Below, piece by piece: positions 1-64,000 of a DNA stretch of 64,000 bases. Made by a program: the position numbers and the translations under genes. The notes under the pieces are model-generated. The model searched no databases. It was not told where the DNA came from and was given only the letters and a program-made list of their open reading frames with translations. Source of the stretch: Pseudomonas piscis. Lineage in GTDB: Bacteria; Pseudomonadota; Gammaproteobacteria; Pseudomonadales; Pseudomonadaceae. The DNA lies in the NCBI RefSeq assembly GCF_009380155.1, contig NZ_WHUV01000001.1, positions 930,001-994,000 on the forward strand. The letters are read 5' to 3'. Within the stretch, counting starts at the first letter, position 1, and each line of letters starts with the position of its first letter.

Positions 1-1
1 G

Positions 2-2364
<2,363 letters not shown>

Positions 2365-2399
2365 GACCAGTTTCTCCGGTAAAGTACCGCACGATTATT

Positions 2400-2421
2400 G
2401 CTCGGGCCTTCGGGCCTGAGC
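2400..2421 (+). other. Hairpin between kdsA and eno
   Basis: CTCGGGCC and GGCCTGAG pair around a TTCG tetraloop, with one G-T pair. No T tract follows, so this is more likely an RNA processing or stability element than a full terminator. Function is inferred only. Confidence 0.45.
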
Positions 2422-2468
2422 CTTATCGTCTGCAAGACTGCCTGTTTTTCCCGCCTTGCCGACGGTAG

Positions 2469-3809
<1,341 letters not shown>

Positions 3810-3891
3810 GCTGTAGATGGTAAAAAGACACCGGATTGTGTCGGAAAAGTCGCTACAGCGAATTTTTTGCCACTAATCTGATGCCTTAAGA

Positions 3892-3921
3892 GCACAAGCC
3901 TGGTTTTTCCAGGCTTCGTGC
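3892..3921 (+). terminator. Hairpin downstream of eno
   Basis: AAGCCTGG and CCAGGCTT form a perfect 8-bp stem around five T residues, with outer GCAC/GTGC pairing. There is no strong 3' T tract, so termination is likely but not certain. It sits between eno and ftsB. Confidence 0.5.
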
Positions 3922-3981
3922 TATCAGTAGGTCCGAAGTTGCAGGCATGGCTGTCTTTTTTCACTGGATACCCGATATTCG

Positions 3982-4260
3982 ATGCGCAGTCCCAATTGGT
4001 TGTTCCTGGTCTTGCTCTTGCTGCTGGCTGGCTTGCAGTACCGCCTTTGGGTGGGAAATGGCAGCTTGGCCCAGGTCGCCGACCTGACCCAGCAAATTGC
4101 CGACCAGCAGGCTGAAAACGAGCGCCTGCTGGAGCGCAATCGCGTACTCGATGCGGAAGTCATGGAATTGAAGAAGGGCATGGAGACCGTCGAAGAACGG
4201 GCTCGCCATGAACTGGGCATGGTCAAGGAGGGCGAGACCCTCTACCAGTTGGCCCAATGA
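3982..4260 (+). CDS. ftsB: Cell division protein FtsB
   Basis: Small bitopic divisome protein that joins FtsL and FtsQ. The 92-aa product has a short cytoplasmic start (MRSPN), a leucine-rich membrane segment at about residues 6-22, and a periplasmic coiled coil (QQIADQQAENERLLERN region). Length and architecture are typical. The stop overlaps the ispD start by 4 bases (ATGA), indicating translational coupling, as in other Pseudomonas. Confidence 0.95.
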   Translation: MRSPNWLFLVLLLLLAGLQYRLWVGNGSLAQVADLTQQIADQQAENERLLERNRVLDAEVMELKKGMETVEERARHELGMVKEGETLYQLAQ

Positions 4261-4964
4261 GCGATCTGCTGCCGGCCTTCTGGGCCGTGATTCCTGCCGC
4301 GGGCGTTGGTGCCCGCATGGCCGCGGACCGTCCCAAGCAGTATCTGCAACTGGGCGGCCGCACTATTCTCGAACACAGCCTTGGCTGTTTCCTCGACCAC
4401 CCCGGTCTCAAGGGCCTGGTGGTCAGCGTTGCTCCCGACGATCCTTACTGGCCGTCCCTGGCCTGTGCCCAGGATGGACGAATCCAGCGGGTCGACGGCG
4501 GTGCGGAACGCTCCGACTCAGTGCTCAACGCCTTGCTCCACCTGCATGCCCAAGGCGCTGCGGATGATGATTGGGTGCTGGTGCACGATGCCGCGCGACC
4601 TAACCTCGCCCGGGATGACCTGGACAAACTGCTGGCCGAGTTGGCGGACGACCCTGTGGGTGGCCTGCTCGCGGTGCCGGCCCGGGACACCCTCAAGCGT
4701 ATCGACTCGCGGGGGCGGGTCCTGGAAACCGTGGATCGCAGCCTGATCTGGCAAGCCTATACCCCGCAGATGTTCCGCCTTGGCGCCTTGCACCGAGCCC
4801 TGGCCGACAGCCTGGTGGCTGATGTCGCGATCACCGACGAGGCCTCGGCCATGGAATGGGCCGGCCAGGCCCCACGCTTGATCGAAGGGCGTTCCGACAA
4901 CCTCAAGGTCACCCGCCCGGAAGACCTGGAGTGGTTGCGCCAGCGCTGGGCCAACCGTCGCTGA
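4257..4964 (+). CDS. ispD: 2-C-methyl-D-erythritol 4-phosphate cytidylyltransferase
   Basis: Adds CMP to 2-C-methyl-D-erythritol 4-phosphate in the MEP route to isoprenoids. The 235-aa protein carries the nucleotidyltransferase signature AAGVGARMAADRPKQYL near residues 13-30 and VLVHDAARP at about residue 105, both hallmarks of IspD. It starts in an ATGA overlap with ftsB. Its pathway partner ispF is further downstream, separated by the adhC/fghA block. Confidence 0.96.
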   Translation: MSDLLPAFWAVIPAAGVGARMAADRPKQYLQLGGRTILEHSLGCFLDHPGLKGLVVSVAPDDPYWPSLACAQDGRIQRVDGGAERSDSVLNALLHLHAQGAADDDWVLVHDAARPNLARDDLDKLLAELADDPVGGLLAVPARDTLKRIDSRGRVLETVDRSLIWQAYTPQMFRLGALHRALADSLVADVAITDEASAMEWAGQAPRLIEGRSDNLKVTRPEDLEWLRQRWANRR

Positions 4965-4970
4965 CCCACC

Positions 4971-5007
4971 GCTGTAGCCGCAGGCTGCGATAAGCCTGCA
5001 GCTACCG
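4971..5007. repeat. REP-type palindrome
   Basis: GTAGCCGCAGGCT and AGCCTGCAGCTAC are imperfect inverted arms around GCGATA, the typical form of Pseudomonas repetitive extragenic palindromes. It lies between the converging ispD and LysR genes, and the LysR stop codon falls inside it. It may act as a bidirectional transcription stop. Confidence 0.75.
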
Positions 5008-5901
5008 CTCCTGGTACTCCGGGCGCCGGGCCAGGCCTTCCTTGAGATAGTCCACCAGCTTGCGCACCTTGGGCGACAAGTGTCGTTGTTGCGGGTAGAG
5101 CGCCCATACTGCAGTGTTCGGCGGCTGATGGGCTTCGAGCAGTGAGGCCAGCGCGCCGCTCTGCAGATGCTCCAGCACGTAGTAGTCCGGCAGTTGGCAC
5201 AGGCCCACTCCCTGCAACGCCGCATCCAGCACCGCCTGTCCGCTGTTGCAGCGCCAGTTGCCTTGAACCCGCTGGGCGAACTCGCGGCCATCCTGTTCCA
5301 ATTGCCAGATATCCGAACTGCCGACCAGGCAGTTGTGGCGGCTCAACTCCGAAAGGCTATGGGGGCGACCGTAGCGCTCCAGGTACGACGGCGATGCACA
5401 CAGGTACATGCGCCGGGGAGCCAGGCGGGTCGCCACCAGTCGCGAGTCTTGCAGGCGTCCCAGGCGCACGGCCAGGTCCAGCCCCTCGTGCACCAGGTCC
5501 AGGGGCCGATTGCTCAATTCGATATCCACCCGCAACTGCGGATACAGGCCCATGAAGCTGGTCACCAGCGGCACGATGAAGCGCTCGCCGTAGGCCACCG
5601 CGCAGGTCATGCGCAGCATGCCCTTGGGCTCGCTGGCCAGGTCGCCCACGGCGCGCAACGCCTCTTCCCGGCCATCCTGCAAGCGCTGGCAATGCTGGAG
5701 GAAGGTCTGGCCGGCTTCGGTCAGGGTTACCCGGCGGGTACTGCGGTACAGCAAGCGAGTCTGCAGGCGTTCTTCCAGGCGGGCGATCTGCCGGCTGATA
5801 TGAGAAGAAGAGACACCGAGGCGTTCTGCTGCAGCGGTGAACTGGCTGCATTCGGCCACGGCGACGAACTCGTCGATGCCTTCCCAGCGGTTTTCACTCA
5901 T
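5002..5901 (-). CDS. LysR-family transcriptional regulator
   Basis: The 299-aa protein has an N-terminal winged helix-turn-helix (AAERLGVSSSHISRQIARLE, about residues 20-40) and the usual LysR effector-binding half. It is transcribed divergently from adhC across a 106-base gap, the standard layout for a LysR protein controlling its neighbour. Regulation of the formaldehyde pair adhC/fghA is therefore the inferred role; no ligand can be named from sequence. The gene has no other obvious target nearby. Confidence 0.9.
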   Translation of the reverse strand: MSENRWEGIDEFVAVAECSQFTAAAERLGVSSSHISRQIARLEERLQTRLLYRSTRRVTLTEAGQTFLQHCQRLQDGREEALRAVGDLASEPKGMLRMTCAVAYGERFIVPLVTSFMGLYPQLRVDIELSNRPLDLVHEGLDLAVRLGRLQDSRLVATRLAPRRMYLCASPSYLERYGRPHSLSELSRHNCLVGSSDIWQLEQDGREFAQRVQGNWRCNSGQAVLDAALQGVGLCQLPDYYVLEHLQSGALASLLEAHQPPNTAVWALYPQQRHLSPKVRKLVDYLKEGLARRPEYQER

Positions 5902-5926
5902 GATGATTGTCTCTGTATAGCAATAA

Positions 5927-7120
<1,194 letters not shown>

Positions 7121-7136
7121 GGAGCAGCGACAAACT

Positions 7137-7188
7137 GCAAGCCACAGGCTGCAAGTAGGGGCAACCGCTCTCGCAGCTTGAGGCTTGC
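7137..7188. repeat. Inverted repeat between adhC and fghA
   Basis: The arms at 7137-7152 and 7173-7188 are complementary at 14 of 16 positions (GCAAGCC..GCTGC against GCAGC..GGCTTGC), with a 20-base loop. This resembles intergenic palindromes common in Pseudomonas. It could fold in the adhC-fghA mRNA and tune relative expression; that role is inferred. Confidence 0.6.
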
Positions 7189-7211
7189 TGTATGCGCGCT
7201 GGAGGTCCGCC

Positions 7212-8057
7212 ATGAGTCTGGAAAACCTTTCCTGCCAGAAAAGCTTCGGCGGCTGGCATAAACGCTACAAACATCATTCCCAGGTACTGGGCTGCGACAT
7301 GGTGTTCGCCGTCTACCTGCCGCCGCAGGCCGAGCAGGGCGGCAAGCTGCCGGTGCTGTACTGGTTGTCCGGCCTGACCTGCACCGACGAGAACTTCATG
7401 CACAAGGCCGGTGCCCAGCGCATGGCGGCCGAGCTGGGGCTGATCATCATCGCGCCGGACACCAGCCCGCGTGGTGCCGGGGTACCCGGTGACCCGGATG
7501 GCGCCTGGGATTTCGGCCTGGGGGCGGGGTTCTACCTCAATGCGACCCAGGAGCCTTGGGCCCAGCACTATCGGATGCACGACTATGTGGTCCATGAGTT
7601 GCCGGCACTGGTGGAGGCGCATTTCCCGGCTTCCGACAAGCGTGGCGTCAGCGGCCATTCCATGGGCGGGCACGGGGCCCTGGTTTGTGCCTTGCGCAAT
7701 CCCGGGCGCTACCGCTCGGTGTCGGCGTTCGCGCCCATCAGCAACCCCATGGATTGCCCCTGGGGGCAGAAGGCGTTTTCCCGTTACCTGGGGGAAGAGC
7801 GCTCTCGTTGGCGTGAATGGGATGCCAGTGTCCTGATCGCCGAGGCCAGCGAAAAACTGCCATTGCTGGTGGATCAGGGCGACCGCGATGACTTCCTCGC
7901 CACCCAGCTCAAGCCTGAAGCCCTGCAGTTGGCGGCCAAGCAGGCCGGCCATGAATTGACCCTGCGCCTGCAGCCGGGCTACGACCATAGCTACTTCTTC
8001 ATCGCCAGCTTCATCGATGACCACCTGCGCCATCATGCGCGGGCACTGAACGGCTAG
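7212..8057 (+). CDS. fghA: S-formylglutathione hydrolase
   Basis: Serine esterase that splits S-formylglutathione into formate and glutathione, the step after AdhC. The start at 7212 ([12 protein letters not shown]) has a GGAGG 6-7 bases upstream and gives 281 aa, the normal length. The nucleophile elbow GHSMGGHG places the catalytic serine at residue 150. An upstream in-frame start at 7185 lacks a good ribosome site. Function is well supported by sequence and neighbourhood. Confidence 0.96.
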
Positions 8058-8060
8058 GTC

Positions 8061-8098
8061 GTACGAGCCTTGGCGCCCGTCCGCGGGGACGCTCGTAC
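8061..8098. repeat. Palindrome downstream of fghA
   Basis: GTACGAGC (8061-8068) and GCTCGTAC (8091-8098) form perfect outer arms, and GTCC/GGAC pair inside. It begins four bases after the fghA stop. It is probably an intergenic repeat element or an mRNA 3' stabiliser. Confidence 0.6.
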
Positions 8099-8130
8099 CA
8101 GCCCTAAGGGCCAGCAAAGCAGGTAGAATC

Positions 8131-8159
8131 ACGCCCTGACTTTTTCGGGGCGTTTTTTT
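8131..8159 (+). terminator. Terminator-like hairpin abutting the ispF start codon
   Basis: ACGCCC pairs with GGGCGT and is followed by a run of seven T that ends at the base before the ispF ATG. The only purine-rich ribosome-site candidate (GGGG) lies in the 3' arm. Either upstream transcription stops here, or the fold controls ispF translation. Confidence 0.55.
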
Positions 8160-8633
8160 ATGCGTATTGGCCACGGCTACGATGTGCACCGTTTCGCTGA
8201 GGGCGACTTCATCACCTTGGGTGGTGTGCGTATCGCCCACCACTCCGGGCTGCTGGCCCATTCCGATGGCGACGTGCTGCTGCACGCACTCAGCGATGCC
8301 CTGTTGGGGGCTGCGGGGCTGGGTGATATCGGCAAGCATTTCCCTGACACCGATCCGCAATTCAAGGGCGTCGACAGCCGCGTACTGCTGCGTCACGTTG
8401 TCGCGTTGATCCATGCCAAGGGCTGGAAGGTCGGTAACGTCGACAACACCATCGTCGCCCAGGCGCCGAAGATGGCGCCGCATATCGCCACCATGCGGGC
8501 GCTGATCGCCGAGGACCTGCAGGTCGAGCTCGATCAGGTGAACGTCAAGGCCACCACCACCGAGAAGCTTGGTTTTACCGGGCGCGAGGAAGGTATTGCG
8601 GTGCATTCCGTAGCCTTGTTGCTGCGCGCATGA
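8160..8633 (+). CDS. ispF: 2-C-methyl-D-erythritol 2,4-cyclodiphosphate synthase
   Basis: Cyclises CDP-ME-2-phosphate with release of CMP in the MEP pathway. At 157 aa it has the expected length, with the zinc-binding DVHRF at residues 8-12 and the family signature [19 protein letters not shown], then [11 protein letters not shown]. The stop overlaps truD by 4 bases, so the ispF-truD-surE-pcm genes look like one transcription unit. Confidence 0.97.
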
Positions 8634-9675
8634 ACGAACTGCAACTGTTGGGCCCGCGGGCCTATGGCGATGCCTTGGGCAGCGCGGTCCTCAAGGCCAC
8701 GGCCGAGGATTTCCAGGTCGATGAGGTCCTGGACATTCCTCTGAGCGGCGATGGCGAGCATTTATGGCTGTGGGTGGAAAAACGCGGCCTGAATACCGAG
8801 GAAGCTGCCCGGCGGATCGCCAAGGCCGCCGGGGTCCCGCTGCGTACGGTGAGCTATGCCGGACTCAAGGACCGCCAGGCCCTGACTCGCCAATGGTTCA
8901 GCGTGCAACTGCCGGGCAAGGCCGATCCAGACCTGGCGGCAGCCGAAAACCACACCCTGAAGATCCTCAAGGCCAGCCGCCACAGGCGCAAGCTGCAACG
9001 CGGCGCCCATGCAGCCAATGGCTTCACCTTGCGCTTGACCGAGCTGCGGGCGGATCACGCGGCGATCGATGCCCGCCTGCAACTGATCGCTCGGCAAGGC
9101 ATTCCCAATTACTTCGGTGCCCAGCGTTTTGGCCATGACGGCGGCAACCTGGCGGATGCCCGGGACTGGTCGGCACGCCAGGCGTTGCCGGAACAGCGCA
9201 ACGTGCGTTCGCGCTTGCTGTCCGCCGCTCGTAGCTACTTGTTCAACCAGGCCCTGGGCGCACGGGTGGCCGACGGCAGTTGGCAGCAGGCCCAGGTGGG
9301 CGATCTGCTGGCCTTCACCGACAGCCGCAGTTTCTTCATGGCTGGAGCTGAGGAGTGCCACGATCCGCGCCTGGCGATTCTCGACCTGCATCCCACCGGG
9401 CCCTTGTGGGGTAAAGGCGACTCGCCTGCCGCCGGTGCTACCCAGATCCTGGAGCAGGGCGTCGCTACCCGTGAACCGGCGCTGTGCGATTGGCTGGTAA
9501 AAGCCGGCATGGAGCACGAACGACGCATCCTGCGGCTGCCCATTGGCGGTTTGACGTGGCATTATCCCGTGCCTGACATTCTGCAATTGGAATTCGTCCT
9601 GCCGGCCGGATGTTTCGCCACCGCATTGGTGCGCGAACTCGTCGATCTGGTGCCGGTGGGGCAGACGGACAGCCC

Positions 9676-9688
<13 letters not shown>
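8630..9688 (+). CDS. truD: tRNA pseudouridine(13) synthase TruD
   Basis: Converts uridine 13 of certain tRNAs to pseudouridine. The 352-aa product contains the TruD catalytic block AGLKDRQAL with the aspartate at residue 81, and the conserved [10 protein letters not shown]. It overlaps ispF at its start and surE by 13 bases at its end. Normal length and order. Confidence 0.96.
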
Positions 9689-11102
<1,414 letters not shown>

Positions 11103-11214
11103 GCATTTCTGCGAGCTGGGTGAATTCTGTCCGTCAGGCTGTGTCTTAGTGGCGTATCGGTCGTCAACCTGTGGGGCGACGACCCGTGACAAACCCCGGT
11201 CGTCCCTGTGCCGT

Positions 11215-11234
11215 GCCGGCGGTAAAGCGCCGGC
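11215..11234. other. Hairpin upstream of nlpD
   Basis: GCCGGCG and CGCCGGC form a 7-bp stem around GTAAAG. A TTATAC-like hexamer follows a few bases downstream, so the region may combine a weak stop for pcm and a promoter for nlpD. Evidence is limited to the fold. Confidence 0.35.
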
Positions 11235-11309
11235 GTCCGGTTATACTTGCGTCATTTCATGCCTGAGCCAGGCAATCTATATCGTCAACCATCAGAAAGG
11301 GAGCGGCGG

Positions 11310-12185
11310 GTGAGTCTCACAGTCATTGCGCAGCGTATGGGTACAACAAGCTTTCAGCGACTGATGATTGGCCTTGTCTTGAGTTCCTTGTTGGTTGGTT
11401 GCTCCAGCACCAGGTCCAGCAGCGTCGGAGTGGTTGATCGCAACAGCAATGCGGCACCGCAACGCCCGACCGTCACCACCGGCCAGTACGCCGTGCGCCG
11501 CGGGGATACGCTGTTCTCCATCGCCTTCCGTTATGGCTGGGATTACAAGGCATTGGCCGCCCGCAACAATATCAGCGAGCCCTATACCATCCATCCGGGG
11601 CAAACCATTCGTTTCGATGGCCGCACCGGTACCGCTCCGGCTACCGTGGTGACCAGTACCCAGTCCTCCGGTGCTTCCTCCTCGAGCAAAACCACGGTCA
11701 TTCGTCGCCCGGTGACGACCACTACATCTCCGGCAACAGGTGCCGCAACCAGCCCGGCGAACAAGCCGAGCCCAGCTCCGGCGCCGGTTCCAGCCACTCC
11801 GGCAGGCCCTGCGCCGACCGGTTGGGGCTGGCCTTCCAACGGTGTTCTCATTGGAAAATTTTCTTCAAACGGTAGTTTGAATAAAGGCATTGATATCGCC
11901 GGGGATTTGGGACAGCCTGTTTTAGCTGCGTCTGATGGGACGGTGGTTTACGCCGGGAGTGGCTTAAGGGGCTACGGCGAATTAGTCATCATCAAACACA
12001 GCGAAACCTACGTCAGCGCTTATGGTCACAACCGTAAGCTTCTGGTTCGGGAGGGGCAGCAGGTCAAAGTCGGACAGACAATTGCCGAGATGGGATCAAC
12101 TGGTACAGACCGGGTGAAACTGCACTTTGAGATTCGCCGACAAGGTAAACCTGTAGATCCGCTGCAATTCCTGCCACGTCGTTGA
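11310..12185 (+). CDS. nlpD: Lipoprotein NlpD, LysM and LytM domains (murein hydrolase activator)
   Basis: Envelope lipoprotein expected to activate a cell-wall amidase at division. The GTG start at 11310 follows an AAAGGGAG site and gives 291 aa. A signal peptide ends in the lipobox LLVGC. A LysM domain (QYAVRRGDTLFSIAF) comes next, then a Pro/Ala/Thr-rich linker, then a C-terminal LytM/M23 domain. The first metal-binding histidine position reads KGIDIAG, so the peptidase is degenerate, as in known activators. In pseudomonads the rpoS promoter lies inside nlpD, consistent with the next gene. Confidence 0.95.
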   Translation: MSLTVIAQRMGTTSFQRLMIGLVLSSLLVGCSSTRSSSVGVVDRNSNAAPQRPTVTTGQYAVRRGDTLFSIAFRYGWDYKALAARNNISEPYTIHPGQTIRFDGRTGTAPATVVTSTQSSGASSSSKTTVIRRPVTTTTSPATGAATSPANKPSPAPAPVPATPAGPAPTGWGWPSNGVLIGKFSSNGSLNKGIDIAGDLGQPVLAASDGTVVYAGSGLRGYGELVIIKHSETYVSAYGHNRKLLVREGQQVKVGQTIAEMGSTGTDRVKLHFEIRRQGKPVDPLQFLPRR

Positions 12186-12295
12186 TCCGTTACCAACCTG
12201 TTCCACTCGCTCACGTAGAGGGAACAGGTTCCAGTGTTGCCAGGGATATAGGCGACGCTCGAGCCTGAGGTCGAACTCACCAAAGGACTATAACA

Positions 12296-13303
12296 ATGGC
12301 TCTCAGTAAAGAAGTGCCGGAGTTTGACATCGACGATGAAGTTCTCCTTATGGAGAGCGGAATCGATATGGATTCGATGTCGAATAATGAGGGGGCAACT
12401 CCACCTTCCGTTCGCACCAAATCCAAAAGCTCCGCTGCGATCAAGCAACACAAGTACATTGACTACACTCGCGCGCTCGATGCGACGCAGTTGTACCTCA
12501 ATGAAATCGGTTTTTCTCCATTGCTCTCTCCCGAAGAGGAAGTGCACTTTGCGCGTCTATCGCAAAGTGGCGACCCGGCTGGGCGTAAACGCATGATTGA
12601 AAGCAACTTGCGACTGGTGGTGAAAATCGCCCGACGCTATGTCAATCGTGGGTTATCGCTGCTGGATCTGATCGAAGAGGGCAACCTCGGCTTGATCCGA
12701 GCGGTGGAAAAATTCGATCCCGAACGTGGTTTCCGTTTCTCGACCTACGCTACCTGGTGGATCCGCCAGACCATCGAGCGTGCAATCATGAATCAGACCC
12801 GGACCATCCGGTTGCCGATCCATGTGGTCAAGGAACTCAACGTCTACTTGCGCGCCGCCCGCGAACTGACGCAGAAACTCGATCATGAACCCTCTCCCGA
12901 GGAAATCGCCAACCTGCTCGAGAAGCCGGTGGCGGAAGTCAAACGCATGCTCGGCCTGAACGAGCGCGTTTCTTCGGTGGATGTCTCGCTGGGCCCGGAT
13001 TCGGACAAGACCCTGCTGGACACCCTGACCGACGAGCGTCCGACGGATCCTTGTGAACTGTTGCAGGACGACGACCTTTCGCAAAGCATCGATCAATGGC
13101 TTTCCGAGCTGACCGAAAAACAGCGTGAGGTGGTCGTACGCCGGTTTGGCCTGCGAGGGCATGAGAGCAGCACCCTGGAAGACGTTGGCCTGGAAATTGG
13201 CCTGACCCGTGAACGGGTGCGGCAGATCCAGGTTGAGGGCCTCAAGCGCCTGCGGGAGATCCTCGAGAAGAATGGCTTGTCCAGTGAGTCGCTGTTTCAG
13301 TAG
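12296..13303 (+). CDS. rpoS: RNA polymerase sigma factor RpoS
   Basis: Stationary-phase and stress sigma factor. The 335-aa protein has region 2 ([28 protein letters not shown]), region 3 and region 4 with the helix-turn-helix [21 protein letters not shown]. The acidic N-terminus ([14 protein letters not shown]) is typical of Pseudomonas RpoS. It lies 110 bases downstream of nlpD and is followed by a strong terminator. Confidence 0.98.
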
Positions 13304-13318
13304 CCGCTGACCTGCCTA

Positions 13319-13348
13319 TAAAAAGCCCCGACTGGTTCGGGGCTTTTT
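13319..13348 (+). terminator. Rho-independent terminator of rpoS
   Basis: AAAAGCCCCG and CGGGGCTTTT form a 10-bp stem around a 7-base loop, followed by T residues. It begins 15 bases after the rpoS stop. Confidence 0.9.
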
Positions 13349-13415
13349 CATGGGGGGACGAAAAGTCTTGATTTGGAGGGGCACGTAGGAGAAGCGGAAC
13401 TGTTCTTAATTCCCA

Positions 13416-13433
13416 TGTAAGCCAAAGATTACT
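13416..13433 (+). promoter_or_regulatory. Candidate GacA upstream activating sequence for rsmZ
   Basis: TGTAAG at 13416-13421 is followed after six bases by ATTACT, which matches 4 of 6 positions of the canonical CTTACA arm. It lies about 170 bases upstream of the rsmZ 5' end, with an AT-rich linker between, the unusual distance known for rsmZ in this group. The imperfect right arm lowers confidence. Confidence 0.6.
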
Positions 13434-13604
13434 TTTTCGTAATCTATTGGGGCTCGATCACTTCTGAGTTGCCTAAATCGACTTAGGTAATTTTTTATCT
13501 AACTGATTTAAAAGGCTTTTTATTTATTGCTGGATTAGGTTGGACAGAATTTCCCGCTGATAGTGCGATTGCCGTTATCTGGGAAGTCTCTAATATCAAC
13601 CCTG

Positions 13605-13733
13605 TGTCGACGGATAGACACAGCCATCAAGGATGATGGTCAGGACATCGCAAGAAGCGATTCATCAGGATGATGACAAGGAACACAGGGACTAGGGAAA
13701 AAATGTGGGCGGGTCATACCGCCCCTTTTTTTT
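13605..13733 (+). ncRNA. rsmZ: Small regulatory RNA RsmZ
   Basis: Sequesters the translational repressors RsmA/RsmE and so relieves repression of secondary metabolism and exoenzyme genes under GacS/GacA control. The region starts TGTCGACGGATAGACAC and contains repeated GGA motifs in or near loops (CGGAT, AAGGATG, CAGGACA, CAGGATG, AAGGAAC, GGGACTAGGGA). It ends in a GGGCGG/CCGCCC hairpin with eight T. Position between rpoS and fdxA is the known rsmZ locus. Ends are inferred from the terminator and recalled homologues. Confidence 0.92.
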
Positions 13734-13777
13734 GCCTGTCGAAAAGTGCAGTCGCAAATCCCTGAGTCCATAAACGC

Positions 13778-13803
13778 AAAAAGGCCCGCAAGGGGCCTTT
13801 TCA
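13778..13803 (-). terminator. Terminator of fdxA, probably bidirectional
   Basis: AAAAAGGCCC and GGGGCCTTTT pair around GCAA, with A and T runs on either side, so it could stop transcription from both directions. It sits 16 bases beyond the fdxA stop codon. Confidence 0.8.
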
Positions 13804-13818
13804 AGGAACGCCGAAGTA

Positions 13819-14142
13819 TCAGCGTTCGAGATCCTTGATCTTGCCTTTGACGCCATCCCACTCTTCGGCATCGGGCAACGAATCTTTCTTTTCAGTGATG
13901 TTCGGCCAGATCTCTGCCAGCTCGACGTTCAGCTGAATGAATTCTTGCATCTCGTCCGGGACTTCATCCTCGGAGAAGATGGCTACAGCAGGGCATTCAG
14001 GCTCGCACAGTGCGCAATCGATGCACTCATCCGGGTGAATTACCAGGAAGTTCGGGCCTTCGTAAAAGCAGTCCACCGGACAGACTTCTACGCAGTCGGT
14101 GTACTTGCACTTGATGCAGTTGTCGGTGACGACGAAGGTCAT
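13819..14142 (-). CDS. fdxA: Seven-iron ferredoxin FdxA (3Fe-4S/4Fe-4S)
   Basis: Low-molecular-mass electron carrier. The 107-aa protein begins [21 protein letters not shown] and has a second cysteine set [12 protein letters not shown], the pattern of Azotobacter-type ferredoxins in which one cluster is 3Fe-4S. The acidic C-terminal helix region ([19 protein letters not shown]) is also typical. It lies between rsmZ and mutS, the usual place. Confidence 0.96.
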
Positions 14143-14285
14143 TTCTAATTTTCTCCTCAGGCGGCGGCAGCGGAGCCCCTACAGGATTGGGGTCGCCAGG
14201 TTTGGGAGCGATAGTCTGTGGACCAGGCTAATAGTCCACAGCATCCCAAACCGCGCGAGATTCTAACAGCTTGAAGGCGTTCGCG

Positions 14286-16865
14286 TTAGATGCGTGTCTT
14301 CAATGTGTAAAGCATTTCCAGTGCCCGACGAGGGGTCATGTCGTCCAGTTCCAGCTTGGCCAACTCGTCCAGAACCGGGTGTGGCAGGCTGGCGAACAGG
14401 TCGCTTTGCTGCGGAACCGAGGTTTTTCCCGGTGCCGGTTTGGCTACTTCATGGGGCAGGCTGGTGGTTTCCAGGCGGCTCAAATGCTCCCGTGCGCGGA
14501 CGATCACAGCGCTCGGAACCCCGGCCAGCTGGGCTACGGCCAGGCCATAGCTCTGGCTGGCAGGCCCGGGCAGGACGTGGTGCAGGAAGACGATCCGTTC
14601 ATTGTGCTCGGTGGCATTGAGATGCACGTTGGCCACCAGCGGTTCGCTTTCCGGCAGTACTGTCAGTTCGAAGTAGTGGGTGGCGAACAGGGTATAGGCC
14701 CGCAGGTGGGCGAGACGTTCTGCCGCAGCCCAGGCCAGGGAAAGACCGTCGAAAGTGCTGGTGCCACGCCCCACTTCGTCCATCAGTACCAGGCTGCGCT
14801 CGGTGGCGTTGTGCAAGATGTTCGCGGTTTCGCTCATTTCCACCATGAAGGTCGAGCGCCCGCCGGCCAAGTCGTCGCTGGAGCCGATTCGGGTGAAGAT
14901 CCGGTCCACCAGGGACAGCTCGCAGCTTGCCGCCGGCACGAAGCTGCCGATATGGGCCAGCAGCACGATCAGCGCGGTTTGTCGCATGTAGGTGGATTTA
15001 CCGCCCATGTTCGGCCCCGTGATCACCAGCATCCGGGTGCTGTCGTCCAGGTTCAGGTCGTTGGCCACGAACGGCGTGGTCAGCACTTGTTCCACCACCG
15101 GATGACGGCCCTGGCTGATGCGCATGCACGGTTCGCTGACGAAGCGCGGGCAATTCAGGTCCAGGTTCAGGGCGCGCTCGGCCAGGTTGCTCAGCACATC
15201 CAGCTCGGCCAGGGCTCCGGCGGTGTCCTGCAGGGGCGGCAAATGGCTGATCAGGGTTTCCAGCAGGGCGTCGTAGAGCATCTTCTCGCGCGCCAGGGCG
15301 CGGCTCTTGGCCGACAGGGCCTTGTCTTCGAAGGCTTTGAGTTCAGGGGTGATGAAGCGCTCGGCCCCCTTGAGGGTCTGGCGCCGGATGTAGTCCGCAG
15401 GGGCCTGTTCGGCCTGCTTGCTGGGCAATTCGATGAAGTAACCGTGGATGCGGTTGTAGCCGACCTTGAGGTTGGACAATCCGGTACGGGCCTTTTCCCG
15501 CGCTTCCAGGTCGATCAGGAACTGGCCGGCGTTCTCGCTCAGCGATTGCAGCTCGTCCAGCTCGGCGTCGTAGCCGGTCTTGAGCACACCGCCGTCGCGG
15601 ATCACCGCTGGCGGGTTGTCGATGATGGCTTTCTCCAGCAGCGCCGCCAGTTCCGGATAGGTAGCGGTGGTGATAGCCAGTTGTTTGAGGTGCGGCGCTT
15701 CCAGTTCGGTCATCGCCACTTGCAGTTCAGGCAATGCCGCCAGGGCGTCCCGCAGGCGTGCCAGGTCCCGTGGCCGAGCGTTGCGCAAGCCGATCCGCGC
15801 CAGGATCCGCTCGATATCACCGATTTCCTTCAACTGCGGCTGCAGGCGTTCGAAGTGATAGCCATCGAGCAGGCAGGTGATAGAGGACTGGCGTGCCTCC
15901 AGGACCTTCAGGTCACGCAGCGGTCGGTTCAGCCAGCGGGTCAACAAGCGGCTGCCCATGGCGGTCTGGCAGCGATCGACCACCGATTGCAGGGTATTGT
16001 CGCGACCGCCCGCCAGGTTGGTATCCAGTTCCAGGTTGCGTCGGCTGGCGCCGTCCAGCACCACGGTATCGTCCAGGCGTTCGTGGCGCAGGCTGCGCAA
16101 ATGGGGCAGGGCGGTGCGCTGGGTTTCCTTGGCATAGCTGAGCAGGCAGCCGGCGGCGCCGATGGCCAGGGTCAGGGTCTCGCAGCCGAAGCCTTTGAGG
16201 TCCTGGGTGGAGAACTGTTGGCACAGGCTCTTGTGCGCCGAGTCGCGCTCGAAGTCCCAGGGGGCACGGCGCCTTGTGCCACGGCGCTTTTCCGCTGGCA
16301 GGCCCTGTGGCCAGTCATCCGGGATCAGCAACTCAACCGGATTGATGCGCTCCAGCTCCGCCAGCAGGTTTTCCCAGCCCTTGATCTCCAGGACGCTGAA
16401 GTTGCCGCTGGTGATATCCAGCACCGCGAGGCCGAACAGGCGCTCGTCACCCAGTACCGCAGCGATCAGGTTGTCCCGGCGCTCGTCCAGCAACGCCTCG
16501 TCACTCACGGTCCCTGGCGTGATGATCCGCACCACCTGGCGCTCCACCGGGCCCTTGCTGGTGGCCGGGTCGCCCACCTGTTCGCAGATCACCACCGACT
16601 CGCCGAGCTTGACCAGCTTGGCCAGGTAGCCCTCGGCGGCATGGTAGGGAATGCCACACATGGGAATGGCCTGGCCTGCCGACTGGCCACGTGCGGTGAG
16701 GGTGATATCCAGCAGCTTGGCGGCCTTCTTCGCGTCTTCATAGAAGATCTCGTAGAAGTCGCCCATGCGATAGAACATCAGCTGGTCGGGGTGTTGGTTC
16801 TTGAGCCGCCAGTACTGCTGCATCATCGGCGTGTGGGAAGACAGATCGGAGGTATTTTTACTCAT
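14286..16865 (-). CDS. mutS: DNA mismatch repair protein MutS
   Basis: Recognises mismatches and small loops and starts MutL-dependent repair. The ATG complement at 16863-16865 gives [19 protein letters not shown] and 859 aa, the normal size; a longer open frame reaching 17123 is non-coding extension. The mismatch-binding Phe/Glu motif lies in [13 protein letters not shown] near residues 30-45. The Walker A motif GPNMGGKST is at about residue 615, and the Walker B region is [16 protein letters not shown]. It marks the left border of the tailocin locus. Confidence 0.98.
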
Positions 16866-16998
16866 TGATATATAGGCGGATTCGTTGAATGGCTGATGCA
16901 AAGGGGCGCACAGGCCCGGCTTCTTGCTGATGGTCGCAAGGTTACCACGGGTGCCGGCGGCCTCGCAGGCGCCCGGGCAAGCCAGGGGGGCGAATAAA

Positions 16999-17013
16999 TG
17001 CATTGAATATGCA
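16999..17013 (+). promoter_or_regulatory. Candidate repressor operator upstream of the prtR-like gene
   Basis: TGCAT and ATGCA half-sites flank TGAAT in a perfect inverted repeat, 37 bases upstream of the repressor start. The same half-sites recur in the late promoter at 17905-17953. Autoregulation by the adjacent repressor is inferred. Confidence 0.55.
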
Positions 17014-17049
17014 AAACAGCATTTGTCATCCCGATAAAGTTCGAGCAAT

Positions 17050-17793
17050 ATGCGCTTTATGCAAATACGCAACGTTTCTACCGTCTTAAGAGAGCTGCTG
17101 GATCGCGATGGAATCTCCCCCACGGAGCTTCACCGTCGCACCGGTGTGCCTCAATCCACCCTCTCGCGGATCCTCAGCGGGAAGATCGTCGATCCTTCGG
17201 ACAAGCACATTTCCAAGATCGCCGAGTATTTCCAGGTGAGCACCGACCAACTGCGCGGGCGCGTGGATATCGCCCCGGCCCGCAGTGCGGTGCGCGACGA
17301 GATTCATTCGGAACTCAAGGACATAAGCCTGTGGGACGACGATACCCCCGTCGATGACGACGAGGTGTCGGTTCCCTTTCTGCGCGAGGTTGAATTGGCT
17401 GCTGGATCAGGAAGATTCGTCATCGAGGAGAGCGAGCGCGCCAGCCTGCGCTTCGGCAAGCGCAGCCTGCGGCATAACGGCGTGCAGTTCGACCAGGCCA
17501 AGTGCGTCACGGTGCGCGGCAACAGCATGTTGCCGGTACTGCGTGACGGCGCCACGGTCGGGGTCAATGCCGGCAAGTGCGCCATTGGCGATATCGTCGA
17601 TGGCGACCTGTACGCCATCAATCACAATGGCCAGTTGCGGGTGAAGCAGTTGTACCGCCTGCCCACCGGTATCCGCCTGCGCAGCTTCAACCGCGATGAG
17701 CATCCTGACGAGGACTACAGCTTCCAGGACATCCAGGAAGAGCAGATCAGCATCCTCGGTCACGTCTTCTGGTGGGGCATGTACGCCCGCTAA
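17050..17793 (+). CDS. prtR: Self-cleaving CI/LexA-type repressor of the tailocin locus (PrtR-like)
   Basis: Likely holds the tailocin genes silent until DNA damage triggers RecA-aided self-cleavage. The 247-aa protein has an N-terminal XRE helix-turn-helix ([20 protein letters not shown], about residues 25-44). Its C-terminal S24 peptidase has a cleavage site Ala118-Gly119 in ELAAGSG, nucleophile Ser159 in GNSMLP and general base Lys199 in VKQLY. An alternative ATG is at 17059. It is divergent from mutS and precedes the late promoter. No prtN-type activator gene is seen between it and the tail genes. Confidence 0.9.
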
Positions 17794-17810
17794 CCCGCCA
17801 CCCGCAAACC

Positions 17811-17838
17811 AAGCCCGCCCCTGAGCGGGCTTTTTTTT
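17811..17838 (+). terminator. Terminator of the repressor gene
   Basis: AAGCCCGC and GCGGGCTT form an 8-bp stem around a 6-base loop, followed by eight T. It lies 17 bases after the repressor stop and separates it from the late promoter. Confidence 0.9.
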
Positions 17839-17904
17839 GTCCTGCAAAACCCCTTCATCCCCAATGCCTATGCGGCTTCCATGCATGGGAGCAAAAAACT
17901 CGCA

Positions 17905-17953
17905 TAAATAAATGCATTTACGCATTGACTGCATATGCATGAGTGCATAATAT
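17905..17953 (+). promoter_or_regulatory. Late tailocin promoter with overlapping operators
   Basis: A near-consensus sigma-70 promoter is visible: TTGACT at 17925-17930, a 17-base spacer and TAATAT at 17948-17953. The spacer contains the perfect palindrome TGCATATGCA (17930-17939). AATGC...GCATT arms lie just upstream at 17911-17926, and another TGCAT touches the -10. These TGCAT half-sites match those before the repressor gene, so repressor binding would block polymerase directly. Inferred from sequence; no start site is mapped. Confidence 0.7.
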
Positions 17954-18128
17954 TCGTCTCAAGCCGTTCGAAAACGGCTGCAACAACGCTCTTTAGTGGC
18001 ACAAGCAAAAGGCAGCGATGAACCGGCCTCGACGGTTCAGAGGGTTGGCAACTGACCCGGGTGTGCAGCGTAAAGCACCAGAAGCAGTTATCCGGCGGAC
18101 AGGGGTCGCGGTCGGAGGAACAATTTAA
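17954..18128 (+). promoter_or_regulatory. Structured untranslated leader of the late operon
   Basis: No convincing gene is present. Two perfect stem-loops lie here: AGCCGTT/AACGGCT at 17962-17979, right at the predicted 5' end, and GAACCG/CGGTTC at 18020-18038. Together with the downstream terminator at 18181 this gives the layout promoter, paired RNA hairpins, terminator, late genes. A role in antitermination is a hypothesis. Confidence 0.5.
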
Positions 18129-18180
18129 ATGGGTCCGTACCGCGCCAGTAGCGCCGAAAGACCAAGGATTGCATTACTGA

Positions 18181-18205
18181 AAAGCCCGGGCGACCGGGCT
18201 TTTTG
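18181..18205 (+). terminator. Strong early terminator in the late leader
   Basis: AAAGCCCGG and CCGGGCTTT form a 9-bp stem around GCGA, followed by T residues. It lies about 220 bases after the predicted start and 110 bases before the holin. All late genes are downstream, so it must be read through for expression. Confidence 0.8.
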
Positions 18206-18315
18206 GAATGCCTGCCTAACGTGGGCCGCCAATAGACAGGGACCCCTTGAATCATCGTTTCGAGTTTTTCATCAACCGGCCGCTTCTTTGGCCCCAATCC
18301 ACACGGGAGACCTGA

Positions 18316-18666
18316 ATGACAAACGAGCAACAAGCGTTGCTGGATATGCCGATCTGGATGGTCATCGTCCTGGCGCTGCTGGGCGGCGTGTCCGGTGAAA
18401 TGTGGCGTGCCGACAAGGAGGGCGCCCGTGGCTGGGCACTGCTGCGACGCCTGGTGCTGCGTTCTGGGGCCTGTGTGATCTGTGGTGTCTCGGCGATCAT
18501 GCTGCTGTATGCCGCCGGCGTCTCGATCTGGACCGCCTGCGCCTTCGGTTGCCTGACTGCCATGGCCGGCGCCGACGTCGCCATCGGCCTGTACGAGCGC
18601 TGGGCGGCCAAGCGCATCGGTGTGTGCGAGGTGCCCGAGCGTGACTCGCACTCCGATCGATCCTGA
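18316..18666 (+). CDS. Phage-type holin
   Basis: Small membrane protein expected to open the inner membrane so that endolysin reaches the cell wall and tailocins are released. The 116-aa product has hydrophobic segments at about residues 13-30, 50-75 and 80-95 and a charged, serine-rich C-terminal tail. A GGGAGA site precedes the ATG. As in R-pyocin loci the holin is the first structural-operon gene. Its apparent enzyme partner is 44 kb away at 63061. Confidence 0.8.
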   Translation: MTNEQQALLDMPIWMVIVLALLGGVSGEMWRADKEGARGWALLRRLVLRSGACVICGVSAIMLLYAAGVSIWTACAFGCLTAMAGADVAIGLYERWAAKRIGVCEVPERDSHSDRS

Positions 18667-18741
18667 ACGGCCTTTCATCAACCCCATTTGCACCTGTCGG
18701 CAAGCCCGGGCGGGTGCACCTTGCCTGTGCCTGGCCGGTGG

Positions 18742-18760
18742 AGCGCTGGCCGGCGCTTTT
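18742..18760 (+). terminator. Weak terminator-like hairpin before the first tail gene
   Basis: AGCGC and GCGCT pair around TGGCCG, followed by four T. It lies about 90 bases before the next start codon and is weaker than the other hairpins in this locus. Confidence 0.35.
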
Positions 18761-18851
18761 CATGCGTCTTGATCGACAGTGGTACCAGCGCGCCGGCCTG
18801 CGGGCCAGGGCCTCGCTGGTATCGCCGTCGACCCGATTCCAGGACTGGACA

Positions 18852-19373
18852 ATGAGCGAACTGACGATATTGCACGACGCTATCGCCGCCACGATCAAGG
18901 CGGCGATGCCCGCTGTCCGAGCGGTGGAGGCGTTCCCCGAGACACCCGATGGCCTGGCCAGGCCGGCAATCGTCTTTGCCATCACCGCCATGGATCCAGC
19001 TGTTGATCCGGGCGATGGCCGTAGCTGTGTGAAGGCCACGTTCGAGGCCAGCATGCTGGTGGACGCCAACCTGCCAGGGGCAGCTTTGCAAGCGGTCGAA
19101 CTGGCGGCGCAAATGGCCGACCTGCTGCATTGCCAGCACTGGAACCTCGATTTCGTCGAGGGCACCAGCAGCGTGCGGGCCAAGCCTGCCGACGCCACCA
19201 GCGAGTCGTGGCGCAAGAAGGCCTGGACCGTGCAATGGCAGCAGTTGGTGTACCTCGGCCAGGAACAGTGGCCCTGGGCCAACCAGGGCCCGGGGTCGCT
19301 GCTGCTCGGTTTCGCTCCTGATACCGGGGCTGGCCACGAAGATGGCTACTTCTCCCCGGAGCAACTGGCATGA
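18852..19373 (+). CDS. Tail completion/terminator-like protein of the P2-like module
   Basis: The ATG at 18852 with AGGA upstream gives 173 aa starting [21 protein letters not shown] recognise it only by position and general resemblance to small Mu gp37/R-pyocin proteins that precede baseplate gene V; a tail-end role is inferred. It overlaps the next gene by 4 bases (ATGA). An open frame extends upstream to 18714, but that part has no ribosome site and an odd composition. Confidence 0.6.
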
Positions 19374-19960
19374 GCTTTGTCGCCGCGACTCACGATCGCA
19401 TGCTCGCCGGCCTGATCATTCCCTGCAGCGTGGTCGGGGTCGACCTGGCCGCCGCCATGGTGCGCGTGTCCGACGGTGCCGGCTGGACCAGCGCCTGGGT
19501 GCGCTGGCACAGCCAGGCCGCCGGCAAGGCCCGGCACTGGCGGGCGCCGAGCCTGGGCGAGCAGGGGGCCTTGATCAGTCCCAGCGGCGAGCCGGCCCAG
19601 GGCACCTTCGTCCCGGGGCTGTATGGCAACGCCGGGACCCAGCCGGACAACCGCGACCATGTCGAAGTCTGGCGCTTCGACGATGGCGGCTCGCTGGTCT
19701 ACGACTGGCAGGCCAAGAGCTACAGCATCAGCTTGCCCAGCGGCACGGTGACCATCCAGGTGGCCGGCAGCTCGGCGGTGATCACCGATAGCGCGATCAC
19801 GGCCAAGGCCGACACCATCACCCTGACCGGGCAAGTCACCTTGAACGGTGATGTGCAGATCAACGGCGCCAGCTTGCAGCACAACGGGGTGAACGTCGGT
19901 TCCACCCATACCCATCCGGGCGTGATGCCCGGCGGTGGCTCGACTGCCACGCCGCAATGA
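19370..19960 (+). CDS. Baseplate assembly protein V / central spike (P2 gpV-like)
   Basis: Forms the membrane-piercing spike under the tail tube. The 196-aa protein has an N-terminal OB-like segment and a C-terminal repetitive beta region ([26 protein letters not shown] type). It ends in a tip motif with His180 and His182 (THTHPG), which in P2-like spikes binds a metal ion. First in the P2 order V-W-J-I. Confidence 0.88.
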
Positions 19961-19966
19961 CCACCC

Positions 19967-19988
19967 GCCCGCTACCGCGGGCTTTTTT
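19967..19988 (+). terminator. Intra-operon terminator-like hairpin after gpV
   Basis: GCCCGC and GCGGGC pair around TACC, followed by six T. The next gene's ribosome site (GGAG) begins only 6 bases later. Confidence 0.7.
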
Positions 19989-20003
19989 ATGCCTGGAGCA
20001 ACC

Positions 20004-20189
20004 ATGAGCAGCAAGAAAAAGAACACCGGCCCGGTCGTGTTCCGCGACACGGTCTACACCTCCCGCATCCTGGTCCTGCCCGATGGGCGGATGCTGAACG
20101 TCGCCAATGGCCAGGTCGCGGTCGAGGCCAGCGACAACCTCGCCCGGGATTACCTGGGCCAGCACCCGGATCTGCAAGCGCAGGAGTGA
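20004..20189 (+). CDS. Small conserved tailocin protein, function unknown
   Basis: The 61-aa product starts MSSKKKNTGPVVFRDTVY and contains RILVLPDGRMLNV. I do not recognise a named family. It has the same size and a similar VLP-G-R core to the DUF2635-type protein at 47840 in the Mu-like module, so it may be an analogous small tail accessory. It lies between gpV and gpW with GGAG upstream; the next gene follows after 4 bases. Confidence 0.65.
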   Translation: MSSKKKNTGPVVFRDTVYTSRILVLPDGRMLNVANGQVAVEASDNLARDYLGQHPDLQAQE

Positions 20190-20193
20190 CGCG

Positions 20194-20520
20194 ATGATCG
20201 GAATGGATCGCCGCACCGGCCAGTCGTTGTCGGGCATCGCCCATGTGCGCCAGTCCATCGAGGACATCCTGAGCACGCCCCTGGGCAGCCGGCGCATGCG
20301 CCCGGAATACGGCAGCAACCTGCGGCGCTTCGTCGACCTGCCAGTGACCGGTGGCTGGAAAAGCGCGGTACAGGCCGAAGTCGCCCGGGCGCTGTTGCGC
20401 TGGGAGCCGCGGCTGAAGCTGGAGCAAGTGCAGGTGGTTTCGGTGGTGGCGGGCCAGATCACCTTTCAACTGACGGGCCAATACCTGGGCAATAGTGCGA
20501 TTTTGGAGGTGACGGCATGA
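20194..20520 (+). CDS. Baseplate wedge protein W (gp25-like lysozyme fold)
   Basis: Wedge component that initiates sheath polymerisation in contractile tails. The 108-aa protein shows the family pattern SIEDILSTPLGSRRMRPEYGSNL, with the conserved EPR-like motif WEPRLKLEQV. The start at 20194 follows the stop of the previous gene. The end overlaps gpJ by 4 bases. Corresponds to P2 gpW and R-pyocin PA0617. Confidence 0.92.
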   Translation: MIGMDRRTGQSLSGIAHVRQSIEDILSTPLGSRRMRPEYGSNLRRFVDLPVTGGWKSAVQAEVARALLRWEPRLKLEQVQVVSVVAGQITFQLTGQYLGNSAILEVTA

Positions 20521-21398
20521 GCACCCTGGATTTATCGGCGCTACCGGCGCCACAGGTGCTGGAAGCCCTGGATTTCGAAGCGCTGTACCAAGACAAGCTG
20601 GCGACCTTCCGCCAGCACATGGGCGGTAACTGGAGCGCCGCCCTGGAGAGCGACCCGGTGGTCAAGCTGCTGGAACTGGCGGCCTACCGCGACCTGCAAT
20701 TGCGCGCCCGGGTCAACGATGCGGCCAAGGCCTTGCTGTTGGCCCACGCCCAGGGCAGCGACCTCGACCAGCTGGCGGCCAACGTCAAGCTCAAGCGCCT
20801 GGTCATCCGCCCGGCCGACCCGCAAGCGCTGCCGCCCACGCCGGAGGTCAAGGAGACCGACGACGCCCTGCGCGAACGCATCCAGCTGGCCTACGAAGGC
20901 CTGACCACCGCCGGGCCGCGCAACAGCTACATCCTGCATGCCCGCAACGCTTCGGCCCTGGTGGCCGATGCCGCGGCCCAGAGCCCATCGCCGGCCTGCG
21001 TCACCGTCACCGTGCTGGGGCTGGAGGGCGATGGCAGTGTCGCCCCCGAACTACTGGCGACGGTGGCCACCGCCCTCAATGACGAGGACGTGCGGCCCCT
21101 GGGCGATCGGGTCACGGTACAGAGCGCCCAGGTGCTGCCCTACCGCATCGATGCGGTGCTGCACATGAAAGGCCCCGGGCCGGAAAGCGATGCCGCGTTG
21201 GCCGAGGCCCGGCGTAAGCTGGCGGCCTGGATCAATCCGCGCCGGCGCCTCGGGCTGGAAGTGCCGCGCTCGGCCATCGATGCCCAGTTGCACGTCGCCG
21301 GGGTCTCCCGGGTCGACCTGGCCAACTGGCAGGACATCGCCCCGACCCCGGCCCAGGCAGCCTACTGCACCGGCTACAGCATCACGCTGGGAGGCTGA
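20517..21398 (+). CDS. Baseplate protein J (P2 gpJ-like)
   Basis: Large wedge protein of the contractile baseplate. At 293 aa it has the family's typical length; the segment TPEVKETDDALRERIQLAYEGLTTAGPRNSYILHARN is the signature central part (cited here only as residues ~102-138). It starts in an ATGA overlap with gpW and is followed at one base by gpI. Corresponds to R-pyocin PA0618. Confidence 0.92.
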   Translation: MSTLDLSALPAPQVLEALDFEALYQDKLATFRQHMGGNWSAALESDPVVKLLELAAYRDLQLRARVNDAAKALLLAHAQGSDLDQLAANVKLKRLVIRPADPQALPPTPEVKETDDALRERIQLAYEGLTTAGPRNSYILHARNASALVADAAAQSPSPACVTVTVLGLEGDGSVAPELLATVATALNDEDVRPLGDRVTVQSAQVLPYRIDAVLHMKGPGPESDAALAEARRKLAAWINPRRRLGLEVPRSAIDAQLHVAGVSRVDLANWQDIAPTPAQAAYCTGYSITLGG

Positions 21399-21399
21399 C

Positions 21400-22005
21400 A
21401 TGAGCAGCCTGCTGCCGATCAACGCCACCCCGCTGGAGCGCGCCCTGGCCGCCGCCAGCACCGGCGACACCGCCGTCGTCCTGCGCACCTTGTACAACCC
21501 CGACACCTGCCCGGCGCACCTGCTCTCGCAACTGGCCTGGGCCTGGTCCGTGGATCGCTGGGACCCGACCTGGTCCGAGACGGTCAAGCGCAACGCCATC
21601 AGGGCCTCGTTCTTCATCCATGCCCGCAAAGGCACCATCGGTGCGCTGCGCCGGGTGGTGGAACCTCTGGGCTACCTGATCGAAGTGGTCGAGTGGTGGC
21701 AGATGGTGCCCCAGGGCGAACCGGGCACCTTCGCCCTGAAAGTCGGTGTGATGCAGACCGGCATTTCCGAAGCGACCTACCAGGAGCTGACCCAACTGAT
21801 CGACGACGCCAAGCCGGTCAGCCGCCATATGAGTGGCTTGGCCATCAGCCTGGAAACCGCCGGGACTATCGGTTACGGCGTCTTCCTGGAGCAGGGCGAA
21901 GAGCTCGACGTGTATCCCCCGGCATCTCGCGATATCGAAGTGATCGGCCGTTTGGCGCCGGTCGTGTGCATTGACGAAATAGACACCCTGGATGTGTACC
22001 CATGA
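21400..22005 (+). CDS. Tail protein I (P2 gpI-like)
   Basis: Baseplate component that links wedge and fibre. The ATG at 21400 gives 201 aa starting MSSLLPINATPLERAL; the frame is open further upstream, but that part overlaps gpJ in another frame. The conserved core LAWAWSVDRWDPTWSE and IRASFFIHARKGTIGALRR is typical of tail protein I. The stop overlaps the fibre start (ATGA). Confidence 0.92.
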   Translation: MSSLLPINATPLERALAAASTGDTAVVLRTLYNPDTCPAHLLSQLAWAWSVDRWDPTWSETVKRNAIRASFFIHARKGTIGALRRVVEPLGYLIEVVEWWQMVPQGEPGTFALKVGVMQTGISEATYQELTQLIDDAKPVSRHMSGLAISLETAGTIGYGVFLEQGEELDVYPPASRDIEVIGRLAPVVCIDEIDTLDVYP

Positions 22006-23975
22006 TCGATTCCAACAGTCAGTTCTTCGCCACCCTCACCTCGGTGGGCGAGGCGAAGCAGGCCAACGCCACCGCCCTGGGCATTCCCTGGACCTTCAAG
22101 GAGATGGCGGTGGGGGATGCCAATGGCAGCGACCCCGTACCGAACAAGACGCAGACCAAGCTGATCAACGAATGGCGTCGGGCGCCGGTCAACCAAGTGC
22201 GAACCGACCCCGCCAACCCGAATGTCATCATCACCGAGCAGGTGATCCCCCCTGATGTCGGTGGGCATTGGCTTCGTGAAATCGGCCTGTTCGATGCCGA
22301 CGGTGACCTGGTGGCGGTGGCCAACTGTGCCCCTACCTTCAAACCTTTGCTGGCCCAGGGCACCGGCAAGACCCAGATCATCCGCATGAACTTCATCGTG
22401 TCGAACACCGCGCAGATCGTGCTCAAGATCGATCCGTCGGTGGTGTTGGCCACCCGGCAGTATGTGGATGACTCGCTGGCCACAGCGCTGCCAGCGAACA
22501 AAGCAGCAGGCACTTATCGGCAGGTCACCATCGATAAACGCGGTGTCGTACTCACCGGGACCAACCCGACGACAGTGGCCGGTTATGGCATCACCGATGC
22601 GTTCACCAAGCCGGAAACTACGGCGGCAATCGAACAGGCGGTGGCTGCCTTGGTTGCGTCCGCTCCTGGTGCTCTCGACACTCTGAAGGAGCTTGCCGAC
22701 GCGCTGGGTAATGACCCGAACTTTGCTACCACCATGACCAAAACCCTTGCGGCGAAAGCCAACAAAGCGACGACTTTAGGGGGCTACGGAATCGTAGATG
22801 GAGCGACCAAATCGGACCTTAATAGCGCAGTCAGCGGGTTACTGCCTAAAGCTGGTGGCATAGTCTCGGGTCCTATTTATCTGGCAAATGGAACGGGGGA
22901 CTCGCCAGAAATAGCGTGGAAGACGCCGGAACTTGAAGTCTATGCCGATGTTATAAATAGAACTCTTCGGTTCTTTTCTTACTTCAACGGGCAAACCGAG
23001 TTTCCGTTGGTGATTGATGTTCCAGGAAAGTCTGCATCATTTTTCGGTAATACGGCCTGGCACTCAGGCAACTTCAATCCGCAGGAAAAAGCGAATAAGT
23101 CCACAACTCTAGCGGGTTATGGAATCACTGATGCCTACTCCAAGGGTGGGACCTATTCTCGAGATGAAGTCAACGAACTATTCGAGGGGCTGTCCGCGTT
23201 GCCGGTGGGAGCTATGGTGCCTTTTCCCAAGGGCACGGCAGCTCCGGGTTTCCTGGAAGCCGACGGCAGCGTGCAGAGTATTGCTACTTTCCCCGATTTG
23301 GCGGCGTACCTAGGGGACACTTTCAACAAGGGTGACGAGGGCGTCGGGAGCTTCCGATTACCTGATTCTCGCGGTGAGTTTTTTCGAGGCTGGGACCATG
23401 GGCGCGGAGTGGATGTGGGCCGGGCATTGGGAACTTATCAAGCAGATGATTTCAAGTCTCACACCCATCTAATCGGTAATCAGAACACCTATGGTAGCGG
23501 CAGCTCGGCAGGTCCACTTCATAACGGTGGAAAGTCTGGAGACTTGTCGCAACCCACTGGCGCCGTTGGGGGAGTTGAAACCCGTCCGCGCAACCTGGCA
23601 GTAATGTGGTGCATCAAGGCCTGGAACGCCCCCGTCAACCAAGGAACGATTGATATAGCAGCGCTAGCGGCACAGGTTGTCGGGTTCTCGGCTCGTGCGA
23701 CAGCCCTAGAAGAGCGACCACGGGGCCTTGGTGATGGTCAGGCTTGGCAGAGCGTAACCGCGGTCCGAGTCTCAGGCACTGTCTACACGAACACCACCGG
23801 GCGGCCAATCTTTGTGCAAGTGTCGTTTACGACTGGCGGCGTTTATGTCGTTGTCGATGGTGTGAACTTGACGGCATCTGCATATCACGCGGCTTTTATC
23901 GTGCCTGCGGGATCGACCTACAAAGTCACATATGGCAGTCCGACAAACCTGACTTGGGTGGAGCTTCGTACATGA
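22002..23975 (+). CDS. Tail fibre (P2 gpH-like, collar-domain type)
   Basis: Receptor-binding fibre of the P2-like tailocin, 657 aa. The N-terminal ~150 residues form the baseplate-attachment domain. Three GYGI-(T/V)-D repeats follow (near residues 198, 262 and 370), then a tail-collar domain (LPVGAMVPFPKGTAAPGFLEADG, about residues 405-425) and a divergent C-terminus. Composition becomes clearly less GC-rich from about 22800, as expected for a recombining receptor-binding end. Coupled to its assembly protein by an ATGA overlap. Confidence 0.92.
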   Translation: MIDSNSQFFATLTSVGEAKQANATALGIPWTFKEMAVGDANGSDPVPNKTQTKLINEWRRAPVNQVRTDPANPNVIITEQVIPPDVGGHWLREIGLFDADGDLVAVANCAPTFKPLLAQGTGKTQIIRMNFIVSNTAQIVLKIDPSVVLATRQYVDDSLATALPANKAAGTYRQVTIDKRGVVLTGTNPTTVAGYGITDAFTKPETTAAIEQAVAALVASAPGALDTLKELADALGNDPNFATTMTKTLAAKANKATTLGGYGIVDGATKSDLNSAVSGLLPKAGGIVSGPIYLANGTGDSPEIAWKTPELEVYADVINRTLRFFSYFNGQTEFPLVIDVPGKSASFFGNTAWHSGNFNPQEKANKSTTLAGYGITDAYSKGGTYSRDEVNELFEGLSALPVGAMVPFPKGTAAPGFLEADGSVQSIATFPDLAAYLGDTFNKGDEGVGSFRLPDSRGEFFRGWDHGRGVDVGRALGTYQADDFKSHTHLIGNQNTYGSGSSAGPLHNGGKSGDLSQPTGAVGGVETRPRNLAVMWCIKAWNAPVNQGTIDIAALAAQVVGFSARATALEERPRGLGDGQAWQSVTAVRVSGTVYTNTTGRPIFVQVSFTTGGVYVVVDGVNLTASAYHAAFIVPAGSTYKVTYGSPTNLTWVELRT

Positions 23976-24352
23976 GATATTTCAACAACCCCAAAACAAG
24001 CGAAGTGCATGCCTACGATGATGATGTCCCTGGGCACTTCATAGCCAGCTATCTGCTACCAATGTCCGATGAGGCGGTTCGATCGTACATTGCCAGTGCA
24101 ACAGCGCCTCTACTCGACCCAGCGACCGAGGAGCGTAATTGGCGTGATGTCGAGTTAATCTCTTTGCTCTGGTTACGCGAGCGGCACCGTGATCAGATTG
24201 AGATAGAAGCACCGACCACACTTACAGTCGACCAATTCAAGGAACTGCTTAAGCATATCCAGGCCCTGCGCAATTGGCCGCAATCCCCCGATTTTCCGCA
24301 GATCGAGCACCGTCCGGTGGCGCCGCCCTGGCTCGCCGAGCAAACACGCTAA
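23972..24352 (+). CDS. Tail fibre assembly chaperone
   Basis: The 126-aa product beginning MRYFNNPKTSEVHAYDDD helps fold or attach the preceding fibre. Its C-terminal half (LRERHRDQIE, QFKELLKHIQALRNWP) matches the same pattern in four assembly proteins of the distant Mu-like module. The open frame upstream of 23972 overlaps the fibre gene and is ignored. A strong terminator-like hairpin starts at its stop codon. Confidence 0.85.
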   Translation: MRYFNNPKTSEVHAYDDDVPGHFIASYLLPMSDEAVRSYIASATAPLLDPATEERNWRDVELISLLWLRERHRDQIEIEAPTTLTVDQFKELLKHIQALRNWPQSPDFPQIEHRPVAPPWLAEQTR

Positions 24353-24376
24353 ACGCCCCGCCATCCGGGGCGTTTT
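24351..24376 (+). terminator. First of two tandem terminators before the sheath gene
   Basis: AAACGCCCCG and CGGGGCGTTT form a perfect 10-bp stem with a 5-base loop and T tail. It overlaps the stop codon of the fibre assembly gene. Confidence 0.8.
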
Positions 24377-24410
24377 CATATCCGCGCCTTAGCGCACCGT
24401 CTTCTCTTCC

Positions 24411-24434
24411 AGCCCCGCCACCCGGGGCTTTTTT
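24411..24434 (+). terminator. Second tandem terminator before the sheath gene
   Basis: AGCCCCG and CGGGGCT pair around CCACC, followed by six T. It ends 17 bases before the sheath ATG. No clear sigma-70 promoter is seen between the two hairpins and the sheath gene. Confidence 0.75.
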
Positions 24435-24451
24435 ATGTCTGGAGCTTATCC

Positions 24452-25618
24452 ATGAGTGGTTTTTTCCACGGCGTCACTGTCACCAACGTGGACACCGGCG
24501 CACGCACCATCGCGCTGCCCACGTCCTCGATCATCGGCCTGGTGGACACTTTCACCGAGGGCCCGGGCGTCAGCGCCAAGGCCAATGACCTGCTGCTGAT
24601 CACCAGCGAGCGCGAAGCCATTGCGGCCTGGGGCCCGAATGCCGCGATCACCAAGGCCTGCCAGGCCATCTACCAGCGGGCCAAGGCGGTGATCGTCGCC
24701 TGTGGCGTGACCAAGGTCGAAGATGCCGAGCAGCAGGCTTCGGCGATCATCGGCGGCGTCCTGGCCAACGGCAAGCGCACCGGCCTGCAAGCGCTGCTGG
24801 ACGGCAAGAGCCGTTTCAACGCCCAGCCACGCCTGCTGGTGGCGCCCAAGCACAGTGCCACCCAGGCGGTCGGTACGGCCCTGGTGGGTCTGGCGGACAA
24901 GCTGCGCGGCCTGGCCATCATCGACGGCCCCAACAGCACCGATGAAGCAGCCATGGCCTACGCCAAGAACTTCGGCGCCAAGCGCGCGTTCATGGTCGAC
25001 CCGGGCATCCAGTATTGGGACACCGCCGCCAGCGCCACTGTCGATGCCCCGGCCTCGGCCTGGGTCGCCGGCCTGTTCGCCTGGACCGACAACGAGTACG
25101 GCTTCTGGGCCTCGCCTTCGAACAAGGAGTTCGTCGGGGTCACCGGTACCTCCCGGGCCATCGAATTCCTGGACGGCGACGAGAGCTGCCGGGCCAACCT
25201 GCTGAACAACGCCAACATCACCACCATCATTCGTGATGCCGGCTTCCGCCTGTGGGGCAACCGCACGCTGTCCAGCGATCCGAAATGGGCCTTCGTCACC
25301 CGAGTGCGGACCATGGACATCGTCATGGACGCCATCCTCTACGGCCACAAGTGGGCAGTAGACCGCTCCATCACCGCCACCTACGTCAAGGACGTCACCG
25401 AGGGCCTGCAGGCCTTCATGCGCGACCTGAAGAACCAGGGCGCGATCATCAACTTCGAGGTCTATGCCGACCCCGAGTTGAACACCGCCAGCCAGCTGGA
25501 GCAGGGCAAGGTGTACTGGAACATCCGCTTCACCGACGTACCACCTGCCGAGAACCCGAATTTCCGTGTCGAAGTCACCAACCAGTGGCTGACCGAAGTC
25601 CTCGATAAAACCGCTTAA
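24452..25618 (+). CDS. Contractile tail sheath (P2 FI-like)
   Basis: Main sheath subunit whose contraction drives the tube through the target envelope. The 388-aa product starts MSGFFHGVTVTNVDTGART and shows the conserved sheath regions around FGAKRAFMVDPGIQYWD and the C-terminal handshake region (VYWNIRFTDVPPAENPNF). Length matches P2 FI and R-pyocin PA0622. It is followed at 12 bases by the tube gene. Confidence 0.95.
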   Translation: MSGFFHGVTVTNVDTGARTIALPTSSIIGLVDTFTEGPGVSAKANDLLLITSEREAIAAWGPNAAITKACQAIYQRAKAVIVACGVTKVEDAEQQASAIIGGVLANGKRTGLQALLDGKSRFNAQPRLLVAPKHSATQAVGTALVGLADKLRGLAIIDGPNSTDEAAMAYAKNFGAKRAFMVDPGIQYWDTAASATVDAPASAWVAGLFAWTDNEYGFWASPSNKEFVGVTGTSRAIEFLDGDESCRANLLNNANITTIIRDAGFRLWGNRTLSSDPKWAFVTRVRTMDIVMDAILYGHKWAVDRSITATYVKDVTEGLQAFMRDLKNQGAIINFEVYADPELNTASQLEQGKVYWNIRFTDVPPAENPNFRVEVTNQWLTEVLDKTA

Positions 25619-25630
25619 GGAGCCGCAGCA

Positions 25631-26140
25631 ATGGCAATGATTCCCGAAACCCTGGCGAACATGAACCTGTTCGTCGATGGCATCAGCTTTCAAGGCGACG
25701 TGCCGAGCCTGACCCTGCCCAAGCTCACCCTCAAGACCGAGGAGCACCGGGTCGGCGGCATGGACCTGCCCATCGAGCTGGACATGGGCATGGAGAAGCA
25801 AGAGGCCGGCTTCACCACCACCGGTGTACGCCGCGAATCCCTCAAGCTGTTCGGCCTGACCGACAGCAGCGCCTTCAACGGCGTGTTCCGTGGTGCCTTC
25901 AAGGGCCTCAAGGGCAAGACCACCCCGGTGATCGTGACCCTGCGCGGCCTGCTCAAGGAAGTCGACATGGGCGACTGGAAGTCCGGCGACAAGGCCGAGA
26001 TCAAGCACAACGTCGCCGTGAGCTACTACAAGCTGGAAGTCGACGGGCGCCTGATCTACGAGATCGATGCCCTGGGCATGAAACGCGTGATCAACGGTGT
26101 CGACCAGCTCGCCGCCCAACGTTCGGCCCTGGGCCTGTAA
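25631..26140 (+). CDS. Tail tube protein (P2 FII-like)
   Basis: Forms the inner tube of the contractile tailocin. 169 aa, starting MAMIPETLANMNLFVDG, with the typical FII core (LPKLTLKTEEHRVGGMDLPIELDMGME). Size and place directly after the sheath match P2 FII and PA0623. A GGAGCCGCAGCA stretch precedes the ATG. Confidence 0.94.
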   Translation: MAMIPETLANMNLFVDGISFQGDVPSLTLPKLTLKTEEHRVGGMDLPIELDMGMEKQEAGFTTTGVRRESLKLFGLTDSSAFNGVFRGAFKGLKGKTTPVIVTLRGLLKEVDMGDWKSGDKAEIKHNVAVSYYKLEVDGRLIYEIDALGMKRVINGVDQLAAQRSALGL

Positions 26141-26152
26141 GGAACTTCCTCG

Positions 26153-26458
26153 ATGTCTGAAGCAATCAATGGCACGCCGTCCTGGATGGTGTTGAGCCCC
26201 GAAAACGTGGTGATCAGCCTCAGCAAGGCGGTGTCGATGAACGGCGTGCAGTGCGACAAGCTCACCCTGCGCGCGCCCACCGTGCGTGATATCCGCGCTG
26301 CCAACAGCGCGGCGGCCGGCGATGACGAACAGCGCGAGCTGATGCTGTTCGCCAGCCTGGCCGAGGTCGGCAGCAAGGACCTGGAGGGCCTGACCCTCAA
26401 GGACTACCAACGCCTGCAGGCCGGTTATTTTCGCCTGGTGCAAGACGACGAGCTTTGA
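26153..26458 (+). CDS. Tail assembly chaperone E (P2 gpE-like)
   Basis: 101-aa cytosolic chaperone that coats the tape measure before tube assembly. It contains the gpE-type region DKLTLRAPTVRDIRAAN and ends ...QDDEL at a CTT TGA C sequence. In P2-like tails E is extended into E' by ribosomal frameshifting, and the same arrangement is present here in the +1 frame (see next entry). It lies between tube and tape measure, as expected. Confidence 0.88.
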   Translation: MSEAINGTPSWMVLSPENVVISLSKAVSMNGVQCDKLTLRAPTVRDIRAANSAAAGDDEQRELMLFASLAEVGSKDLEGLTLKDYQRLQAGYFRLVQDDEL

Positions 26459-26570
26459 CCCGGCAGTGATGAAGGTGGCGGCGAAGCGGCTCGCTCGCGA
26501 GCTGCATTTTTGCGCTGAGGAAATCATGACCATGCGCTATTGCGACATGGTCTGGTGGCTCACGGATTGA
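26153..26570 (+). CDS. Predicted E-E' fusion made by +1 frameshift at CTT TGA C
   Basis: At 26453-26459 the zero frame reads CTT TGA C. A one-base forward slip skips T26456 and continues with GAC at 26457 for 37 codons (DPAVMKVAAKRLARELHF... to WWLTD), stopping at 26568-26570 and giving a 138-aa product. The extension resembles P2 E' in size and in its tryptophan-rich end. The heptamer equals the core of the RF2 (prfB) autoregulatory site. A Shine-Dalgarno-like element as strong as in prfB is not present. No good independent start exists for the extension. Confidence 0.65.
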
Positions 26571-26593
26571 GCCTGTCACCACGGGGGCGGCAA

Positions 26594-29200
26594 ATGGCGA
26601 ACAACAAGCTGGTATCGACAGTGATAAAGATCGGCGGCGCCCTGGACTCGACCTGGGATGCTGTCTTCAAGACTGTGGAGGATCGGATCAAGGAGCTCGA
26701 AGAGCAGGCCCGCAAAGCCCATAAGTTGCAGAACGCTGTCGGCGAAACCCAGCGCCTGCGCCGGGAACTGAGCCGGGCCCGGAAACAGGGTGCGGCTTCG
26801 GTCAGCGACTTGCAGTCCAAGCTGGATACCAATCTGGACAGACTGCGCAAGCAGGGCATCCAGGTACGTAAGCTGAACCAGGAGTACCAGGCCTTGGGCC
26901 GCGCGGCCCGAGGCCTAGAGCTTCGGACCAAGGAACAGCAGCAGATCAAGCAGGGCAAGACGGACCTCAAGTCCAGCTACGAGCTGACGAAAAAAGCCGT
27001 GGGGGCGCTGGCGGTGCCGGTCAAGATCAACGCCGACTACCAGGCGACGATCCGCGACATCGCCATCAAGGGCAATATCGCCAATACCCCGCAAGAGGCG
27101 CAGCTGGCGCGCAATGTCCTCCAGGTTTCCCGGGATTCCGGGCTGGGTCGCGGCGAGGTCGCCAGCCTCATCGCCGGGATGACCGCCAGTGGCACGTCGT
27201 TGGACAAGGCCCAGCAGTATGCCGGGTTGGCGGCCAAGTTCGTGGTTGGCCAGGGGGCCGACATCGGCGACACCGCGACCTTGATCCGGGCCCTGGAGAC
27301 GCAGGCCGGGATCACCGATCCCAAGACCCTGGAGCGGGCCCTGGAGGCCATGGCCCTGCAAGGCCAGGCGGGCAACTTCGAGGCGGCCGACATGGCTCGC
27401 TTGCTGCCCGACCTGCTCAAAGGCGCCAAGGACATGAAGCTCACCGGCATGGATGCGGTGAGCCAGGTGGGGTCGATGCTGCAATTGCAGATGTCGACGG
27501 CCAACGGCGCCGATCAGGCGGCCGGCAACCTGAAGAACTGGATGGGCGAGATTCGCTCACCGGCCACTGCCGCAGCTTATGCCAAGGCCGGCCTCGATTA
27601 TGAGGAATTGCTGCAGACCGGCCTGAAAAAAGGCATGTCGACCCTGGAGGCGAGCTTCGCCTTGGCCATGAAGTACATCCAGGTCACCGACCCGGCCAAG
27701 GCCGCGCAGATGACCGCGGTCCAGGCGCAGATCAGCCAGCAAACCGATCCGCAGAAGGCCCAGGCGATGCTGGCCGCCCTGGCGCAGTCGCTGTACGGCG
27801 ACGACCAGTTCGCCAACATGCAGGTCGATGCGGCGTTGCAGGCTTACGCCCAGGGCCAGGATGGGTACCAGAAGCTCAAGCAGGACTCGCTGACGGCCTC
27901 CGGCGTGCTGGATAAGAACCAGGCCGAGCGCCGGGGGACGTCGGCGCAGATCTGGAAGGAAGCCGATGGCGCGGTCGACAACCTGCAGCAGGCGTTCGGC
28001 CAGGCCCTGACCCCGGCCACGGACCGCTTGGGCCAGAGCATCACCTGGTTGGCGAATGGCATGACCGAGCTGACCAACCAGGCCGCTCCGGCGGTACTGG
28101 GGGTGACGGTCCTGGCCGGCGGCTTGCTGGCGCTGAAGAATCTGCAAGCGGCCCATACCCTCGGCAAGGGCCTGTTCAACGTGGCCCGTGGCTCGATGAT
28201 GGGCAATCCGGACTTCATCCAGAAGGTGCTGGTCACCAACCCGGGGGCACTGGGTGGCGGTGACTACGACATCGACACCAGCCGTGACAAGAAAGGAGGC
28301 AAGGGACGCAGGGGTGGCCCGGGCGCAAAACCAGGCCGCAGCTGGCCCGGTAGAGCCGCCCAGGCGGTTAGAAATGCCTTCAGGCCGGGCGTTGTGGGAC
28401 GGGTTGCAAAAGGAGCGGCCAGCCTGGGCATGTCGACGCTCAGGGGGGCTGCGAATCTGGGCATGTCGACTTGGCGAGGGATCAAGACGGTGGCTCAGTA
28501 TCTGTGGCCCAAGGTCAAGGGCAAGGGCGGGGGCAACGTGGCGCAGGCTGTGCTGGGTGCGGGTTTCCAGGTTGCCGATACCTACCTGAATGCCAAGACC
28601 AAGGACGAAAAGGCCGAAGGCTATGGTCGCGCCGCAGGTGGGCTGGCAGGCGCTATGCTCGGAACCAAGGCCGGTATGGCAGCAGGAGCTGCTATCGGCT
28701 CTATCGTCCCAGGGCTTGGAACCGCCATTGGCGCAGGCGTAGGCGGCCTGGTAGGGGGCGCTCTTGGCTACTGGGGCGGTGACGCCCTGGGTGGGCGCCT
28801 TGGCAAATCGATGTTCGGCGGCGATGACTCGCTCAAGTCGATGCCCGCCGCCGGCCCGCTGATGATGCGTGACGCCGGCAAGAACATCCCGCCGGTCATG
28901 GACGATATCGCCAACTCCTTCAAGAGCGGGCAGACCCCGCCGCTGATGGGCCAGGTGGTGCGTTCCATGCCGCCGGCGCCCGGCACGTCGAGCACCCTGG
29001 CCGAACCCTTCAAGGCCCCCTTGGCGCCGGCGATCGAGCAGCAGTTCAGCTTTGCGCCGGCGATATCGGTCACCGTCCAGGGCGATGTCAAGGACCCGGC
29101 GCAACTGGCCCGGGAACTGGAGCCCTACCTGCGTTGGCAGTTCGACGAGTACAGCCGCCAGGCCTCGGCTCGCCAGCTGTCCGATGCACCTCACGTTTAA
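26594..29200 (+). CDS. Tail tape measure protein of the P2-like module
   Basis: Sets tail length. The ATG at 26594 after GGGGGCGG gives 868 aa. An N-terminal coiled coil (about residues 20-120, rich in Lys/Glu/Arg) is followed by the TP901-type tape core (SGLGRGEVASLIAGMTASG, KGMSTLEASFALAMKYI). Then come hydrophobic segments near 495-520 and glycine-rich helices near 690-750 (GTKAGMAAGAAIGSIVPGLG). The basic linker (KKGGKGRRGGPGAKPGR) lies between. Corresponds to P2 gpT. Confidence 0.92.
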   Translation: MANNKLVSTVIKIGGALDSTWDAVFKTVEDRIKELEEQARKAHKLQNAVGETQRLRRELSRARKQGAASVSDLQSKLDTNLDRLRKQGIQVRKLNQEYQALGRAARGLELRTKEQQQIKQGKTDLKSSYELTKKAVGALAVPVKINADYQATIRDIAIKGNIANTPQEAQLARNVLQVSRDSGLGRGEVASLIAGMTASGTSLDKAQQYAGLAAKFVVGQGADIGDTATLIRALETQAGITDPKTLERALEAMALQGQAGNFEAADMARLLPDLLKGAKDMKLTGMDAVSQVGSMLQLQMSTANGADQAAGNLKNWMGEIRSPATAAAYAKAGLDYEELLQTGLKKGMSTLEASFALAMKYIQVTDPAKAAQMTAVQAQISQQTDPQKAQAMLAALAQSLYGDDQFANMQVDAALQAYAQGQDGYQKLKQDSLTASGVLDKNQAERRGTSAQIWKEADGAVDNLQQAFGQALTPATDRLGQSITWLANGMTELTNQAAPAVLGVTVLAGGLLALKNLQAAHTLGKGLFNVARGSMMGNPDFIQKVLVTNPGALGGGDYDIDTSRDKKGGKGRRGGPGAKPGRSWPGRAAQAVRNAFRPGVVGRVAKGAASLGMSTLRGAANLGMSTWRGIKTVAQYLWPKVKGKGGGNVAQAVLGAGFQVADTYLNAKTKDEKAEGYGRAAGGLAGAMLGTKAGMAAGAAIGSIVPGLGTAIGAGVGGLVGGALGYWGGDALGGRLGKSMFGGDDSLKSMPAAGPLMMRDAGKNIPPVMDDIANSFKSGQTPPLMGQVVRSMPPAPGTSSTLAEPFKAPLAPAIEQQFSFAPAISVTVQGDVKDPAQLARELEPYLRWQFDEYSRQASARQLSDAPHV

Positions 29201-29209
29201 GGAGACGCC

Positions 29210-30055
29210 ATGGCCTACATGGAACAGCTGCAATCGGGGTTGCAATCCCTGGTGGCGGCAGCGGAGGCGGGGCGGCGCAGCGCGGACGAGATGCTGGGGC
29301 CCATGAACGGGGCCATCGGCGATATCACCGGCGCCGCCCTGGAGCTGGAGAACCTGCCCGTGGTCGGGCCGCAAGTCGGCACCCGGCTGCGCCGCATCCT
29401 GCGCGGTATCGATGCCGCGCAAAGCCGGGTCGGCGAGGTGGCGGCCCAGTACAACCAGGCCGTCACGGTAGCCGGGCAGGTGCAACAGCGCCTCGGCGCC
29501 TTGCAAGAGCAGACGGCCAAGGTCGGGGCGGCGATCAACCGTATTGGCGGGCAGATCAGCCCGGCCCTGGGCACGATCTTTCCCAGCAGCCTGTTCGCTG
29601 CCAAGGAAACGCCCACCGCCGAAGCGGTCAAGCCGTTTCCGCACCTACTGATCCTCCAACCCCTGGGGGCTGCTTCCCAACCCTATTACTTCAACCTGGA
29701 CACGGCGGCCTTCGACGATTTGCGGCGCCAGACCAGCTTTCGCTGGACTGGCCAGGAGCGCCTGGGGCGCAGCAGTGCCCAGCAGGCGGTGGGCCTGGGC
29801 GACGAACGCATCAGCCTCAAGGGTGCGATCTTCCCCGGGTTCAAGGGCGGACTGGGGCAGTTGCAGGCCTTGCGCAGCATCGGCCGGCAATTGCGCCCCT
29901 TGAGCCTGACCACCGGCTACGGCGAGGTCCTGGGCACCTGGTGCCTGACCAGCATCGACGAAGACCAGGGCCATTTGCTGGCCGGCGGTATTCCACGCAA
30001 ACAGGCCTTCTCACTGGAGTTCGTAAGCTATGGCGACGACTTGCAGAACCTCTGA
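29210..30055 (+). CDS. Tail protein U (P2 gpU-like) with long N-terminal extension
   Basis: 281 aa. The C-terminal ~140 residues (PFPHLLILQPLGAASQPYYFNLDTAAFDDLRRQTSFRW region to ...FSLEFVSYGDD, cited by position 140-281) match the gpU family. The first 140 residues are mostly helical (DAAQSRVGEVAAQYNQAV) and longer than in P2. It likely joins tape measure and baseplate hub. It overlaps gpX by 26 bases. Confidence 0.85.
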   Translation: MAYMEQLQSGLQSLVAAAEAGRRSADEMLGPMNGAIGDITGAALELENLPVVGPQVGTRLRRILRGIDAAQSRVGEVAAQYNQAVTVAGQVQQRLGALQEQTAKVGAAINRIGGQISPALGTIFPSSLFAAKETPTAEAVKPFPHLLILQPLGAASQPYYFNLDTAAFDDLRRQTSFRWTGQERLGRSSAQQAVGLGDERISLKGAIFPGFKGGLGQLQALRSIGRQLRPLSLTTGYGEVLGTWCLTSIDEDQGHLLAGGIPRKQAFSLEFVSYGDDLQNL

Positions 30056-30236
30056 CGGCGATCTGCTCGACACCTTGTGCCAGCACTACTACGGGCATTT
30101 GAACGGCACTGTCGAGGCGGTGCTGGATGCCAACCAAGGCCTGGCCGACGAGCCCCAGCCATTGCGGGCCGGGGTGCTGATCCTGCTGCCGGACCTGCCG
30201 GCGCCGGAACAGGCGCTGGTCCAGCTATGGGACTGA
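30030..30236 (+). CDS. Tail protein X (P2 gpX-like, LysM-type)
   Basis: 68-aa small hub-associated protein. It reads like a LysM fold: SDGDLLDTLCQHYYG, then VLDANQGLADEPQPLRAGVLILLP. That is the gpX family pattern, thought to attach tail parts rather than bind cell wall. It starts inside the end of gpU, and the next gene begins after 58 bases. Confidence 0.88.
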   Translation: MATTCRTSDGDLLDTLCQHYYGHLNGTVEAVLDANQGLADEPQPLRAGVLILLPDLPAPEQALVQLWD

Positions 30237-30294
30237 ACCCTGGTCTTGCTTCTGCAAATTCCTTTACTGATCGGCACCCAGTGCGAGGCGTTTT

Positions 30295-31338
30295 ATGACC
30301 CCAGAGTTTCGTATCGTTGCCGATGGCCGGGACATTACCAGCCAGATCAACGACCGGTTGCTGTCCCTGCGCACCTCGGACAAACCCGGCATGGAGTCGG
30401 ACGAATTCGAGCTGCGCATCGACGACCGCGATCGTGCGATGGTGCTGCCCAGCCGTGGCGCCAGCATCGAGGTGTTCATGGGGTATGCCGGCCAGGGGCT
30501 GACCCGCCTCGGGCGCTACACCGTGGATGAGGTTGTGGTCTCCGGACCACCGGACACCCTGGAGATCCGCGGCAAGGCCAGCGACATGCGCGGCAGTGGC
30601 AAGACCACCCGCAGCGGCAGCTGGGAAGATGTGCCGCTGCAACAGGTGGTCCGCGACCTGGCGGCCCGTAACGGCTGGACCCCGGTGTGCCCGGTGGCGA
30701 TCAAGGTCCTGCGGGTCGACCAGCTCAACGAGTCCGATTTCAACTTCATCACCCGCCTGGCCCGGCAATACGACTGCACCGCCAAGGTCGCCGAAGGCAA
30801 GTTGCTGGTGCTGCCGCGCCAGGCGGGACAGAGCGCCAGCGGCAAGGCCCTGGGCAAGGTCACCATCCACCGCCACGAGGTGAGCCGCTATCAGTTTCGC
30901 CTGGGCGACACCAGCAGCCACAAGGCGGTGCAGACCCGTCACCAGGACAAGAAGAGCGGCAAGCTGCAGGTGATCGAACTGGGTAACGACAGTGCCCCGG
31001 CCGGGGTGCCCGCGGTGCACACCGACCGGCATATCTACCCGAACAAATCCGCGGCAGAGCAGGCCGCCAAGGCGCGCCTGGCGGCGTTCAACCGCAGCAC
31101 CGCGGCCCTGCGCCTGGATCTGCCCGGACGCATCGACCTGTTCGCCGAACGCCTGATCGACGCCCAGGGTTTCAAGGCCGGGCTGGATGGCGAGTACCTG
31201 GTGGATTCGGTGGAGCAGGTCTTCAGCCCGTCGGGCTGGAGCACCACGGTGGAGTGCAACGCCGGCAAGCAGGGCAAGGCCCGGGCCAAGGGCAAGCCGA
31301 AACCCCAGGCCAAGCCGCTGAAGGTGCTGCAACTCTAG
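30295..31338 (+). CDS. Baseplate hub / late control D-type protein (P2 gpD-like)
   Basis: Hub protein that connects spike, tube and baseplate. 347 aa with the family start FRIVADGRDITSQINDRLLSLRTSDKPG (about residues 5-32) and FNFITRLARQYD near residue 150. Its basic tail KQGKARAKGKPKPQAKPLK is typical of tailocin versions. Last structural gene of the P2-like module, matching PA0628. Confidence 0.92.
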   Translation: MTPEFRIVADGRDITSQINDRLLSLRTSDKPGMESDEFELRIDDRDRAMVLPSRGASIEVFMGYAGQGLTRLGRYTVDEVVVSGPPDTLEIRGKASDMRGSGKTTRSGSWEDVPLQQVVRDLAARNGWTPVCPVAIKVLRVDQLNESDFNFITRLARQYDCTAKVAEGKLLVLPRQAGQSASGKALGKVTIHRHEVSRYQFRLGDTSSHKAVQTRHQDKKSGKLQVIELGNDSAPAGVPAVHTDRHIYPNKSAAEQAAKARLAAFNRSTAALRLDLPGRIDLFAERLIDAQGFKAGLDGEYLVDSVEQVFSPSGWSTTVECNAGKQGKARAKGKPKPQAKPLKVLQL

Positions 31339-31425
31339 GTCGGCGGCGCCCGCTGCAAGCCTTTGGGCGGCCCCTTTGCGGACGTCCGGTTTTTTTCCCG
31401 ATGCGGTTCACCCGCAGGAGATTTC

Positions 31426-32577
31426 ATGAATTCCAACATCATTCAGCCGGCCTCGACGCGAGGCATCCGGCGGTTCTTGCGTGGCCTGCTTGGCGGCTGC
31501 GCCCTGGCACTGGCCAGTGCGGCCCAGGCCACGCCCTTTGTCCTGGCCTACACCGACGGCCAGGTCGAGACCTCCTACAGCAACCTCAAGGCTTTTTATC
31601 GCAACCTCTCGGCAGTGGGCCTGGGCAGCACCTACGGCCTGACGGTCACCGGCCAGTTGCACCAGGAGGGCATGAACGACACCACCCGGCAGATCATCGC
31701 GTTCGCCAAGTCCAGGTCCTTGCCGCTGTACCCGACGGTATCGGACTACAACCAGGACATCGCGGCCTTCGACCCGGCCATTTCCCACTCCATCGTCAAC
31801 AACAAGGCCTTGAGTGCCAGCACCATCAAGCAGTTGGTGACGCTGGCCCGGGATAACGGGTTCGCCGGTATCAACCTGGACTTCGAACAGGTTGAACCGC
31901 GCAACGCCCAGGCGTTTTCCGCCTATGTCAAAGCCCTGGGCCAGGCCCTGCATGCGCAAGGGCGCAAGTTGATCATCAGCGTGCCGCCCAAGCTCGACGA
32001 CCAGCAGCCCGAATACCTGCAAGGCTACGACTACCGGGCCCTGGCAGCAGCGGTGGATTACTTCCAGCTGATGACCTACGACCAGGTGGGCCCGGGCTGG
32101 AGCAGCGGCGGCTTCCACGGCGAAGTCTGGCCGGGCCCGGGCTCGGGGCTTGACTGGCAGCAAGCGCTGCTGGCCTACGCGGTGACGCGAGTACCGGCCG
32201 ACAAGCTGCTGTCCGGGCTGGCGGCCTACGGCCAGGACTACAGCATCGGCAATCGGGTGCACTGGTCGGCCTACGAGGAAATCATTGCCGAGCACAACGC
32301 CGTCACCCACCTGGACGTCCCCTCGGCCACTCCTTATGCCACCTGGGGTCCGGTCAACAGCTTCGCCGACGGCGTCGAGTGGACTGCGGAGCGAGCGCAG
32401 CCGGTGCTCTGGTATGACGACGCCCAGAGCATTCGCAGCAAGGCCGCCCTGGTCGGGCGCCTGGGCCTGGGCGGCACCAGCGTCTGGGCCATGGGCTACG
32501 AAGACGCAAGTTTCTGGAGCGCACTGCAGGCCGGCCTGGCCAAGGCCCCGGCGTTGCTGCCCAGCGGACGCGAATGA
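31426..32577 (+). CDS. Secreted family 18 glycoside hydrolase-like protein
   Basis: The ATG at 31426 with GCAGGAG upstream gives 383 aa with a Sec signal peptide (basic start, hydrophobic GLLGGCALALASAAQA, cleavage near residue 35). The GH18 barrel motif is FAGINLDFEQV, with Asp152 and the catalytic Glu154 present, closest in style to YaaH-type cortex/peptidoglycan glucosaminidases. It sits where R-pyocin loci carry their endolysin, but unlike those it is exported. Role in lysis, release or an unrelated cargo is unproven. Confidence 0.8.
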   Translation: MNSNIIQPASTRGIRRFLRGLLGGCALALASAAQATPFVLAYTDGQVETSYSNLKAFYRNLSAVGLGSTYGLTVTGQLHQEGMNDTTRQIIAFAKSRSLPLYPTVSDYNQDIAAFDPAISHSIVNNKALSASTIKQLVTLARDNGFAGINLDFEQVEPRNAQAFSAYVKALGQALHAQGRKLIISVPPKLDDQQPEYLQGYDYRALAAAVDYFQLMTYDQVGPGWSSGGFHGEVWPGPGSGLDWQQALLAYAVTRVPADKLLSGLAAYGQDYSIGNRVHWSAYEEIIAEHNAVTHLDVPSATPYATWGPVNSFADGVEWTAERAQPVLWYDDAQSIRSKAALVGRLGLGGTSVWAMGYEDASFWSALQAGLAKAPALLPSGRE

Positions 32578-32628
32578 CGCAGTCCCGCGCTCGCTTAATA
32601 ACCTTCGATGGATACGGAGCACCCAGCC

Positions 32629-32820
32629 ATGAATGACGAAGAACTGGCGGCCATCAATCGCCTGATCGCCGCCCTCCAGGCCCAGGCCGATGGCCAGTCC
32701 GCCTTGAACGGCGCGATCCGCCTGCTGGCGCAGAGCAACCAGGCCCTGGTGGACCTGATCAAGAGCCGTGAACCGGACCCCAACGCGCCACCCTACCTGG
32801 ATGGCTCGCCAACTCCTTGA
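32629..32820 (+). CDS. Small hypothetical protein
   Basis: 63 aa, starting [19 protein letters not shown]. Mostly one amphipathic helix, ending with a Pro/Asp-rich tail ([17 protein letters not shown]). The start at 32629 has GGAG ten bases upstream; an ATG at 32608 would add seven residues. Function is unknown. It stands at the junction between the P2-like and lambda-like modules. Confidence 0.65.
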
Positions 32821-32867
32821 GCCCTGGCACCGGCGCCTTTGGTCCGCACCCGAGCAACACACCCTCG

Positions 32868-32888
32868 ACCCGCCAACCGCGGGTTTTT
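32868..32888 (+). terminator. Terminator-like hairpin before the F-type module
   Basis: ACCCGC and GCGGGT pair around CAACC, followed by five T, 23 bases before the tube gene ATG. Same pattern as the other intra-locus hairpins. Confidence 0.6.
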
Positions 32889-32911
32889 CATTGTTTTCTG
32901 GAGAACACCCG

Positions 32912-33403
32912 ATGTCGATTCTTACCCAAGGTACGCAAATCTTCGCCCTGGTCCCGCCTGTGACCGGCAGCGGCCCCTACACCGTGCTGGAAGTCGAGCA
33001 CGTCACTTCCTTCGAGCCCGGCGGCGCGCCTGCTGAGCAGATCGAGGACACCACCCTCGACGCCCAGGAGCGCAGCTACAAGAAAGGCCTGCGTACCCCT
33101 GGCACTGCCAGCCTGGGGCTCAACGCCGACCCGGCCAACGCCAGCCATGTGCGCCTGCACCAACTGTCCGAAGCCAATGGCGAGACCAGCATCAAGTGGG
33201 TCGTGGGCTGGTCCGACGGCAAGGGCATCGCGCCGACCGTCAACACCAAGGGCGACAACTTCGAGCTGCCGACCACTCGCACCTGGTTCACCTTCGACGG
33301 CTACGTCTCGGACTTCCCGTTCAACTTCGCCCTCAACGCCGTGGTCACCACCACCGTGACCATCCAGCGCACCGGTGGCTCCACCTGGATCAAGAAGGCC
33401 TGA
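32912..33403 (+). CDS. Flexible-tail tube protein (lambda gpV/F-pyocin-like)
   Basis: Major subunit of the non-contractile tail tube. 163 aa, starting [16 protein letters not shown]; the beta-rich sequence with [21 protein letters not shown] resembles F-pyocin tube PA0633. It opens a lambda-like gene order (V, G/GT, H, M, L, K, I, J). A GGAGAACACC site precedes the ATG. No separate lambda U or Z-like gene is seen. Confidence 0.88.
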
Positions 33404-33411
33404 GCATCGCC

Positions 33412-33759
33412 ATGAACCTCAAGCAACTCAAAGCCAAGGGCGGCATCGTCGATGCCCTGCCCGTGAAGAAGCAGGTGAGCTGGACTCACTTGGACAGCAA
33501 GACCGGCAAGGAGGTGACCGACACCTTCACCTTGCACATCCGCCGGCAGTCCTTCGGGGTCATCGAGCGGCTGTTCGCCGACAGCGACAACGAGCAGAGC
33601 CGCAACGCCCGCTACATCGCCGCTTCGGTGGCACTGGGCACCGATGGCGGCGAGGCCCTGAGCTACGAGGATGCCTACGGCCTGGAGCCGACCCTGGGGT
33701 TTTTGATCCTCAATGCGGTCAATGAGGTCAACGGCACCGGCGGTGCGGCAAAAAACTGA
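33412..33759 (+). CDS. Tail assembly chaperone G (lambda gpG-like)
   Basis: 115-aa chaperone of the flexible tail (MNLKQLKAKGGIVDALPVKK). It ends GCA AAA AAC TGA, a -1 slippery heptamer directly before the stop. It lies between tube and tape measure, as gpG does in lambda, and corresponds to PA0634. Confidence 0.88.
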   Translation: MNLKQLKAKGGIVDALPVKKQVSWTHLDSKTGKEVTDTFTLHIRRQSFGVIERLFADSDNEQSRNARYIAASVALGTDGGEALSYEDAYGLEPTLGFLILNAVNEVNGTGGAAKN

Positions 33760-34043
33760 CGGCCGCCGATGAGTTCTGGCACGAGTTGGTGCTGAACGGA
33801 GTCGGCGGCCGGACGATTGCCGAAGCCAAGGAACGCATGACCTACCACGAAGCCCTGGCATGGGGACGCTATATCGACCGATATGGCTCCTTGCATACCG
33901 GTAGGCGGCTGGAGGCGGGCAGCGCCCTGGTGGCGCTGCAGACCCACCGGCTGGGCGGGGGCGTGGCGGAGTTGTTGGACTTCATGCCCCATGAACAACG
34001 TTTGGGCCTGTCGCTCGAACGCGCGATGAACGAGTGGCGCTGA
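33412..34043 (+). CDS. Predicted G-T fusion made by -1 frameshift at A AAA AAC
   Basis: The heptamer A AAA AAC occupies 33750-33756 in the correct phase (GCA AAA AAC). A -1 slip continues with CTG at 33756 and runs 95 codons (LTAADEFWHELVLNGVGG... to AMNEWR), stopping at 34041-34043. The fusion is about 210 aa, comparable with lambda gpGT. The T part has only a TTG at 33786 as a possible own start and no ribosome site, so recoding is the better explanation. The T domain matches PA0635 by position. Confidence 0.8.
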
Positions 34044-34062
34044 TCCCAGGCCACTTTTCCCG

Positions 34063-34082
34063 AACCCGTTTTGACGGGTTTT
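34063..34082 (+). terminator. Terminator-like hairpin before the F-type tape measure
   Basis: AACCCGT and ACGGGTT pair around TTTG, with four T at the end; the next gene's GGAG follows within 10 bases. Confidence 0.55.
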
Positions 34083-34100
34083 CATGACCCGGAGAACCCC

Positions 34101-35498
34101 ATGGCAACAGCTTCCCAAGGGCTGGACCTGAGCGGCCTGGAGCGGGCCCTGGACAAGGCCCAGCGCATTACCGACCAGGCCATGCGCAACATGCAGCGGC
34201 GCATCGACGAGGCCGGCAAGAAAATCGCCGAGTCCATGACCCTGTCGTCCGCCTCGGCGCTGGACGCCAGCGCCAGTGCCTTCGACGACATGCGCAAGGC
34301 CTATGACCCGGCCACCACCGCGGTCGACCAGTACATCAAGAAACAGGGCAGCCTGACGGCGTTGCTCAAGCAGAACAAAAGCGCTGAAACCGACTACGCG
34401 CAGACCCTGGAAAAATCGGGGAAAAAACTCGCGACGTATTCCGACGAATTCGACAAGTTGCGCAGCGACGGCGCGCTGGCAGCGGCCCAGGTGGGCATGG
34501 GTGCGCGCCAGAAGGAACGGGCCAAGCTCCTGAGCGACAACGACCTGAAGTACGCCCAGGCCCGCAAGGCCCTGGATGCCCAGTTTCCAAAGGGAGCGAC
34601 CCAGGCGCCGGCCACCTATGCCGACCAGGCCGGGATCAAGTTCCCCTCCGGCGATGCCTACGGCAAAGGCGGTGAGCAGGGTGACGAATACGCCACCAGG
34701 CTCGAAGAGCTCAAGACCAAGCACAGCGAAACCGCACTGCAGATCCAGAGCAACTACCAGCAGATGACGGAGGCGATGCAGGACTGGAAGAACGGCGCCT
34801 CGGAAGCCTTCGACGACTACATGAACGCCTCCGACAACACCGCAGCCCAGTCGAAGGCCGTGTTCGCCAACGCCTTCGACAAGATGGGCGCGGGTATCGT
34901 GCAGTTCGCCACCACCGGCAAGTTTTCCTTTTCCGACTTCGCCAGTTCGGTACTCAAGGACATGGCGATGCTGGCGGCCAAGACGGCCGCATCGCGGGCG
35001 TTGAGCTCGCTGTTCAGCATGGCCGGCTCGGCCCTGATGAGCCTGTGGCCGGGTTCTGCTGCGACTCCTGCTGCCCAGCAGTTCACGGTGGATGGCGCCA
35101 CCACTGTGTTTAAACCACAGCTGGATGCATCCAGCTTGCGCTTTGCCAAGGGCGGGGTCTTCAGCAACACCGTGGCCAGCGCTCCGACCCTGGCGCCCAT
35201 GGCTTTGTTCGGCGAAGCCGGGCCCGAGGCGATCATGCCCCTGAGCCGGGGCGCCGATGGTTCCCTGGGCGTGGTGGCGCTGGGGGGCGCACCGGCCGGC
35301 AGCACCAGCAACCAGCAGGTGGTGATCCAGCAGACCATCAACGTCGGCGAAGGCCAGGGCGCTGCCCAGGGAGCCGGCGCCAACCAGCAGAACCTCGCCA
35401 ACGCCTATGCCAGCGCCGCCCGACAAGGCGCTGCCGAACAGATCGCCCGTGACCTGAAGCCGGGCGGCCAGATCTGGTCCGTCATCAACGGCCGCTGA
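34101..35498 (+). CDS. Tail tape measure protein of the F-type module (lambda gpH-like, short)
   Basis: 465 aa starting MATASQGLDLSGLERAL. Early helical coiled-coil part, then the lambda gpH C-terminal domain: SEAFDDYMNASDN, FSFSDFASSVLKDMAMLAAKTAASRAL, and the RFAKGGVFSN...MALFGEAGPEAIMPLSRG block. Lambda gpH is 853 aa, so this protein predicts a much shorter flexible tail. GGAG precedes the ATG. Corresponds to PA0636. Confidence 0.9.
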   Translation: MATASQGLDLSGLERALDKAQRITDQAMRNMQRRIDEAGKKIAESMTLSSASALDASASAFDDMRKAYDPATTAVDQYIKKQGSLTALLKQNKSAETDYAQTLEKSGKKLATYSDEFDKLRSDGALAAAQVGMGARQKERAKLLSDNDLKYAQARKALDAQFPKGATQAPATYADQAGIKFPSGDAYGKGGEQGDEYATRLEELKTKHSETALQIQSNYQQMTEAMQDWKNGASEAFDDYMNASDNTAAQSKAVFANAFDKMGAGIVQFATTGKFSFSDFASSVLKDMAMLAAKTAASRALSSLFSMAGSALMSLWPGSAATPAAQQFTVDGATTVFKPQLDASSLRFAKGGVFSNTVASAPTLAPMALFGEAGPEAIMPLSRGADGSLGVVALGGAPAGSTSNQQVVIQQTINVGEGQGAAQGAGANQQNLANAYASAARQGAAEQIARDLKPGGQIWSVINGR

Positions 35499-35536
35499 TA
35501 CCCAGCGGCCGCGACGGCTCACGCCCGGAGAAAAGC

Positions 35537-35875
35537 ATGACCATCGAAACCTTCGCCTGGGTGCCCAAGGTGGAACCCGTGGGCACCGTCGAATTCCGCC
35601 TCAAGTCGGCCCGCTTCGGCGACGGCTACCAGCAGGTGGTCCAGGACGGCATCAACAACAAGACCCAGTCCTGGCCGCTGACCTTCGTCGGCGACGAAAG
35701 CCGGATCAAGCCGATCATCGCCTTCATCGACGCCCATCGCGGCGCCACGCCGTTCTACTGGACCCCACCCCTGGGAGAACAGGGGCTGTACCGCTGCAAG
35801 ACCTACCAGCCCTCGCCGTTGGGCGCAGGGATGTACACCCTCAGCGCCACCTTCGAACAGGCCTTCCATCCATGA
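35537..35875 (+). CDS. Minor tail protein M (lambda gpM-like)
   Basis: 112-aa tail-tip protein starting MTIETFAWVPKVEPVGTV. The pattern FRLKSARFGDGYQQVVQDGINNK and GATPFYWTPPLGEQGLYRC is the phage tail M family. The stop overlaps the following fibre gene by 4 bases (ATGA). In lambda and F-pyocins gpL follows M directly; here two fibre cassettes intervene. Confidence 0.9.
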   Translation: MTIETFAWVPKVEPVGTVEFRLKSARFGDGYQQVVQDGINNKTQSWPLTFVGDESRIKPIIAFIDAHRGATPFYWTPPLGEQGLYRCKTYQPSPLGAGMYTLSATFEQAFHP

Positions 35876-37434
35876 CCCTCAAAACCATCAAGGCGGGCGC
35901 CCAGCCCAATGATGGCACCGGCGACAATCTGCGCAGCGGTGCCCAGATCATCAATGAGAACTTTGCCGAACTGGATCAGCGAGCGGCGCAGGCCAGTACT
36001 GAGATCGGTAAGCTCGATGCCCTGACCAAGGCGCTTGCTGACAAGACCGGACCTGGTCTCGACCCCGCTGTGCGAGCGATTCTTACACGCTGGGGGCTAG
36101 GAGATTCGGTAACGACCCTCGAAGAGCGCCTGCTTAGCTGGATCACGGTTTCCGCATTGGTGTTCGTGTTCCCTCAAAACGGGCAGAACTCCTTGCCTAC
36201 CAGGGAGACGGGGTACTACGTCGTGCATTTGCAAAACGCCGACCCCAAATATGCGGCCCAATTGGCTTTTAACGGTTCTATTGGCGTCATGTTCCGTCGG
36301 GTCAAGGCCGGTGATGCATGGACGCCGTGGACCCGGCTGATACAACAAGGTGATTTTGGAGTCGGGTCCAAGGACGATGCGGCTTACGTAGGTAACAACC
36401 TGAACCCCAACGACTATCTCACCGGTGGTGATGTAGTGGGCCAGTTCAACATGGACGGTACGTTGAGAACCGGTGCCCTGATCGTACAGGCTGGTAGCAA
36501 CGCCACGGTGTGTGCGCAGCAGTTTGTAGACTGGGCGACCGGAAAAATGTACTCGCGTGCGAAAAGCTCCAGCACCTGGAACCCTTGGCGCGCCGTTGTT
36601 GCTGTTGGCGATTTTGGTTTGGGTAGCAGCGATATGGCGCCCGACATGTCCGCAAACTCGGCGAGCGTGACGCGGTTCTATCGATCGTTCAATGATGCCG
36701 ACAGCGCAAACCTTGGGCTTACCGCAGGGATTCACCTTCAGCGTGACAACGCACGATCTGGCGATATCGCTTTGAGCTGGATCGACGAGTCGGCGTACTT
36801 TCGGATCAGCAACAGCATGGGGACGCGCGGGGCTTGGCGCAAGCTGGTCAAGGTAGGGGACTTTGGAGTTGGCGCGGTATCCCTACAAGCATGCAATGAT
36901 GCCAACGTCATTGAGGCGACAGGGGACCTCCTGCTTCATCCCGGGACGTTAAATGGACCAACTCCAGGGATTTACGGAACCATACGGACGACCTTCTATG
37001 AAAGGTCTTCTGGAAACTTTACACAGCTCGCCATTGCCACTAATGGGGTGGGGATGTTCTATCGAGGGTGCATTAATGGTTCGGTTCAGCCATGGATGCG
37101 CATCAACGAAGAATCAATAACGAACGGCAATGGGACCGCAGTCAAGTTTTCGGATGGGACCATGATTTGTTGGCACACAAGCGGTGCAGTCCGGACAACC
37201 TCAAATCAAGTCTCGGCAGGTGTTTTCCTCGGTGAAGCTGAAATTTTTACTTTCCCCGTCCCATTCGTGACGATAGGTGCCGTGATGCCGACCGTCGCCT
37301 ACTCCGCGACCGGGTATTGCTGGGCCTCAGTCGGAGAAGGGAACAACCCTTATCAGTGCAGGATTGTAGCGTTCAGCCATACGAACAACGCTCAATACCA
37401 AGCCAAATATTTTGCCGTCGGGAGGTGGCGATAA
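35872..37434 (+). CDS. Tail fibre-like protein, cassette copy 1
   Basis: 520 aa. The N-terminal ~45 residues (MTLKTIKAGAQPNDGTGDNL...) are nearly identical to the protein at 38116, and the central GSNAT..QQFVDWA.GKMYSR block (about residues 205-225) is shared too; the C-terminal halves diverge. Repeated short motifs such as VGDFG(L/V)G recur. Less GC-rich than its neighbours from about 36100. A receptor-binding fibre role is inferred from architecture and from the two small assembly genes that follow. Confidence 0.8.
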   Translation: MTLKTIKAGAQPNDGTGDNLRSGAQIINENFAELDQRAAQASTEIGKLDALTKALADKTGPGLDPAVRAILTRWGLGDSVTTLEERLLSWITVSALVFVFPQNGQNSLPTRETGYYVVHLQNADPKYAAQLAFNGSIGVMFRRVKAGDAWTPWTRLIQQGDFGVGSKDDAAYVGNNLNPNDYLTGGDVVGQFNMDGTLRTGALIVQAGSNATVCAQQFVDWATGKMYSRAKSSSTWNPWRAVVAVGDFGLGSSDMAPDMSANSASVTRFYRSFNDADSANLGLTAGIHLQRDNARSGDIALSWIDESAYFRISNSMGTRGAWRKLVKVGDFGVGAVSLQACNDANVIEATGDLLLHPGTLNGPTPGIYGTIRTTFYERSSGNFTQLAIATNGVGMFYRGCINGSVQPWMRINEESITNGNGTAVKFSDGTMICWHTSGAVRTTSNQVSAGVFLGEAEIFTFPVPFVTIGAVMPTVAYSATGYCWASVGEGNNPYQCRIVAFSHTNNAQYQAKYFAVGRWR

Positions 37435-37820
37435 TGGTCATTATTAATTTTTCTCCCGTGTGTACGGACAGACTGCCAACTCTCGAATCGGTGTCCATCG
37501 AGGGCTACGCCATCACCATCAACGGCGAGTTGTTCGACTTTTCGCCGCTTGAGAAAGGCTACGAACTTTCGCTCGATGCTATCGACTCGCCCCTGTTCGC
37601 CGACAAGGCCGTTATGTCCACCGAAGGCGTCCTGTCGATCACGCTGTTCATGCCCTACGACGAAGCCACGGCCACCGATGCCATCCGCTTCCCTGAGCCT
37701 GTGACCGTCACCACCGCCGGCCCGGTGGATATCCCCACCGATCACCCCGCACAGCTCCCCGTAACTCCAACCGTCGAGGACGACCATGGACTTCTCGCGG
37801 AGCAAGAAAACCTTCACTGA
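37434..37820 (+). CDS. Fibre cassette accessory protein, copy 1
   Basis: 128 aa, starting in a TAATG overlap with the fibre gene (MVIINFSPVCTDRLPTLESV). The N-terminal third differs from copy 2 at 39453, but the rest (FDFSPLEKGYELSL to AEQENLH) is almost the same. Probably a fibre assembly or tip-attachment factor; no named family is certain. The next small gene starts inside its last 35 bases in another frame. Confidence 0.7.
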   Translation: MVIINFSPVCTDRLPTLESVSIEGYAITINGELFDFSPLEKGYELSLDAIDSPLFADKAVMSTEGVLSITLFMPYDEATATDAIRFPEPVTVTTAGPVDIPTDHPAQLPVTPTVEDDHGLLAEQENLH

Positions 37821-37956
37821 GCAGGACCGGAAAGCCAACGAGGCTCGGGAGTACCTGCGCCAGACCGACTGGCTGGTGGTACGCAAGCTGGAAACCGGCA
37901 AGGACGTCCCAGCCGATATCGCAGAGAAACGTGCCGAGGCTCGCAGCCTGATCTAG
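37786..37956 (+). CDS. Small fibre assembly protein, copy 1
   Basis: 56 aa, starting MDFSRSKKTFTEQDRKANE. Overlaps the end of the preceding gene by 35 bases. The pattern REYLRQTDWLVVRKLETGKDVP resembles the C-terminal TDWLV.R region of phage tail fibre assembly proteins (XkdW/Tfa-like). Differs from copy 2 (39805) by a single residue (Arg/Gln at position 5). A terminator-like hairpin follows. Confidence 0.75.
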   Translation: MDFSRSKKTFTEQDRKANEAREYLRQTDWLVVRKLETGKDVPADIAEKRAEARSLI

Positions 37957-37976
37957 GCGCAGCCAGCGCCCACCCC

Positions 37977-38002
37977 ACCCGCCATCGCGCGGGTTTCTTT
38001 TT
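37977..38002 (+). terminator. Terminator-like hairpin after fibre cassette 1
   Basis: ACCCGC and GCGGGT pair around CATCGC, followed by a T-rich tail. The same hairpin occurs after cassette 2 at 39996. Confidence 0.6.
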
Positions 38003-38115
38003 GCCTTGTGCAAAGACCTGGTGACCATCGTCGGACTGGCCTCCTGATCGGCTGCTCCTGACCACCGAGTGGAGGGCAAGCCCCTCAGTACCCATCTTTA
38101 ACAGGCTGTTCATCC

Positions 38116-39453
38116 ATGACCCTCAAAACCATCAAGACGGGCGCCCAGCCCAACGATGGCACCGGCGACAACCTGCGCACCGGTGCCCAGATCATCAATG
38201 AGAACTTTGCCGAGCTGGATCAGCGAGCGGCTCGGGCCAGCGCCCAGCTCAGCTCGATCGAAACGGGTGCGACCAAAAACCGGTCGGATGCCGAGCTGCT
38301 GACCCGCGCGAACCATACAGGCGCACAACCGGCCAGCACGATCAGCGACTTTTCGCCCGCAGTAAAGATAATCCTCCAGCAGTACGGGTTGGCGGAAAAA
38401 ATCCGGGATATACCTGAGGGTCAATTAAATGGTCTTTCCGTGAATACCTTCACCTTTTGCAGGCCGGCTGGCGCCGGGATTCTCCCTTCGCAGGTAAACC
38501 ATTACGTCATTCATCTGCAATTGAACGACGCGGGATTTGCCATGCAAATCGCTGTGAATTTCTTGAGCGGGAAGTCCTATAGCAGAATCAAAGATAACGG
38601 CAATTGGCAGGCCCAATGGGTCGCCGGAATCGCCAAGGGGGATTACGGTGTTGGCGCCAAGGATGATGCTCCATTCGTAGGGGTGAACCAGAACCCCGAT
38701 ACATATCTAACCGGTGGGTACGCGGTGGGGCAGTTCACCATCCTGGGTACAAGTTTGACCGGCGTGCTCATTACCCAGGCTGGTAGCAACGCCACGGCGG
38801 CATCCCAGCAGTTCGTAGACTGGGCGTCTGGAAAAATGTACTCGCGAGGGAAAAGCTCAAATGCCTGGAGCCCGTGGCGCAGCCTGCTAGCTGCCGGAGA
38901 CTTTGGCGTTGGCGCAACCGACCCTTTAGACATAACTAATACAGATACCCTTGCAGGCGGAACTTATCGAGTCAAGGACATTACGCCGGGTGGTCCTGGG
39001 ATATGGGGGTCGCTATACAATTACCCTCACAATAGCAGTTCATTTACGCAACTGGTGGTTAGTATTTCTGATGACTCAGTATGGAGCCGAAGGAAACTAA
39101 ACGGACAAACGTTTTCATGGGTTCGTCAAACTCCTGAATTCATCGCAAATGCAAATGGAACTGCTGTTAAATATGCAGATGGAACTATGATTTGTTATTT
39201 TGCAGCTCCAACTAAAGACGTGACTAACAGGGCGATTGGCTCAATTTTCGCGTCTGATCAAAGATCATTCACTTTCCCAATACAATTTGTTTTCGAACCT
39301 ATTGTGGTTTGGTCGGCGGGTTCGTCGTCTAATGGCATATGCTGGGGAAGCTGCGACTGGTCGTCTGTTAGTCAAACAAATGGTCGTTTAAATAGCTCAT
39401 ATTCAACTATTGACGGATATTTGCGCTACATAGCTATAGGTAGATGGAAATAA
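38116..39453 (+). CDS. Tail fibre-like protein, cassette copy 2
   Basis: 445 aa, starting MTLKTIKTGAQPNDGTGDNLR. Shares its first ~45 residues and a central block with the fibre at 35872, but its C-terminal 150 residues are unrelated or highly diverged and encoded by strikingly AT-rich DNA (about 38930-39550). It is followed by accessory genes arranged exactly as in copy 1. Likely an alternative receptor-binding fibre. Confidence 0.8.
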   Translation: MTLKTIKTGAQPNDGTGDNLRTGAQIINENFAELDQRAARASAQLSSIETGATKNRSDAELLTRANHTGAQPASTISDFSPAVKIILQQYGLAEKIRDIPEGQLNGLSVNTFTFCRPAGAGILPSQVNHYVIHLQLNDAGFAMQIAVNFLSGKSYSRIKDNGNWQAQWVAGIAKGDYGVGAKDDAPFVGVNQNPDTYLTGGYAVGQFTILGTSLTGVLITQAGSNATAASQQFVDWASGKMYSRGKSSNAWSPWRSLLAAGDFGVGATDPLDITNTDTLAGGTYRVKDITPGGPGIWGSLYNYPHNSSSFTQLVVSISDDSVWSRRKLNGQTFSWVRQTPEFIANANGTAVKYADGTMICYFAAPTKDVTNRAIGSIFASDQRSFTFPIQFVFEPIVVWSAGSSSNGICWGSCDWSSVSQTNGRLNSSYSTIDGYLRYIAIGRWK

Positions 39454-39839
39454 TGGTAAAAATTACATTTTCTCCAATTTATGCTCCGACATTTGATCTA
39501 TTGAAAACTTTGAATGTTGAAGGATACAAACTTACGGTAAACGGAAAGGAATTCGATTTCTCGCCACTTGAGAAGGGCTACGAGCTGTCGCTTGAGGCCA
39601 TCGGCTCTGAGTTGTTCACCGATAAGGCCGTCATGTCCACCGATGGCGTCCTGTCGATCACGCTGCTCATGCCCTACGACGAAGCCACGGCCACCGACGC
39701 CATCCGCTTCCCAGTTCCAGTCACCGTCACTGCCGCCGGCCCGGTGGATATCCCTACCAACCACCCCGCACAGCCCCCCGTAACTCCAACCGTCGAGGAC
39801 GACCATGGACTTCTCGCAGAGCAAGAAAACCTTCACTGA
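39453..39839 (+). CDS. Fibre cassette accessory protein, copy 2
   Basis: 128 aa, same length as copy 1, with the same TAATG overlap with the fibre stop; an ATG at 39444 is possible but lacks this symmetry. N-terminal 30 residues (MVKITFSPIYAPTFDLLKTL) are AT-rich and diverged; the remainder is near-identical to copy 1. The recombination joint between diverged and conserved DNA falls near 39549. Confidence 0.7.
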   Translation: MVKITFSPIYAPTFDLLKTLNVEGYKLTVNGKEFDFSPLEKGYELSLEAIGSELFTDKAVMSTDGVLSITLLMPYDEATATDAIRFPVPVTVTAAGPVDIPTNHPAQPPVTPTVEDDHGLLAEQENLH

Positions 39840-39975
39840 GCAGGACCGGAAAGCCAACGAGGCCCGGGAGTACCTGCGCCAGACCGACTGGCTGGTGGTA
39901 CGCAAGCTGGAAACCGGCAAGGACGTTCCAGCCGATATCGCAGAGAAACGTGCTGAAGCCCGCAGCCTGATCTAG
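39805..39975 (+). CDS. Small fibre assembly protein, copy 2
   Basis: 56 aa, starting MDFSQSKKTFTEQDRKANE and matching copy 1 (37786) except for residue 5. It starts inside the preceding gene in another frame. It is an XkdW/Tfa-like candidate. Conservation of this piece, while the fibre tip varies, suggests that it contacts the constant part of the fibre. Confidence 0.75.
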   Translation: MDFSQSKKTFTEQDRKANEAREYLRQTDWLVVRKLETGKDVPADIAEKRAEARSLI

Positions 39976-39995
39976 GCGCAGCCAGAGCCCACCCC

Positions 39996-40020
39996 ACCCG
40001 CCAGCGTGCGGGTTTCTTTT
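39996..40020 (+). terminator. Terminator-like hairpin after fibre cassette 2
   Basis: ACCCGC and GCGGGT pair around CAGCGT, followed by TTTCTTTT. It ends about 17 bases before the gpL start. Confidence 0.55.
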
Positions 40021-40036
40021 GCCTTGAGGAAACACG

Positions 40037-40720
40037 ATGCCAATTACGGCCGATATCCAGACCCTGGAGCCTGGCGCGTGGGTGGAGCTTTTCGAGCTCG
40101 ACGCCACCAGCCTCGGCGCCGAACTCTACCGCTTTCACGGTTACCCCCAGCAGTCGTCGATCTTCTGGCAGGGGCTCGAGTATTCCCCCTGGCCGATCCA
40201 GGCCGAGGGCTTCGAAATGACCGGCAAGGGCTCGCAGCCGACCCCGACCCTGTCGGTGGGCAACGTCGATGGTTTCATCACCGCCCTGGTGCTGTATTTC
40301 GAAGACCTGGTAGGGGCCCGGCTGATTCGCCATCGGACCCTGGGCAAGTACCTGGACGGCCAGCCCGAGGCCGACCCCGAGGAAGAGCTGCCGCCGGACA
40401 TCTGGTACGTCGAGCGCAAAGTCGCCGAAGACAACGAGGTGGTGCAGTTCGAGCTGTCCAGCGCCCTGGACTTCAACGGCGTGCAACTGCCACGGCGACA
40501 GATCGTCGCTAACGTCTGCTGGTGGCTCAGCTGCGGCGGTTATCGCGGCCCTTACTGTGGCTACAACGGCGGCCCGGTGGCGGACGTCAACGACGTGATC
40601 GTCACCGATGCCGCCAAGGATAAATGCGGCGGGCGCCTGAGCAGCTGCAAGCTGCGTTTCGGCGAGAACAACCCGCTGCCCTACGGTTCGTTTCCTGCGG
40701 CGGGCCTGCTACGGAGCTGA
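40037..40720 (+). CDS. Minor tail protein L (lambda gpL-like, iron-sulfur)
   Basis: 227-aa tail-tip protein starting MPITADIQTLEPGAWVEL. Lambda gpL holds a 4Fe-4S cluster in its C-terminal domain; here the C-terminal cysteines Cys166, Cys174, Cys197 and Cys204 have nearly the lambda spacing (8, 23 and 7 residues), with an extra Cys161. The sequence CGGYRGPYC and KCGGRLSSC frames them. Followed after 2 bases by gpK. Confidence 0.9.
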   Translation: MPITADIQTLEPGAWVELFELDATSLGAELYRFHGYPQQSSIFWQGLEYSPWPIQAEGFEMTGKGSQPTPTLSVGNVDGFITALVLYFEDLVGARLIRHRTLGKYLDGQPEADPEEELPPDIWYVERKVAEDNEVVQFELSSALDFNGVQLPRRQIVANVCWWLSCGGYRGPYCGYNGGPVADVNDVIVTDAAKDKCGGRLSSCKLRFGENNPLPYGSFPAAGLLRS

Positions 40721-40722
40721 AC

Positions 40723-41499
40723 ATGAACAAGGCGAACCTTGCGGCCATCGAGCGCCACGCCCTGGCCGAATACCCCCGCGAGTGCTGCGGGTTGCTGATT
40801 CGCGAGGGCCGGCGGCGGGTCTATGTGCCGTGTCGCAATACCGCCGCCACCCCCAGCGAGCACTTTCGCCTGGCTCCCGCGGACTACGCGGCAGCCGAGG
40901 AGCGCGGCGAGGTGCTGGCGGTGATCCACAGCCATCCGGATTACCCGGCCACGCCCAGCGAGGCGGATCGGGTGGCCTGCGAGGCCTCCGGGCTGCCCTG
41001 GTACATCGTCCAGGTACTGGCGGACGACGCCGGCCAACCGCGTATTGGCCAGTGGGCCCAGCTGGCGCCCAACGGCTACCAGGCACCCTTGGTTGGCCGG
41101 GCCTTCGCCCATGGCGTGCACGACTGCCTGAGCATCATCCTCGACTACTACCGGCGCGAGCTGGGTATAGAACTGGGCGACTACCAGCGCGAGGACGGCT
41201 GGTGGGACAAGGGCGGCAATCTCTACCTGGAGCACTTGCCCGAGGCCGGTTTCGAGCGGGTAGGGGACCTGCGCCAGGGCGACGTGGTGTTGATGCAGAT
41301 CCGCTCGCCGGTGCCCAACCACGCGGCCATCTACCTGGCCGATGGCGTGCTCAAGAGCGAGCCGGCGCACTACCCGGCGCCGGGCTCCATCCTGCACCAC
41401 CTCTATGGCCGCGACAGCAAGCGCGACACCTATGGCGGCTACTGGGACGAGGTCACGGTCAGCATCTGGCGCCATCGCCAGCTCATGGCGTCGGCTTGA
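40723..41499 (+). CDS. Tail-tip peptidase K (JAMM plus NlpC/P60, lambda gpK-like)
   Basis: 258 aa with two hydrolase domains. The N-terminal JAMM metalloprotease motif has His69, His71, Ser79 and Asp82 (HSHPDYPATPSEAD) and an upstream Glu in YPRECCG. The C-terminal NlpC/P60 domain has Cys135 in HGVHDC and His200 in NHAAIY. All key residues are intact, so processing of a tail protein and local cell-wall cutting are both possible. The ATG at 40723 is preferred over upstream in-frame codons that overlap gpL. Confidence 0.92.
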   Translation: MNKANLAAIERHALAEYPRECCGLLIREGRRRVYVPCRNTAATPSEHFRLAPADYAAAEERGEVLAVIHSHPDYPATPSEADRVACEASGLPWYIVQVLADDAGQPRIGQWAQLAPNGYQAPLVGRAFAHGVHDCLSIILDYYRRELGIELGDYQREDGWWDKGGNLYLEHLPEAGFERVGDLRQGDVVLMQIRSPVPNHAAIYLADGVLKSEPAHYPAPGSILHHLYGRDSKRDTYGGYWDEVTVSIWRHRQLMASA

Positions 41500-41554
41500 G
41501 GCCGCTGCCTTTCCCGGCTGCCAACCGGGGATCTTTCTTCCTGGGAGTCATGTG

Positions 41555-42187
41555 ATGAATCAGCAAAAAGTCCGGGTCGTGCGTTTGTACGGCTCGCTGG
41601 GAGCCCGCTTCGGCCGGGTGCATCGGTTGGCGGTGGGCAGCGCTGCGGAGGCGATCCGCGCCTTGTGCGTGCTGGTGCCGGGATTCGAGGCCTTCCTGAT
41701 GGAATCCAAGGATCGCGGGGTGACCTACTCGCTGTTCCTCGGGCGCGACAACCTGGGCCAGGATCGCCTGCATGCTCCTTGCGGCAACAGCGATATTCGC
41801 ATTGCTCCGCTGCTCATCGGCAGCAAGCGCTCGGGCGGGTTGCAGACCATCATTGGCGTCGCCCTGGTGGTGGCCGCGTCCTATTTTTCCGGTGGCATTG
41901 CCGCCGCGGGTGGCAGTTCAACCTTGATCGGGACTACCGGCACCACTGGCTGGACCTTCGCCGCCAGCATGGGCATTTCCCTGGCCATGGGCGGGGTAAT
42001 GCAGATGATGTCGCCGCAGCTCAAGGGCCTGGGGGCCATGGACCGTCCCGACAACCGCGCCAACTACAGCTTCAACGGCCCGGTCAACACCACGGCCCAG
42101 GGCAACCCGGTGGGACTGCTCTATGGCCAGTTGATCGTCGGCAGCTCAGTGATCAGCGCCGGCATCTACGCCCAGGACCAGCTCTGA
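41555..42187 (+). CDS. Tail assembly protein I, copy 1 (lambda gpI-like)
   Basis: 210 aa. Ubiquitin-like N-terminus (VRVVRLYGSLGARFG), central hydrophobic glycine-rich segments (residues ~90-145) and a conserved end (NTTAQGNPVGLLYGQLIVGS). It helps build the tail tip together with L, K and J. It is closely related to the next gene, although lambda and F-pyocins have only one I gene. GGGAG precedes the ATG. Confidence 0.85.
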   Translation: MNQQKVRVVRLYGSLGARFGRVHRLAVGSAAEAIRALCVLVPGFEAFLMESKDRGVTYSLFLGRDNLGQDRLHAPCGNSDIRIAPLLIGSKRSGGLQTIIGVALVVAASYFSGGIAAAGGSSTLIGTTGTTGWTFAASMGISLAMGGVMQMMSPQLKGLGAMDRPDNRANYSFNGPVNTTAQGNPVGLLYGQLIVGSSVISAGIYAQDQL

Positions 42188-42212
42188 AACAGCGGTCTGC
42201 GTTGTCCATCCC

Positions 42213-42234
42213 AACCCGCCGCGGCGGGTTTTTT
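42213..42234 (+). terminator. Terminator-like hairpin between the two gpI genes
   Basis: AACCCGCC and GGCGGGTT form an 8-bp stem with a minimal loop, followed by six T in total, 18 bases before the second gpI start. Confidence 0.6.
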
Positions 42235-42251
42235 ATCGCCAGGAGAACCCC

Positions 42252-42860
42252 ATGGGCTTGGCCGTAGAACCACAAAAGATACAAACCGTGCTGCTGTCCG
42301 GCTCCCTGGCACGGCTGTTCGGGCGTGAACACCGGGTGGCCATCAGCGCAGGCTTCAAGGACGTGATGGGTTACTTCCGGCAGTTCCCGGGTTTTGAGCG
42401 CTACATGGTGCAAAGCGCCGACAAGAGCCTGCGCTTTGCCGTGTTCAACGGCCGGCGCAACTTGTCCGAGACCGATATCCACCAGCCCCTGGGCAAGCAG
42501 GTGATCCGCATCGCCCCGGTGCTCGGCGGCTCCAAGCGCGCTGGGGGCTTGCAGACCATTCTCGGCGCGGTGTTGATGGCCGTGGCCTACTACAACCCCT
42601 TCGGCTTTCTCACCGGCCCGGCAGTCACTGCCATGATGATGACCGGAGCGACCTTGGTGATGGGCGGCGTGACGCAGATGCTCGCGCCCATGCCCAAGGG
42701 CCTGGGCGCCCAGGAGCGCCCGGAAAACTGCCCCAGCTACAGCTTCAACGGGCCACTCAACACCACGGCCCAGGGCAATCCGGTGGGCCTGCTCTATGGC
42801 CAGTTGACCATCGGCAGCACCGTGATCAGCTCCGGCATCTACGCCCAGGACCAACTCTAA
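42252..42860 (+). CDS. Tail assembly protein I, copy 2 (lambda gpI-like)
   Basis: 202 aa, starting MGLAVEPQKIQTVLLSGSL. It shares the gpI plan with copy 1: LLSGSLARLFG at the start, KRAGGLQTILGAV in the middle and NTTAQGNPVGLLYGQLTIGSTVISSGIYAQDQL at the end (residues ~170-202). N-terminal halves differ more. Two gpI paralogues in tandem are unusual; both reading frames are intact. Confidence 0.83.
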   Translation: MGLAVEPQKIQTVLLSGSLARLFGREHRVAISAGFKDVMGYFRQFPGFERYMVQSADKSLRFAVFNGRRNLSETDIHQPLGKQVIRIAPVLGGSKRAGGLQTILGAVLMAVAYYNPFGFLTGPAVTAMMMTGATLVMGGVTQMLAPMPKGLGAQERPENCPSYSFNGPLNTTAQGNPVGLLYGQLTIGSTVISSGIYAQDQL

Positions 42861-42920
42861 GCATTCCCGTCTTCCACCTGCCTGCGATGCCGCGGGCCTC
42901 ATTTCGCCTGAAGGAAAGCC

Positions 42921-45900
42921 ATGACCGACCACATTCTCGCCGGTAGCAAGGGCGGCGGCGCCAAGCCGCCCCGTCCCTCCGTGGAAGCCCCGGACAGCCT
43001 GCACAGCACGGCCTATGCCCGGATCCTCGATCTCGTCAGTGAAGGCGAGATCGTGGGCCTGAAGAACGGCAAGCGCTCGGTGTTCCTCAACGAGACGCCC
43101 CTGGCCAACGCCGACGGCAGCCTGAACTTCTCCGGGGTCAGCCTCGAGACCCGCAACGGCAGCCAGGACCAGACCTACATCCCGGGCTTTCCGGCGGTGG
43201 AGAACGAGTCCCAGGTGGCGGTGGAACTGCGCAGCGACCAACCCTGGACCCGCGCCATCACCAACCTGCAACTGTCGGCGGTGCGCATCCGCCTGGCGGT
43301 CTCGCGCCTGGCCCAGACCAACACCAGCAACGGCGACACCAACGGCTACACGGTGCGTTACGTCATCGAGCTGTCCACCGACGGCGGGGCGTTCGTCGAA
43401 GTGCTGCAATCGGCCTTCAGCGGCAAGAGCTCCAGCAAGTACGAGCGCTCCCACCGGGTCGACCTGCCAGCGGCCAAGGCCGGCTGGAGCGTGCGGGTGC
43501 GGCGGCTGACGGCGAACTCCAGCAGCGGGGCGATCGCCGATACCACCAGCGTGGAGTCCATCACCGACGTGATCGACGCCAAGTTGCGCTACCCGGGTTC
43601 GGCGATCATCGGCCTGCAGTTCGATGCCTCGCAGTTCCAGTCGATTCCCAACCGCTCCTTCGAATTGCAAGGACGGATCATCCGCGTGCCGAGCAACTAC
43701 GATCCGGCCACCCGGACCTACAGCGGCGTGTGGGACGGCACCTTCAAGTCGGCCTGGACCGACAACCCGGCCTGGATCTACTACGACCTGCTGCTGCACC
43801 AGCGTTATGGCCTGGGGCATTTGCTCAACGCCGGCCAGGTGGACAAGTGGGAGCTGTACCGCATCGGCCAGTACTGCGACCAGCCGGTGTCCGATGGCAA
43901 GGGCGGCACCGAGCCGCGCTTTACCTGCAACCTCTATCTCTCGGTGCGCGCCGATGCGCTGAAAGTGCTGCAGGACCTGGCCACCACCTTCCGCGGCATG
44001 GCCTATTGGGGCGCAGGCTCGGTGATGGCGGTGGCCGATATGCCGGAAGACCCGGTGTACACCTACAGCAACGCCAACGTGATCGACGGCAAGTTCGTCT
44101 ACGGCGGCTCGGCGAAAAAGACCCGCTACAGCGTGGCCCTGGTGAGCTGGAACGACCCGGCGGACTTCTACCGGCAGAAGGTGCAGTACGTCGACGATCC
44201 GGAAGGCATCGCCCGTTATGGCGTGCAGCAGACCGAGATCACCGCCACCGGCTGCACCTCCCAGGCCCAGGCCCAGCGCATCGGCAAATGGGCGCTGCTG
44301 ACCAACCGCCTGGAAACCGAAAGCGTGAGTTTTTCCGTGGGCCTGGACGGCACCCTGGTGCGTCCGGGGCAGGTGATCCGCGTGGCGGACAACGACCGGG
44401 CCGGTCGGCGGATCGGCGGGCGCCTGCGCTCGGCGACCCTGGACGCCCTGGTGCTGGATGCCGACGTCAAGGCCTACCCCGGCGATACCCTGACCTTGAT
44501 CATGCCCACCGGCAAGGCGATCTCCCGGGTGATCAAGTCCGTGGGTTATCCACTGACCTGGGACAGCACTGGCATCACCTGGGACAGCGGCGCCACCACC
44601 CTCGACACCACCGGCTTTCCCGCTGAAGTGCAGCGGGTGGTGCTGGAGAAAAAACTCGAGGAGCTGCCACCGGTGCACTCGATGTGGGCCATCGATTCGC
44701 CGACCCTGGCGGTCCAGCAGTTTCGCGTGTTGTCGGTGGCCGAGGACTTCTCCGACTCGGCGATCAAGTACAGCATCAGCGCGGTCAAGCATGTCGCCGC
44801 CAAGTTCGCGGCGATCGACAACGGCGCGCGCATCGACCAGCCACCGGTGACGGTGATCCCGCCGAGCGTGCAGAACCCGCCGAAGAACGTGCGGGTGCGC
44901 AACGAGCATTTCGTCGACCAGGGCAGCGCGGTCGGGGTCATGACCATCGACTGGGAACGCCCGGACAACGCCATCGCCTACGAGGTGCACTGGCGCAAGA
45001 ACGACGGGGATTGGGTGTTCGCCGGACGTACCGGGGGCAACGCCTTCGAAGTCAGCGGTATCTATGCCGGGCGCTACGTGGCCAAGGTCCGGGCGATCAA
45101 CGCCCTGGACATCGGCTCGGTGTTCGCCACCTCGGCCGAGACCGTGCTCAGTGGCAAGACCACACCGCCGCCGATGGTGGCTTCCTTCAACGCCGAGTCG
45201 ATCGTGTTCGGCATCAAGCTCAAGTGGAGCATCCCGGCCGGGCTGAGCACCGCCGACCTGCAACGGACCGAGATCTGGTACAGCCAGAGCAGCGACGTGG
45301 CGACCGCCACCAAGTTTGGCGACTACGCCTACCCGCAGACCGACCTGACCATCATGGGCCTGGCCGCTGGCGTACGGTTCTTCTTCTGGGCGCGCCTGGT
45401 GGACAAGATCGGCAACCAGAGTGCCTTCCATGGGCCGATCACCGGACAGTCATCCTCGGATGCCGGACCGATCCTCGAATACCTCAGCGACAAGATCAGC
45501 GAGACGCAACTGAGCCAGCACCTGCTGCAGAAGATCGAGTCCGGCGGCGGTGCCCAGGTTGAAGTCGAGACCATGAAGCGCGAGCTGGCGGCGATGTACT
45601 CGATCAAGACGCAACTGACGGTGGATAACAAACCCTATCTGGCGGGGATTGGTGTCGGGGTCGAGAACGATAAGGGTGTCATTACCAGTCAGGTATTGGT
45701 TGCGGCTAATCGGTTTGCGGTTGTCGATCCTAATACTGCCAAGGCGATATCCCCGTTTGTTATTCAGAATGGTAGTACCTATATAGACTCTGCATATATT
45801 GCTAAGGGCTCGATAACCACTGCTCATATTGGTGAGTATATCGAGTCTGATGATTATGAGGCAGGTAGTCGAGGCTGGCGTTTAGATAAGGCGGGGAACC

Positions 45901-46016
45901 TTGAATTTAATGGGTCTATATCTGGCGGTGGTCATCTAAGTATAACTAATCGCTCAATCAAGGTTATCGACTCTAATAATAAGCTTCGAGTGCATATAGG
46001 GGACTTGACAGCATGA
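42921..46016 (+). CDS. Central tail fibre / host specificity protein J (lambda gpJ-like)
   Basis: 1031-aa tip protein that contacts the receptor. The N-terminal two thirds follow the J family (SLHSTAYARILDLVSEGEIVGL, RNGSQDQTYIPGF). A fibronectin type III-like region begins near residue 650 (PKNVRVRNEHFVDQG). A DUF1983-like end follows (YSIKTQLTVDNKPYLAGIGV). From about base 45640 the composition turns AT-rich to the stop, so the terminal ~125 residues appear exchanged. Overlaps the next gene by 4 bases. Confidence 0.92.
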   Translation: MTDHILAGSKGGGAKPPRPSVEAPDSLHSTAYARILDLVSEGEIVGLKNGKRSVFLNETPLANADGSLNFSGVSLETRNGSQDQTYIPGFPAVENESQVAVELRSDQPWTRAITNLQLSAVRIRLAVSRLAQTNTSNGDTNGYTVRYVIELSTDGGAFVEVLQSAFSGKSSSKYERSHRVDLPAAKAGWSVRVRRLTANSSSGAIADTTSVESITDVIDAKLRYPGSAIIGLQFDASQFQSIPNRSFELQGRIIRVPSNYDPATRTYSGVWDGTFKSAWTDNPAWIYYDLLLHQRYGLGHLLNAGQVDKWELYRIGQYCDQPVSDGKGGTEPRFTCNLYLSVRADALKVLQDLATTFRGMAYWGAGSVMAVADMPEDPVYTYSNANVIDGKFVYGGSAKKTRYSVALVSWNDPADFYRQKVQYVDDPEGIARYGVQQTEITATGCTSQAQAQRIGKWALLTNRLETESVSFSVGLDGTLVRPGQVIRVADNDRAGRRIGGRLRSATLDALVLDADVKAYPGDTLTLIMPTGKAISRVIKSVGYPLTWDSTGITWDSGATTLDTTGFPAEVQRVVLEKKLEELPPVHSMWAIDSPTLAVQQFRVLSVAEDFSDSAIKYSISAVKHVAAKFAAIDNGARIDQPPVTVIPPSVQNPPKNVRVRNEHFVDQGSAVGVMTIDWERPDNAIAYEVHWRKNDGDWVFAGRTGGNAFEVSGIYAGRYVAKVRAINALDIGSVFATSAETVLSGKTTPPPMVASFNAESIVFGIKLKWSIPAGLSTADLQRTEIWYSQSSDVATATKFGDYAYPQTDLTIMGLAAGVRFFFWARLVDKIGNQSAFHGPITGQSSSDAGPILEYLSDKISETQLSQHLLQKIESGGGAQVEVETMKRELAAMYSIKTQLTVDNKPYLAGIGVGVENDKGVITSQVLVAANRFAVVDPNTAKAISPFVIQNGSTYIDSAYIAKGSITTAHIGEYIESDDYEAGSRGWRLDKAGNLEFNGSISGGGHLSITNRSIKVIDSNNKLRVHIGDLTA

Positions 46017-46306
46017 GTTTCGGGTTTGCGATATATGACTCTGATCAGAAGCTAGTTAACACGATGACTGGTCAGTCTTTGCGTGTGGTAGAGCGTTTTT
46101 CAGTCGGGAAAATTGAGGCTGGAGAAAAAAGCGTACCCGGTTATGGGCCACATAATGCGTACGTATACTCCATACCTAAAGGAGATCCTTCACAGGTTGG
46201 TGTCTCGGTATATCTCATGGATGGGAAAATAGTCTGGAGTTACGCCTGGTATTATCGACCAGCCTACATGTGCCCTAGCGAAATAGTTTTGGTGGTAAAA
46301 AAATGA
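46013..46306 (+). CDS. Unknown protein downstream of gpJ
   Basis: 97 aa, starting MSFGFAIYDSDQKLVN, AT-rich, overlapping gpJ and the next gene by 4 bases each. No family recognised. Tight coupling to gpJ and shared low GC suggest that it is part of the gpJ specificity unit, perhaps a tip decoration or chaperone. This is inference from arrangement only. Confidence 0.7.
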   Translation: MSFGFAIYDSDQKLVNTMTGQSLRVVERFSVGKIEAGEKSVPGYGPHNAYVYSIPKGDPSQVGVSVYLMDGKIVWSYAWYYRPAYMCPSEIVLVVKK

Positions 46307-47022
46307 ACTATGGGATGATTATAAAAAATCCTGATGGAGATACTCTCGTAGACTCTAACTTTCTTAATTATTCTCTAGGTTCTTCAGGAGTGACGGACTG
46401 TGGAGTTGGCGTTACTCAAGTATCATTCAAGGCTTCTATCAACTCGGCTAATCTACCTATCATTTGTGTTGCTCAATGGTCAGGGGCAGGACTGATTGGG
46501 GGTATTACCGTTTTAGGTGCGCCTGGAGCTTGGACGGGAATTTCAGTCAGGGTAAGAGGCGCAGCAATCAAGTTGGATTGGCAAGTATATGCCACCGACT
46601 TGCCTCCAGGAGAACGATGGACACTTTCTGTCTTCAATGAAAAGGATAAGTGTGTATTTGATGCTGGTCGGAGAATGCTCACGTTTTCAGGAGAAATATC
46701 CGGAGAAACATCTGGCTGGGTTAAAGCTGGTGGAAGCCCGTTTGTTAACGGTCGTGACGATCTATTTCACTATGGGACGTCGCCGGTTAAGAATGGTCAG
46801 TATGTTGCATTAGGCTTGCTGGCGTTCGCTTTTTTTGGGCTCACCAATAGTAACTTTGGTCCGGTTTCTGTGGTGACTGAAGTGGGTTTTGGATGGGAGT
46901 CTGCAGGCAGGCCTTTACTTTTTCTAGAGTCGTTTATGGATGCTCCGGCAGGGATGTTTCCATACGGGATCCCAGGGGCCGTATTCTTTGACTTGCCTTC
47001 AATGCCGATTCTAAATGTTTAA
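46303..47022 (+). CDS. Unknown protein downstream of gpJ, possible tip adhesin
   Basis: 239 aa, starting MNYGMIIKNPDGDTLVDSNF, AT-rich. The opening resembles that of the preceding small protein (short start, then an NPDG or DSDQ turn), and the body is beta-prone with many Gly, Ser and aromatic residues. No family recognised. Its place at the end of the F-type module, where F-pyocins carry fibre genes, suggests a receptor-binding accessory. Confidence 0.65.
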   Translation: MNYGMIIKNPDGDTLVDSNFLNYSLGSSGVTDCGVGVTQVSFKASINSANLPIICVAQWSGAGLIGGITVLGAPGAWTGISVRVRGAAIKLDWQVYATDLPPGERWTLSVFNEKDKCVFDAGRRMLTFSGEISGETSGWVKAGGSPFVNGRDDLFHYGTSPVKNGQYVALGLLAFAFFGLTNSNFGPVSVVTEVGFGWESAGRPLLFLESFMDAPAGMFPYGIPGAVFFDLPSMPILNV

Positions 47023-47267
47023 ATTTTATATGCTTTATTGAAATCATCAGGTCGGATGAATACCAGTTGAAAAGACTTTGTGTCGAGGGTGGCTCCCTGC
47101 TTTTTTAGATTGGTGTTGTTTCGGCTCTAATGTATTGGGTGTCGTGGGATTATGTAAAGAGCTTTGTAGACGTCCGTTTTTACGGGGCTTGGCTCTCCAC
47201 ATAGCGCAGTAATATCCCTTTGGAACATAAATGACTTATGGGGCTTTAATAGTTATTAGGAAACCTG
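47023..47267. other. AT-rich gap between the F-type and Mu-like modules
   Basis: 245 bases without a convincing gene. Only a weak AGGG/CCCT hairpin followed by TTTTTT is seen near 47085-47108. The low GC continues that of the two preceding genes, which suggests one acquired segment ending at about 47340, inside the next gene. Confidence 0.5.
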
Positions 47268-47843
47268 ATGAATATTACCGCTGTTGCCAAACAGCTGCGT
47301 AATCAATGTCCGAGTATTGCCGAACATGTGATAGCAGGTCCGGTACCTGCAGCAGCTGCCATATCCTCCCTCGTAGTTGCTTACATTCTGCCTGTGGCGG
47401 ACCTCGCCACTCCCTCCACCGCACAAAACACCTTCCGCCAGATCATCCGCGACCGCTTCGAAGTCGCCTTGCTCCTCGATGCCACTCACCCGCAACAGGC
47501 CCTGGACCAGCTCCATGACCTGCGGGCCGAGGTCTGGCGCGCGCTGGTGGGTTTCAAGCCTGGTGCCGAGTACAGCCCGATCCAGTACGAGGGTGGTGAG
47601 CTGGTGCCGGTGGGCAACGAGCGGTTGCTCTATCGCCTGCGCTTTTTCGCCGAGTTTCAGTTGGGGCGCAATCGTTCCGGGCAGCCGGCGGAAACCTGGC
47701 ATGAACGTGAACTCGACGGCTTGCCGTCCTTTACCGGGGTCACGGTGCGGGTCGATGCCATCGATCCGGCGGATCCCAATTTGAAAAGCCCGGGCCCTGA
47801 TGGGCGCCTGGAGCTGACTTTCTCAGGAGAGCTGAAGCAATGA
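47268..47843 (+). CDS. Mu gp37-like tail protein (possible tail terminator)
   Basis: 191 aa, starting MNITAVAKQLRNQCPSIAEH. By position (before gp38-like and sheath) and general form (TFRQIIRDRFEVALLLD, LRAEVWRALVGF) it fits the gp37 slot of Mu-like tails. Its first 25 codons are AT-rich, unlike the rest. It overlaps the next gene by 4 bases. GGAAAC upstream is a modest ribosome site. Confidence 0.72.
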   Translation: MNITAVAKQLRNQCPSIAEHVIAGPVPAAAAISSLVVAYILPVADLATPSTAQNTFRQIIRDRFEVALLLDATHPQQALDQLHDLRAEVWRALVGFKPGAEYSPIQYEGGELVPVGNERLLYRLRFFAEFQLGRNRSGQPAETWHERELDGLPSFTGVTVRVDAIDPADPNLKSPGPDGRLELTFSGELKQ

Positions 47844-48022
47844 GCAAACGCATCACCGTGCTGCCGGCCGCTGGCCGTGCCGTACCCGATCCGGAAGCGG
47901 GCGACCTGCTGCCGGTCACCGGCCGTGAAGTCACGGACAACGCCTGGTGGCGTCGCCGTCTGGCCGATGGCGATATCACCATCAACGCCGTGCAAGCGGC
48001 ACAACCGAAGGGAGCCCAATAA
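47840..48022 (+). CDS. Mu gp38-like small protein (DUF2635 type)
   Basis: 60 aa, starting MSKRITVLPAAGRAVPDPE, with the family's NAWWRRRL motif. Directly precedes the sheath gene and overlaps it by one base (TAATG). Role in tail assembly unknown; the family is regularly found here in Mu-like tails. Confidence 0.82.
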   Translation: MSKRITVLPAAGRAVPDPEAGDLLPVTGREVTDNAWWRRRLADGDITINAVQAAQPKGAQ

Positions 48023-49518
48023 TGGCGATCGGATTCAGCAATATCCCCGCGGACATTCGTGTTCCGCTGTTCTATGCCGAGATGGACAATTCGGCGGCCA
48101 ATAGCGCCTCGTCGGCCATGCGCCGCCTGATCGTCGCCCAGGTCAACGACAACGTGCCCGCCAGCGACGTGGGCAAGCTGGTGCTGGTGTCCAGCGTGGC
48201 CCTGGCCAAGAGCATCGGCGGCCAGGGTTCGATGCTGGCCTCCATGTACGAGACCTTCCGCAAGACCGACCCGGTCGGCGAGATCTGGTGCCTGCCGCTG
48301 CACAACAGTGAAGGCAGCGTGGCCAAGGGCACTTTGACCCTGACCGGCAGCGCCACCGAGAGCGGCGTGCTCAACCTCTATGTGGGCGGCGTGCGGGTCC
48401 AGGCCGCCATCGCCAAGGGCGCCACCGCAGCCCAGGCGGCCACCGCCCTGGTGCAGAAGATCAACACCTCGGCCGACCTGCCGCTGAGTGCCAGCGCCGC
48501 CGAAGGCGTGGTGACCCTGAACGCCAAGTGGACCGGCGACAGCGGCAACGACATCAGCCTGCAGCTCAATCGCCTGGGCAAGAGCAATGGCGAGAGCACC
48601 CCGGAAGGCCTGGCCATCGTCATCGGCAAGATGGCCGGTGGTGCCGGCGTGCCTGACCAGGTCGCCGCGGTCGCTGCCCTGGGCGATGAGCCGTTCGAGT
48701 TCATCTGCATGCCCTGGACCGACGTCGCCAGCCTCAACACCTGGCAAGCGGTCATGGATGACAGCGTGGGTCGCTGGTCCTGGGCCAAGCAGCTGTTCGG
48801 CCATGTCTACACCGCCAAGCGCGGCACCGTGGGCACCCTGGTCGCCGCCGGGCAGGCGCGTAACGACCAGCACATGACCATCCAGGCCCTGGAACCGGGC
48901 GTTCCGCAACCGGCCTGGGTCCAGGCTGCGGCACTGGCCGCGCGCACCGCGGTGTTCATCTCCGCCGATGCCAGCCGTCCGACCCAGAGCGGCAGCCTGC
49001 CAGGCCTGGACCCGGCCGCGGCCAGCGAGCGCTTCACCCTGACCGAGCGCCAGTCGCTGCTCAACTACGGCATCGCCACCGCCTACTACGAAGGCGGCTA
49101 CGTGCGCATCCAGCGTTCGATCACCACCTACCAGAAGAACGCTTTCGGCCAGGCGGACAACTCCTACCTGGACAGCGAGACCCTGCACCAGTCGGCCTAC
49201 ATCGTGCGCCGCCTGCAAAGCGTGATCACCAGCAAGTACGGGCGCCACAAGTTGGCCGCCGATGGCACCCGCTTCGGCGCCGGCCAGCCGATCGTCACCC
49301 CGAGCACCATTCGCGGCGAGCTGATCGCCCAGTACGCCAAGCTGGAGCTGGAAGGCCATGTGGAAAACGCCGAGCTGTTCGCCGAGCACCTGGTGGTGGA
49401 ACGCGATGCCCGGGACCCGAACCGCATCAACGTGCTGTTCCCGCCGGACTACATCAACGGCCTGCGAGTGTTCGCGCTGCTCAACCAGTTCCGCCTGCAG
49501 TACGACAACGTCGCCTGA
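48022..49518 (+). CDS. Contractile tail sheath (Mu gpL-like)
   Basis: 498 aa, starting MAIGFSNIPADIRVPLFYAE, close to the length of Mu sheath gpL and much longer than the P2-like sheath at 24452, so the two contractile systems are not duplicates. Conserved features include YVRIQRSITTYQKN and the C-terminal region VLFPPDYINGLRVFALLNQ. First major structural gene of the Mu-like module. Confidence 0.93.
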   Translation: MAIGFSNIPADIRVPLFYAEMDNSAANSASSAMRRLIVAQVNDNVPASDVGKLVLVSSVALAKSIGGQGSMLASMYETFRKTDPVGEIWCLPLHNSEGSVAKGTLTLTGSATESGVLNLYVGGVRVQAAIAKGATAAQAATALVQKINTSADLPLSASAAEGVVTLNAKWTGDSGNDISLQLNRLGKSNGESTPEGLAIVIGKMAGGAGVPDQVAAVAALGDEPFEFICMPWTDVASLNTWQAVMDDSVGRWSWAKQLFGHVYTAKRGTVGTLVAAGQARNDQHMTIQALEPGVPQPAWVQAAALAARTAVFISADASRPTQSGSLPGLDPAAASERFTLTERQSLLNYGIATAYYEGGYVRIQRSITTYQKNAFGQADNSYLDSETLHQSAYIVRRLQSVITSKYGRHKLAADGTRFGAGQPIVTPSTIRGELIAQYAKLELEGHVENAELFAEHLVVERDARDPNRINVLFPPDYINGLRVFALLNQFRLQYDNVA

Positions 49519-49540
49519 ACGCGCGTTCGACTGTGAATCC

Positions 49541-49563
49541 AGCCCACCTTGCGTGGGCTTTTT
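49541..49563 (+). terminator. Terminator-like hairpin between Mu-like sheath and tube
   Basis: AGCCCAC and GTGGGCT pair around CTTGC, followed by five T; the tube ribosome site GGGAGAA begins 7 bases later. Confidence 0.65.
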
Positions 49564-49581
49564 ATTGAAGGGAGAAACACC

Positions 49582-49929
49582 ATGGGTCAAGTGATTGCGG
49601 GCACCTGCTACGTCAAGGTCGACGGTGCTCAACTGACGATCAACGGCGGCTGCGAGGCGCCGCTGATGTCCACCAAGCGTGAAACCGTCGTGCCGGGTTT
49701 CTACAAGGAAGTCGAGGTCACCCCGACGTTCAAGGTCACGGCGCTGCACACCCCGGACTTCCCGCTCAAGCAGCTGGTGGCCGGTACCGACATGACCGTC
49801 ACCTGCGAATTCAACAACGGCAAGGTCTTCGTCCTGGCCGGCGCCTACCTGGTGGACGAGCCGGTATCCAAGGGCGACGACGCCAGCATCGCGCTGGTGT
49901 TCAACGGCGTGAAGGGGACCTGGCAATGA
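49582..49929 (+). CDS. Tail tube protein (Mu gpM-like)
   Basis: 115 aa, starting MGQVIAGTCYVKVDGAQLT, matching the Mu tube family in length and in the SSKRET-like region (STKRETVVPGFYKEVEVTP). The start at 49582 follows GGGAGAA. The stop overlaps the chaperone gene by 4 bases. Confidence 0.92.
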   Translation: MGQVIAGTCYVKVDGAQLTINGGCEAPLMSTKRETVVPGFYKEVEVTPTFKVTALHTPDFPLKQLVAGTDMTVTCEFNNGKVFVLAGAYLVDEPVSKGDDASIALVFNGVKGTWQ

Positions 49930-50222
49930 CTCAAGTCGTGAAGCTGCAAATGGCCATCGAGGCCCACGGCGAAACGCTCGATGAACTGATCCTGCGCCGC
50001 CCGACGGTGCAGGAGGTGCGCAACATCAAGGCGCTGCCGTACCGGATCGACAAGAGCGAGGAAGTGAGCCTGGACATGGATGTCGCGGCCAAGTACATCG
50101 CGGTCTGCGCCGGTATCCCACCGTCCTCGGTGAACCAGCTGGACCTGGCCGACCTCAACGGCCTGAGCTGGGCCGTCGCGAGTTTTTTCATGAGTGCGGC
50201 GTCGCAGCCATCGGCGACCTGA
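49926..50222 (+). CDS. Tail assembly chaperone (Mu gp41-like)
   Basis: 98 aa with the family motif LILRRPTVQEVRNIKALPY, comparable to the E/gp41 chaperones of contractile tails. It reads through AGT TTT TTC ATG and then stops after ten further codons. The slippery sequence offers a -1 route to a longer product. It lies between tube and tape measure. Confidence 0.87.
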   Translation: MTQVVKLQMAIEAHGETLDELILRRPTVQEVRNIKALPYRIDKSEEVSLDMDVAAKYIAVCAGIPPSSVNQLDLADLNGLSWAVASFFMSAASQPSAT

Positions 50223-50353
50223 TCGCGGCCGCCTATGACCTGGCCTGGTTCTGGAAGGTTGACCCCGAACAGATGATGGCCAGGCCATTGGATGTGCTCC
50301 GCGAGTCACTGGAGCACGCGCAACGGATCAATGCGATGCAGCAGGTGCAGTGA
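49926..50353 (+). CDS. Predicted gp41-41' fusion made by -1 frameshift at T TTT TTC
   Basis: The heptamer T TTT TTC lies at 50183-50189 in the correct phase. After a -1 slip, reading continues with CAT at 50189 for 54 codons (HECGVAAIGDLIAAAYDLAWFW... to QQVQ), stopping at 50351-50353, for a total of about 142 aa. The stop overlaps the tape measure ATG. The extension has no start codon with a ribosome site near its beginning. Mu itself uses a -2 shift at this place, so a -1 site is a variant of a known theme. Confidence 0.78.
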
Positions 50354-52314
50354 TGGCGAATATTCAACAAAGCATGAGCCTGACGAACATCCAGACCACG
50401 GTGCACATGTCCGTGGTGGTGCTCGGCGCACAGAAACTCGAAGCCCAGATGTCGGGGATCCGCGCCAGGATCGGCGCCTTCAAGAAGAGCATCGAGGATA
50501 GCGGCCTCGGCTCCCTCGACCTGGGCGGCTTCATCAAGGGTGGCGGTCTGCTGGAGCCGTTCATCCATGGCATCAAGCAGGCGATCAAGGCCGAGGACGA
50601 CCTGCAAGCCAGCAGCCAGCAACTCACCCAGCTCAAGGCACCGCAAGTGCCCCTGGGAGAAACCTCGGCCCACCTCAAGCAGTTCGACGACGCCTTGCAA
50701 GGGGTGTCGCTGAAGATGGGCCAGGCACTGCTGCCGGCGGTCAACAACTTGATCACCGGGCTGACCCCGCTGATCAGCAGCATCGGCAGCTTCGTCGCCG
50801 ACAACCCGGCCCTGGTGGAAGGCTTGGCCGCAGCGGCCGTGGCCTTCACCGTGGTCACCACCGGGGCCATGGGCCTGGCGGCGGTGGTCGGCCTCTTGGC
50901 CTCGCCGGTGGGCATCGTGGCGGCGGCGATCGCCGTGGCCGCTGGTTTGATCGTGGCCTACTGGGAGCCGATATCAGGGTTCTTCAGCGGGATCTGGAAC
51001 AGCCTGCAGCAGGCGGCGCAGGTGGCCTTCGCCACCTTCAAGAGCCTGTTCGGCTGGAGCCCGTTGCAGGCCCTGGCCGGTGCCTGGGGCGCGCTCACGG
51101 GGTTCTTCTCCGGGCTCTGGAGCTCGGTGGTCGGCGAGGCGACCCAGGCCTGGGCGCCGCTCAGCGAGTTCTTCAGTGGCTTGTGGCAGGGCATCCAGGC
51201 CCTGGCGTTGCCGCTGCTGGATTTCTTCAAGACCTTGTTTTCCTGGAGCCCGCTGGGGCTGGTGATCGATAACTGGCAGCCATTGACCGGGTTGTTCTCG
51301 GCGCTGTGGGAGCTGTTGCGGGCACTGTCGGTGCCGGTGATGAGCTTCTTCAAGACCCTGTTCGACTGGTCGCCCCTGGGTCTGGTGATCAACAACTGGC
51401 AGCCGCTGCTGGGCTTTTTCGGGCGCTGCTGGGATGGCCTGCGGGCGCTGTCGGAACCGGTGATGAGCTTCTTCAAGACCCTGTTCGACTGGTCGCCCCT
51501 GGGTCTGGTGATCAATAACTGGCAGCCGCTGCTGGGCTTTTTCGGGCGCTGCTGGGATGGCCTGCGGGCCCAGGCGGAACCGGTGCTGGGGTTCTTCAAG
51601 ACTCTGTTCGACTGGTCGCCCCTGGGCCTGGTGATCAATAACTGGCAACCGCTGATGGACTTCTTTTCGGCCACCTGGGACCAGTTGCTGGCGCTGAGCG
51701 CGCCGGTGGGCGAGTTCTTTCGGGCGTTGTTCGATTGGTCGCCGATGCCGCTGATCAATGCGGCCTGGGAGCCCGTGGCCGGGTTCTTCAGTGGCTTGTG
51801 GGACTCACTGCTGGCGGTCACGGCGCCGGTCCAGGGGGTCTTGCAGGAGCTGTTCAACTGGTCGCCCATGGACATGGTCACGGCCAACTGGCAGCCCATC
51901 GCCGACTGGTTCTCGGCGTTCTGGGACAAGCTCAAGGGCACCCTGGGTGGTATCCGGGAAATGCTCGGCGGCAGCTTTGGCGGCTTCATCGCCAAGATCA
52001 CCGGCAAGGTCGAAGGCCTGACCGAGGCCCAGCAGCGCACCAACGCCGAAGGCAAGGGCCAGTTGGCCCCGGCATTCTTCGGTGCCGAGGCTTCGCCGGC
52101 GGCGCGCAACCTGAACCAGGGCTCCGGCGCGTTGGTGCAGCAGAGTGCGGCCAACAATCGCACGCAACTCGAAGGCGGCCTGACGGTGCGCTTCGAAAAC
52201 GCCCCGGCGGGCATGCGCACCAGCCAGCCGCAGACCAACCAGCCGGGCCTGGCGGTGACTCCGCGCATCGGCTATCGCTCACTTTCCCTAGGAGGTTCCA
52301 ATGAGCTGGCGTGA
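50353..52314 (+). CDS. Tail tape measure protein of the Mu-like module with tandem repeats
   Basis: 653 aa, starting in a TGATG overlap with the chaperone extension. Hydrophobic region at about residues 130-205. Then come about nine repeats built around FxWSPL and W(Q/E)P(L/I), about residues 200-525, three of which are nearly identical 41-residue units. The C-terminal part is Gln/Asn-rich. The repeats are tryptophan-rich and membrane-prone, consistent with a rod that sets tail length and later inserts in the target membrane. Confidence 0.9.
   Translation: MANIQQSMSLTNIQTTVHMSVVVLGAQKLEAQMSGIRARIGAFKKSIEDSGLGSLDLGGFIKGGGLLEPFIHGIKQAIKAEDDLQASSQQLTQLKAPQVPLGETSAHLKQFDDALQGVSLKMGQALLPAVNNLITGLTPLISSIGSFVADNPALVEGLAAAAVAFTVVTTGAMGLAAVVGLLASPVGIVAAAIAVAAGLIVAYWEPISGFFSGIWNSLQQAAQVAFATFKSLFGWSPLQALAGAWGALTGFFSGLWSSVVGEATQAWAPLSEFFSGLWQGIQALALPLLDFFKTLFSWSPLGLVIDNWQPLTGLFSALWELLRALSVPVMSFFKTLFDWSPLGLVINNWQPLLGFFGRCWDGLRALSEPVMSFFKTLFDWSPLGLVINNWQPLLGFFGRCWDGLRAQAEPVLGFFKTLFDWSPLGLVINNWQPLMDFFSATWDQLLALSAPVGEFFRALFDWSPMPLINAAWEPVAGFFSGLWDSLLAVTAPVQGVLQELFNWSPMDMVTANWQPIADWFSAFWDKLKGTLGGIREMLGGSFGGFIAKITGKVEGLTEAQQRTNAEGKGQLAPAFFGAEASPAARNLNQGSGALVQQSAANNRTQLEGGLTVRFENAPAGMRTSQPQTNQPGLAVTPRIGYRSLSLGGSNELA
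51340..51708 (+). repeat. 123-base tandem repeat inside the tape measure gene
   Basis: Three consecutive 123-base units start at 51340, 51463 and 51586; the TTCGACTGGTCGCCC block recurs at exactly 123-base spacing. The first two are almost identical. Weaker copies extend on both sides (about 50960-51910). In-frame (41 codons), so gain or loss of a unit keeps the gene open. Confidence 0.9.
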
Positions 52315-53539
52315 TCGGTTGTTGCCGGCGTCGTTTCGCGGCGTCGGTTTCTGGGTCGACCAAGCCAAGACCCCGGTGGGCCAGAAGGGCCAGTTGCATG
52401 AGTACCCCCAGCGCGACCAGCCCTTCTACGAAGGGCTCGGCCAGCAGGCCAAGGTCCACGACCTGACGGCCTTCATCGTGGGCGAGAACTGCCTGGAGCA
52501 GCGCGACCAATTGCTCCAGGCCCTGGAGCAGGGGGCCGGGGAACTGGTCCACCCTTGGCTGGGACGGATGCAGGTCAAGGTCGGCGAGTGCGAAATGACC
52601 CATACCCGCCAGGACGGCGGCCTGGTGACGTTCGCCCTCAAGTTCCACCCCGACCAGCCGTTGCTGTTCCCCACGGCGGTGGTCAACTCCCGCGAGCAAT
52701 TGCTGGTGGCCGCCGACAGCCTGCTGGGTTCGGCGGTGCGGCGCTTCGAGGAGGTCATCAGCCTGATCAAGGCCGCACGGATCGCGGTCAAGGAACTGCG
52801 CGATTGCCTCAAGGACGTCTACGCGGTGATCGAGCATGAGTTCAAGGAGCTGATCGACACCTACAAGGACCTGCGCCAGCTGGTGCTGGCGCTCAAGGAG
52901 CTGCCCCGGGAGGTCAGCGCCGAGTTCAAGGGCTTGCTCAAGGACATTCGCGAGCTCAAGGACTTCGCCCGCGAGGGTTATCGCGGGGTGCTGGCCAATG
53001 CTTCGCAACAGGTCGAGGCGGCGAAGAAGATCGATACGCCCAAGCTCACCACCGGCAAGGATACGGTGGCCGCGGCCCAGGCCATGGCCAACCTGGTGCA
53101 GGACATGCTGCTGGTGAAGCTCGGCTACCAGGTCGCGCAGATGCCGGCGGCAGCGCCGGTGGTCAAGCTCAACTCCACGCCCTCGGTGGCCCAGCAGGCG
53201 GTCCAGCCGGTACGCCGCCTGGATGTACCGGTGGCCGAGGATGTGCTGAGCCTGCGTGATGCCCTCAATGAGGTGATCTGGCAGGCCGCGCTCAAGGCCG
53301 ATGCCCTGCATTACCAGGCGCTCAACAGCCTGCGCCAGCAGCTGTTCGGCCATCTCACGGCGGTGTCGTCCACCGGCGTGCGGCTGCTGACCCTGTCGCC
53401 CAAGCAGAGCCTGCCGGCCCTGGTGGTGGCCTACCAGCGCTTTGGCGATGCCACTCGGGTGGGGGAGGTGAGCCAGCGCAACAAGGCGGTGCATCCAGGC
53501 TTCCTGCCGCCGGCCGATCTGAAAATCGCCGAGGTGTAG
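52301..53539 (+). CDS. Tail/DNA circularisation protein N (Mu gpN-like)
   Basis: 412 aa, starting MSWRDRLLPASFRGVGFWVD, the clear start of the Mu gpN family. A strong AGGAGG lies 6 bases upstream and within the end of the tape measure gene. The middle (about residues 140-230) is a long charged helical part. In tails it acts in the baseplate/hub; the family name refers to its domain annotation, not to a DNA role here. Confidence 0.9.
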   Translation: MSWRDRLLPASFRGVGFWVDQAKTPVGQKGQLHEYPQRDQPFYEGLGQQAKVHDLTAFIVGENCLEQRDQLLQALEQGAGELVHPWLGRMQVKVGECEMTHTRQDGGLVTFALKFHPDQPLLFPTAVVNSREQLLVAADSLLGSAVRRFEEVISLIKAARIAVKELRDCLKDVYAVIEHEFKELIDTYKDLRQLVLALKELPREVSAEFKGLLKDIRELKDFAREGYRGVLANASQQVEAAKKIDTPKLTTGKDTVAAAQAMANLVQDMLLVKLGYQVAQMPAAAPVVKLNSTPSVAQQAVQPVRRLDVPVAEDVLSLRDALNEVIWQAALKADALHYQALNSLRQQLFGHLTAVSSTGVRLLTLSPKQSLPALVVAYQRFGDATRVGEVSQRNKAVHPGFLPPADLKIAEV

Positions 53540-53542
53540 GCC

Positions 53543-54583
53543 ATGAACCCAGCACAAGATGCCGTCACCCTGACCGTTGACGGCCTGGACTACGGCGGCT
53601 GGAAAAGCGTCGAGATCAGCGCGGACCTGGAGCGCCAGTTCCGCAGCTTCAGCCTCAACATCACCTGGCAGTGGCCGGGGCAACTGGAGGTCAAGCCGAT
53701 CAAGCCCGGCTCGCGTTGCCAGGTGCGTATCGGCAGCGACCTGGTGCTCACCGGCTACGTGTACAAGGCGCCGGTCAGCTATGACGCGCACCAGGTCAGC
53801 CTGAGCATCGAAGGCAGTTCGTTGACCCAGGACCTGGCCGACTGCGCAGCCATCAACCGCCCGAGCCAGTGGCAGGAACAGAGCCTGTTGAGCATCGTCC
53901 AGGCCCTGGCGGGCGCCTATGGCGTGGGCGTGGTCAGCGAGATCCCGCAGACCGCCAAGCTCGGCAAGCACAGCATCGTGCCCGGGGAGACGGTGTTCCA
54001 GTCCATCGACCGCTTGCTGACCCTGTACCGGGTGTTCTCCACCGATGACGCCGAGGGCCGCGTGCTGCTGGCCAAGCCTGGCAGTAGCGGGCGGGCCAGC
54101 GATGCCCTGGAGCTGGGCAAGAACATCCTGTCGGCCAATGCGCCGATGGATTTCAGCCAGGTGTTCTCCGAGTACCGGGTCATCGGCCAGCACAAGGGCA
54201 GCGACCAGAAAAGCGGCGCTGCGGTCGCCGAGGTCTCGGGCCAGGCCCGGGACCCGAGCATGGCGCGCAAGCGGGTCACGGTGATCAGCGAAAGCGCGCA
54301 GCTGACCCCCGAACTGGCCCAGCAGCGGGCCGACTGGGAGAGCGCCACCCGCATGGGCAAGGCGCTGACCACCAGCTATCGGGTCCAGGGCTGGCGCCAG
54401 GGCAACGGCGATTTGTGGCGGCACAACACCCTGGTGCGGGTGATCGATAAGGTCCTGGGCTTCGACCAGGACATGCTGATCTCCAAGGTCACCTATTCGC
54501 TCTCCGAACAGGGCTCGATCACCACCTTGCAAGTGGCGCCGCCACACACCTTCGACGCCAACCCCGTCCCCGCGAAAACCTGA
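53543..54583 (+). CDS. Baseplate hub protein P (Mu gp44-like)
   Basis: 346 aa, starting MNPAQDAVTLTVDGLDYGGW. Contains VTRLLT-type hub features such as ETVFQSIDRLLTLYRVFSTDD and the C-terminal IDKVLGFDQDMLISKVTYS. Counterpart of P2 gpD in the other contractile module. It follows gpN after 3 bases. Confidence 0.9.
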   Translation: MNPAQDAVTLTVDGLDYGGWKSVEISADLERQFRSFSLNITWQWPGQLEVKPIKPGSRCQVRIGSDLVLTGYVYKAPVSYDAHQVSLSIEGSSLTQDLADCAAINRPSQWQEQSLLSIVQALAGAYGVGVVSEIPQTAKLGKHSIVPGETVFQSIDRLLTLYRVFSTDDAEGRVLLAKPGSSGRASDALELGKNILSANAPMDFSQVFSEYRVIGQHKGSDQKSGAAVAEVSGQARDPSMARKRVTVISESAQLTPELAQQRADWESATRMGKALTTSYRVQGWRQGNGDLWRHNTLVRVIDKVLGFDQDMLISKVTYSLSEQGSITTLQVAPPHTFDANPVPAKT

Positions 54584-54666
54584 GCCGCCCCCGGCGGCGT
54601 ACAGGCCACCGGGGCCCGCCATTGCCTGCCCGATGCGTCGGGCCCGGGCCAGCCAAGGAATCCACC

Positions 54667-55176
54667 ATGAGCCTACTGACACGCCTGTTGGCGCGCGGCA
54701 CCGTCGTGCTCGCCAACTCGGCCAACAAATTGCAATCGCTCCAGATGCGCCTGACCGCTGGCGAAGTGAATGATGACATGGAGCATTTCGAGCCCTACGG
54801 TTTCACCAGCAATCCGCTGGCCGGGGCCGAAGGCATCGCCACCTTCCTCGGTGGCGACCGCTCCCACGCCGTGGTGCTGGTGGTCGCTGACCGCCGCTAT
54901 CGCCTCCAGGCCCTGGCGCCCGGCGAGGTGGCGATCTACACCGACGAAGGCGACAAGGTGCACTTCAAGCGTGGCCGGGTGATCGATATCCAGACCGGCA
55001 CCCTGAACATCCGGGCGGACACGGCGGTGAACATCGATACGCCGACCCTGACCCAGACCGGCAAGATCGTCTCCCAGGGCGACCAGGTGGCCGGCGGCAT
55101 CAGCCAGATGCGCCACCAGCATGCCGGCGTGCAGCCGGGCCCCGGCCAGACCGGCGCACCGGTGGGAGGCCCATGA
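54667..55176 (+). CDS. Baseplate spike protein (Mu gp45-like, gpV type)
   Basis: 169 aa, starting MSLLTRLLARGTVVLANSA. OB-type N-terminal part, then a beta-repeat shaft (GTLNIRADTAVNIDTPTLTQTGKIV, about residues 115-140). The apex motif RHQHAG has His150 and His152, which may bind the tip metal ion. The start at 54667 follows CCAAGGAATCC. It parallels the P2-like spike at 19370. Confidence 0.9.
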   Translation: MSLLTRLLARGTVVLANSANKLQSLQMRLTAGEVNDDMEHFEPYGFTSNPLAGAEGIATFLGGDRSHAVVLVVADRRYRLQALAPGEVAIYTDEGDKVHFKRGRVIDIQTGTLNIRADTAVNIDTPTLTQTGKIVSQGDQVAGGISQMRHQHAGVQPGPGQTGAPVGGP

Positions 55177-55574
55177 TGTTCCTCAGCCACGACCTCAAGA
55201 CCGCGCTGACCCGCGCGGTGCTGATCAGCCTCTACACCTGGCGCCGCGCCGCCGACGATGACGTGCTCGACGATGACGAGCGCTTCGGCTGGTGGGGCGA
55301 CAGTTTTCCCACGGTGGCCGACGACCGCATCGGCTCGCGGCTGTGGTTGCTGCGCCGGGTCAAGCTGACCCGCCAGACCCAGCTCGACGCCGAGTTCTAC
55401 GCCCGCGAAGCCCTGCAATGGCTGATCGACGATGGCCATTGCAGCGCCGTGGACATCAGCAGCGAACGCCTCGACGCCCAACGCCTGAACCTGCGCATCG
55501 TGCTGGTACTGGCCGGTGGCGAGCGCCTGGACATCAACCCCGAACACAGTTGGCAGGTGACCTATGCCGTTTGA
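55173..55574 (+). CDS. Baseplate protein (Mu gp46-like, gp25 fold)
   Basis: 133 aa, with the gp46 family pattern DERFGWWGDSFPTVADDRIGSRLWLLRR near residues 32-60. It is the wedge-initiating partner in Mu-like baseplates. Starts in an ATGA overlap with the spike gene and overlaps gp47 by 11 bases. Confidence 0.9.
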   Translation: MMFLSHDLKTALTRAVLISLYTWRRAADDDVLDDDERFGWWGDSFPTVADDRIGSRLWLLRRVKLTRQTQLDAEFYAREALQWLIDDGHCSAVDISSERLDAQRLNLRIVLVLAGGERLDINPEHSWQVTYAV

Positions 55575-56604
55575 AACGCCTTCGCTGCCGGTGCTGATCA
55601 AGCGCACCCAAAGCGACCTGGCCAGCGATTCGCTGCGCCAGTCCGATGCCCAAGTCCTGGCCCGAACCCTCAGCGGCGCCGCCTTTGGCCTGTATGGCTA
55701 CCTGGATTGGATCGCCGAGCAGATCCTGCCGGACAAGGCCGATGAGTCGACCCTGGAACGGATCGCCGCCCTGCGCCTGAACCAGCCACGCAAGGCCGCC
55801 CAGGCGGCCAGCGGCAACGTCAGCTTCATGGCGTCGGCCGGGGCGGTGCTGGATGTCGATACGCTGCTGCAGTCCAGCGATGGCCGCAGCTACAAGGTGA
55901 CCGCCGCGCGGACCACCAGCAGCGGCCTGAACAGCACCAGCATCGCTGCCCTGGATGCCGGTTCCCTGGGCAATGCCGAGGCCGGCCTGAGCCTGATCCC
56001 GGTGCAGCCGATCCAGGGCATCAGCGGCAGCTTCACGGTGCTGGCGCCAGGGCTGGTGGGCGGCGTCGCGCGCGAGAGCCTGGAGTCGCTGCGCTCGCGG
56101 GTGATCCGTTCGTACCGGGTCATTCCCCACGGCGGCTCGGCCCAGGACTACGAGACCTGGGCTCTGGAGTGCCCCGGCGTGACCCGCGCCTGGTGCCGCG
56201 GCAGTTACCTCGGGCCGGGCACCGTGGGCCTGTTCGTGATGCGTGACGATGATCCGCACCCGGTGCCGGATGCCGCGCAACTGGCCGAGGTGCAAGCGCA
56301 TATCGAGCCGCTGCGGCCGGTGACCGCCGAGGTCCACGTACTGGCCCCGGTGCAGCAGCCGGTGACCTATCGCCTGCGCCTGAGCCCGGACACCAGCGCC
56401 GTGCGCGCCGCGGTGCAAGCCCAGTTGCGCGACCTGCACCACCGTGAAGCCGGTCTCGGCGAAACCTTGCTGCTGACCCATATCGCCGAAGCCATCAGCA
56501 GTGCCACCGGCGAGAACGACCACAAGCTGATGGCGCCCAGCGCCGACGTACCGGCCGCCAACAACCAGCTGCTGACCTTCGGAGGTTGCGTATGGCTGGA
56601 ATGA
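55564..56604 (+). CDS. Baseplate protein (Mu gp47-like, gpJ type)
   Basis: 346 aa, starting MPFETPSLPVLIKRTQSDLA. The conserved central part ESLRSRVIRSYRVIPHGGSAQDYETWA is the signature of this wedge protein. Equivalent to P2 gpJ at 20517 but clearly of the Mu type. It ends with an AGGTT..ATG overlap into the next gene. Confidence 0.92.
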   Translation: MPFETPSLPVLIKRTQSDLASDSLRQSDAQVLARTLSGAAFGLYGYLDWIAEQILPDKADESTLERIAALRLNQPRKAAQAASGNVSFMASAGAVLDVDTLLQSSDGRSYKVTAARTTSSGLNSTSIAALDAGSLGNAEAGLSLIPVQPIQGISGSFTVLAPGLVGGVARESLESLRSRVIRSYRVIPHGGSAQDYETWALECPGVTRAWCRGSYLGPGTVGLFVMRDDDPHPVPDAAQLAEVQAHIEPLRPVTAEVHVLAPVQQPVTYRLRLSPDTSAVRAAVQAQLRDLHHREAGLGETLLLTHIAEAISSATGENDHKLMAPSADVPAANNQLLTFGGCVWLE

Positions 56605-57191
56605 GAAGCGCGGCCCAGTACCAGGAACAACTGCGCAGCTTGCTGCCCAGCGGCCCGGCCTGGGACCCGGAGCAAGTGCCTGAACTGGAGCAGGTGCTCG
56701 AAGGCATCGCCCAGGAACTGGCACGCCTGGATGCCCGGGCCGCCGACCTGCTCAACGAGATGGACCCGGCCGGGGTCAGCGAACTGGTGCCGGACTGGGA
56801 GCGGGTGATGGAGCTGCCCGACCCCTGCCTGGGGGCCACGCCGCTGTTCGACGACCGCCGCCTGGCGGTGCGCCGGCGCTTGCTGGCGGTGGGTAGCCAG
56901 GCGCTGAGCTACTACGTGGAAATCGCCCGCAGCCAGGGTTACCCCAACGCCACCATTACCGAGCTGGAGGCTCCGCGCATGGGCCGCGCCCGCTTCGGCT
57001 CGGCGCACTTCGGCACCTGGCAGGCGCAGTTCATGTGGACGCTCAACACCGGCGGCCGGCTGCTGCTCGGGCGGCGCTACGGCGCCAGCTACTGGGGCGA
57101 ACGCTTCGGCATGAACCCCGGATCGGCCCTGGAGTGCCTGATCCACCGCAGTGCCCCGGCCCATACCCGGGTGCATATCAATTACGACTAG
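56592..57191 (+). CDS. Tail protein (Mu gp48-like, DUF2313 type)
   Basis: 199 aa from the ATG at 56592, which has GGAGG 6 bases upstream; an ATG at 56601 in the stop overlap is also possible. Family features include YQEQLRSLLPSGPAWDPE near residue 10 and the wedge-end core ELVPDWERVMELPDPCLG. Links baseplate and fibre network. Followed after 10 bases by the first of four fibre genes. Confidence 0.88.
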   Translation: MAGMRSAAQYQEQLRSLLPSGPAWDPEQVPELEQVLEGIAQELARLDARAADLLNEMDPAGVSELVPDWERVMELPDPCLGATPLFDDRRLAVRRRLLAVGSQALSYYVEIARSQGYPNATITELEAPRMGRARFGSAHFGTWQAQFMWTLNTGGRLLLGRRYGASYWGERFGMNPGSALECLIHRSAPAHTRVHINYD

Positions 57192-57201
57192 AGGGCAGGT
57201 A

Positions 57202-58140
57202 ATGGACTTTCCCAGAAGTGTGCCCAGCGCGGGACTGGTCAACGGCCGGTTCGCCGACGAAAACCCGCTGACCGGGACGCCCGGCTCGTTGATCACCGCC
57301 GCCTGGGGCAATGGCGTGACCGAGGAGTTGCTCAATGTGATTCGTGCGGCGGGCATCACGCCAGCCGAAAGCGAATCGGACCAGTTGCTCAGGGCCTTGA
57401 AGAGCGTACTGGCCCAGGATGCCCAGCCCCTGGCCGCGTTGGCCTTTCCCACCGTGGCCACGGCCGACGGGCGTATCGCGGTGACACCGGGTACGGCTGC
57501 GGCGGGCGGCACGGTCATGGTACCCGGCGGGGTGCTGGTCAGCCTGGGCGAAGAAGCCCTGGTGGGCATCACCGCCCGTCCGCGGGCGCTGTACAGCGTG
57601 CCCTGGATGTCCCCCGACCTGGAGATCAACAGCACCTACTTCTTGCGCATGCAGGTCATGGGTGGGGCGTTGGGTTGCTACCTGCAAAAGGGCACCGACA
57701 ACGATGCCGTTCCCCCTGCGCTCAAGGGCGCCGCCGGCGCCTCCGGAGGTGGTTTCGATTCCACCTGCATCGACATGCTCCTGGCCAAGGTGGTCACCTC
57801 CGGTGCCGGGACCCTGCCCAAGCTGACCTTGCTGGCCAACAAGGCGCGGCTGGAAGCCGTGGGGGGCTGGTCCGGAGCTAGCGGCAGTTACTCGCTGCCC
57901 CTGAACTGGGCCAGGAAACCCCGGGCCTATATTTCCGGGCTGTTGGACTACGACGGTAACGTCAAGACCGACTACGGCGTAGTCGCGGAGGACACCGGAG
58001 GGGATCTTGCGTCGGTGAAATCAATCATGCCCGCTGGGGGCTTTAGCGATCGCTATATGGGGCGTGTGCTGATTCTGTCCTGGGCACAGAACGTTAGCGC
58101 CGCCGGGCTGATCAACGCCCGTGTCAGATGGGAGGCCTAG
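57202..58140 (+). CDS. Tail fibre, Mu-like module, cassette 1
   Basis: 312 aa. The N-terminal ~60 residues (MDFPRSVPSAGLVNGRFADE... to LNVIRAAGI) are shared with the fibres at 58555, 60132 and 61657 and probably anchor all four to the baseplate. The remaining 250 residues are unique (VVTSGAGTLPKLTLLANKAR region) and likely bind the receptor. Followed by its own assembly gene. Confidence 0.85.
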   Translation: MDFPRSVPSAGLVNGRFADENPLTGTPGSLITAAWGNGVTEELLNVIRAAGITPAESESDQLLRALKSVLAQDAQPLAALAFPTVATADGRIAVTPGTAAAGGTVMVPGGVLVSLGEEALVGITARPRALYSVPWMSPDLEINSTYFLRMQVMGGALGCYLQKGTDNDAVPPALKGAAGASGGGFDSTCIDMLLAKVVTSGAGTLPKLTLLANKARLEAVGGWSGASGSYSLPLNWARKPRAYISGLLDYDGNVKTDYGVVAEDTGGDLASVKSIMPAGGFSDRYMGRVLILSWAQNVSAAGLINARVRWEA

Positions 58141-58142
58141 GA

Positions 58143-58541
58143 ATGAAAGCCATTATCGAACAGGGCGTCGTGACGGCCCTGGTGAGCGGCGATATCGACG
58201 GTGGCGTCGAGTTGCCGCCAGGCCTTGCGGTGACCGTCGGCTGGCGCTACCAGGATGAGCTGTTCAGCCCGGCTCCGGACAGCCTTGGCGCCGAACCACA
58301 GCAGCCGCTTTTGCAAGCCGAGCGCGACTGGCGCCGCACAACCCTGGCCAGGACCGACTGGCTGGTGGCCCGCCACCGCGATGAACTCGACGCCGATGCC
58401 CCGGCGACCCTGGGGCGCAAGCAGTTCGCCAAGCTGCTGGCTTACCGCCAGGCCCTGCGGGACTGGCCGGCCTCGGCCGGCGAGTCGCAAACCCAAGCGC
58501 GACCCGAGCCGCCCAAGTGGCTGGCGAAGTTGCCCCACTGA
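58143..58541 (+). CDS. Tail fibre assembly protein, cassette 1
   Basis: 132 aa from the ATG at 58143 (MKAIIEQGVVTALVSGD). The C-terminal half has the pattern DWLVARHRDELDAD...LLAYRQALRDWP, shared with the other four fibre assembly proteins in this window. N-terminal half is cassette-specific, as expected for a chaperone matched to its fibre tip. Confidence 0.82.
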   Translation: MKAIIEQGVVTALVSGDIDGGVELPPGLAVTVGWRYQDELFSPAPDSLGAEPQQPLLQAERDWRRTTLARTDWLVARHRDELDADAPATLGRKQFAKLLAYRQALRDWPASAGESQTQARPEPPKWLAKLPH

Positions 58542-58554
58542 CAGGACATGAACC

Positions 58555-59475
58555 ATGGATTACCCGAAAAGCGTACCCAGTGCGGGCCTGGTCAATGGCC
58601 GCTTCGTCGATGAAAACCCGCTGACCGGCTCGCCGGGATCGCTGATTCCCGCCGACTGGGGCAATGGCGTCACCCAGGAGATCCTCAACGTCATCAAGGC
58701 GGCCGGCCTGGTGCCGGATGAACGCAAGACTGACCAGCTGACCCAAGCCATTGGCGAGTTGCTCGACTTCAAGCGCTTGAAGAATACCCCCACCACCCTG
58801 GGCGGCTACGGCATCAGCGATGCTGGCGGGCGGCTGTTGACGGTGAAGCAGTTTGAAACCGTGGGCATCACCCTGTACCGACCCGACCCCAGGGCCAAGC
58901 GCATTCGCGTACGCCTGGTGGGCGCCGGTGGTTCCGGCGGCGGCTGCCAGCCGGTGCCCGCAGGTAGTTTCACCGTGGGTGGCGGCGGTGGTTCTGGCGC
59001 CTATGCCGAGGGCTTGTTCGATGTGACCTCACAGATGCTGGCGGGGGTGCCCGTAACCCTGGGTGCCGGTGGCGAGGCGCGCGCGGTGGTGGGGGCCAGT
59101 GGCGGTAGCGCCTCTTTCGGCAGCTACATGAGCGCCTCTGGGGGTATGGGTGGCCAGGTGATCACCTTTGTGTCGGATTCCCCCGGATTCGTCCAGGGGG
59201 GAGCAGGAGGTCAAGTGGTGACGGGCGGCAACCTTTCCAGCGCCCGTGGCATACAGGGCGGTTATGCCATGAACAATCCGAACTGGGGAACGTTGGCGGG
59301 CTGCGGTGCAGCCAGTCCGTTCGACGGCGGGACTGCCGCTACCGGACTGAACAACATAGGCCTCCCCGGGGTACGTGGTTCGGGAGGCGGCGGCAGTTGT
59401 TCCTTCCTAGCCACTGCCGCCTGCTTGAGCGGCGCCGGTGGCAATGGCTTTTGTGAAATCTGGGAGTACGCGTGA
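58555..59475 (+). CDS. Tail fibre with glycine-rich tip, cassette 2
   Basis: 306 aa. Conserved N-terminus MDYPKSVPSAGLVNGRF, a TLGGYGISDAGG fibre repeat near residue 80, then a C-terminal ~180 residues that are extremely rich in Gly (GAGGSGGGC, GGGGGSGAYAEG, GGGGSCSF). This resembles polyglycine-type phage adhesin tips. Overlaps its assembly gene by one base. Confidence 0.85.
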   Translation: MDYPKSVPSAGLVNGRFVDENPLTGSPGSLIPADWGNGVTQEILNVIKAAGLVPDERKTDQLTQAIGELLDFKRLKNTPTTLGGYGISDAGGRLLTVKQFETVGITLYRPDPRAKRIRVRLVGAGGSGGGCQPVPAGSFTVGGGGGSGAYAEGLFDVTSQMLAGVPVTLGAGGEARAVVGASGGSASFGSYMSASGGMGGQVITFVSDSPGFVQGGAGGQVVTGGNLSSARGIQGGYAMNNPNWGTLAGCGAASPFDGGTAATGLNNIGLPGVRGSGGGGSCSFLATAACLSGAGGNGFCEIWEYA

Positions 59476-59993
59476 TGGCCCGTTATGTCCGTGTGGAAGA
59501 GGGCGTGGTGGTCGAGTTGATCGAGACCGGCGACTACGCCATCGCTGATTTGTTCGCCCCGCAGTTCCTCGCATCCATCCACCCTGCGCCCTCGGGGCGC
59601 GAAGTGCGGATGGGTATGGAGTTGCAGGCCAGCCCAGTGCCGGCTTCGGCGACTGAGGCAAGTGAGCCGGTGGCTGCGCCGCTGGCGACACCGCCAGGCG
59701 ACAAGCTGGAAACCATGGCCCGGGCCCATGTGGCCGAGGTGGTGGCCCAGGGGGCGGAGGCCCGGGAGCGGCAATGGCGCAGCGACAGCCTGGAAGCCAG
59801 CCAGTGGCTGGCGGCCCGGCACCGCGATGAACAGGACCTGGGCCGTGGCACCAGCCTTAGCGCGCAGCAGTACCTGGAGTTGCTGGAGTACCGCCAGGCC
59901 TTGCGCGAATGGCCCGGTTGCCAGGGGTTTCCGGCCGTTGCGGCGCGCCCGCAAGCCCCCCAATGGTTGCCAGGCAACCTGCCTGGCCAATGA
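59475..59993 (+). CDS. Tail fibre assembly protein, cassette 2
   Basis: 172 aa from the ATG at 59475 (MARYVRVEEGVVVELIETG); a GTG one codon earlier is possible. The C-terminal block WLAARHRDEQDLG...LLEYRQALREWP is the shared family pattern. Longer N-terminal part than its relatives. Confidence 0.82.
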   Translation: MARYVRVEEGVVVELIETGDYAIADLFAPQFLASIHPAPSGREVRMGMELQASPVPASATEASEPVAAPLATPPGDKLETMARAHVAEVVAQGAEARERQWRSDSLEASQWLAARHRDEQDLGRGTSLSAQQYLELLEYRQALREWPGCQGFPAVAARPQAPQWLPGNLPGQ

Positions 59994-60131
59994 CCGGCGC
60001 GAATCCTTCGAGCCGTTTTCAATCATCTCAAGACGCCTGCCCGCCACCCGGGTGCCGACGTTGCCTGGCCGCTGGCCGAGCCGCGTCGCACCCGGGGCGT
60101 AGCGGTGGGCGTCCTTATCAGGACATCACCT

Positions 60132-61061
60132 GTGGACTATCCAAAAAGCGTGCCCAGCTCCGGGCTGGTCAATGGCCGGTTCATCGATGAAAACCCGGTT
60201 GCCGGCACACCGGGGTCGCTGATCCCGGCCAGCTGGGGCAACGCGATCACCGATGAAATCCTCAATGTGCTGTCGGCCGCGGGCATCGCTCCGCTGGAAG
60301 GCAGCAACAACCAGCTGATCACCGCGCTGCGCAGCGGCGCGCTGTTCCAGACCAAACCGCAGTTCGACAACGGCAAGTCGGCAGCCACCACCGAGTTCGT
60401 GCAACGCGCCCTGGGCTCGCTGCGCGATGTGGCGGTCTACAACGCGGCCACCACCCTGACCGCCGCCGATATCGGTCGTTGCGTGCGCTTCGGTTATGGC
60501 GGCTACAGCATCACCTTGCCCGCGGCCGGACCGGCCATCGCCAATGGCAGCGCCCTGTACCTGATGAACACCGGTACCGGGGCCATGACCGTGGTGGTCA
60601 ATGGTGGCGACAAGATCGCCGTCGGCAACGGCTACCTGAGTAGCTTCGAGTTCGGCGTGGGCGATTCGGTGGTGCTGGTCAAGCATCTCAATGGCGAGTG
60701 GACGGCGCTGCTGGGCAGCGTACCGATGCGCTACATGCCGGGTTTTGCGTGCTTGATGGGAGGTACTGGCTACCAGAAATTGCCCAGTGGCTTGATCGTG
60801 CAGTGGATCGCCGGTGGCTCCGACAGTAACGGCAACATGATCGTGTCACTGCCTATCCAGTTTCCCAACGCGGTGCTGGGCGGCATTGCCAACGAACTCA
60901 ATCCCCTGGGCTGGGGTGCCACAGGCCGGACCACGGTCTGGGCCTTCGACCTGCCCAGCAGCAACAAGGCGGTGGTGGTGGCCAAGGCCCGGGACATCAT
61001 CGGCAACAACGTACCGGTGCCCAATCCCATTGGCGGCCGCATCCTGGTTTGGGGGTATTGA
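60132..61061 (+). CDS. Tail fibre, Mu-like module, cassette 3
   Basis: 309 aa from a GTG at 60132 that aligns with the conserved DYPKSVPSSGLVNGRF start; an upstream ATG at 60105 would add nine unmatched residues. Middle motif SAATTEFVQRALGS is shared with cassette 4. The C-terminal part ends in a tail-collar-like YQKLPSGLIVQWIAGG and ...GGRILVWGY. Probably another receptor-binding variant. The 138 bases before it hold nothing recognised. Confidence 0.82.
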   Translation: MDYPKSVPSSGLVNGRFIDENPVAGTPGSLIPASWGNAITDEILNVLSAAGIAPLEGSNNQLITALRSGALFQTKPQFDNGKSAATTEFVQRALGSLRDVAVYNAATTLTAADIGRCVRFGYGGYSITLPAAGPAIANGSALYLMNTGTGAMTVVVNGGDKIAVGNGYLSSFEFGVGDSVVLVKHLNGEWTALLGSVPMRYMPGFACLMGGTGYQKLPSGLIVQWIAGGSDSNGNMIVSLPIQFPNAVLGGIANELNPLGWGATGRTTVWAFDLPSSNKAVVVAKARDIIGNNVPVPNPIGGRILVWGY

Positions 61062-61553
61062 ATGAGCAAGTATTTTCTAGCGCAGACCCTGGGTTTCCTG
61101 TGCTCCGACGAGCATGAACCGGCGCTGCTGGAGCAGGCGGTGAAGATCACCGACCTGGAGTACCAGAAGCTGTTCGAGGGCCAAGCCCAGGGCCGGGCCA
61201 TCGCTGCCGACGAGTTGGGCCGGCCGATCCTGGTGGAACGTCCCGGGCCTTCGGCCGAGACCTTGGCGCTGATCGAGCGGGCCTGGCGCGACGGCCAATT
61301 GCAGGAGACCGACGGCGTGGTGGCGCGCCATCGCGATGAGCTGGACGCCGGTGGCGCCACCAGCTTGTCGGCGGCTCAATTCCAGAGCCTGCAGGATTAT
61401 CGGCGACTGTTGCGCCAATGGCCGGCCCAGGACGACTTCCCCGCTAGCGACAAGCGCCCCGTACAAGTGATGCCGGCCCCGGCAGCGGCTCCCGCGGTGA
61501 AGCGTACCCGGGCCAGAAAGCCCGCGCAGCCGGCACCGGATGCAGCGTCCTGA
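61062..61553 (+). CDS. Tail fibre assembly protein, cassette 3
   Basis: 163 aa, starting directly after the fibre stop (MSKYFLAQTLGFLCSDEH). Shared C-terminal pattern VVARHRDELDAGG...LQDYRRLLRQWP. It ends in a basic Lys/Arg/Pro/Ala-rich tail (KRTRARKPAQPAPD). Confidence 0.82.
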   Translation: MSKYFLAQTLGFLCSDEHEPALLEQAVKITDLEYQKLFEGQAQGRAIAADELGRPILVERPGPSAETLALIERAWRDGQLQETDGVVARHRDELDAGGATSLSAAQFQSLQDYRRLLRQWPAQDDFPASDKRPVQVMPAPAAAPAVKRTRARKPAQPAPDAAS

Positions 61554-61593
61554 TGCGGCACTGATATTCATCTTCAGCGTGAGCTGTCCTGAC

Positions 61594-61621
61594 CGAGCAC
61601 CGCCATAAATGGCGGTGCTCG
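61594..61621. repeat. Perfect 13-bp inverted repeat between cassettes 3 and 4
   Basis: CGAGCACCGCCAT (61594-61606) and ATGGCGGTGCTCG (61609-61621) are separated by two bases. No T tract follows, so it is not a typical terminator. It may be an mRNA stabiliser or a recombination-associated palindrome between fibre cassettes. Confidence 0.7.
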
Positions 61622-61656
61622 TCAGTCGAAAAGCCAGAGATGGCAGGAGTTAAACA

Positions 61657-62550
61657 ATGGATTATCCAAGGAGCGTGCCCAGCGTTGGCTTGGTCAACGG
61701 CAGGTTCGTGGATGAGGATGCCGTGGCGGGAACCCCCGGGTCGCTGATTTCCGCGAGCTGGGGCAATTCGGTGACCGAAGAATTGCTGAACGTTATCCGG
61801 GCCTCGGGTACCACACCGGTCGAAGGGGTGAACAACCAGCTGCTGACGGCCTTGCGTGGCAAGGGTGCTTTCGATACGGCGCCGAAGTTCGATGCGAGCA
61901 ACAAAGTCGCGACCACCGAGTTCGTGCAAAGGGCCCTGGGCAGTTACTCGGGGCAAGCCAACTATGATCGCGACGTGGCCCTGGCCCCTGGCGATGTCGG
62001 CAAGCTGATTGCCCTGACGGCCCCGGTGACCGTGACCTTGCCCGAGTGGGCGGCGGTGGCACCCGGTGGCCTGATCACGGTGTTTGGCTGGGGCGGGGCC
62101 TTTACCGTGCAGGGCCGGGCTGGTGACAACCTTTCGCAGATCTCCGGTGCCAGCAGTGGCCCGATGACCTTCACCGCAGGTACCCGGGCGGTATTCCGGC
62201 GCAACCTGTATGACCGTGGCTGGAGCCTGGACGATGGCGATGCCGCGCTGAAGTATTCGCCCATGTTCAGCGCTTCGTATGGCGCTTCGGGTTTTCAACG
62301 ACATCCGAGCGGCATCATCGATCAGTGGGGAATTTGCACCAGCAATGAATCCGGTGACGCCTACGTCACCTTTCCGGTTGCCTTTCCAAATGGCGTGCGC
62401 TCCATTGTGGCCAACCATGCCGGCACCGGTGCGGCCATGGTGATTGCAGTATGGAACAAGGTAACCAACCAAGGTTGCCAGCTGAGGGTTTTCAACCACT
62501 TGGGGAACAGCTCGCAGTGGCTCATCTATTACCGAGTAGTGGGGTACTGA
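61657..62550 (+). CDS. Tail fibre, Mu-like module, cassette 4
   Basis: 297 aa, starting MDYPRSVPSVGLVNGRFVDE. Shares the anchor and the ATTEFVQRALGSY middle with cassette 3; the C-terminal part (FQRHPSGIIDQWGICTSNES to WLIYYRVVGY) has the same collar-like plan but a different sequence. Preceded by GGCAGGAG. Followed immediately by its assembly gene. Confidence 0.85.
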   Translation: MDYPRSVPSVGLVNGRFVDEDAVAGTPGSLISASWGNSVTEELLNVIRASGTTPVEGVNNQLLTALRGKGAFDTAPKFDASNKVATTEFVQRALGSYSGQANYDRDVALAPGDVGKLIALTAPVTVTLPEWAAVAPGGLITVFGWGGAFTVQGRAGDNLSQISGASSGPMTFTAGTRAVFRRNLYDRGWSLDDGDAALKYSPMFSASYGASGFQRHPSGIIDQWGICTSNESGDAYVTFPVAFPNGVRSIVANHAGTGAAMVIAVWNKVTNQGCQLRVFNHLGNSSQWLIYYRVVGY

Positions 62551-63048
62551 ATGAACAACTCGACGATCTTTTTCAGCCCAAGCACCTGTGGTGCCTACTT
62601 GCCGGCGATCCATGGCAGCGATATGCCGGACGATGTGGTGGAGGTGCCCGAGCGCTACTGGCATTCGCTGTTGAGCGAGCTGGCCCTGAGCCCGAAGAAA
62701 ATGGCCGCCAGGGACGATGGTTATCCGGTCCTGGTCGACTTACCTGCCCCCGATGCGCAGTGGCTACAGGAGAACGAACGTAGCTGGCGCGACGCGCAGT
62801 TGCTGCAAACCGATGGGGTGGTGGCCCGGCATCGCGACCAACTGGAGGCCGGGGTAGAAACGACTCTCTCGGCCGCCGAGTTTGCCAGCTTGCAGCAGTA
62901 TCGCCAGCAGTTGCGCGACTGGCCTGTCCAGCAGGCTTTTCCGCAGCAGGCGCTGCGCCCGCAACTTGCGGTGGCCGAATCGATTTCGGCCGAGTCCAGG
63001 AGCTCATCCAACCCACTGTTCGCGCTGTTTCGTGGGAAGAACAAATGA
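62551..63048 (+). CDS. Tail fibre assembly protein, cassette 4
   Basis: 165 aa, starting MNNSTIFFSPSTCGAYLPA. C-terminal pattern VVARHRDQLEAG...LQQYRQQLRDWP as in the other copies, then a Ser-rich end. Last gene of the fibre array, 12 bases before the endolysin. Confidence 0.82.
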   Translation: MNNSTIFFSPSTCGAYLPAIHGSDMPDDVVEVPERYWHSLLSELALSPKKMAARDDGYPVLVDLPAPDAQWLQENERSWRDAQLLQTDGVVARHRDQLEAGVETTLSAAEFASLQQYRQQLRDWPVQQAFPQQALRPQLAVAESISAESRSSSNPLFALFRGKNK

Positions 63049-63060
63049 AAGGAATCCTCT

Positions 63061-63624
63061 ATGTCGATCACTGAAGAGCAGTTGCTCAAGATCATGCCGA
63101 ACGCCCGCCGCCAAGCGGGCGTTTTCGTATCTCCGCTCAACGCTGCCATGGCTCGTCGGCAGATCGATACGCCCAAGCGCCAGGCGGCGTTCCTGGCGCA
63201 GATCGGCCATGAATCGGGGCAGTTGCAGTACGTGCGCGAGCTGGGCAACGACCAGTACCTGAGCAAGTACGACACCGGCACCCTGGCCGCGCGGCTGGGC
63301 AATACCCCCGAGGCCGATGGCGACGGCCAGCGCTATCGCGGGCGTGGGCTGATCCAGGTCACGGGGCGCAGCAACTATCGCCAGTGCAGCCTCGGCCTGT
63401 TCGGCGACGAGCGCCTGCTGGAGTTGCCCGAGCTGCTGGAGCAGGCGCAATGGGCCGCCGAATCCGCAGCCTGGTTCTGGGAGCGGGCGGGGCTCAATGC
63501 CCTGGCCGATCGTGACGAATTCAACGCCATCACCCGGCGCATCAATGGCGGCCTGAACGGCCTGGAAGATCGCCGCCAGCTCTGGGGCCGGGCGCGCTCG
63601 GTACTGGGCCTGCCGGCAGCCTGA
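63061..63624 (+). CDS. Endolysin, family 19 chitinase-like muramidase
   Basis: Cell-wall hydrolase that lyses the producer to release tailocins. 187 aa without a signal peptide, so it depends on a holin. GH19 features: FLAQIGHESGQ with catalytic Glu51, a second acid near Glu60, and RYRGRGLIQVTGRSNY. In R-pyocin loci this enzyme stands next to the P2-like module; here it is at the far right, after the Mu-like module. Confidence 0.92.
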   Translation: MSITEEQLLKIMPNARRQAGVFVSPLNAAMARRQIDTPKRQAAFLAQIGHESGQLQYVRELGNDQYLSKYDTGTLAARLGNTPEADGDGQRYRGRGLIQVTGRSNYRQCSLGLFGDERLLELPELLEQAQWAAESAAWFWERAGLNALADRDEFNAITRRINGGLNGLEDRRQLWGRARSVLGLPAA

Positions 63625-63654
63625 GGCCGCCGGCCTGCGCCAAGGAGAATCAGC

Positions 63655-64000
63655 ATGAACATTCGCAGTTGGCTGGCCGTGGCGGTCATGGCCGGGCTGC
63701 TCTATGCCCTGGGCTACATCACCGGGGTCGGCAGCGAGCGTAGCCGCAACCACGTCCTGGACGAGGCGCGCCTGCGCCAGTCCTTCGAACAGGGCCGGGC
63801 CCTGGGTACGGTCAAGGAGAAGGTGGTGGTCGAGTACGTCGACCGCATCGTCAAGGTCTACCAGGCGGGCGCCACTATTACCAAGGAGGTCCCTATCTAT
63901 GTTTCCCAAGCCGCTGATAGCGCTTGCGTGGTGCCTGCCGGTTTTGTCCGGGTGCACGACGCCGGTGCCCACAACCTGCCCGTGGCCGGAGGCCCCCGCG
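63655..64000 (+). CDS. Rz-like inner-membrane spanin (cut by window edge)
   Basis: The frame is open from the ATG at 63655 to the end of the window (115 codons seen). It starts MNIRSWLAVAVMAGLLYALG with one membrane segment (about residues 6-27), then a charged helical periplasmic part (KEKVVVEYVDRIVKVYQ). This plan and its position after the endolysin fit an Rz-type spanin that fuses inner and outer membranes at lysis. GGAG lies about 10 bases upstream. The 3' end is outside the window. Confidence 0.8.
   Translation, partial: MNIRSWLAVAVMAGLLYALGYITGVGSERSRNHVLDEARLRQSFEQGRALGTVKEKVVVEYVDRIVKVYQAGATITKEVPIYVSQAADSACVVPAGFVRVHDAGAHNLPVAGGPR

Follow-up and report, generated by a model that had tools for sequence, protein, structure and literature searches.

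A tailocin array with four tail machines between mutS and cinA in Pseudomonas piscis, headed by a conserved structured leader RNA that is a candidate antiterminator

We analyzed a 64,000-nucleotide stretch of the Pseudomonas piscis genome (contig NZ_WHUV01000001.1, positions 930,001 to 994,000; referred to here as the window), together with the DNA beyond its end as far as cinA. On the basis of Pfam matches and sequence reading, the interval between mutS and cinA/recA holds a whole tailocin locus, with four tail machines in a block of about 60 kb (i.e., module A, P2-like R type; module F, lambda-like; module C, Mu/SfV-like R type; and module D, a second P2-like R type). These amount to three R-type sets and one F-type set. 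The features are listed below.

14286 to 16865, minus strand: mutS (Pfam MutS domains I to V; best, 9.6e-85), the left border
17050 to 17793, plus strand: prtR-like repressor with HTH and Peptidase_S24 domains (PF00717, 3.9e-18; PF01381; phrog_4, 1.4e-48)
17925 to 17953, plus strand: promoter-like site TTGACT-N17-TAATAT (sigma70-like scan)
18011 to 18116, plus strand: structured leader RNA with four helices, a candidate processive antiterminator (model R1, 126.3 bits)
18180 to 18205, plus strand: terminator-like hairpin between the leader and the holin gene
18316 to 18666, plus strand: holin, superfamily III (PF16085, 1.3e-56)
18852 to 31338, plus strand: module A, P2-like R tailocin (V, W, J, I, H, G, FI, FII, E, T, U, D)
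31426 to 32577, plus strand: GH18 enzyme with a signal-like N terminus by reading (PF00704, 7.1e-28)
32912 to 47022, plus strand: module F, lambda-like flexible tailocin
47268 to 57191, plus strand: module C, Mu/SfV-like R tailocin (terminator, sheath, tube, 41, TMP, 43 to 48)
57202 to 63048, plus strand: four tandem fiber/chaperone pairs of module C, with a common 213-nt fiber anchor
63061 to 63624, plus strand: GH19-like endolysin (phrog_181, 4.1e-74; PF00182, 3.6e-6)
63655 to 64170, plus strand: putative Rz-like spanin (phrog_4952, 7.3e-57, labeled only "signal peptide motif")
64189 to 76067: module D, second P2-like machine, outside the window and within 12 kb beyond its end
77671 (start): cinA (PF02464, 1e-53), followed by recA according to sequence reading

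The mutS and prtR-like genes are divergent and separated by 184 bp. A plus-strand frame at 14271 to 16868 was also considered as mutS and was ruled out, having no Pfam match. True mutS, whole or partial, fell within the stretch fetched for 8 of the 16 loci compared (the locus of the window included). Every tail gene from 18 to 77 kb is on the plus strand. The tail, baseplate, and fiber genes are accompanied by a PrtR-type regulator and lysis genes (the spanin by reading), and capsid, packaging, and integrase genes were absent among the proteins scanned with PHROG and Pfam; the PHROG labels "head closure" (25631) and "portal" (47268) correspond to tube FII and tail terminator in Pfam.

The three machines on one strand (P2-like, lambda-like, and Mu-like) described in the initial annotation were confirmed by PHROG/Pfam gene calls, and the gene sets of modules A, F, and C are complete-looking. 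Module F carries two fiber genes (at 35872 and 38116) between M and L, and by our count the array encodes eight or so receptor-binding proteins. The leader RNA had gone unnoticed in that annotation. The annotated three-type layout recurs in Pseudomonas sp. PH1b, where the order is prtR-hol-A-GH18-F-C-lys-Rz-cinA, but it describes the P. piscis locus incompletely, a fourth machine lying beyond the window. A gap of 18 bp separates the Rz-like gene from module D, with frames intact at the junction, and leaves little room for a promoter. None of the other loci mapped had module D behind the spanin gene.

A single repressor and a single obvious promoter, both previously proposed, were recovered. 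The prtR-like repressor is 82 to 98% identical across tailocin loci, and the promoter-like site, which is kept in all 19 aligned prtR-holin regions, is the sole sigma70-like match in the forward direction from 16.5 to 79 kb, as found by a simple scanner that is blind to other promoter types. The ATGCA/TGCAT half-sites around it are likely the PrtR operator.

The holin gene opens the array, as had been claimed. The endolysin and the spanin had been thought to close it; the endolysin call held and the spanin was accepted by reading, but module D follows them. The spanin assignment reflects our reading of its position and of a nested Rz1-like, lipoprotein-like frame starting at 63899; neither this frame nor the Rz-like gene has a Pfam match. 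The ORFs scanned from the window's end to cinA yielded no second holin or endolysin, in agreement with the earlier expectation, and no single module was found to have a holin of its own. The idea of one holin and one endolysin thus stood for the holin; because a GH18 enzyme exists between modules A and F besides the GH19-like endolysin, there are two candidate lytic enzymes. The GH18 enzyme is 76% identical in locus G061 and PH1b.

The split arrangement of the lysis genes, initially singled out for comparison, turned out not to be peculiar to this locus. The prtR-leader-holin head and a GH19 enzyme near cinA were found, whatever modules lay between, in 16/16 loci fetched from the leader to cinA, a nonrandom set picked for module combinations. 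In one further locus with cinA (L059), no GH19 enzyme was matched; the same search did match one in five other loci. A holin gene before and an endolysin gene after the tail genes have also been published for prophage 01 of Pf-5 and Q8r1-96 (Mavrodi et al. 2009, PMC2647930). The cloned holin and endolysin lysed Escherichia coli, the endolysin in the presence of chloroform, and Pf-5 has a chitinase gene (PMC2647930). Prophage 01 differs from the present array in having a single SfV-like machine (PMC2647930). Its sequence record EU982300 shares prtR followed by the leader (95.7% identity over 99% of the query), with no feature annotated on the leader, and differs in having a Com gene directly 3' of it.

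Multi-tailocin clusters near mutS are indeed known, as the initial annotation stated: mutS-cinA tailocins of the P. protegens and P. chlororaphis subgroups comprise three R types and one F type in varied combinations (Vacheron et al. 2021, PMC7815802). Here, by comparison, four machines occur together, one P2-like set lying past the spanin. The available text of that paper names no four-set strain, and a three-set strain is possible (PMC7815802). PH1b has the same three-machine order as P. piscis, the fourth machine being the addition here. Across genomes, modules A, D, F, or C occur behind one prtR-leader-holin head; since differing modules follow the same head, the head rather than the module seems to be the promoter carrier. 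Locus G036 was considered as a second three-machine array and ruled out, because the P2-like set there precedes prtR and is accompanied by separate holin and GH19 homologues.

The leader is a conserved structured RNA of about 106 nt, starting 58 nt past the end of the predicted −10 element of the promoter-like site. In 33 sequences, 98.9% of 924 cells of the fold were paired, with 49 double-changed cells versus 10.3 in shuffles; slid versions of the fold reached at most 51.0%. Among 22 sequences outside the model, 97.3% of 601 cells were paired (123 double changes versus 34.0 in shuffles), and slid versions reached at most 48.5%. This held-out set excludes L278, which is identical to a model sequence, as well as two decayed copies (L272 and L277); with L278 kept (23 sequences), the values were 97.3% of 629 cells and 126 versus 34.0. 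The fold energy of the window's copy was not unusual relative to shuffles (z, −1.05 and −0.71), and the case for an RNA is therefore built on covariation. Rfam 15 covariance models had no match over 18011 to 18116; weak matches start before 17930 and fall short of the leader. A small protein was considered instead (frame ATG AAC CGG CCT). In many copies, TAA or TGA interrupts the frame at its fifth codon, and in others 2-nt indels displace it, so this reading was dropped in favor of an RNA. The PseuP_224 annotation has a 126-bp hypothetical gene over the leader.

Of 199 Pseudomonas genomes sampled, 118 contain the leader RNA. It occurs in three contexts (tailocin arrays, early operons of phages, and T4SS conjugation operons of plasmids), heading long operons next to a gene of repressor or XRE/LexA/Cro type. 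The conjugation operons include ones of VirB type and another (L278) that encodes an SLT transglycosylase together with a T2SSE ATPase. When up to 4 kb after the RNA was compared among ten contexts (one from a tailocin, two from plasmids, and seven from phages), no proteins matched between them. The DNA after the RNA shared only short matches between tailocin and phage contexts, the best of them in the first 100 nt and most on the reverse strand. R1 scores were 117.6 to 128.8 bits in the mapped tailocin loci, and shortened loci (L141, L187, and L208) still keep the RNA. It has decayed in two loci with prtR and holin genes and no tail-gene match (G165, 67.4 bits; G137, 39.3 bits); L286 has a well-kept RNA (119.3 bits), yet no obvious long operon downstream.

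Terminator hairpins in the tailocin arrays are biased to the sense strand. Under a strict rule that required a compact stem and 6 T in 8, 64 sense and 9 antisense hairpins were counted in 16 loci (420 kb), a bias that is exploratory because the rule was set after a loose scan had been seen, and that does not represent 73 independent events because the arrays share ancestry. The window's own array has 8 sense and 0 antisense hairpins. Three loci (G130, L056, and L057) were outside the count, with cinA beyond the fetched stretch. The loose scan showed no bias (48 sense versus 64 antisense sites, mostly within genes). Phage early operons with the RNA had a weaker bias, with 14 versus 5 hairpins (14 loci, 91 kb), and a 40-kb prophage stretch with no full leader was tilted to one side too (7 versus 4). 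Plasmid-type conjugation operons with the RNA showed no bias (1 sense and 3 antisense; 4 loci, 37 kb).

RNA antiterminators at the head of long operons include put, EAR, and conAn (PMC9378689, PMC8955417). The put RNA of phage HK022 acts in cis after early phage promoters, allowing polymerase to pass terminators with no dedicated protein (PMC9378689). It comprises about 70 nt and two stem-loops (PMC9378689), compared with about 106 nt and four helices here. Model R1 had no match in HK022 26000 to 36000 at E values up to 1, and the leader does not appear to be a member of the put family by descent. In the conAn system of pLS20 and the EAR system of exopolysaccharide operons, an RNA part heads a long operon, and the conAn operon contains many internal terminators (PMC8955417). 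Both systems are, however, Gram positive, and conAn also needs a protein (PMC8955417), whereas no shared protein was found here. AlpA of P. aeruginosa resembles the proposed system in providing antitermination in a DNA-damage lysis program of Pseudomonas, but it is a protein (PMC12796719). Title- and abstract-level searches of open-license papers on antitermination brought up no RNA of this kind in Pseudomonas, which is weak evidence of novelty.

Taken together, these observations moderately favor a domesticated array of four machines working as one SOS-switched unit, in which the leader RNA is an antiterminator that lets one promoter read 60 kb. PrtR would keep the promoter shut until RecA-triggered self-cleavage opened it. 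RNA polymerase would then transcribe the 106-nt leader, whose four-helix fold would most likely act in cis by binding the polymerase during elongation, and the leader-bound polymerase would resist hairpin terminators across the block and yield a single 60-kb transcript. The four machines would be assembled together and released by one holin, one Rz/Rz1-like pair, and the GH19 endolysin, with possible help for the latter from the GH18 enzyme. Joint induction and release, as first suggested, is partly supported, fitting the anatomy and the locus comparison at the level of genes. The leader is probably a put-like antiterminator RNA; that it is the first one in Pseudomonas, with one family serving three operon types in cis with no dedicated protein, we consider an evenly balanced proposition.

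A real leader could also stabilize the message, control translation of the first gene, or attenuate at 18180, with the modules expressed by read-through or from weak internal promoters. This is possible but rather unlikely. Of the 13 aligned loci that extend far enough (6 of the 19 aligned stop short), 8 do have a terminator-like hairpin after the RNA, but it is missing in the other five (G036, G033, G062, L056, and L057). Sigma70-like scans would overlook other promoter types, and the conjugation operons lack an internal terminator bias; against this, the RNA heads long operons beside a repressor-type gene, and the genes that come first after it are unrelated in the three operon types, which speaks against a translation switch in particular.

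We are similarly doubtful that the locus is an ordinary hotspot, with independent prophage remnants, some functional and not necessarily coinduced, gathered between mutS and cinA. The interval is already known as a hotspot (PMC7815802), three other genomes (G036, G033, and G153) have additional P2-like sets upstream of prtR, accompanied by separate holin and GH19 homologues, and module D is placed outside the holin-endolysin bracket. Nevertheless, all tail genes have the same orientation, modules A, D, F, and C interchange in one slot behind a common head, and neither a capsid/packaging set among the proteins scanned nor a module-specific holin was found. An assembly error creating the fourth machine or the order is very improbable: the genome is a draft of 20 contigs and the position of module D is peculiar to it among the loci mapped, but the contig (C11) spans 2.1 Mb, PH1b independently has the order up to cinA given above, and the short Rz-D junction is undisturbed.

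The array is an extreme example of tailocins stacked behind a shared switch and a shared set of lysis genes, and the leader is a compact element with which long operons, mobile or domesticated, begin. An antiterminator function of the leader would explain how very long operons are read yet stay silent otherwise: a single repressor-controlled promoter would drive the 60-kb block through internal terminators, while stray transcripts begun within the block would be stopped. The leader would then offer a handle for inducing or silencing tailocins, and one mechanism would unite the control of phages, bacteriocins, and conjugation.

The initial annotation placed P2-like, lambda-like, and Mu-like tail sets on one strand of the window (part of contig C11; genome, 6.93 Mb), and PHROG and Pfam scans recovered all three on the + strand.

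14286-16865, - strand: mutS, divergent from prtR
18852-31338, + strand: module A, P2-like contractile set (PHROG and Pfam scans)
32912-47022, + strand: module F, lambda-like set (PHROG and Pfam scans)
47268-63048, + strand: module C, Mu/SfV-like contractile set (PHROG and Pfam scans)

The tape-measure frames were unequal in length (886 residues in A, about 465 in F, and 654 in C). Module C encodes four fibre/chaperone pairs, the fibres having a common 213-nt anchor whose four copies (57189-61856) lie in one direction at a spacing of 1353 to 1577 bp; no inverted repeats were found. The alternative fibres would compete for a single baseplate site. In module F, two fibre genes and a chaperone lie between lambda-like M and L (35872-39839), bordered by near-identical terminator-like hairpins at 37977 and 39996. 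Upstream, an 865-codon open frame antisense to mutS (14271-16868, + strand) was rejected as mutS, given that it had no Pfam match and that its tblastn conservation merely mirrored mutS on the - strand. The rsmZ small RNA (Rfam PrrB_RsmZ), usual for the region, lies at 13603-13732.

The Rz-like gene ends at 64170, past the window, and a second P2-like set (module D) begins 18 bp downstream and ends at 76067. It consists of L-like, V, W, J, I, H, fibre, sheath, tube, E, tape measure (833 residues), U, and D genes and is followed by a Mu Com-like zinc ribbon (PF10122, 8.5e-20; 16124-16300 of fetched stretch L004, near the 3' end), small proteins, cinA (77671), and recA. The locus therefore comprises four machines, of which three are R-type and one is F-type, and the earlier count of three stands only up to the window's end.

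The holin (18316) and the GH19-like endolysin (63061) are separated by 44 kb, as claimed. An Rz1-like frame (from 63899) is nested within the Rz-like gene, and we read the pair as Rz/Rz1 spanins. The holin was also described as single, and no second one was found among the ORFs scanned past the window; the endolysin, likewise described as single, has a possible companion in a GH18 enzyme (31426-32577), a candidate second lytic enzyme. This enzyme has a signal-like N-terminus, occupies the same place in genome G061 and in Pseudomonas sp. PH1b, and has a catalytic stretch (NLDFE) that we take to be as in peptidoglycan-active GH18 enzymes. Vacheron et al. counted two endolysins in CHA0 (PMC7815802) and Mavrodi et al. 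named a chitinase gene in Pf-5 (PMC2647930).

We queried 249 genomes of the genus with the module F J protein and with the sheath proteins of modules C, A, and D, and compared the places listed. All four machines occurred together in one genome (the window's) among the matches listed. As the lists carry only scored candidates above set E-values, the module-pair counts are lower bounds: at least 29 for D-C (recounted) and, by hand, at least 4 for D-F, at least 3 for A-C, and at least 2 for F-C. A common frame (prtR, leader RNA, holin, one to four modules, GH19 enzyme, and cinA) was found in 16 of 16 loci fetched from leader to cinA, which were chosen for their module combinations; all or part of mutS fell within the fetched stretch in 8 of these 16 loci, counting that of the window. 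The GH19 enzyme was also detected in five of six more named loci with cinA (L059 gave no match). In PH1b, mutS is followed by prtR-holin-A-GH18-F-C-lysin-Rz-cinA, the same three-machine order as in the window. Module D, which elsewhere lies directly behind the holin, comes after the spanin here. We infer, as the simplest history, a two-R layout A-GH18-C (cf. G061) with F inserted before C (cf. PH1b) and D before cinA. Tailocin loci of such kind are already known (PMC7815802, PMC2647930), and four machines in one mutS-cinA locus is a new maximum within the genomes searched, not a new kind.

Other arrangements were also observed. In G036, G033, and G153 (L005-L014, L131-L133), an extra P2-like set, equipped with separate holin and GH19 homologues, adjoins the tailocin locus upstream of prtR; G130 (L038, L039) carries a tandem pair of P2-like A-type sets separated by 20 kb, with prtR and the leader ahead of the second set. 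The window's genome has a second lambda-like tail set (G000, contig C13, 80000-140000; L035-L037) with M and K 97% identical to those of module F, a PrtR-like gene (55%), and a leader RNA conserved only over about the first 30 nt.

The leader is a 106-nt structured RNA (18011-18116, + strand) between prtR (17050-17793) and the holin. Alignment of this gap from 19 loci revealed a promoter-like site within ATGCA half-sites and, 58 nt past its -10, a near-invariant non-coding stretch. A second short conserved stretch (18117-18165; CCGTACCGCGCCAGTAGCGCCGAA) follows the leader, can form a small hairpin, and also occurs in the probable phages L156 and L193. In six D-type loci (G238, G099, G048, G119, G197, and G140), the promoter-to-leader distance is longer by roughly 110 nt, which contain repeated motifs.

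From 33 distinct leader sequences, we derived four helices in which 98.9% of 924 cells were paired (at most 51.0% with partners slid); both sides had changed in 12 of 28 pairs (49 such cells versus 10.3 in shuffles; 0 of 500 as high). Because the fold was derived from these sequences, it was tested on 22 others found with the search model (R1), which were 63 to 98% like the nearest model sequence and whose alignment was fitted to the model and so leans towards it: 97.3% of 601 cells were paired (at most 48.5% with partners slid), and both sides had changed in 19 of 28 pairs (123 cells versus 34.0 in shuffles; 0 of 500 as high). Pair 54-62 failed in 9 of 21 cells.

With stricter filters, at which weak matches are lost, R1 matched 118 of 199 genomes within the genus; a family-wide sample gave 19 of 198, spread over 4 of 19 genera, and a class-wide sample gave 1 of 274 (the window's genome). 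No Rfam family matched the leader, and R1 had no match in HK022 26000-36000. An exact 36-nt leader pattern occurred in at least 120 IMG/VR stretches. Among the 80 matches listed, 70 look like tailocin loci, since 64 matched the holin and a further 6 matched PrtR at 80% or above; 8 (L148, L156, L163, L165, L176, L189, L193, and L214) look like phages, and the remaining 2 are short and were placed in neither class.

BLAST with the leader returned 11 phage and 27 plasmid records. The leader adjoins a repressor-like gene in Orimi01, followed by ERF recombination genes; lies 1.2 kb from cI in Medea1, with two genes between and ERF and YqaJ downstream; directly follows cI in PseuP_224, where the genes downstream are mostly hypothetical but include one for a DNA methylase; and follows cI and one gene in Aurca01, ahead of hypothetical genes. 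On plasmids, it either follows an XRE gene or adjoins LexA and Cro genes, and it precedes lytic transglycosylase, VirB3, VirB4, and VirB5 genes (on to VirB10 in L258). Contigs L279 and L280 have the same VirB order, to VirB9, and L278 has SLT and T2SSE genes downstream; further plasmid copies were decayed or interrupted by IS elements. In EU982300, an annotated Com gene directly follows the leader.

The leader heads three unrelated kinds of long operon (tailocin, phage, and plasmid), each time next to a gene of repressor type. Downstream of it, no protein match connected the tailocin, plasmid, and phage contexts (1 tailocin, 2 plasmid-type, and 7 phage; up to 4 kb each). An antiterminator acting in cis would have terminators to read through, and the main rival is that the leader is a stabilising or attenuating element. 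Terminator hairpins, counted by a strict rule, numbered 64 sense versus 9 antisense in tailocin arrays (16 loci, 420 kb). The window's locus had 8 sense and 0 antisense, seven in intergenic gaps and the eighth at the start assigned, with some uncertainty, to the module C tube gene. The sense and antisense counts were 14 versus 5 in phage early operons, 1 versus 3 in conjugation operons, 7 versus 4 in a prophage stretch, and 1 versus 0 in a housekeeping stretch. By operon type, terminator support therefore holds for tailocins, weakly for phages, and not for plasmids. Two genomes (G165 and G137) keep prtR, leader, holin, and cinA, have no tail gene match, and carry a decayed leader (67.4 and 39.3 bits); however, three shortened loci (L141, L187, and L208) keep the RNA, and the G099 copy, seemingly an orphan, is intact. 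RNA antiterminators are known from HK022, bacilli, and pLS20-type plasmids (PMC9378689, PMC8955417), and the portions of the antitermination literature searched yielded no RNA of this shape in Pseudomonas. On this evidence we favour, at roughly even odds, reading the leader as a cis antiterminator alike in mechanism to the put RNA of HK022.
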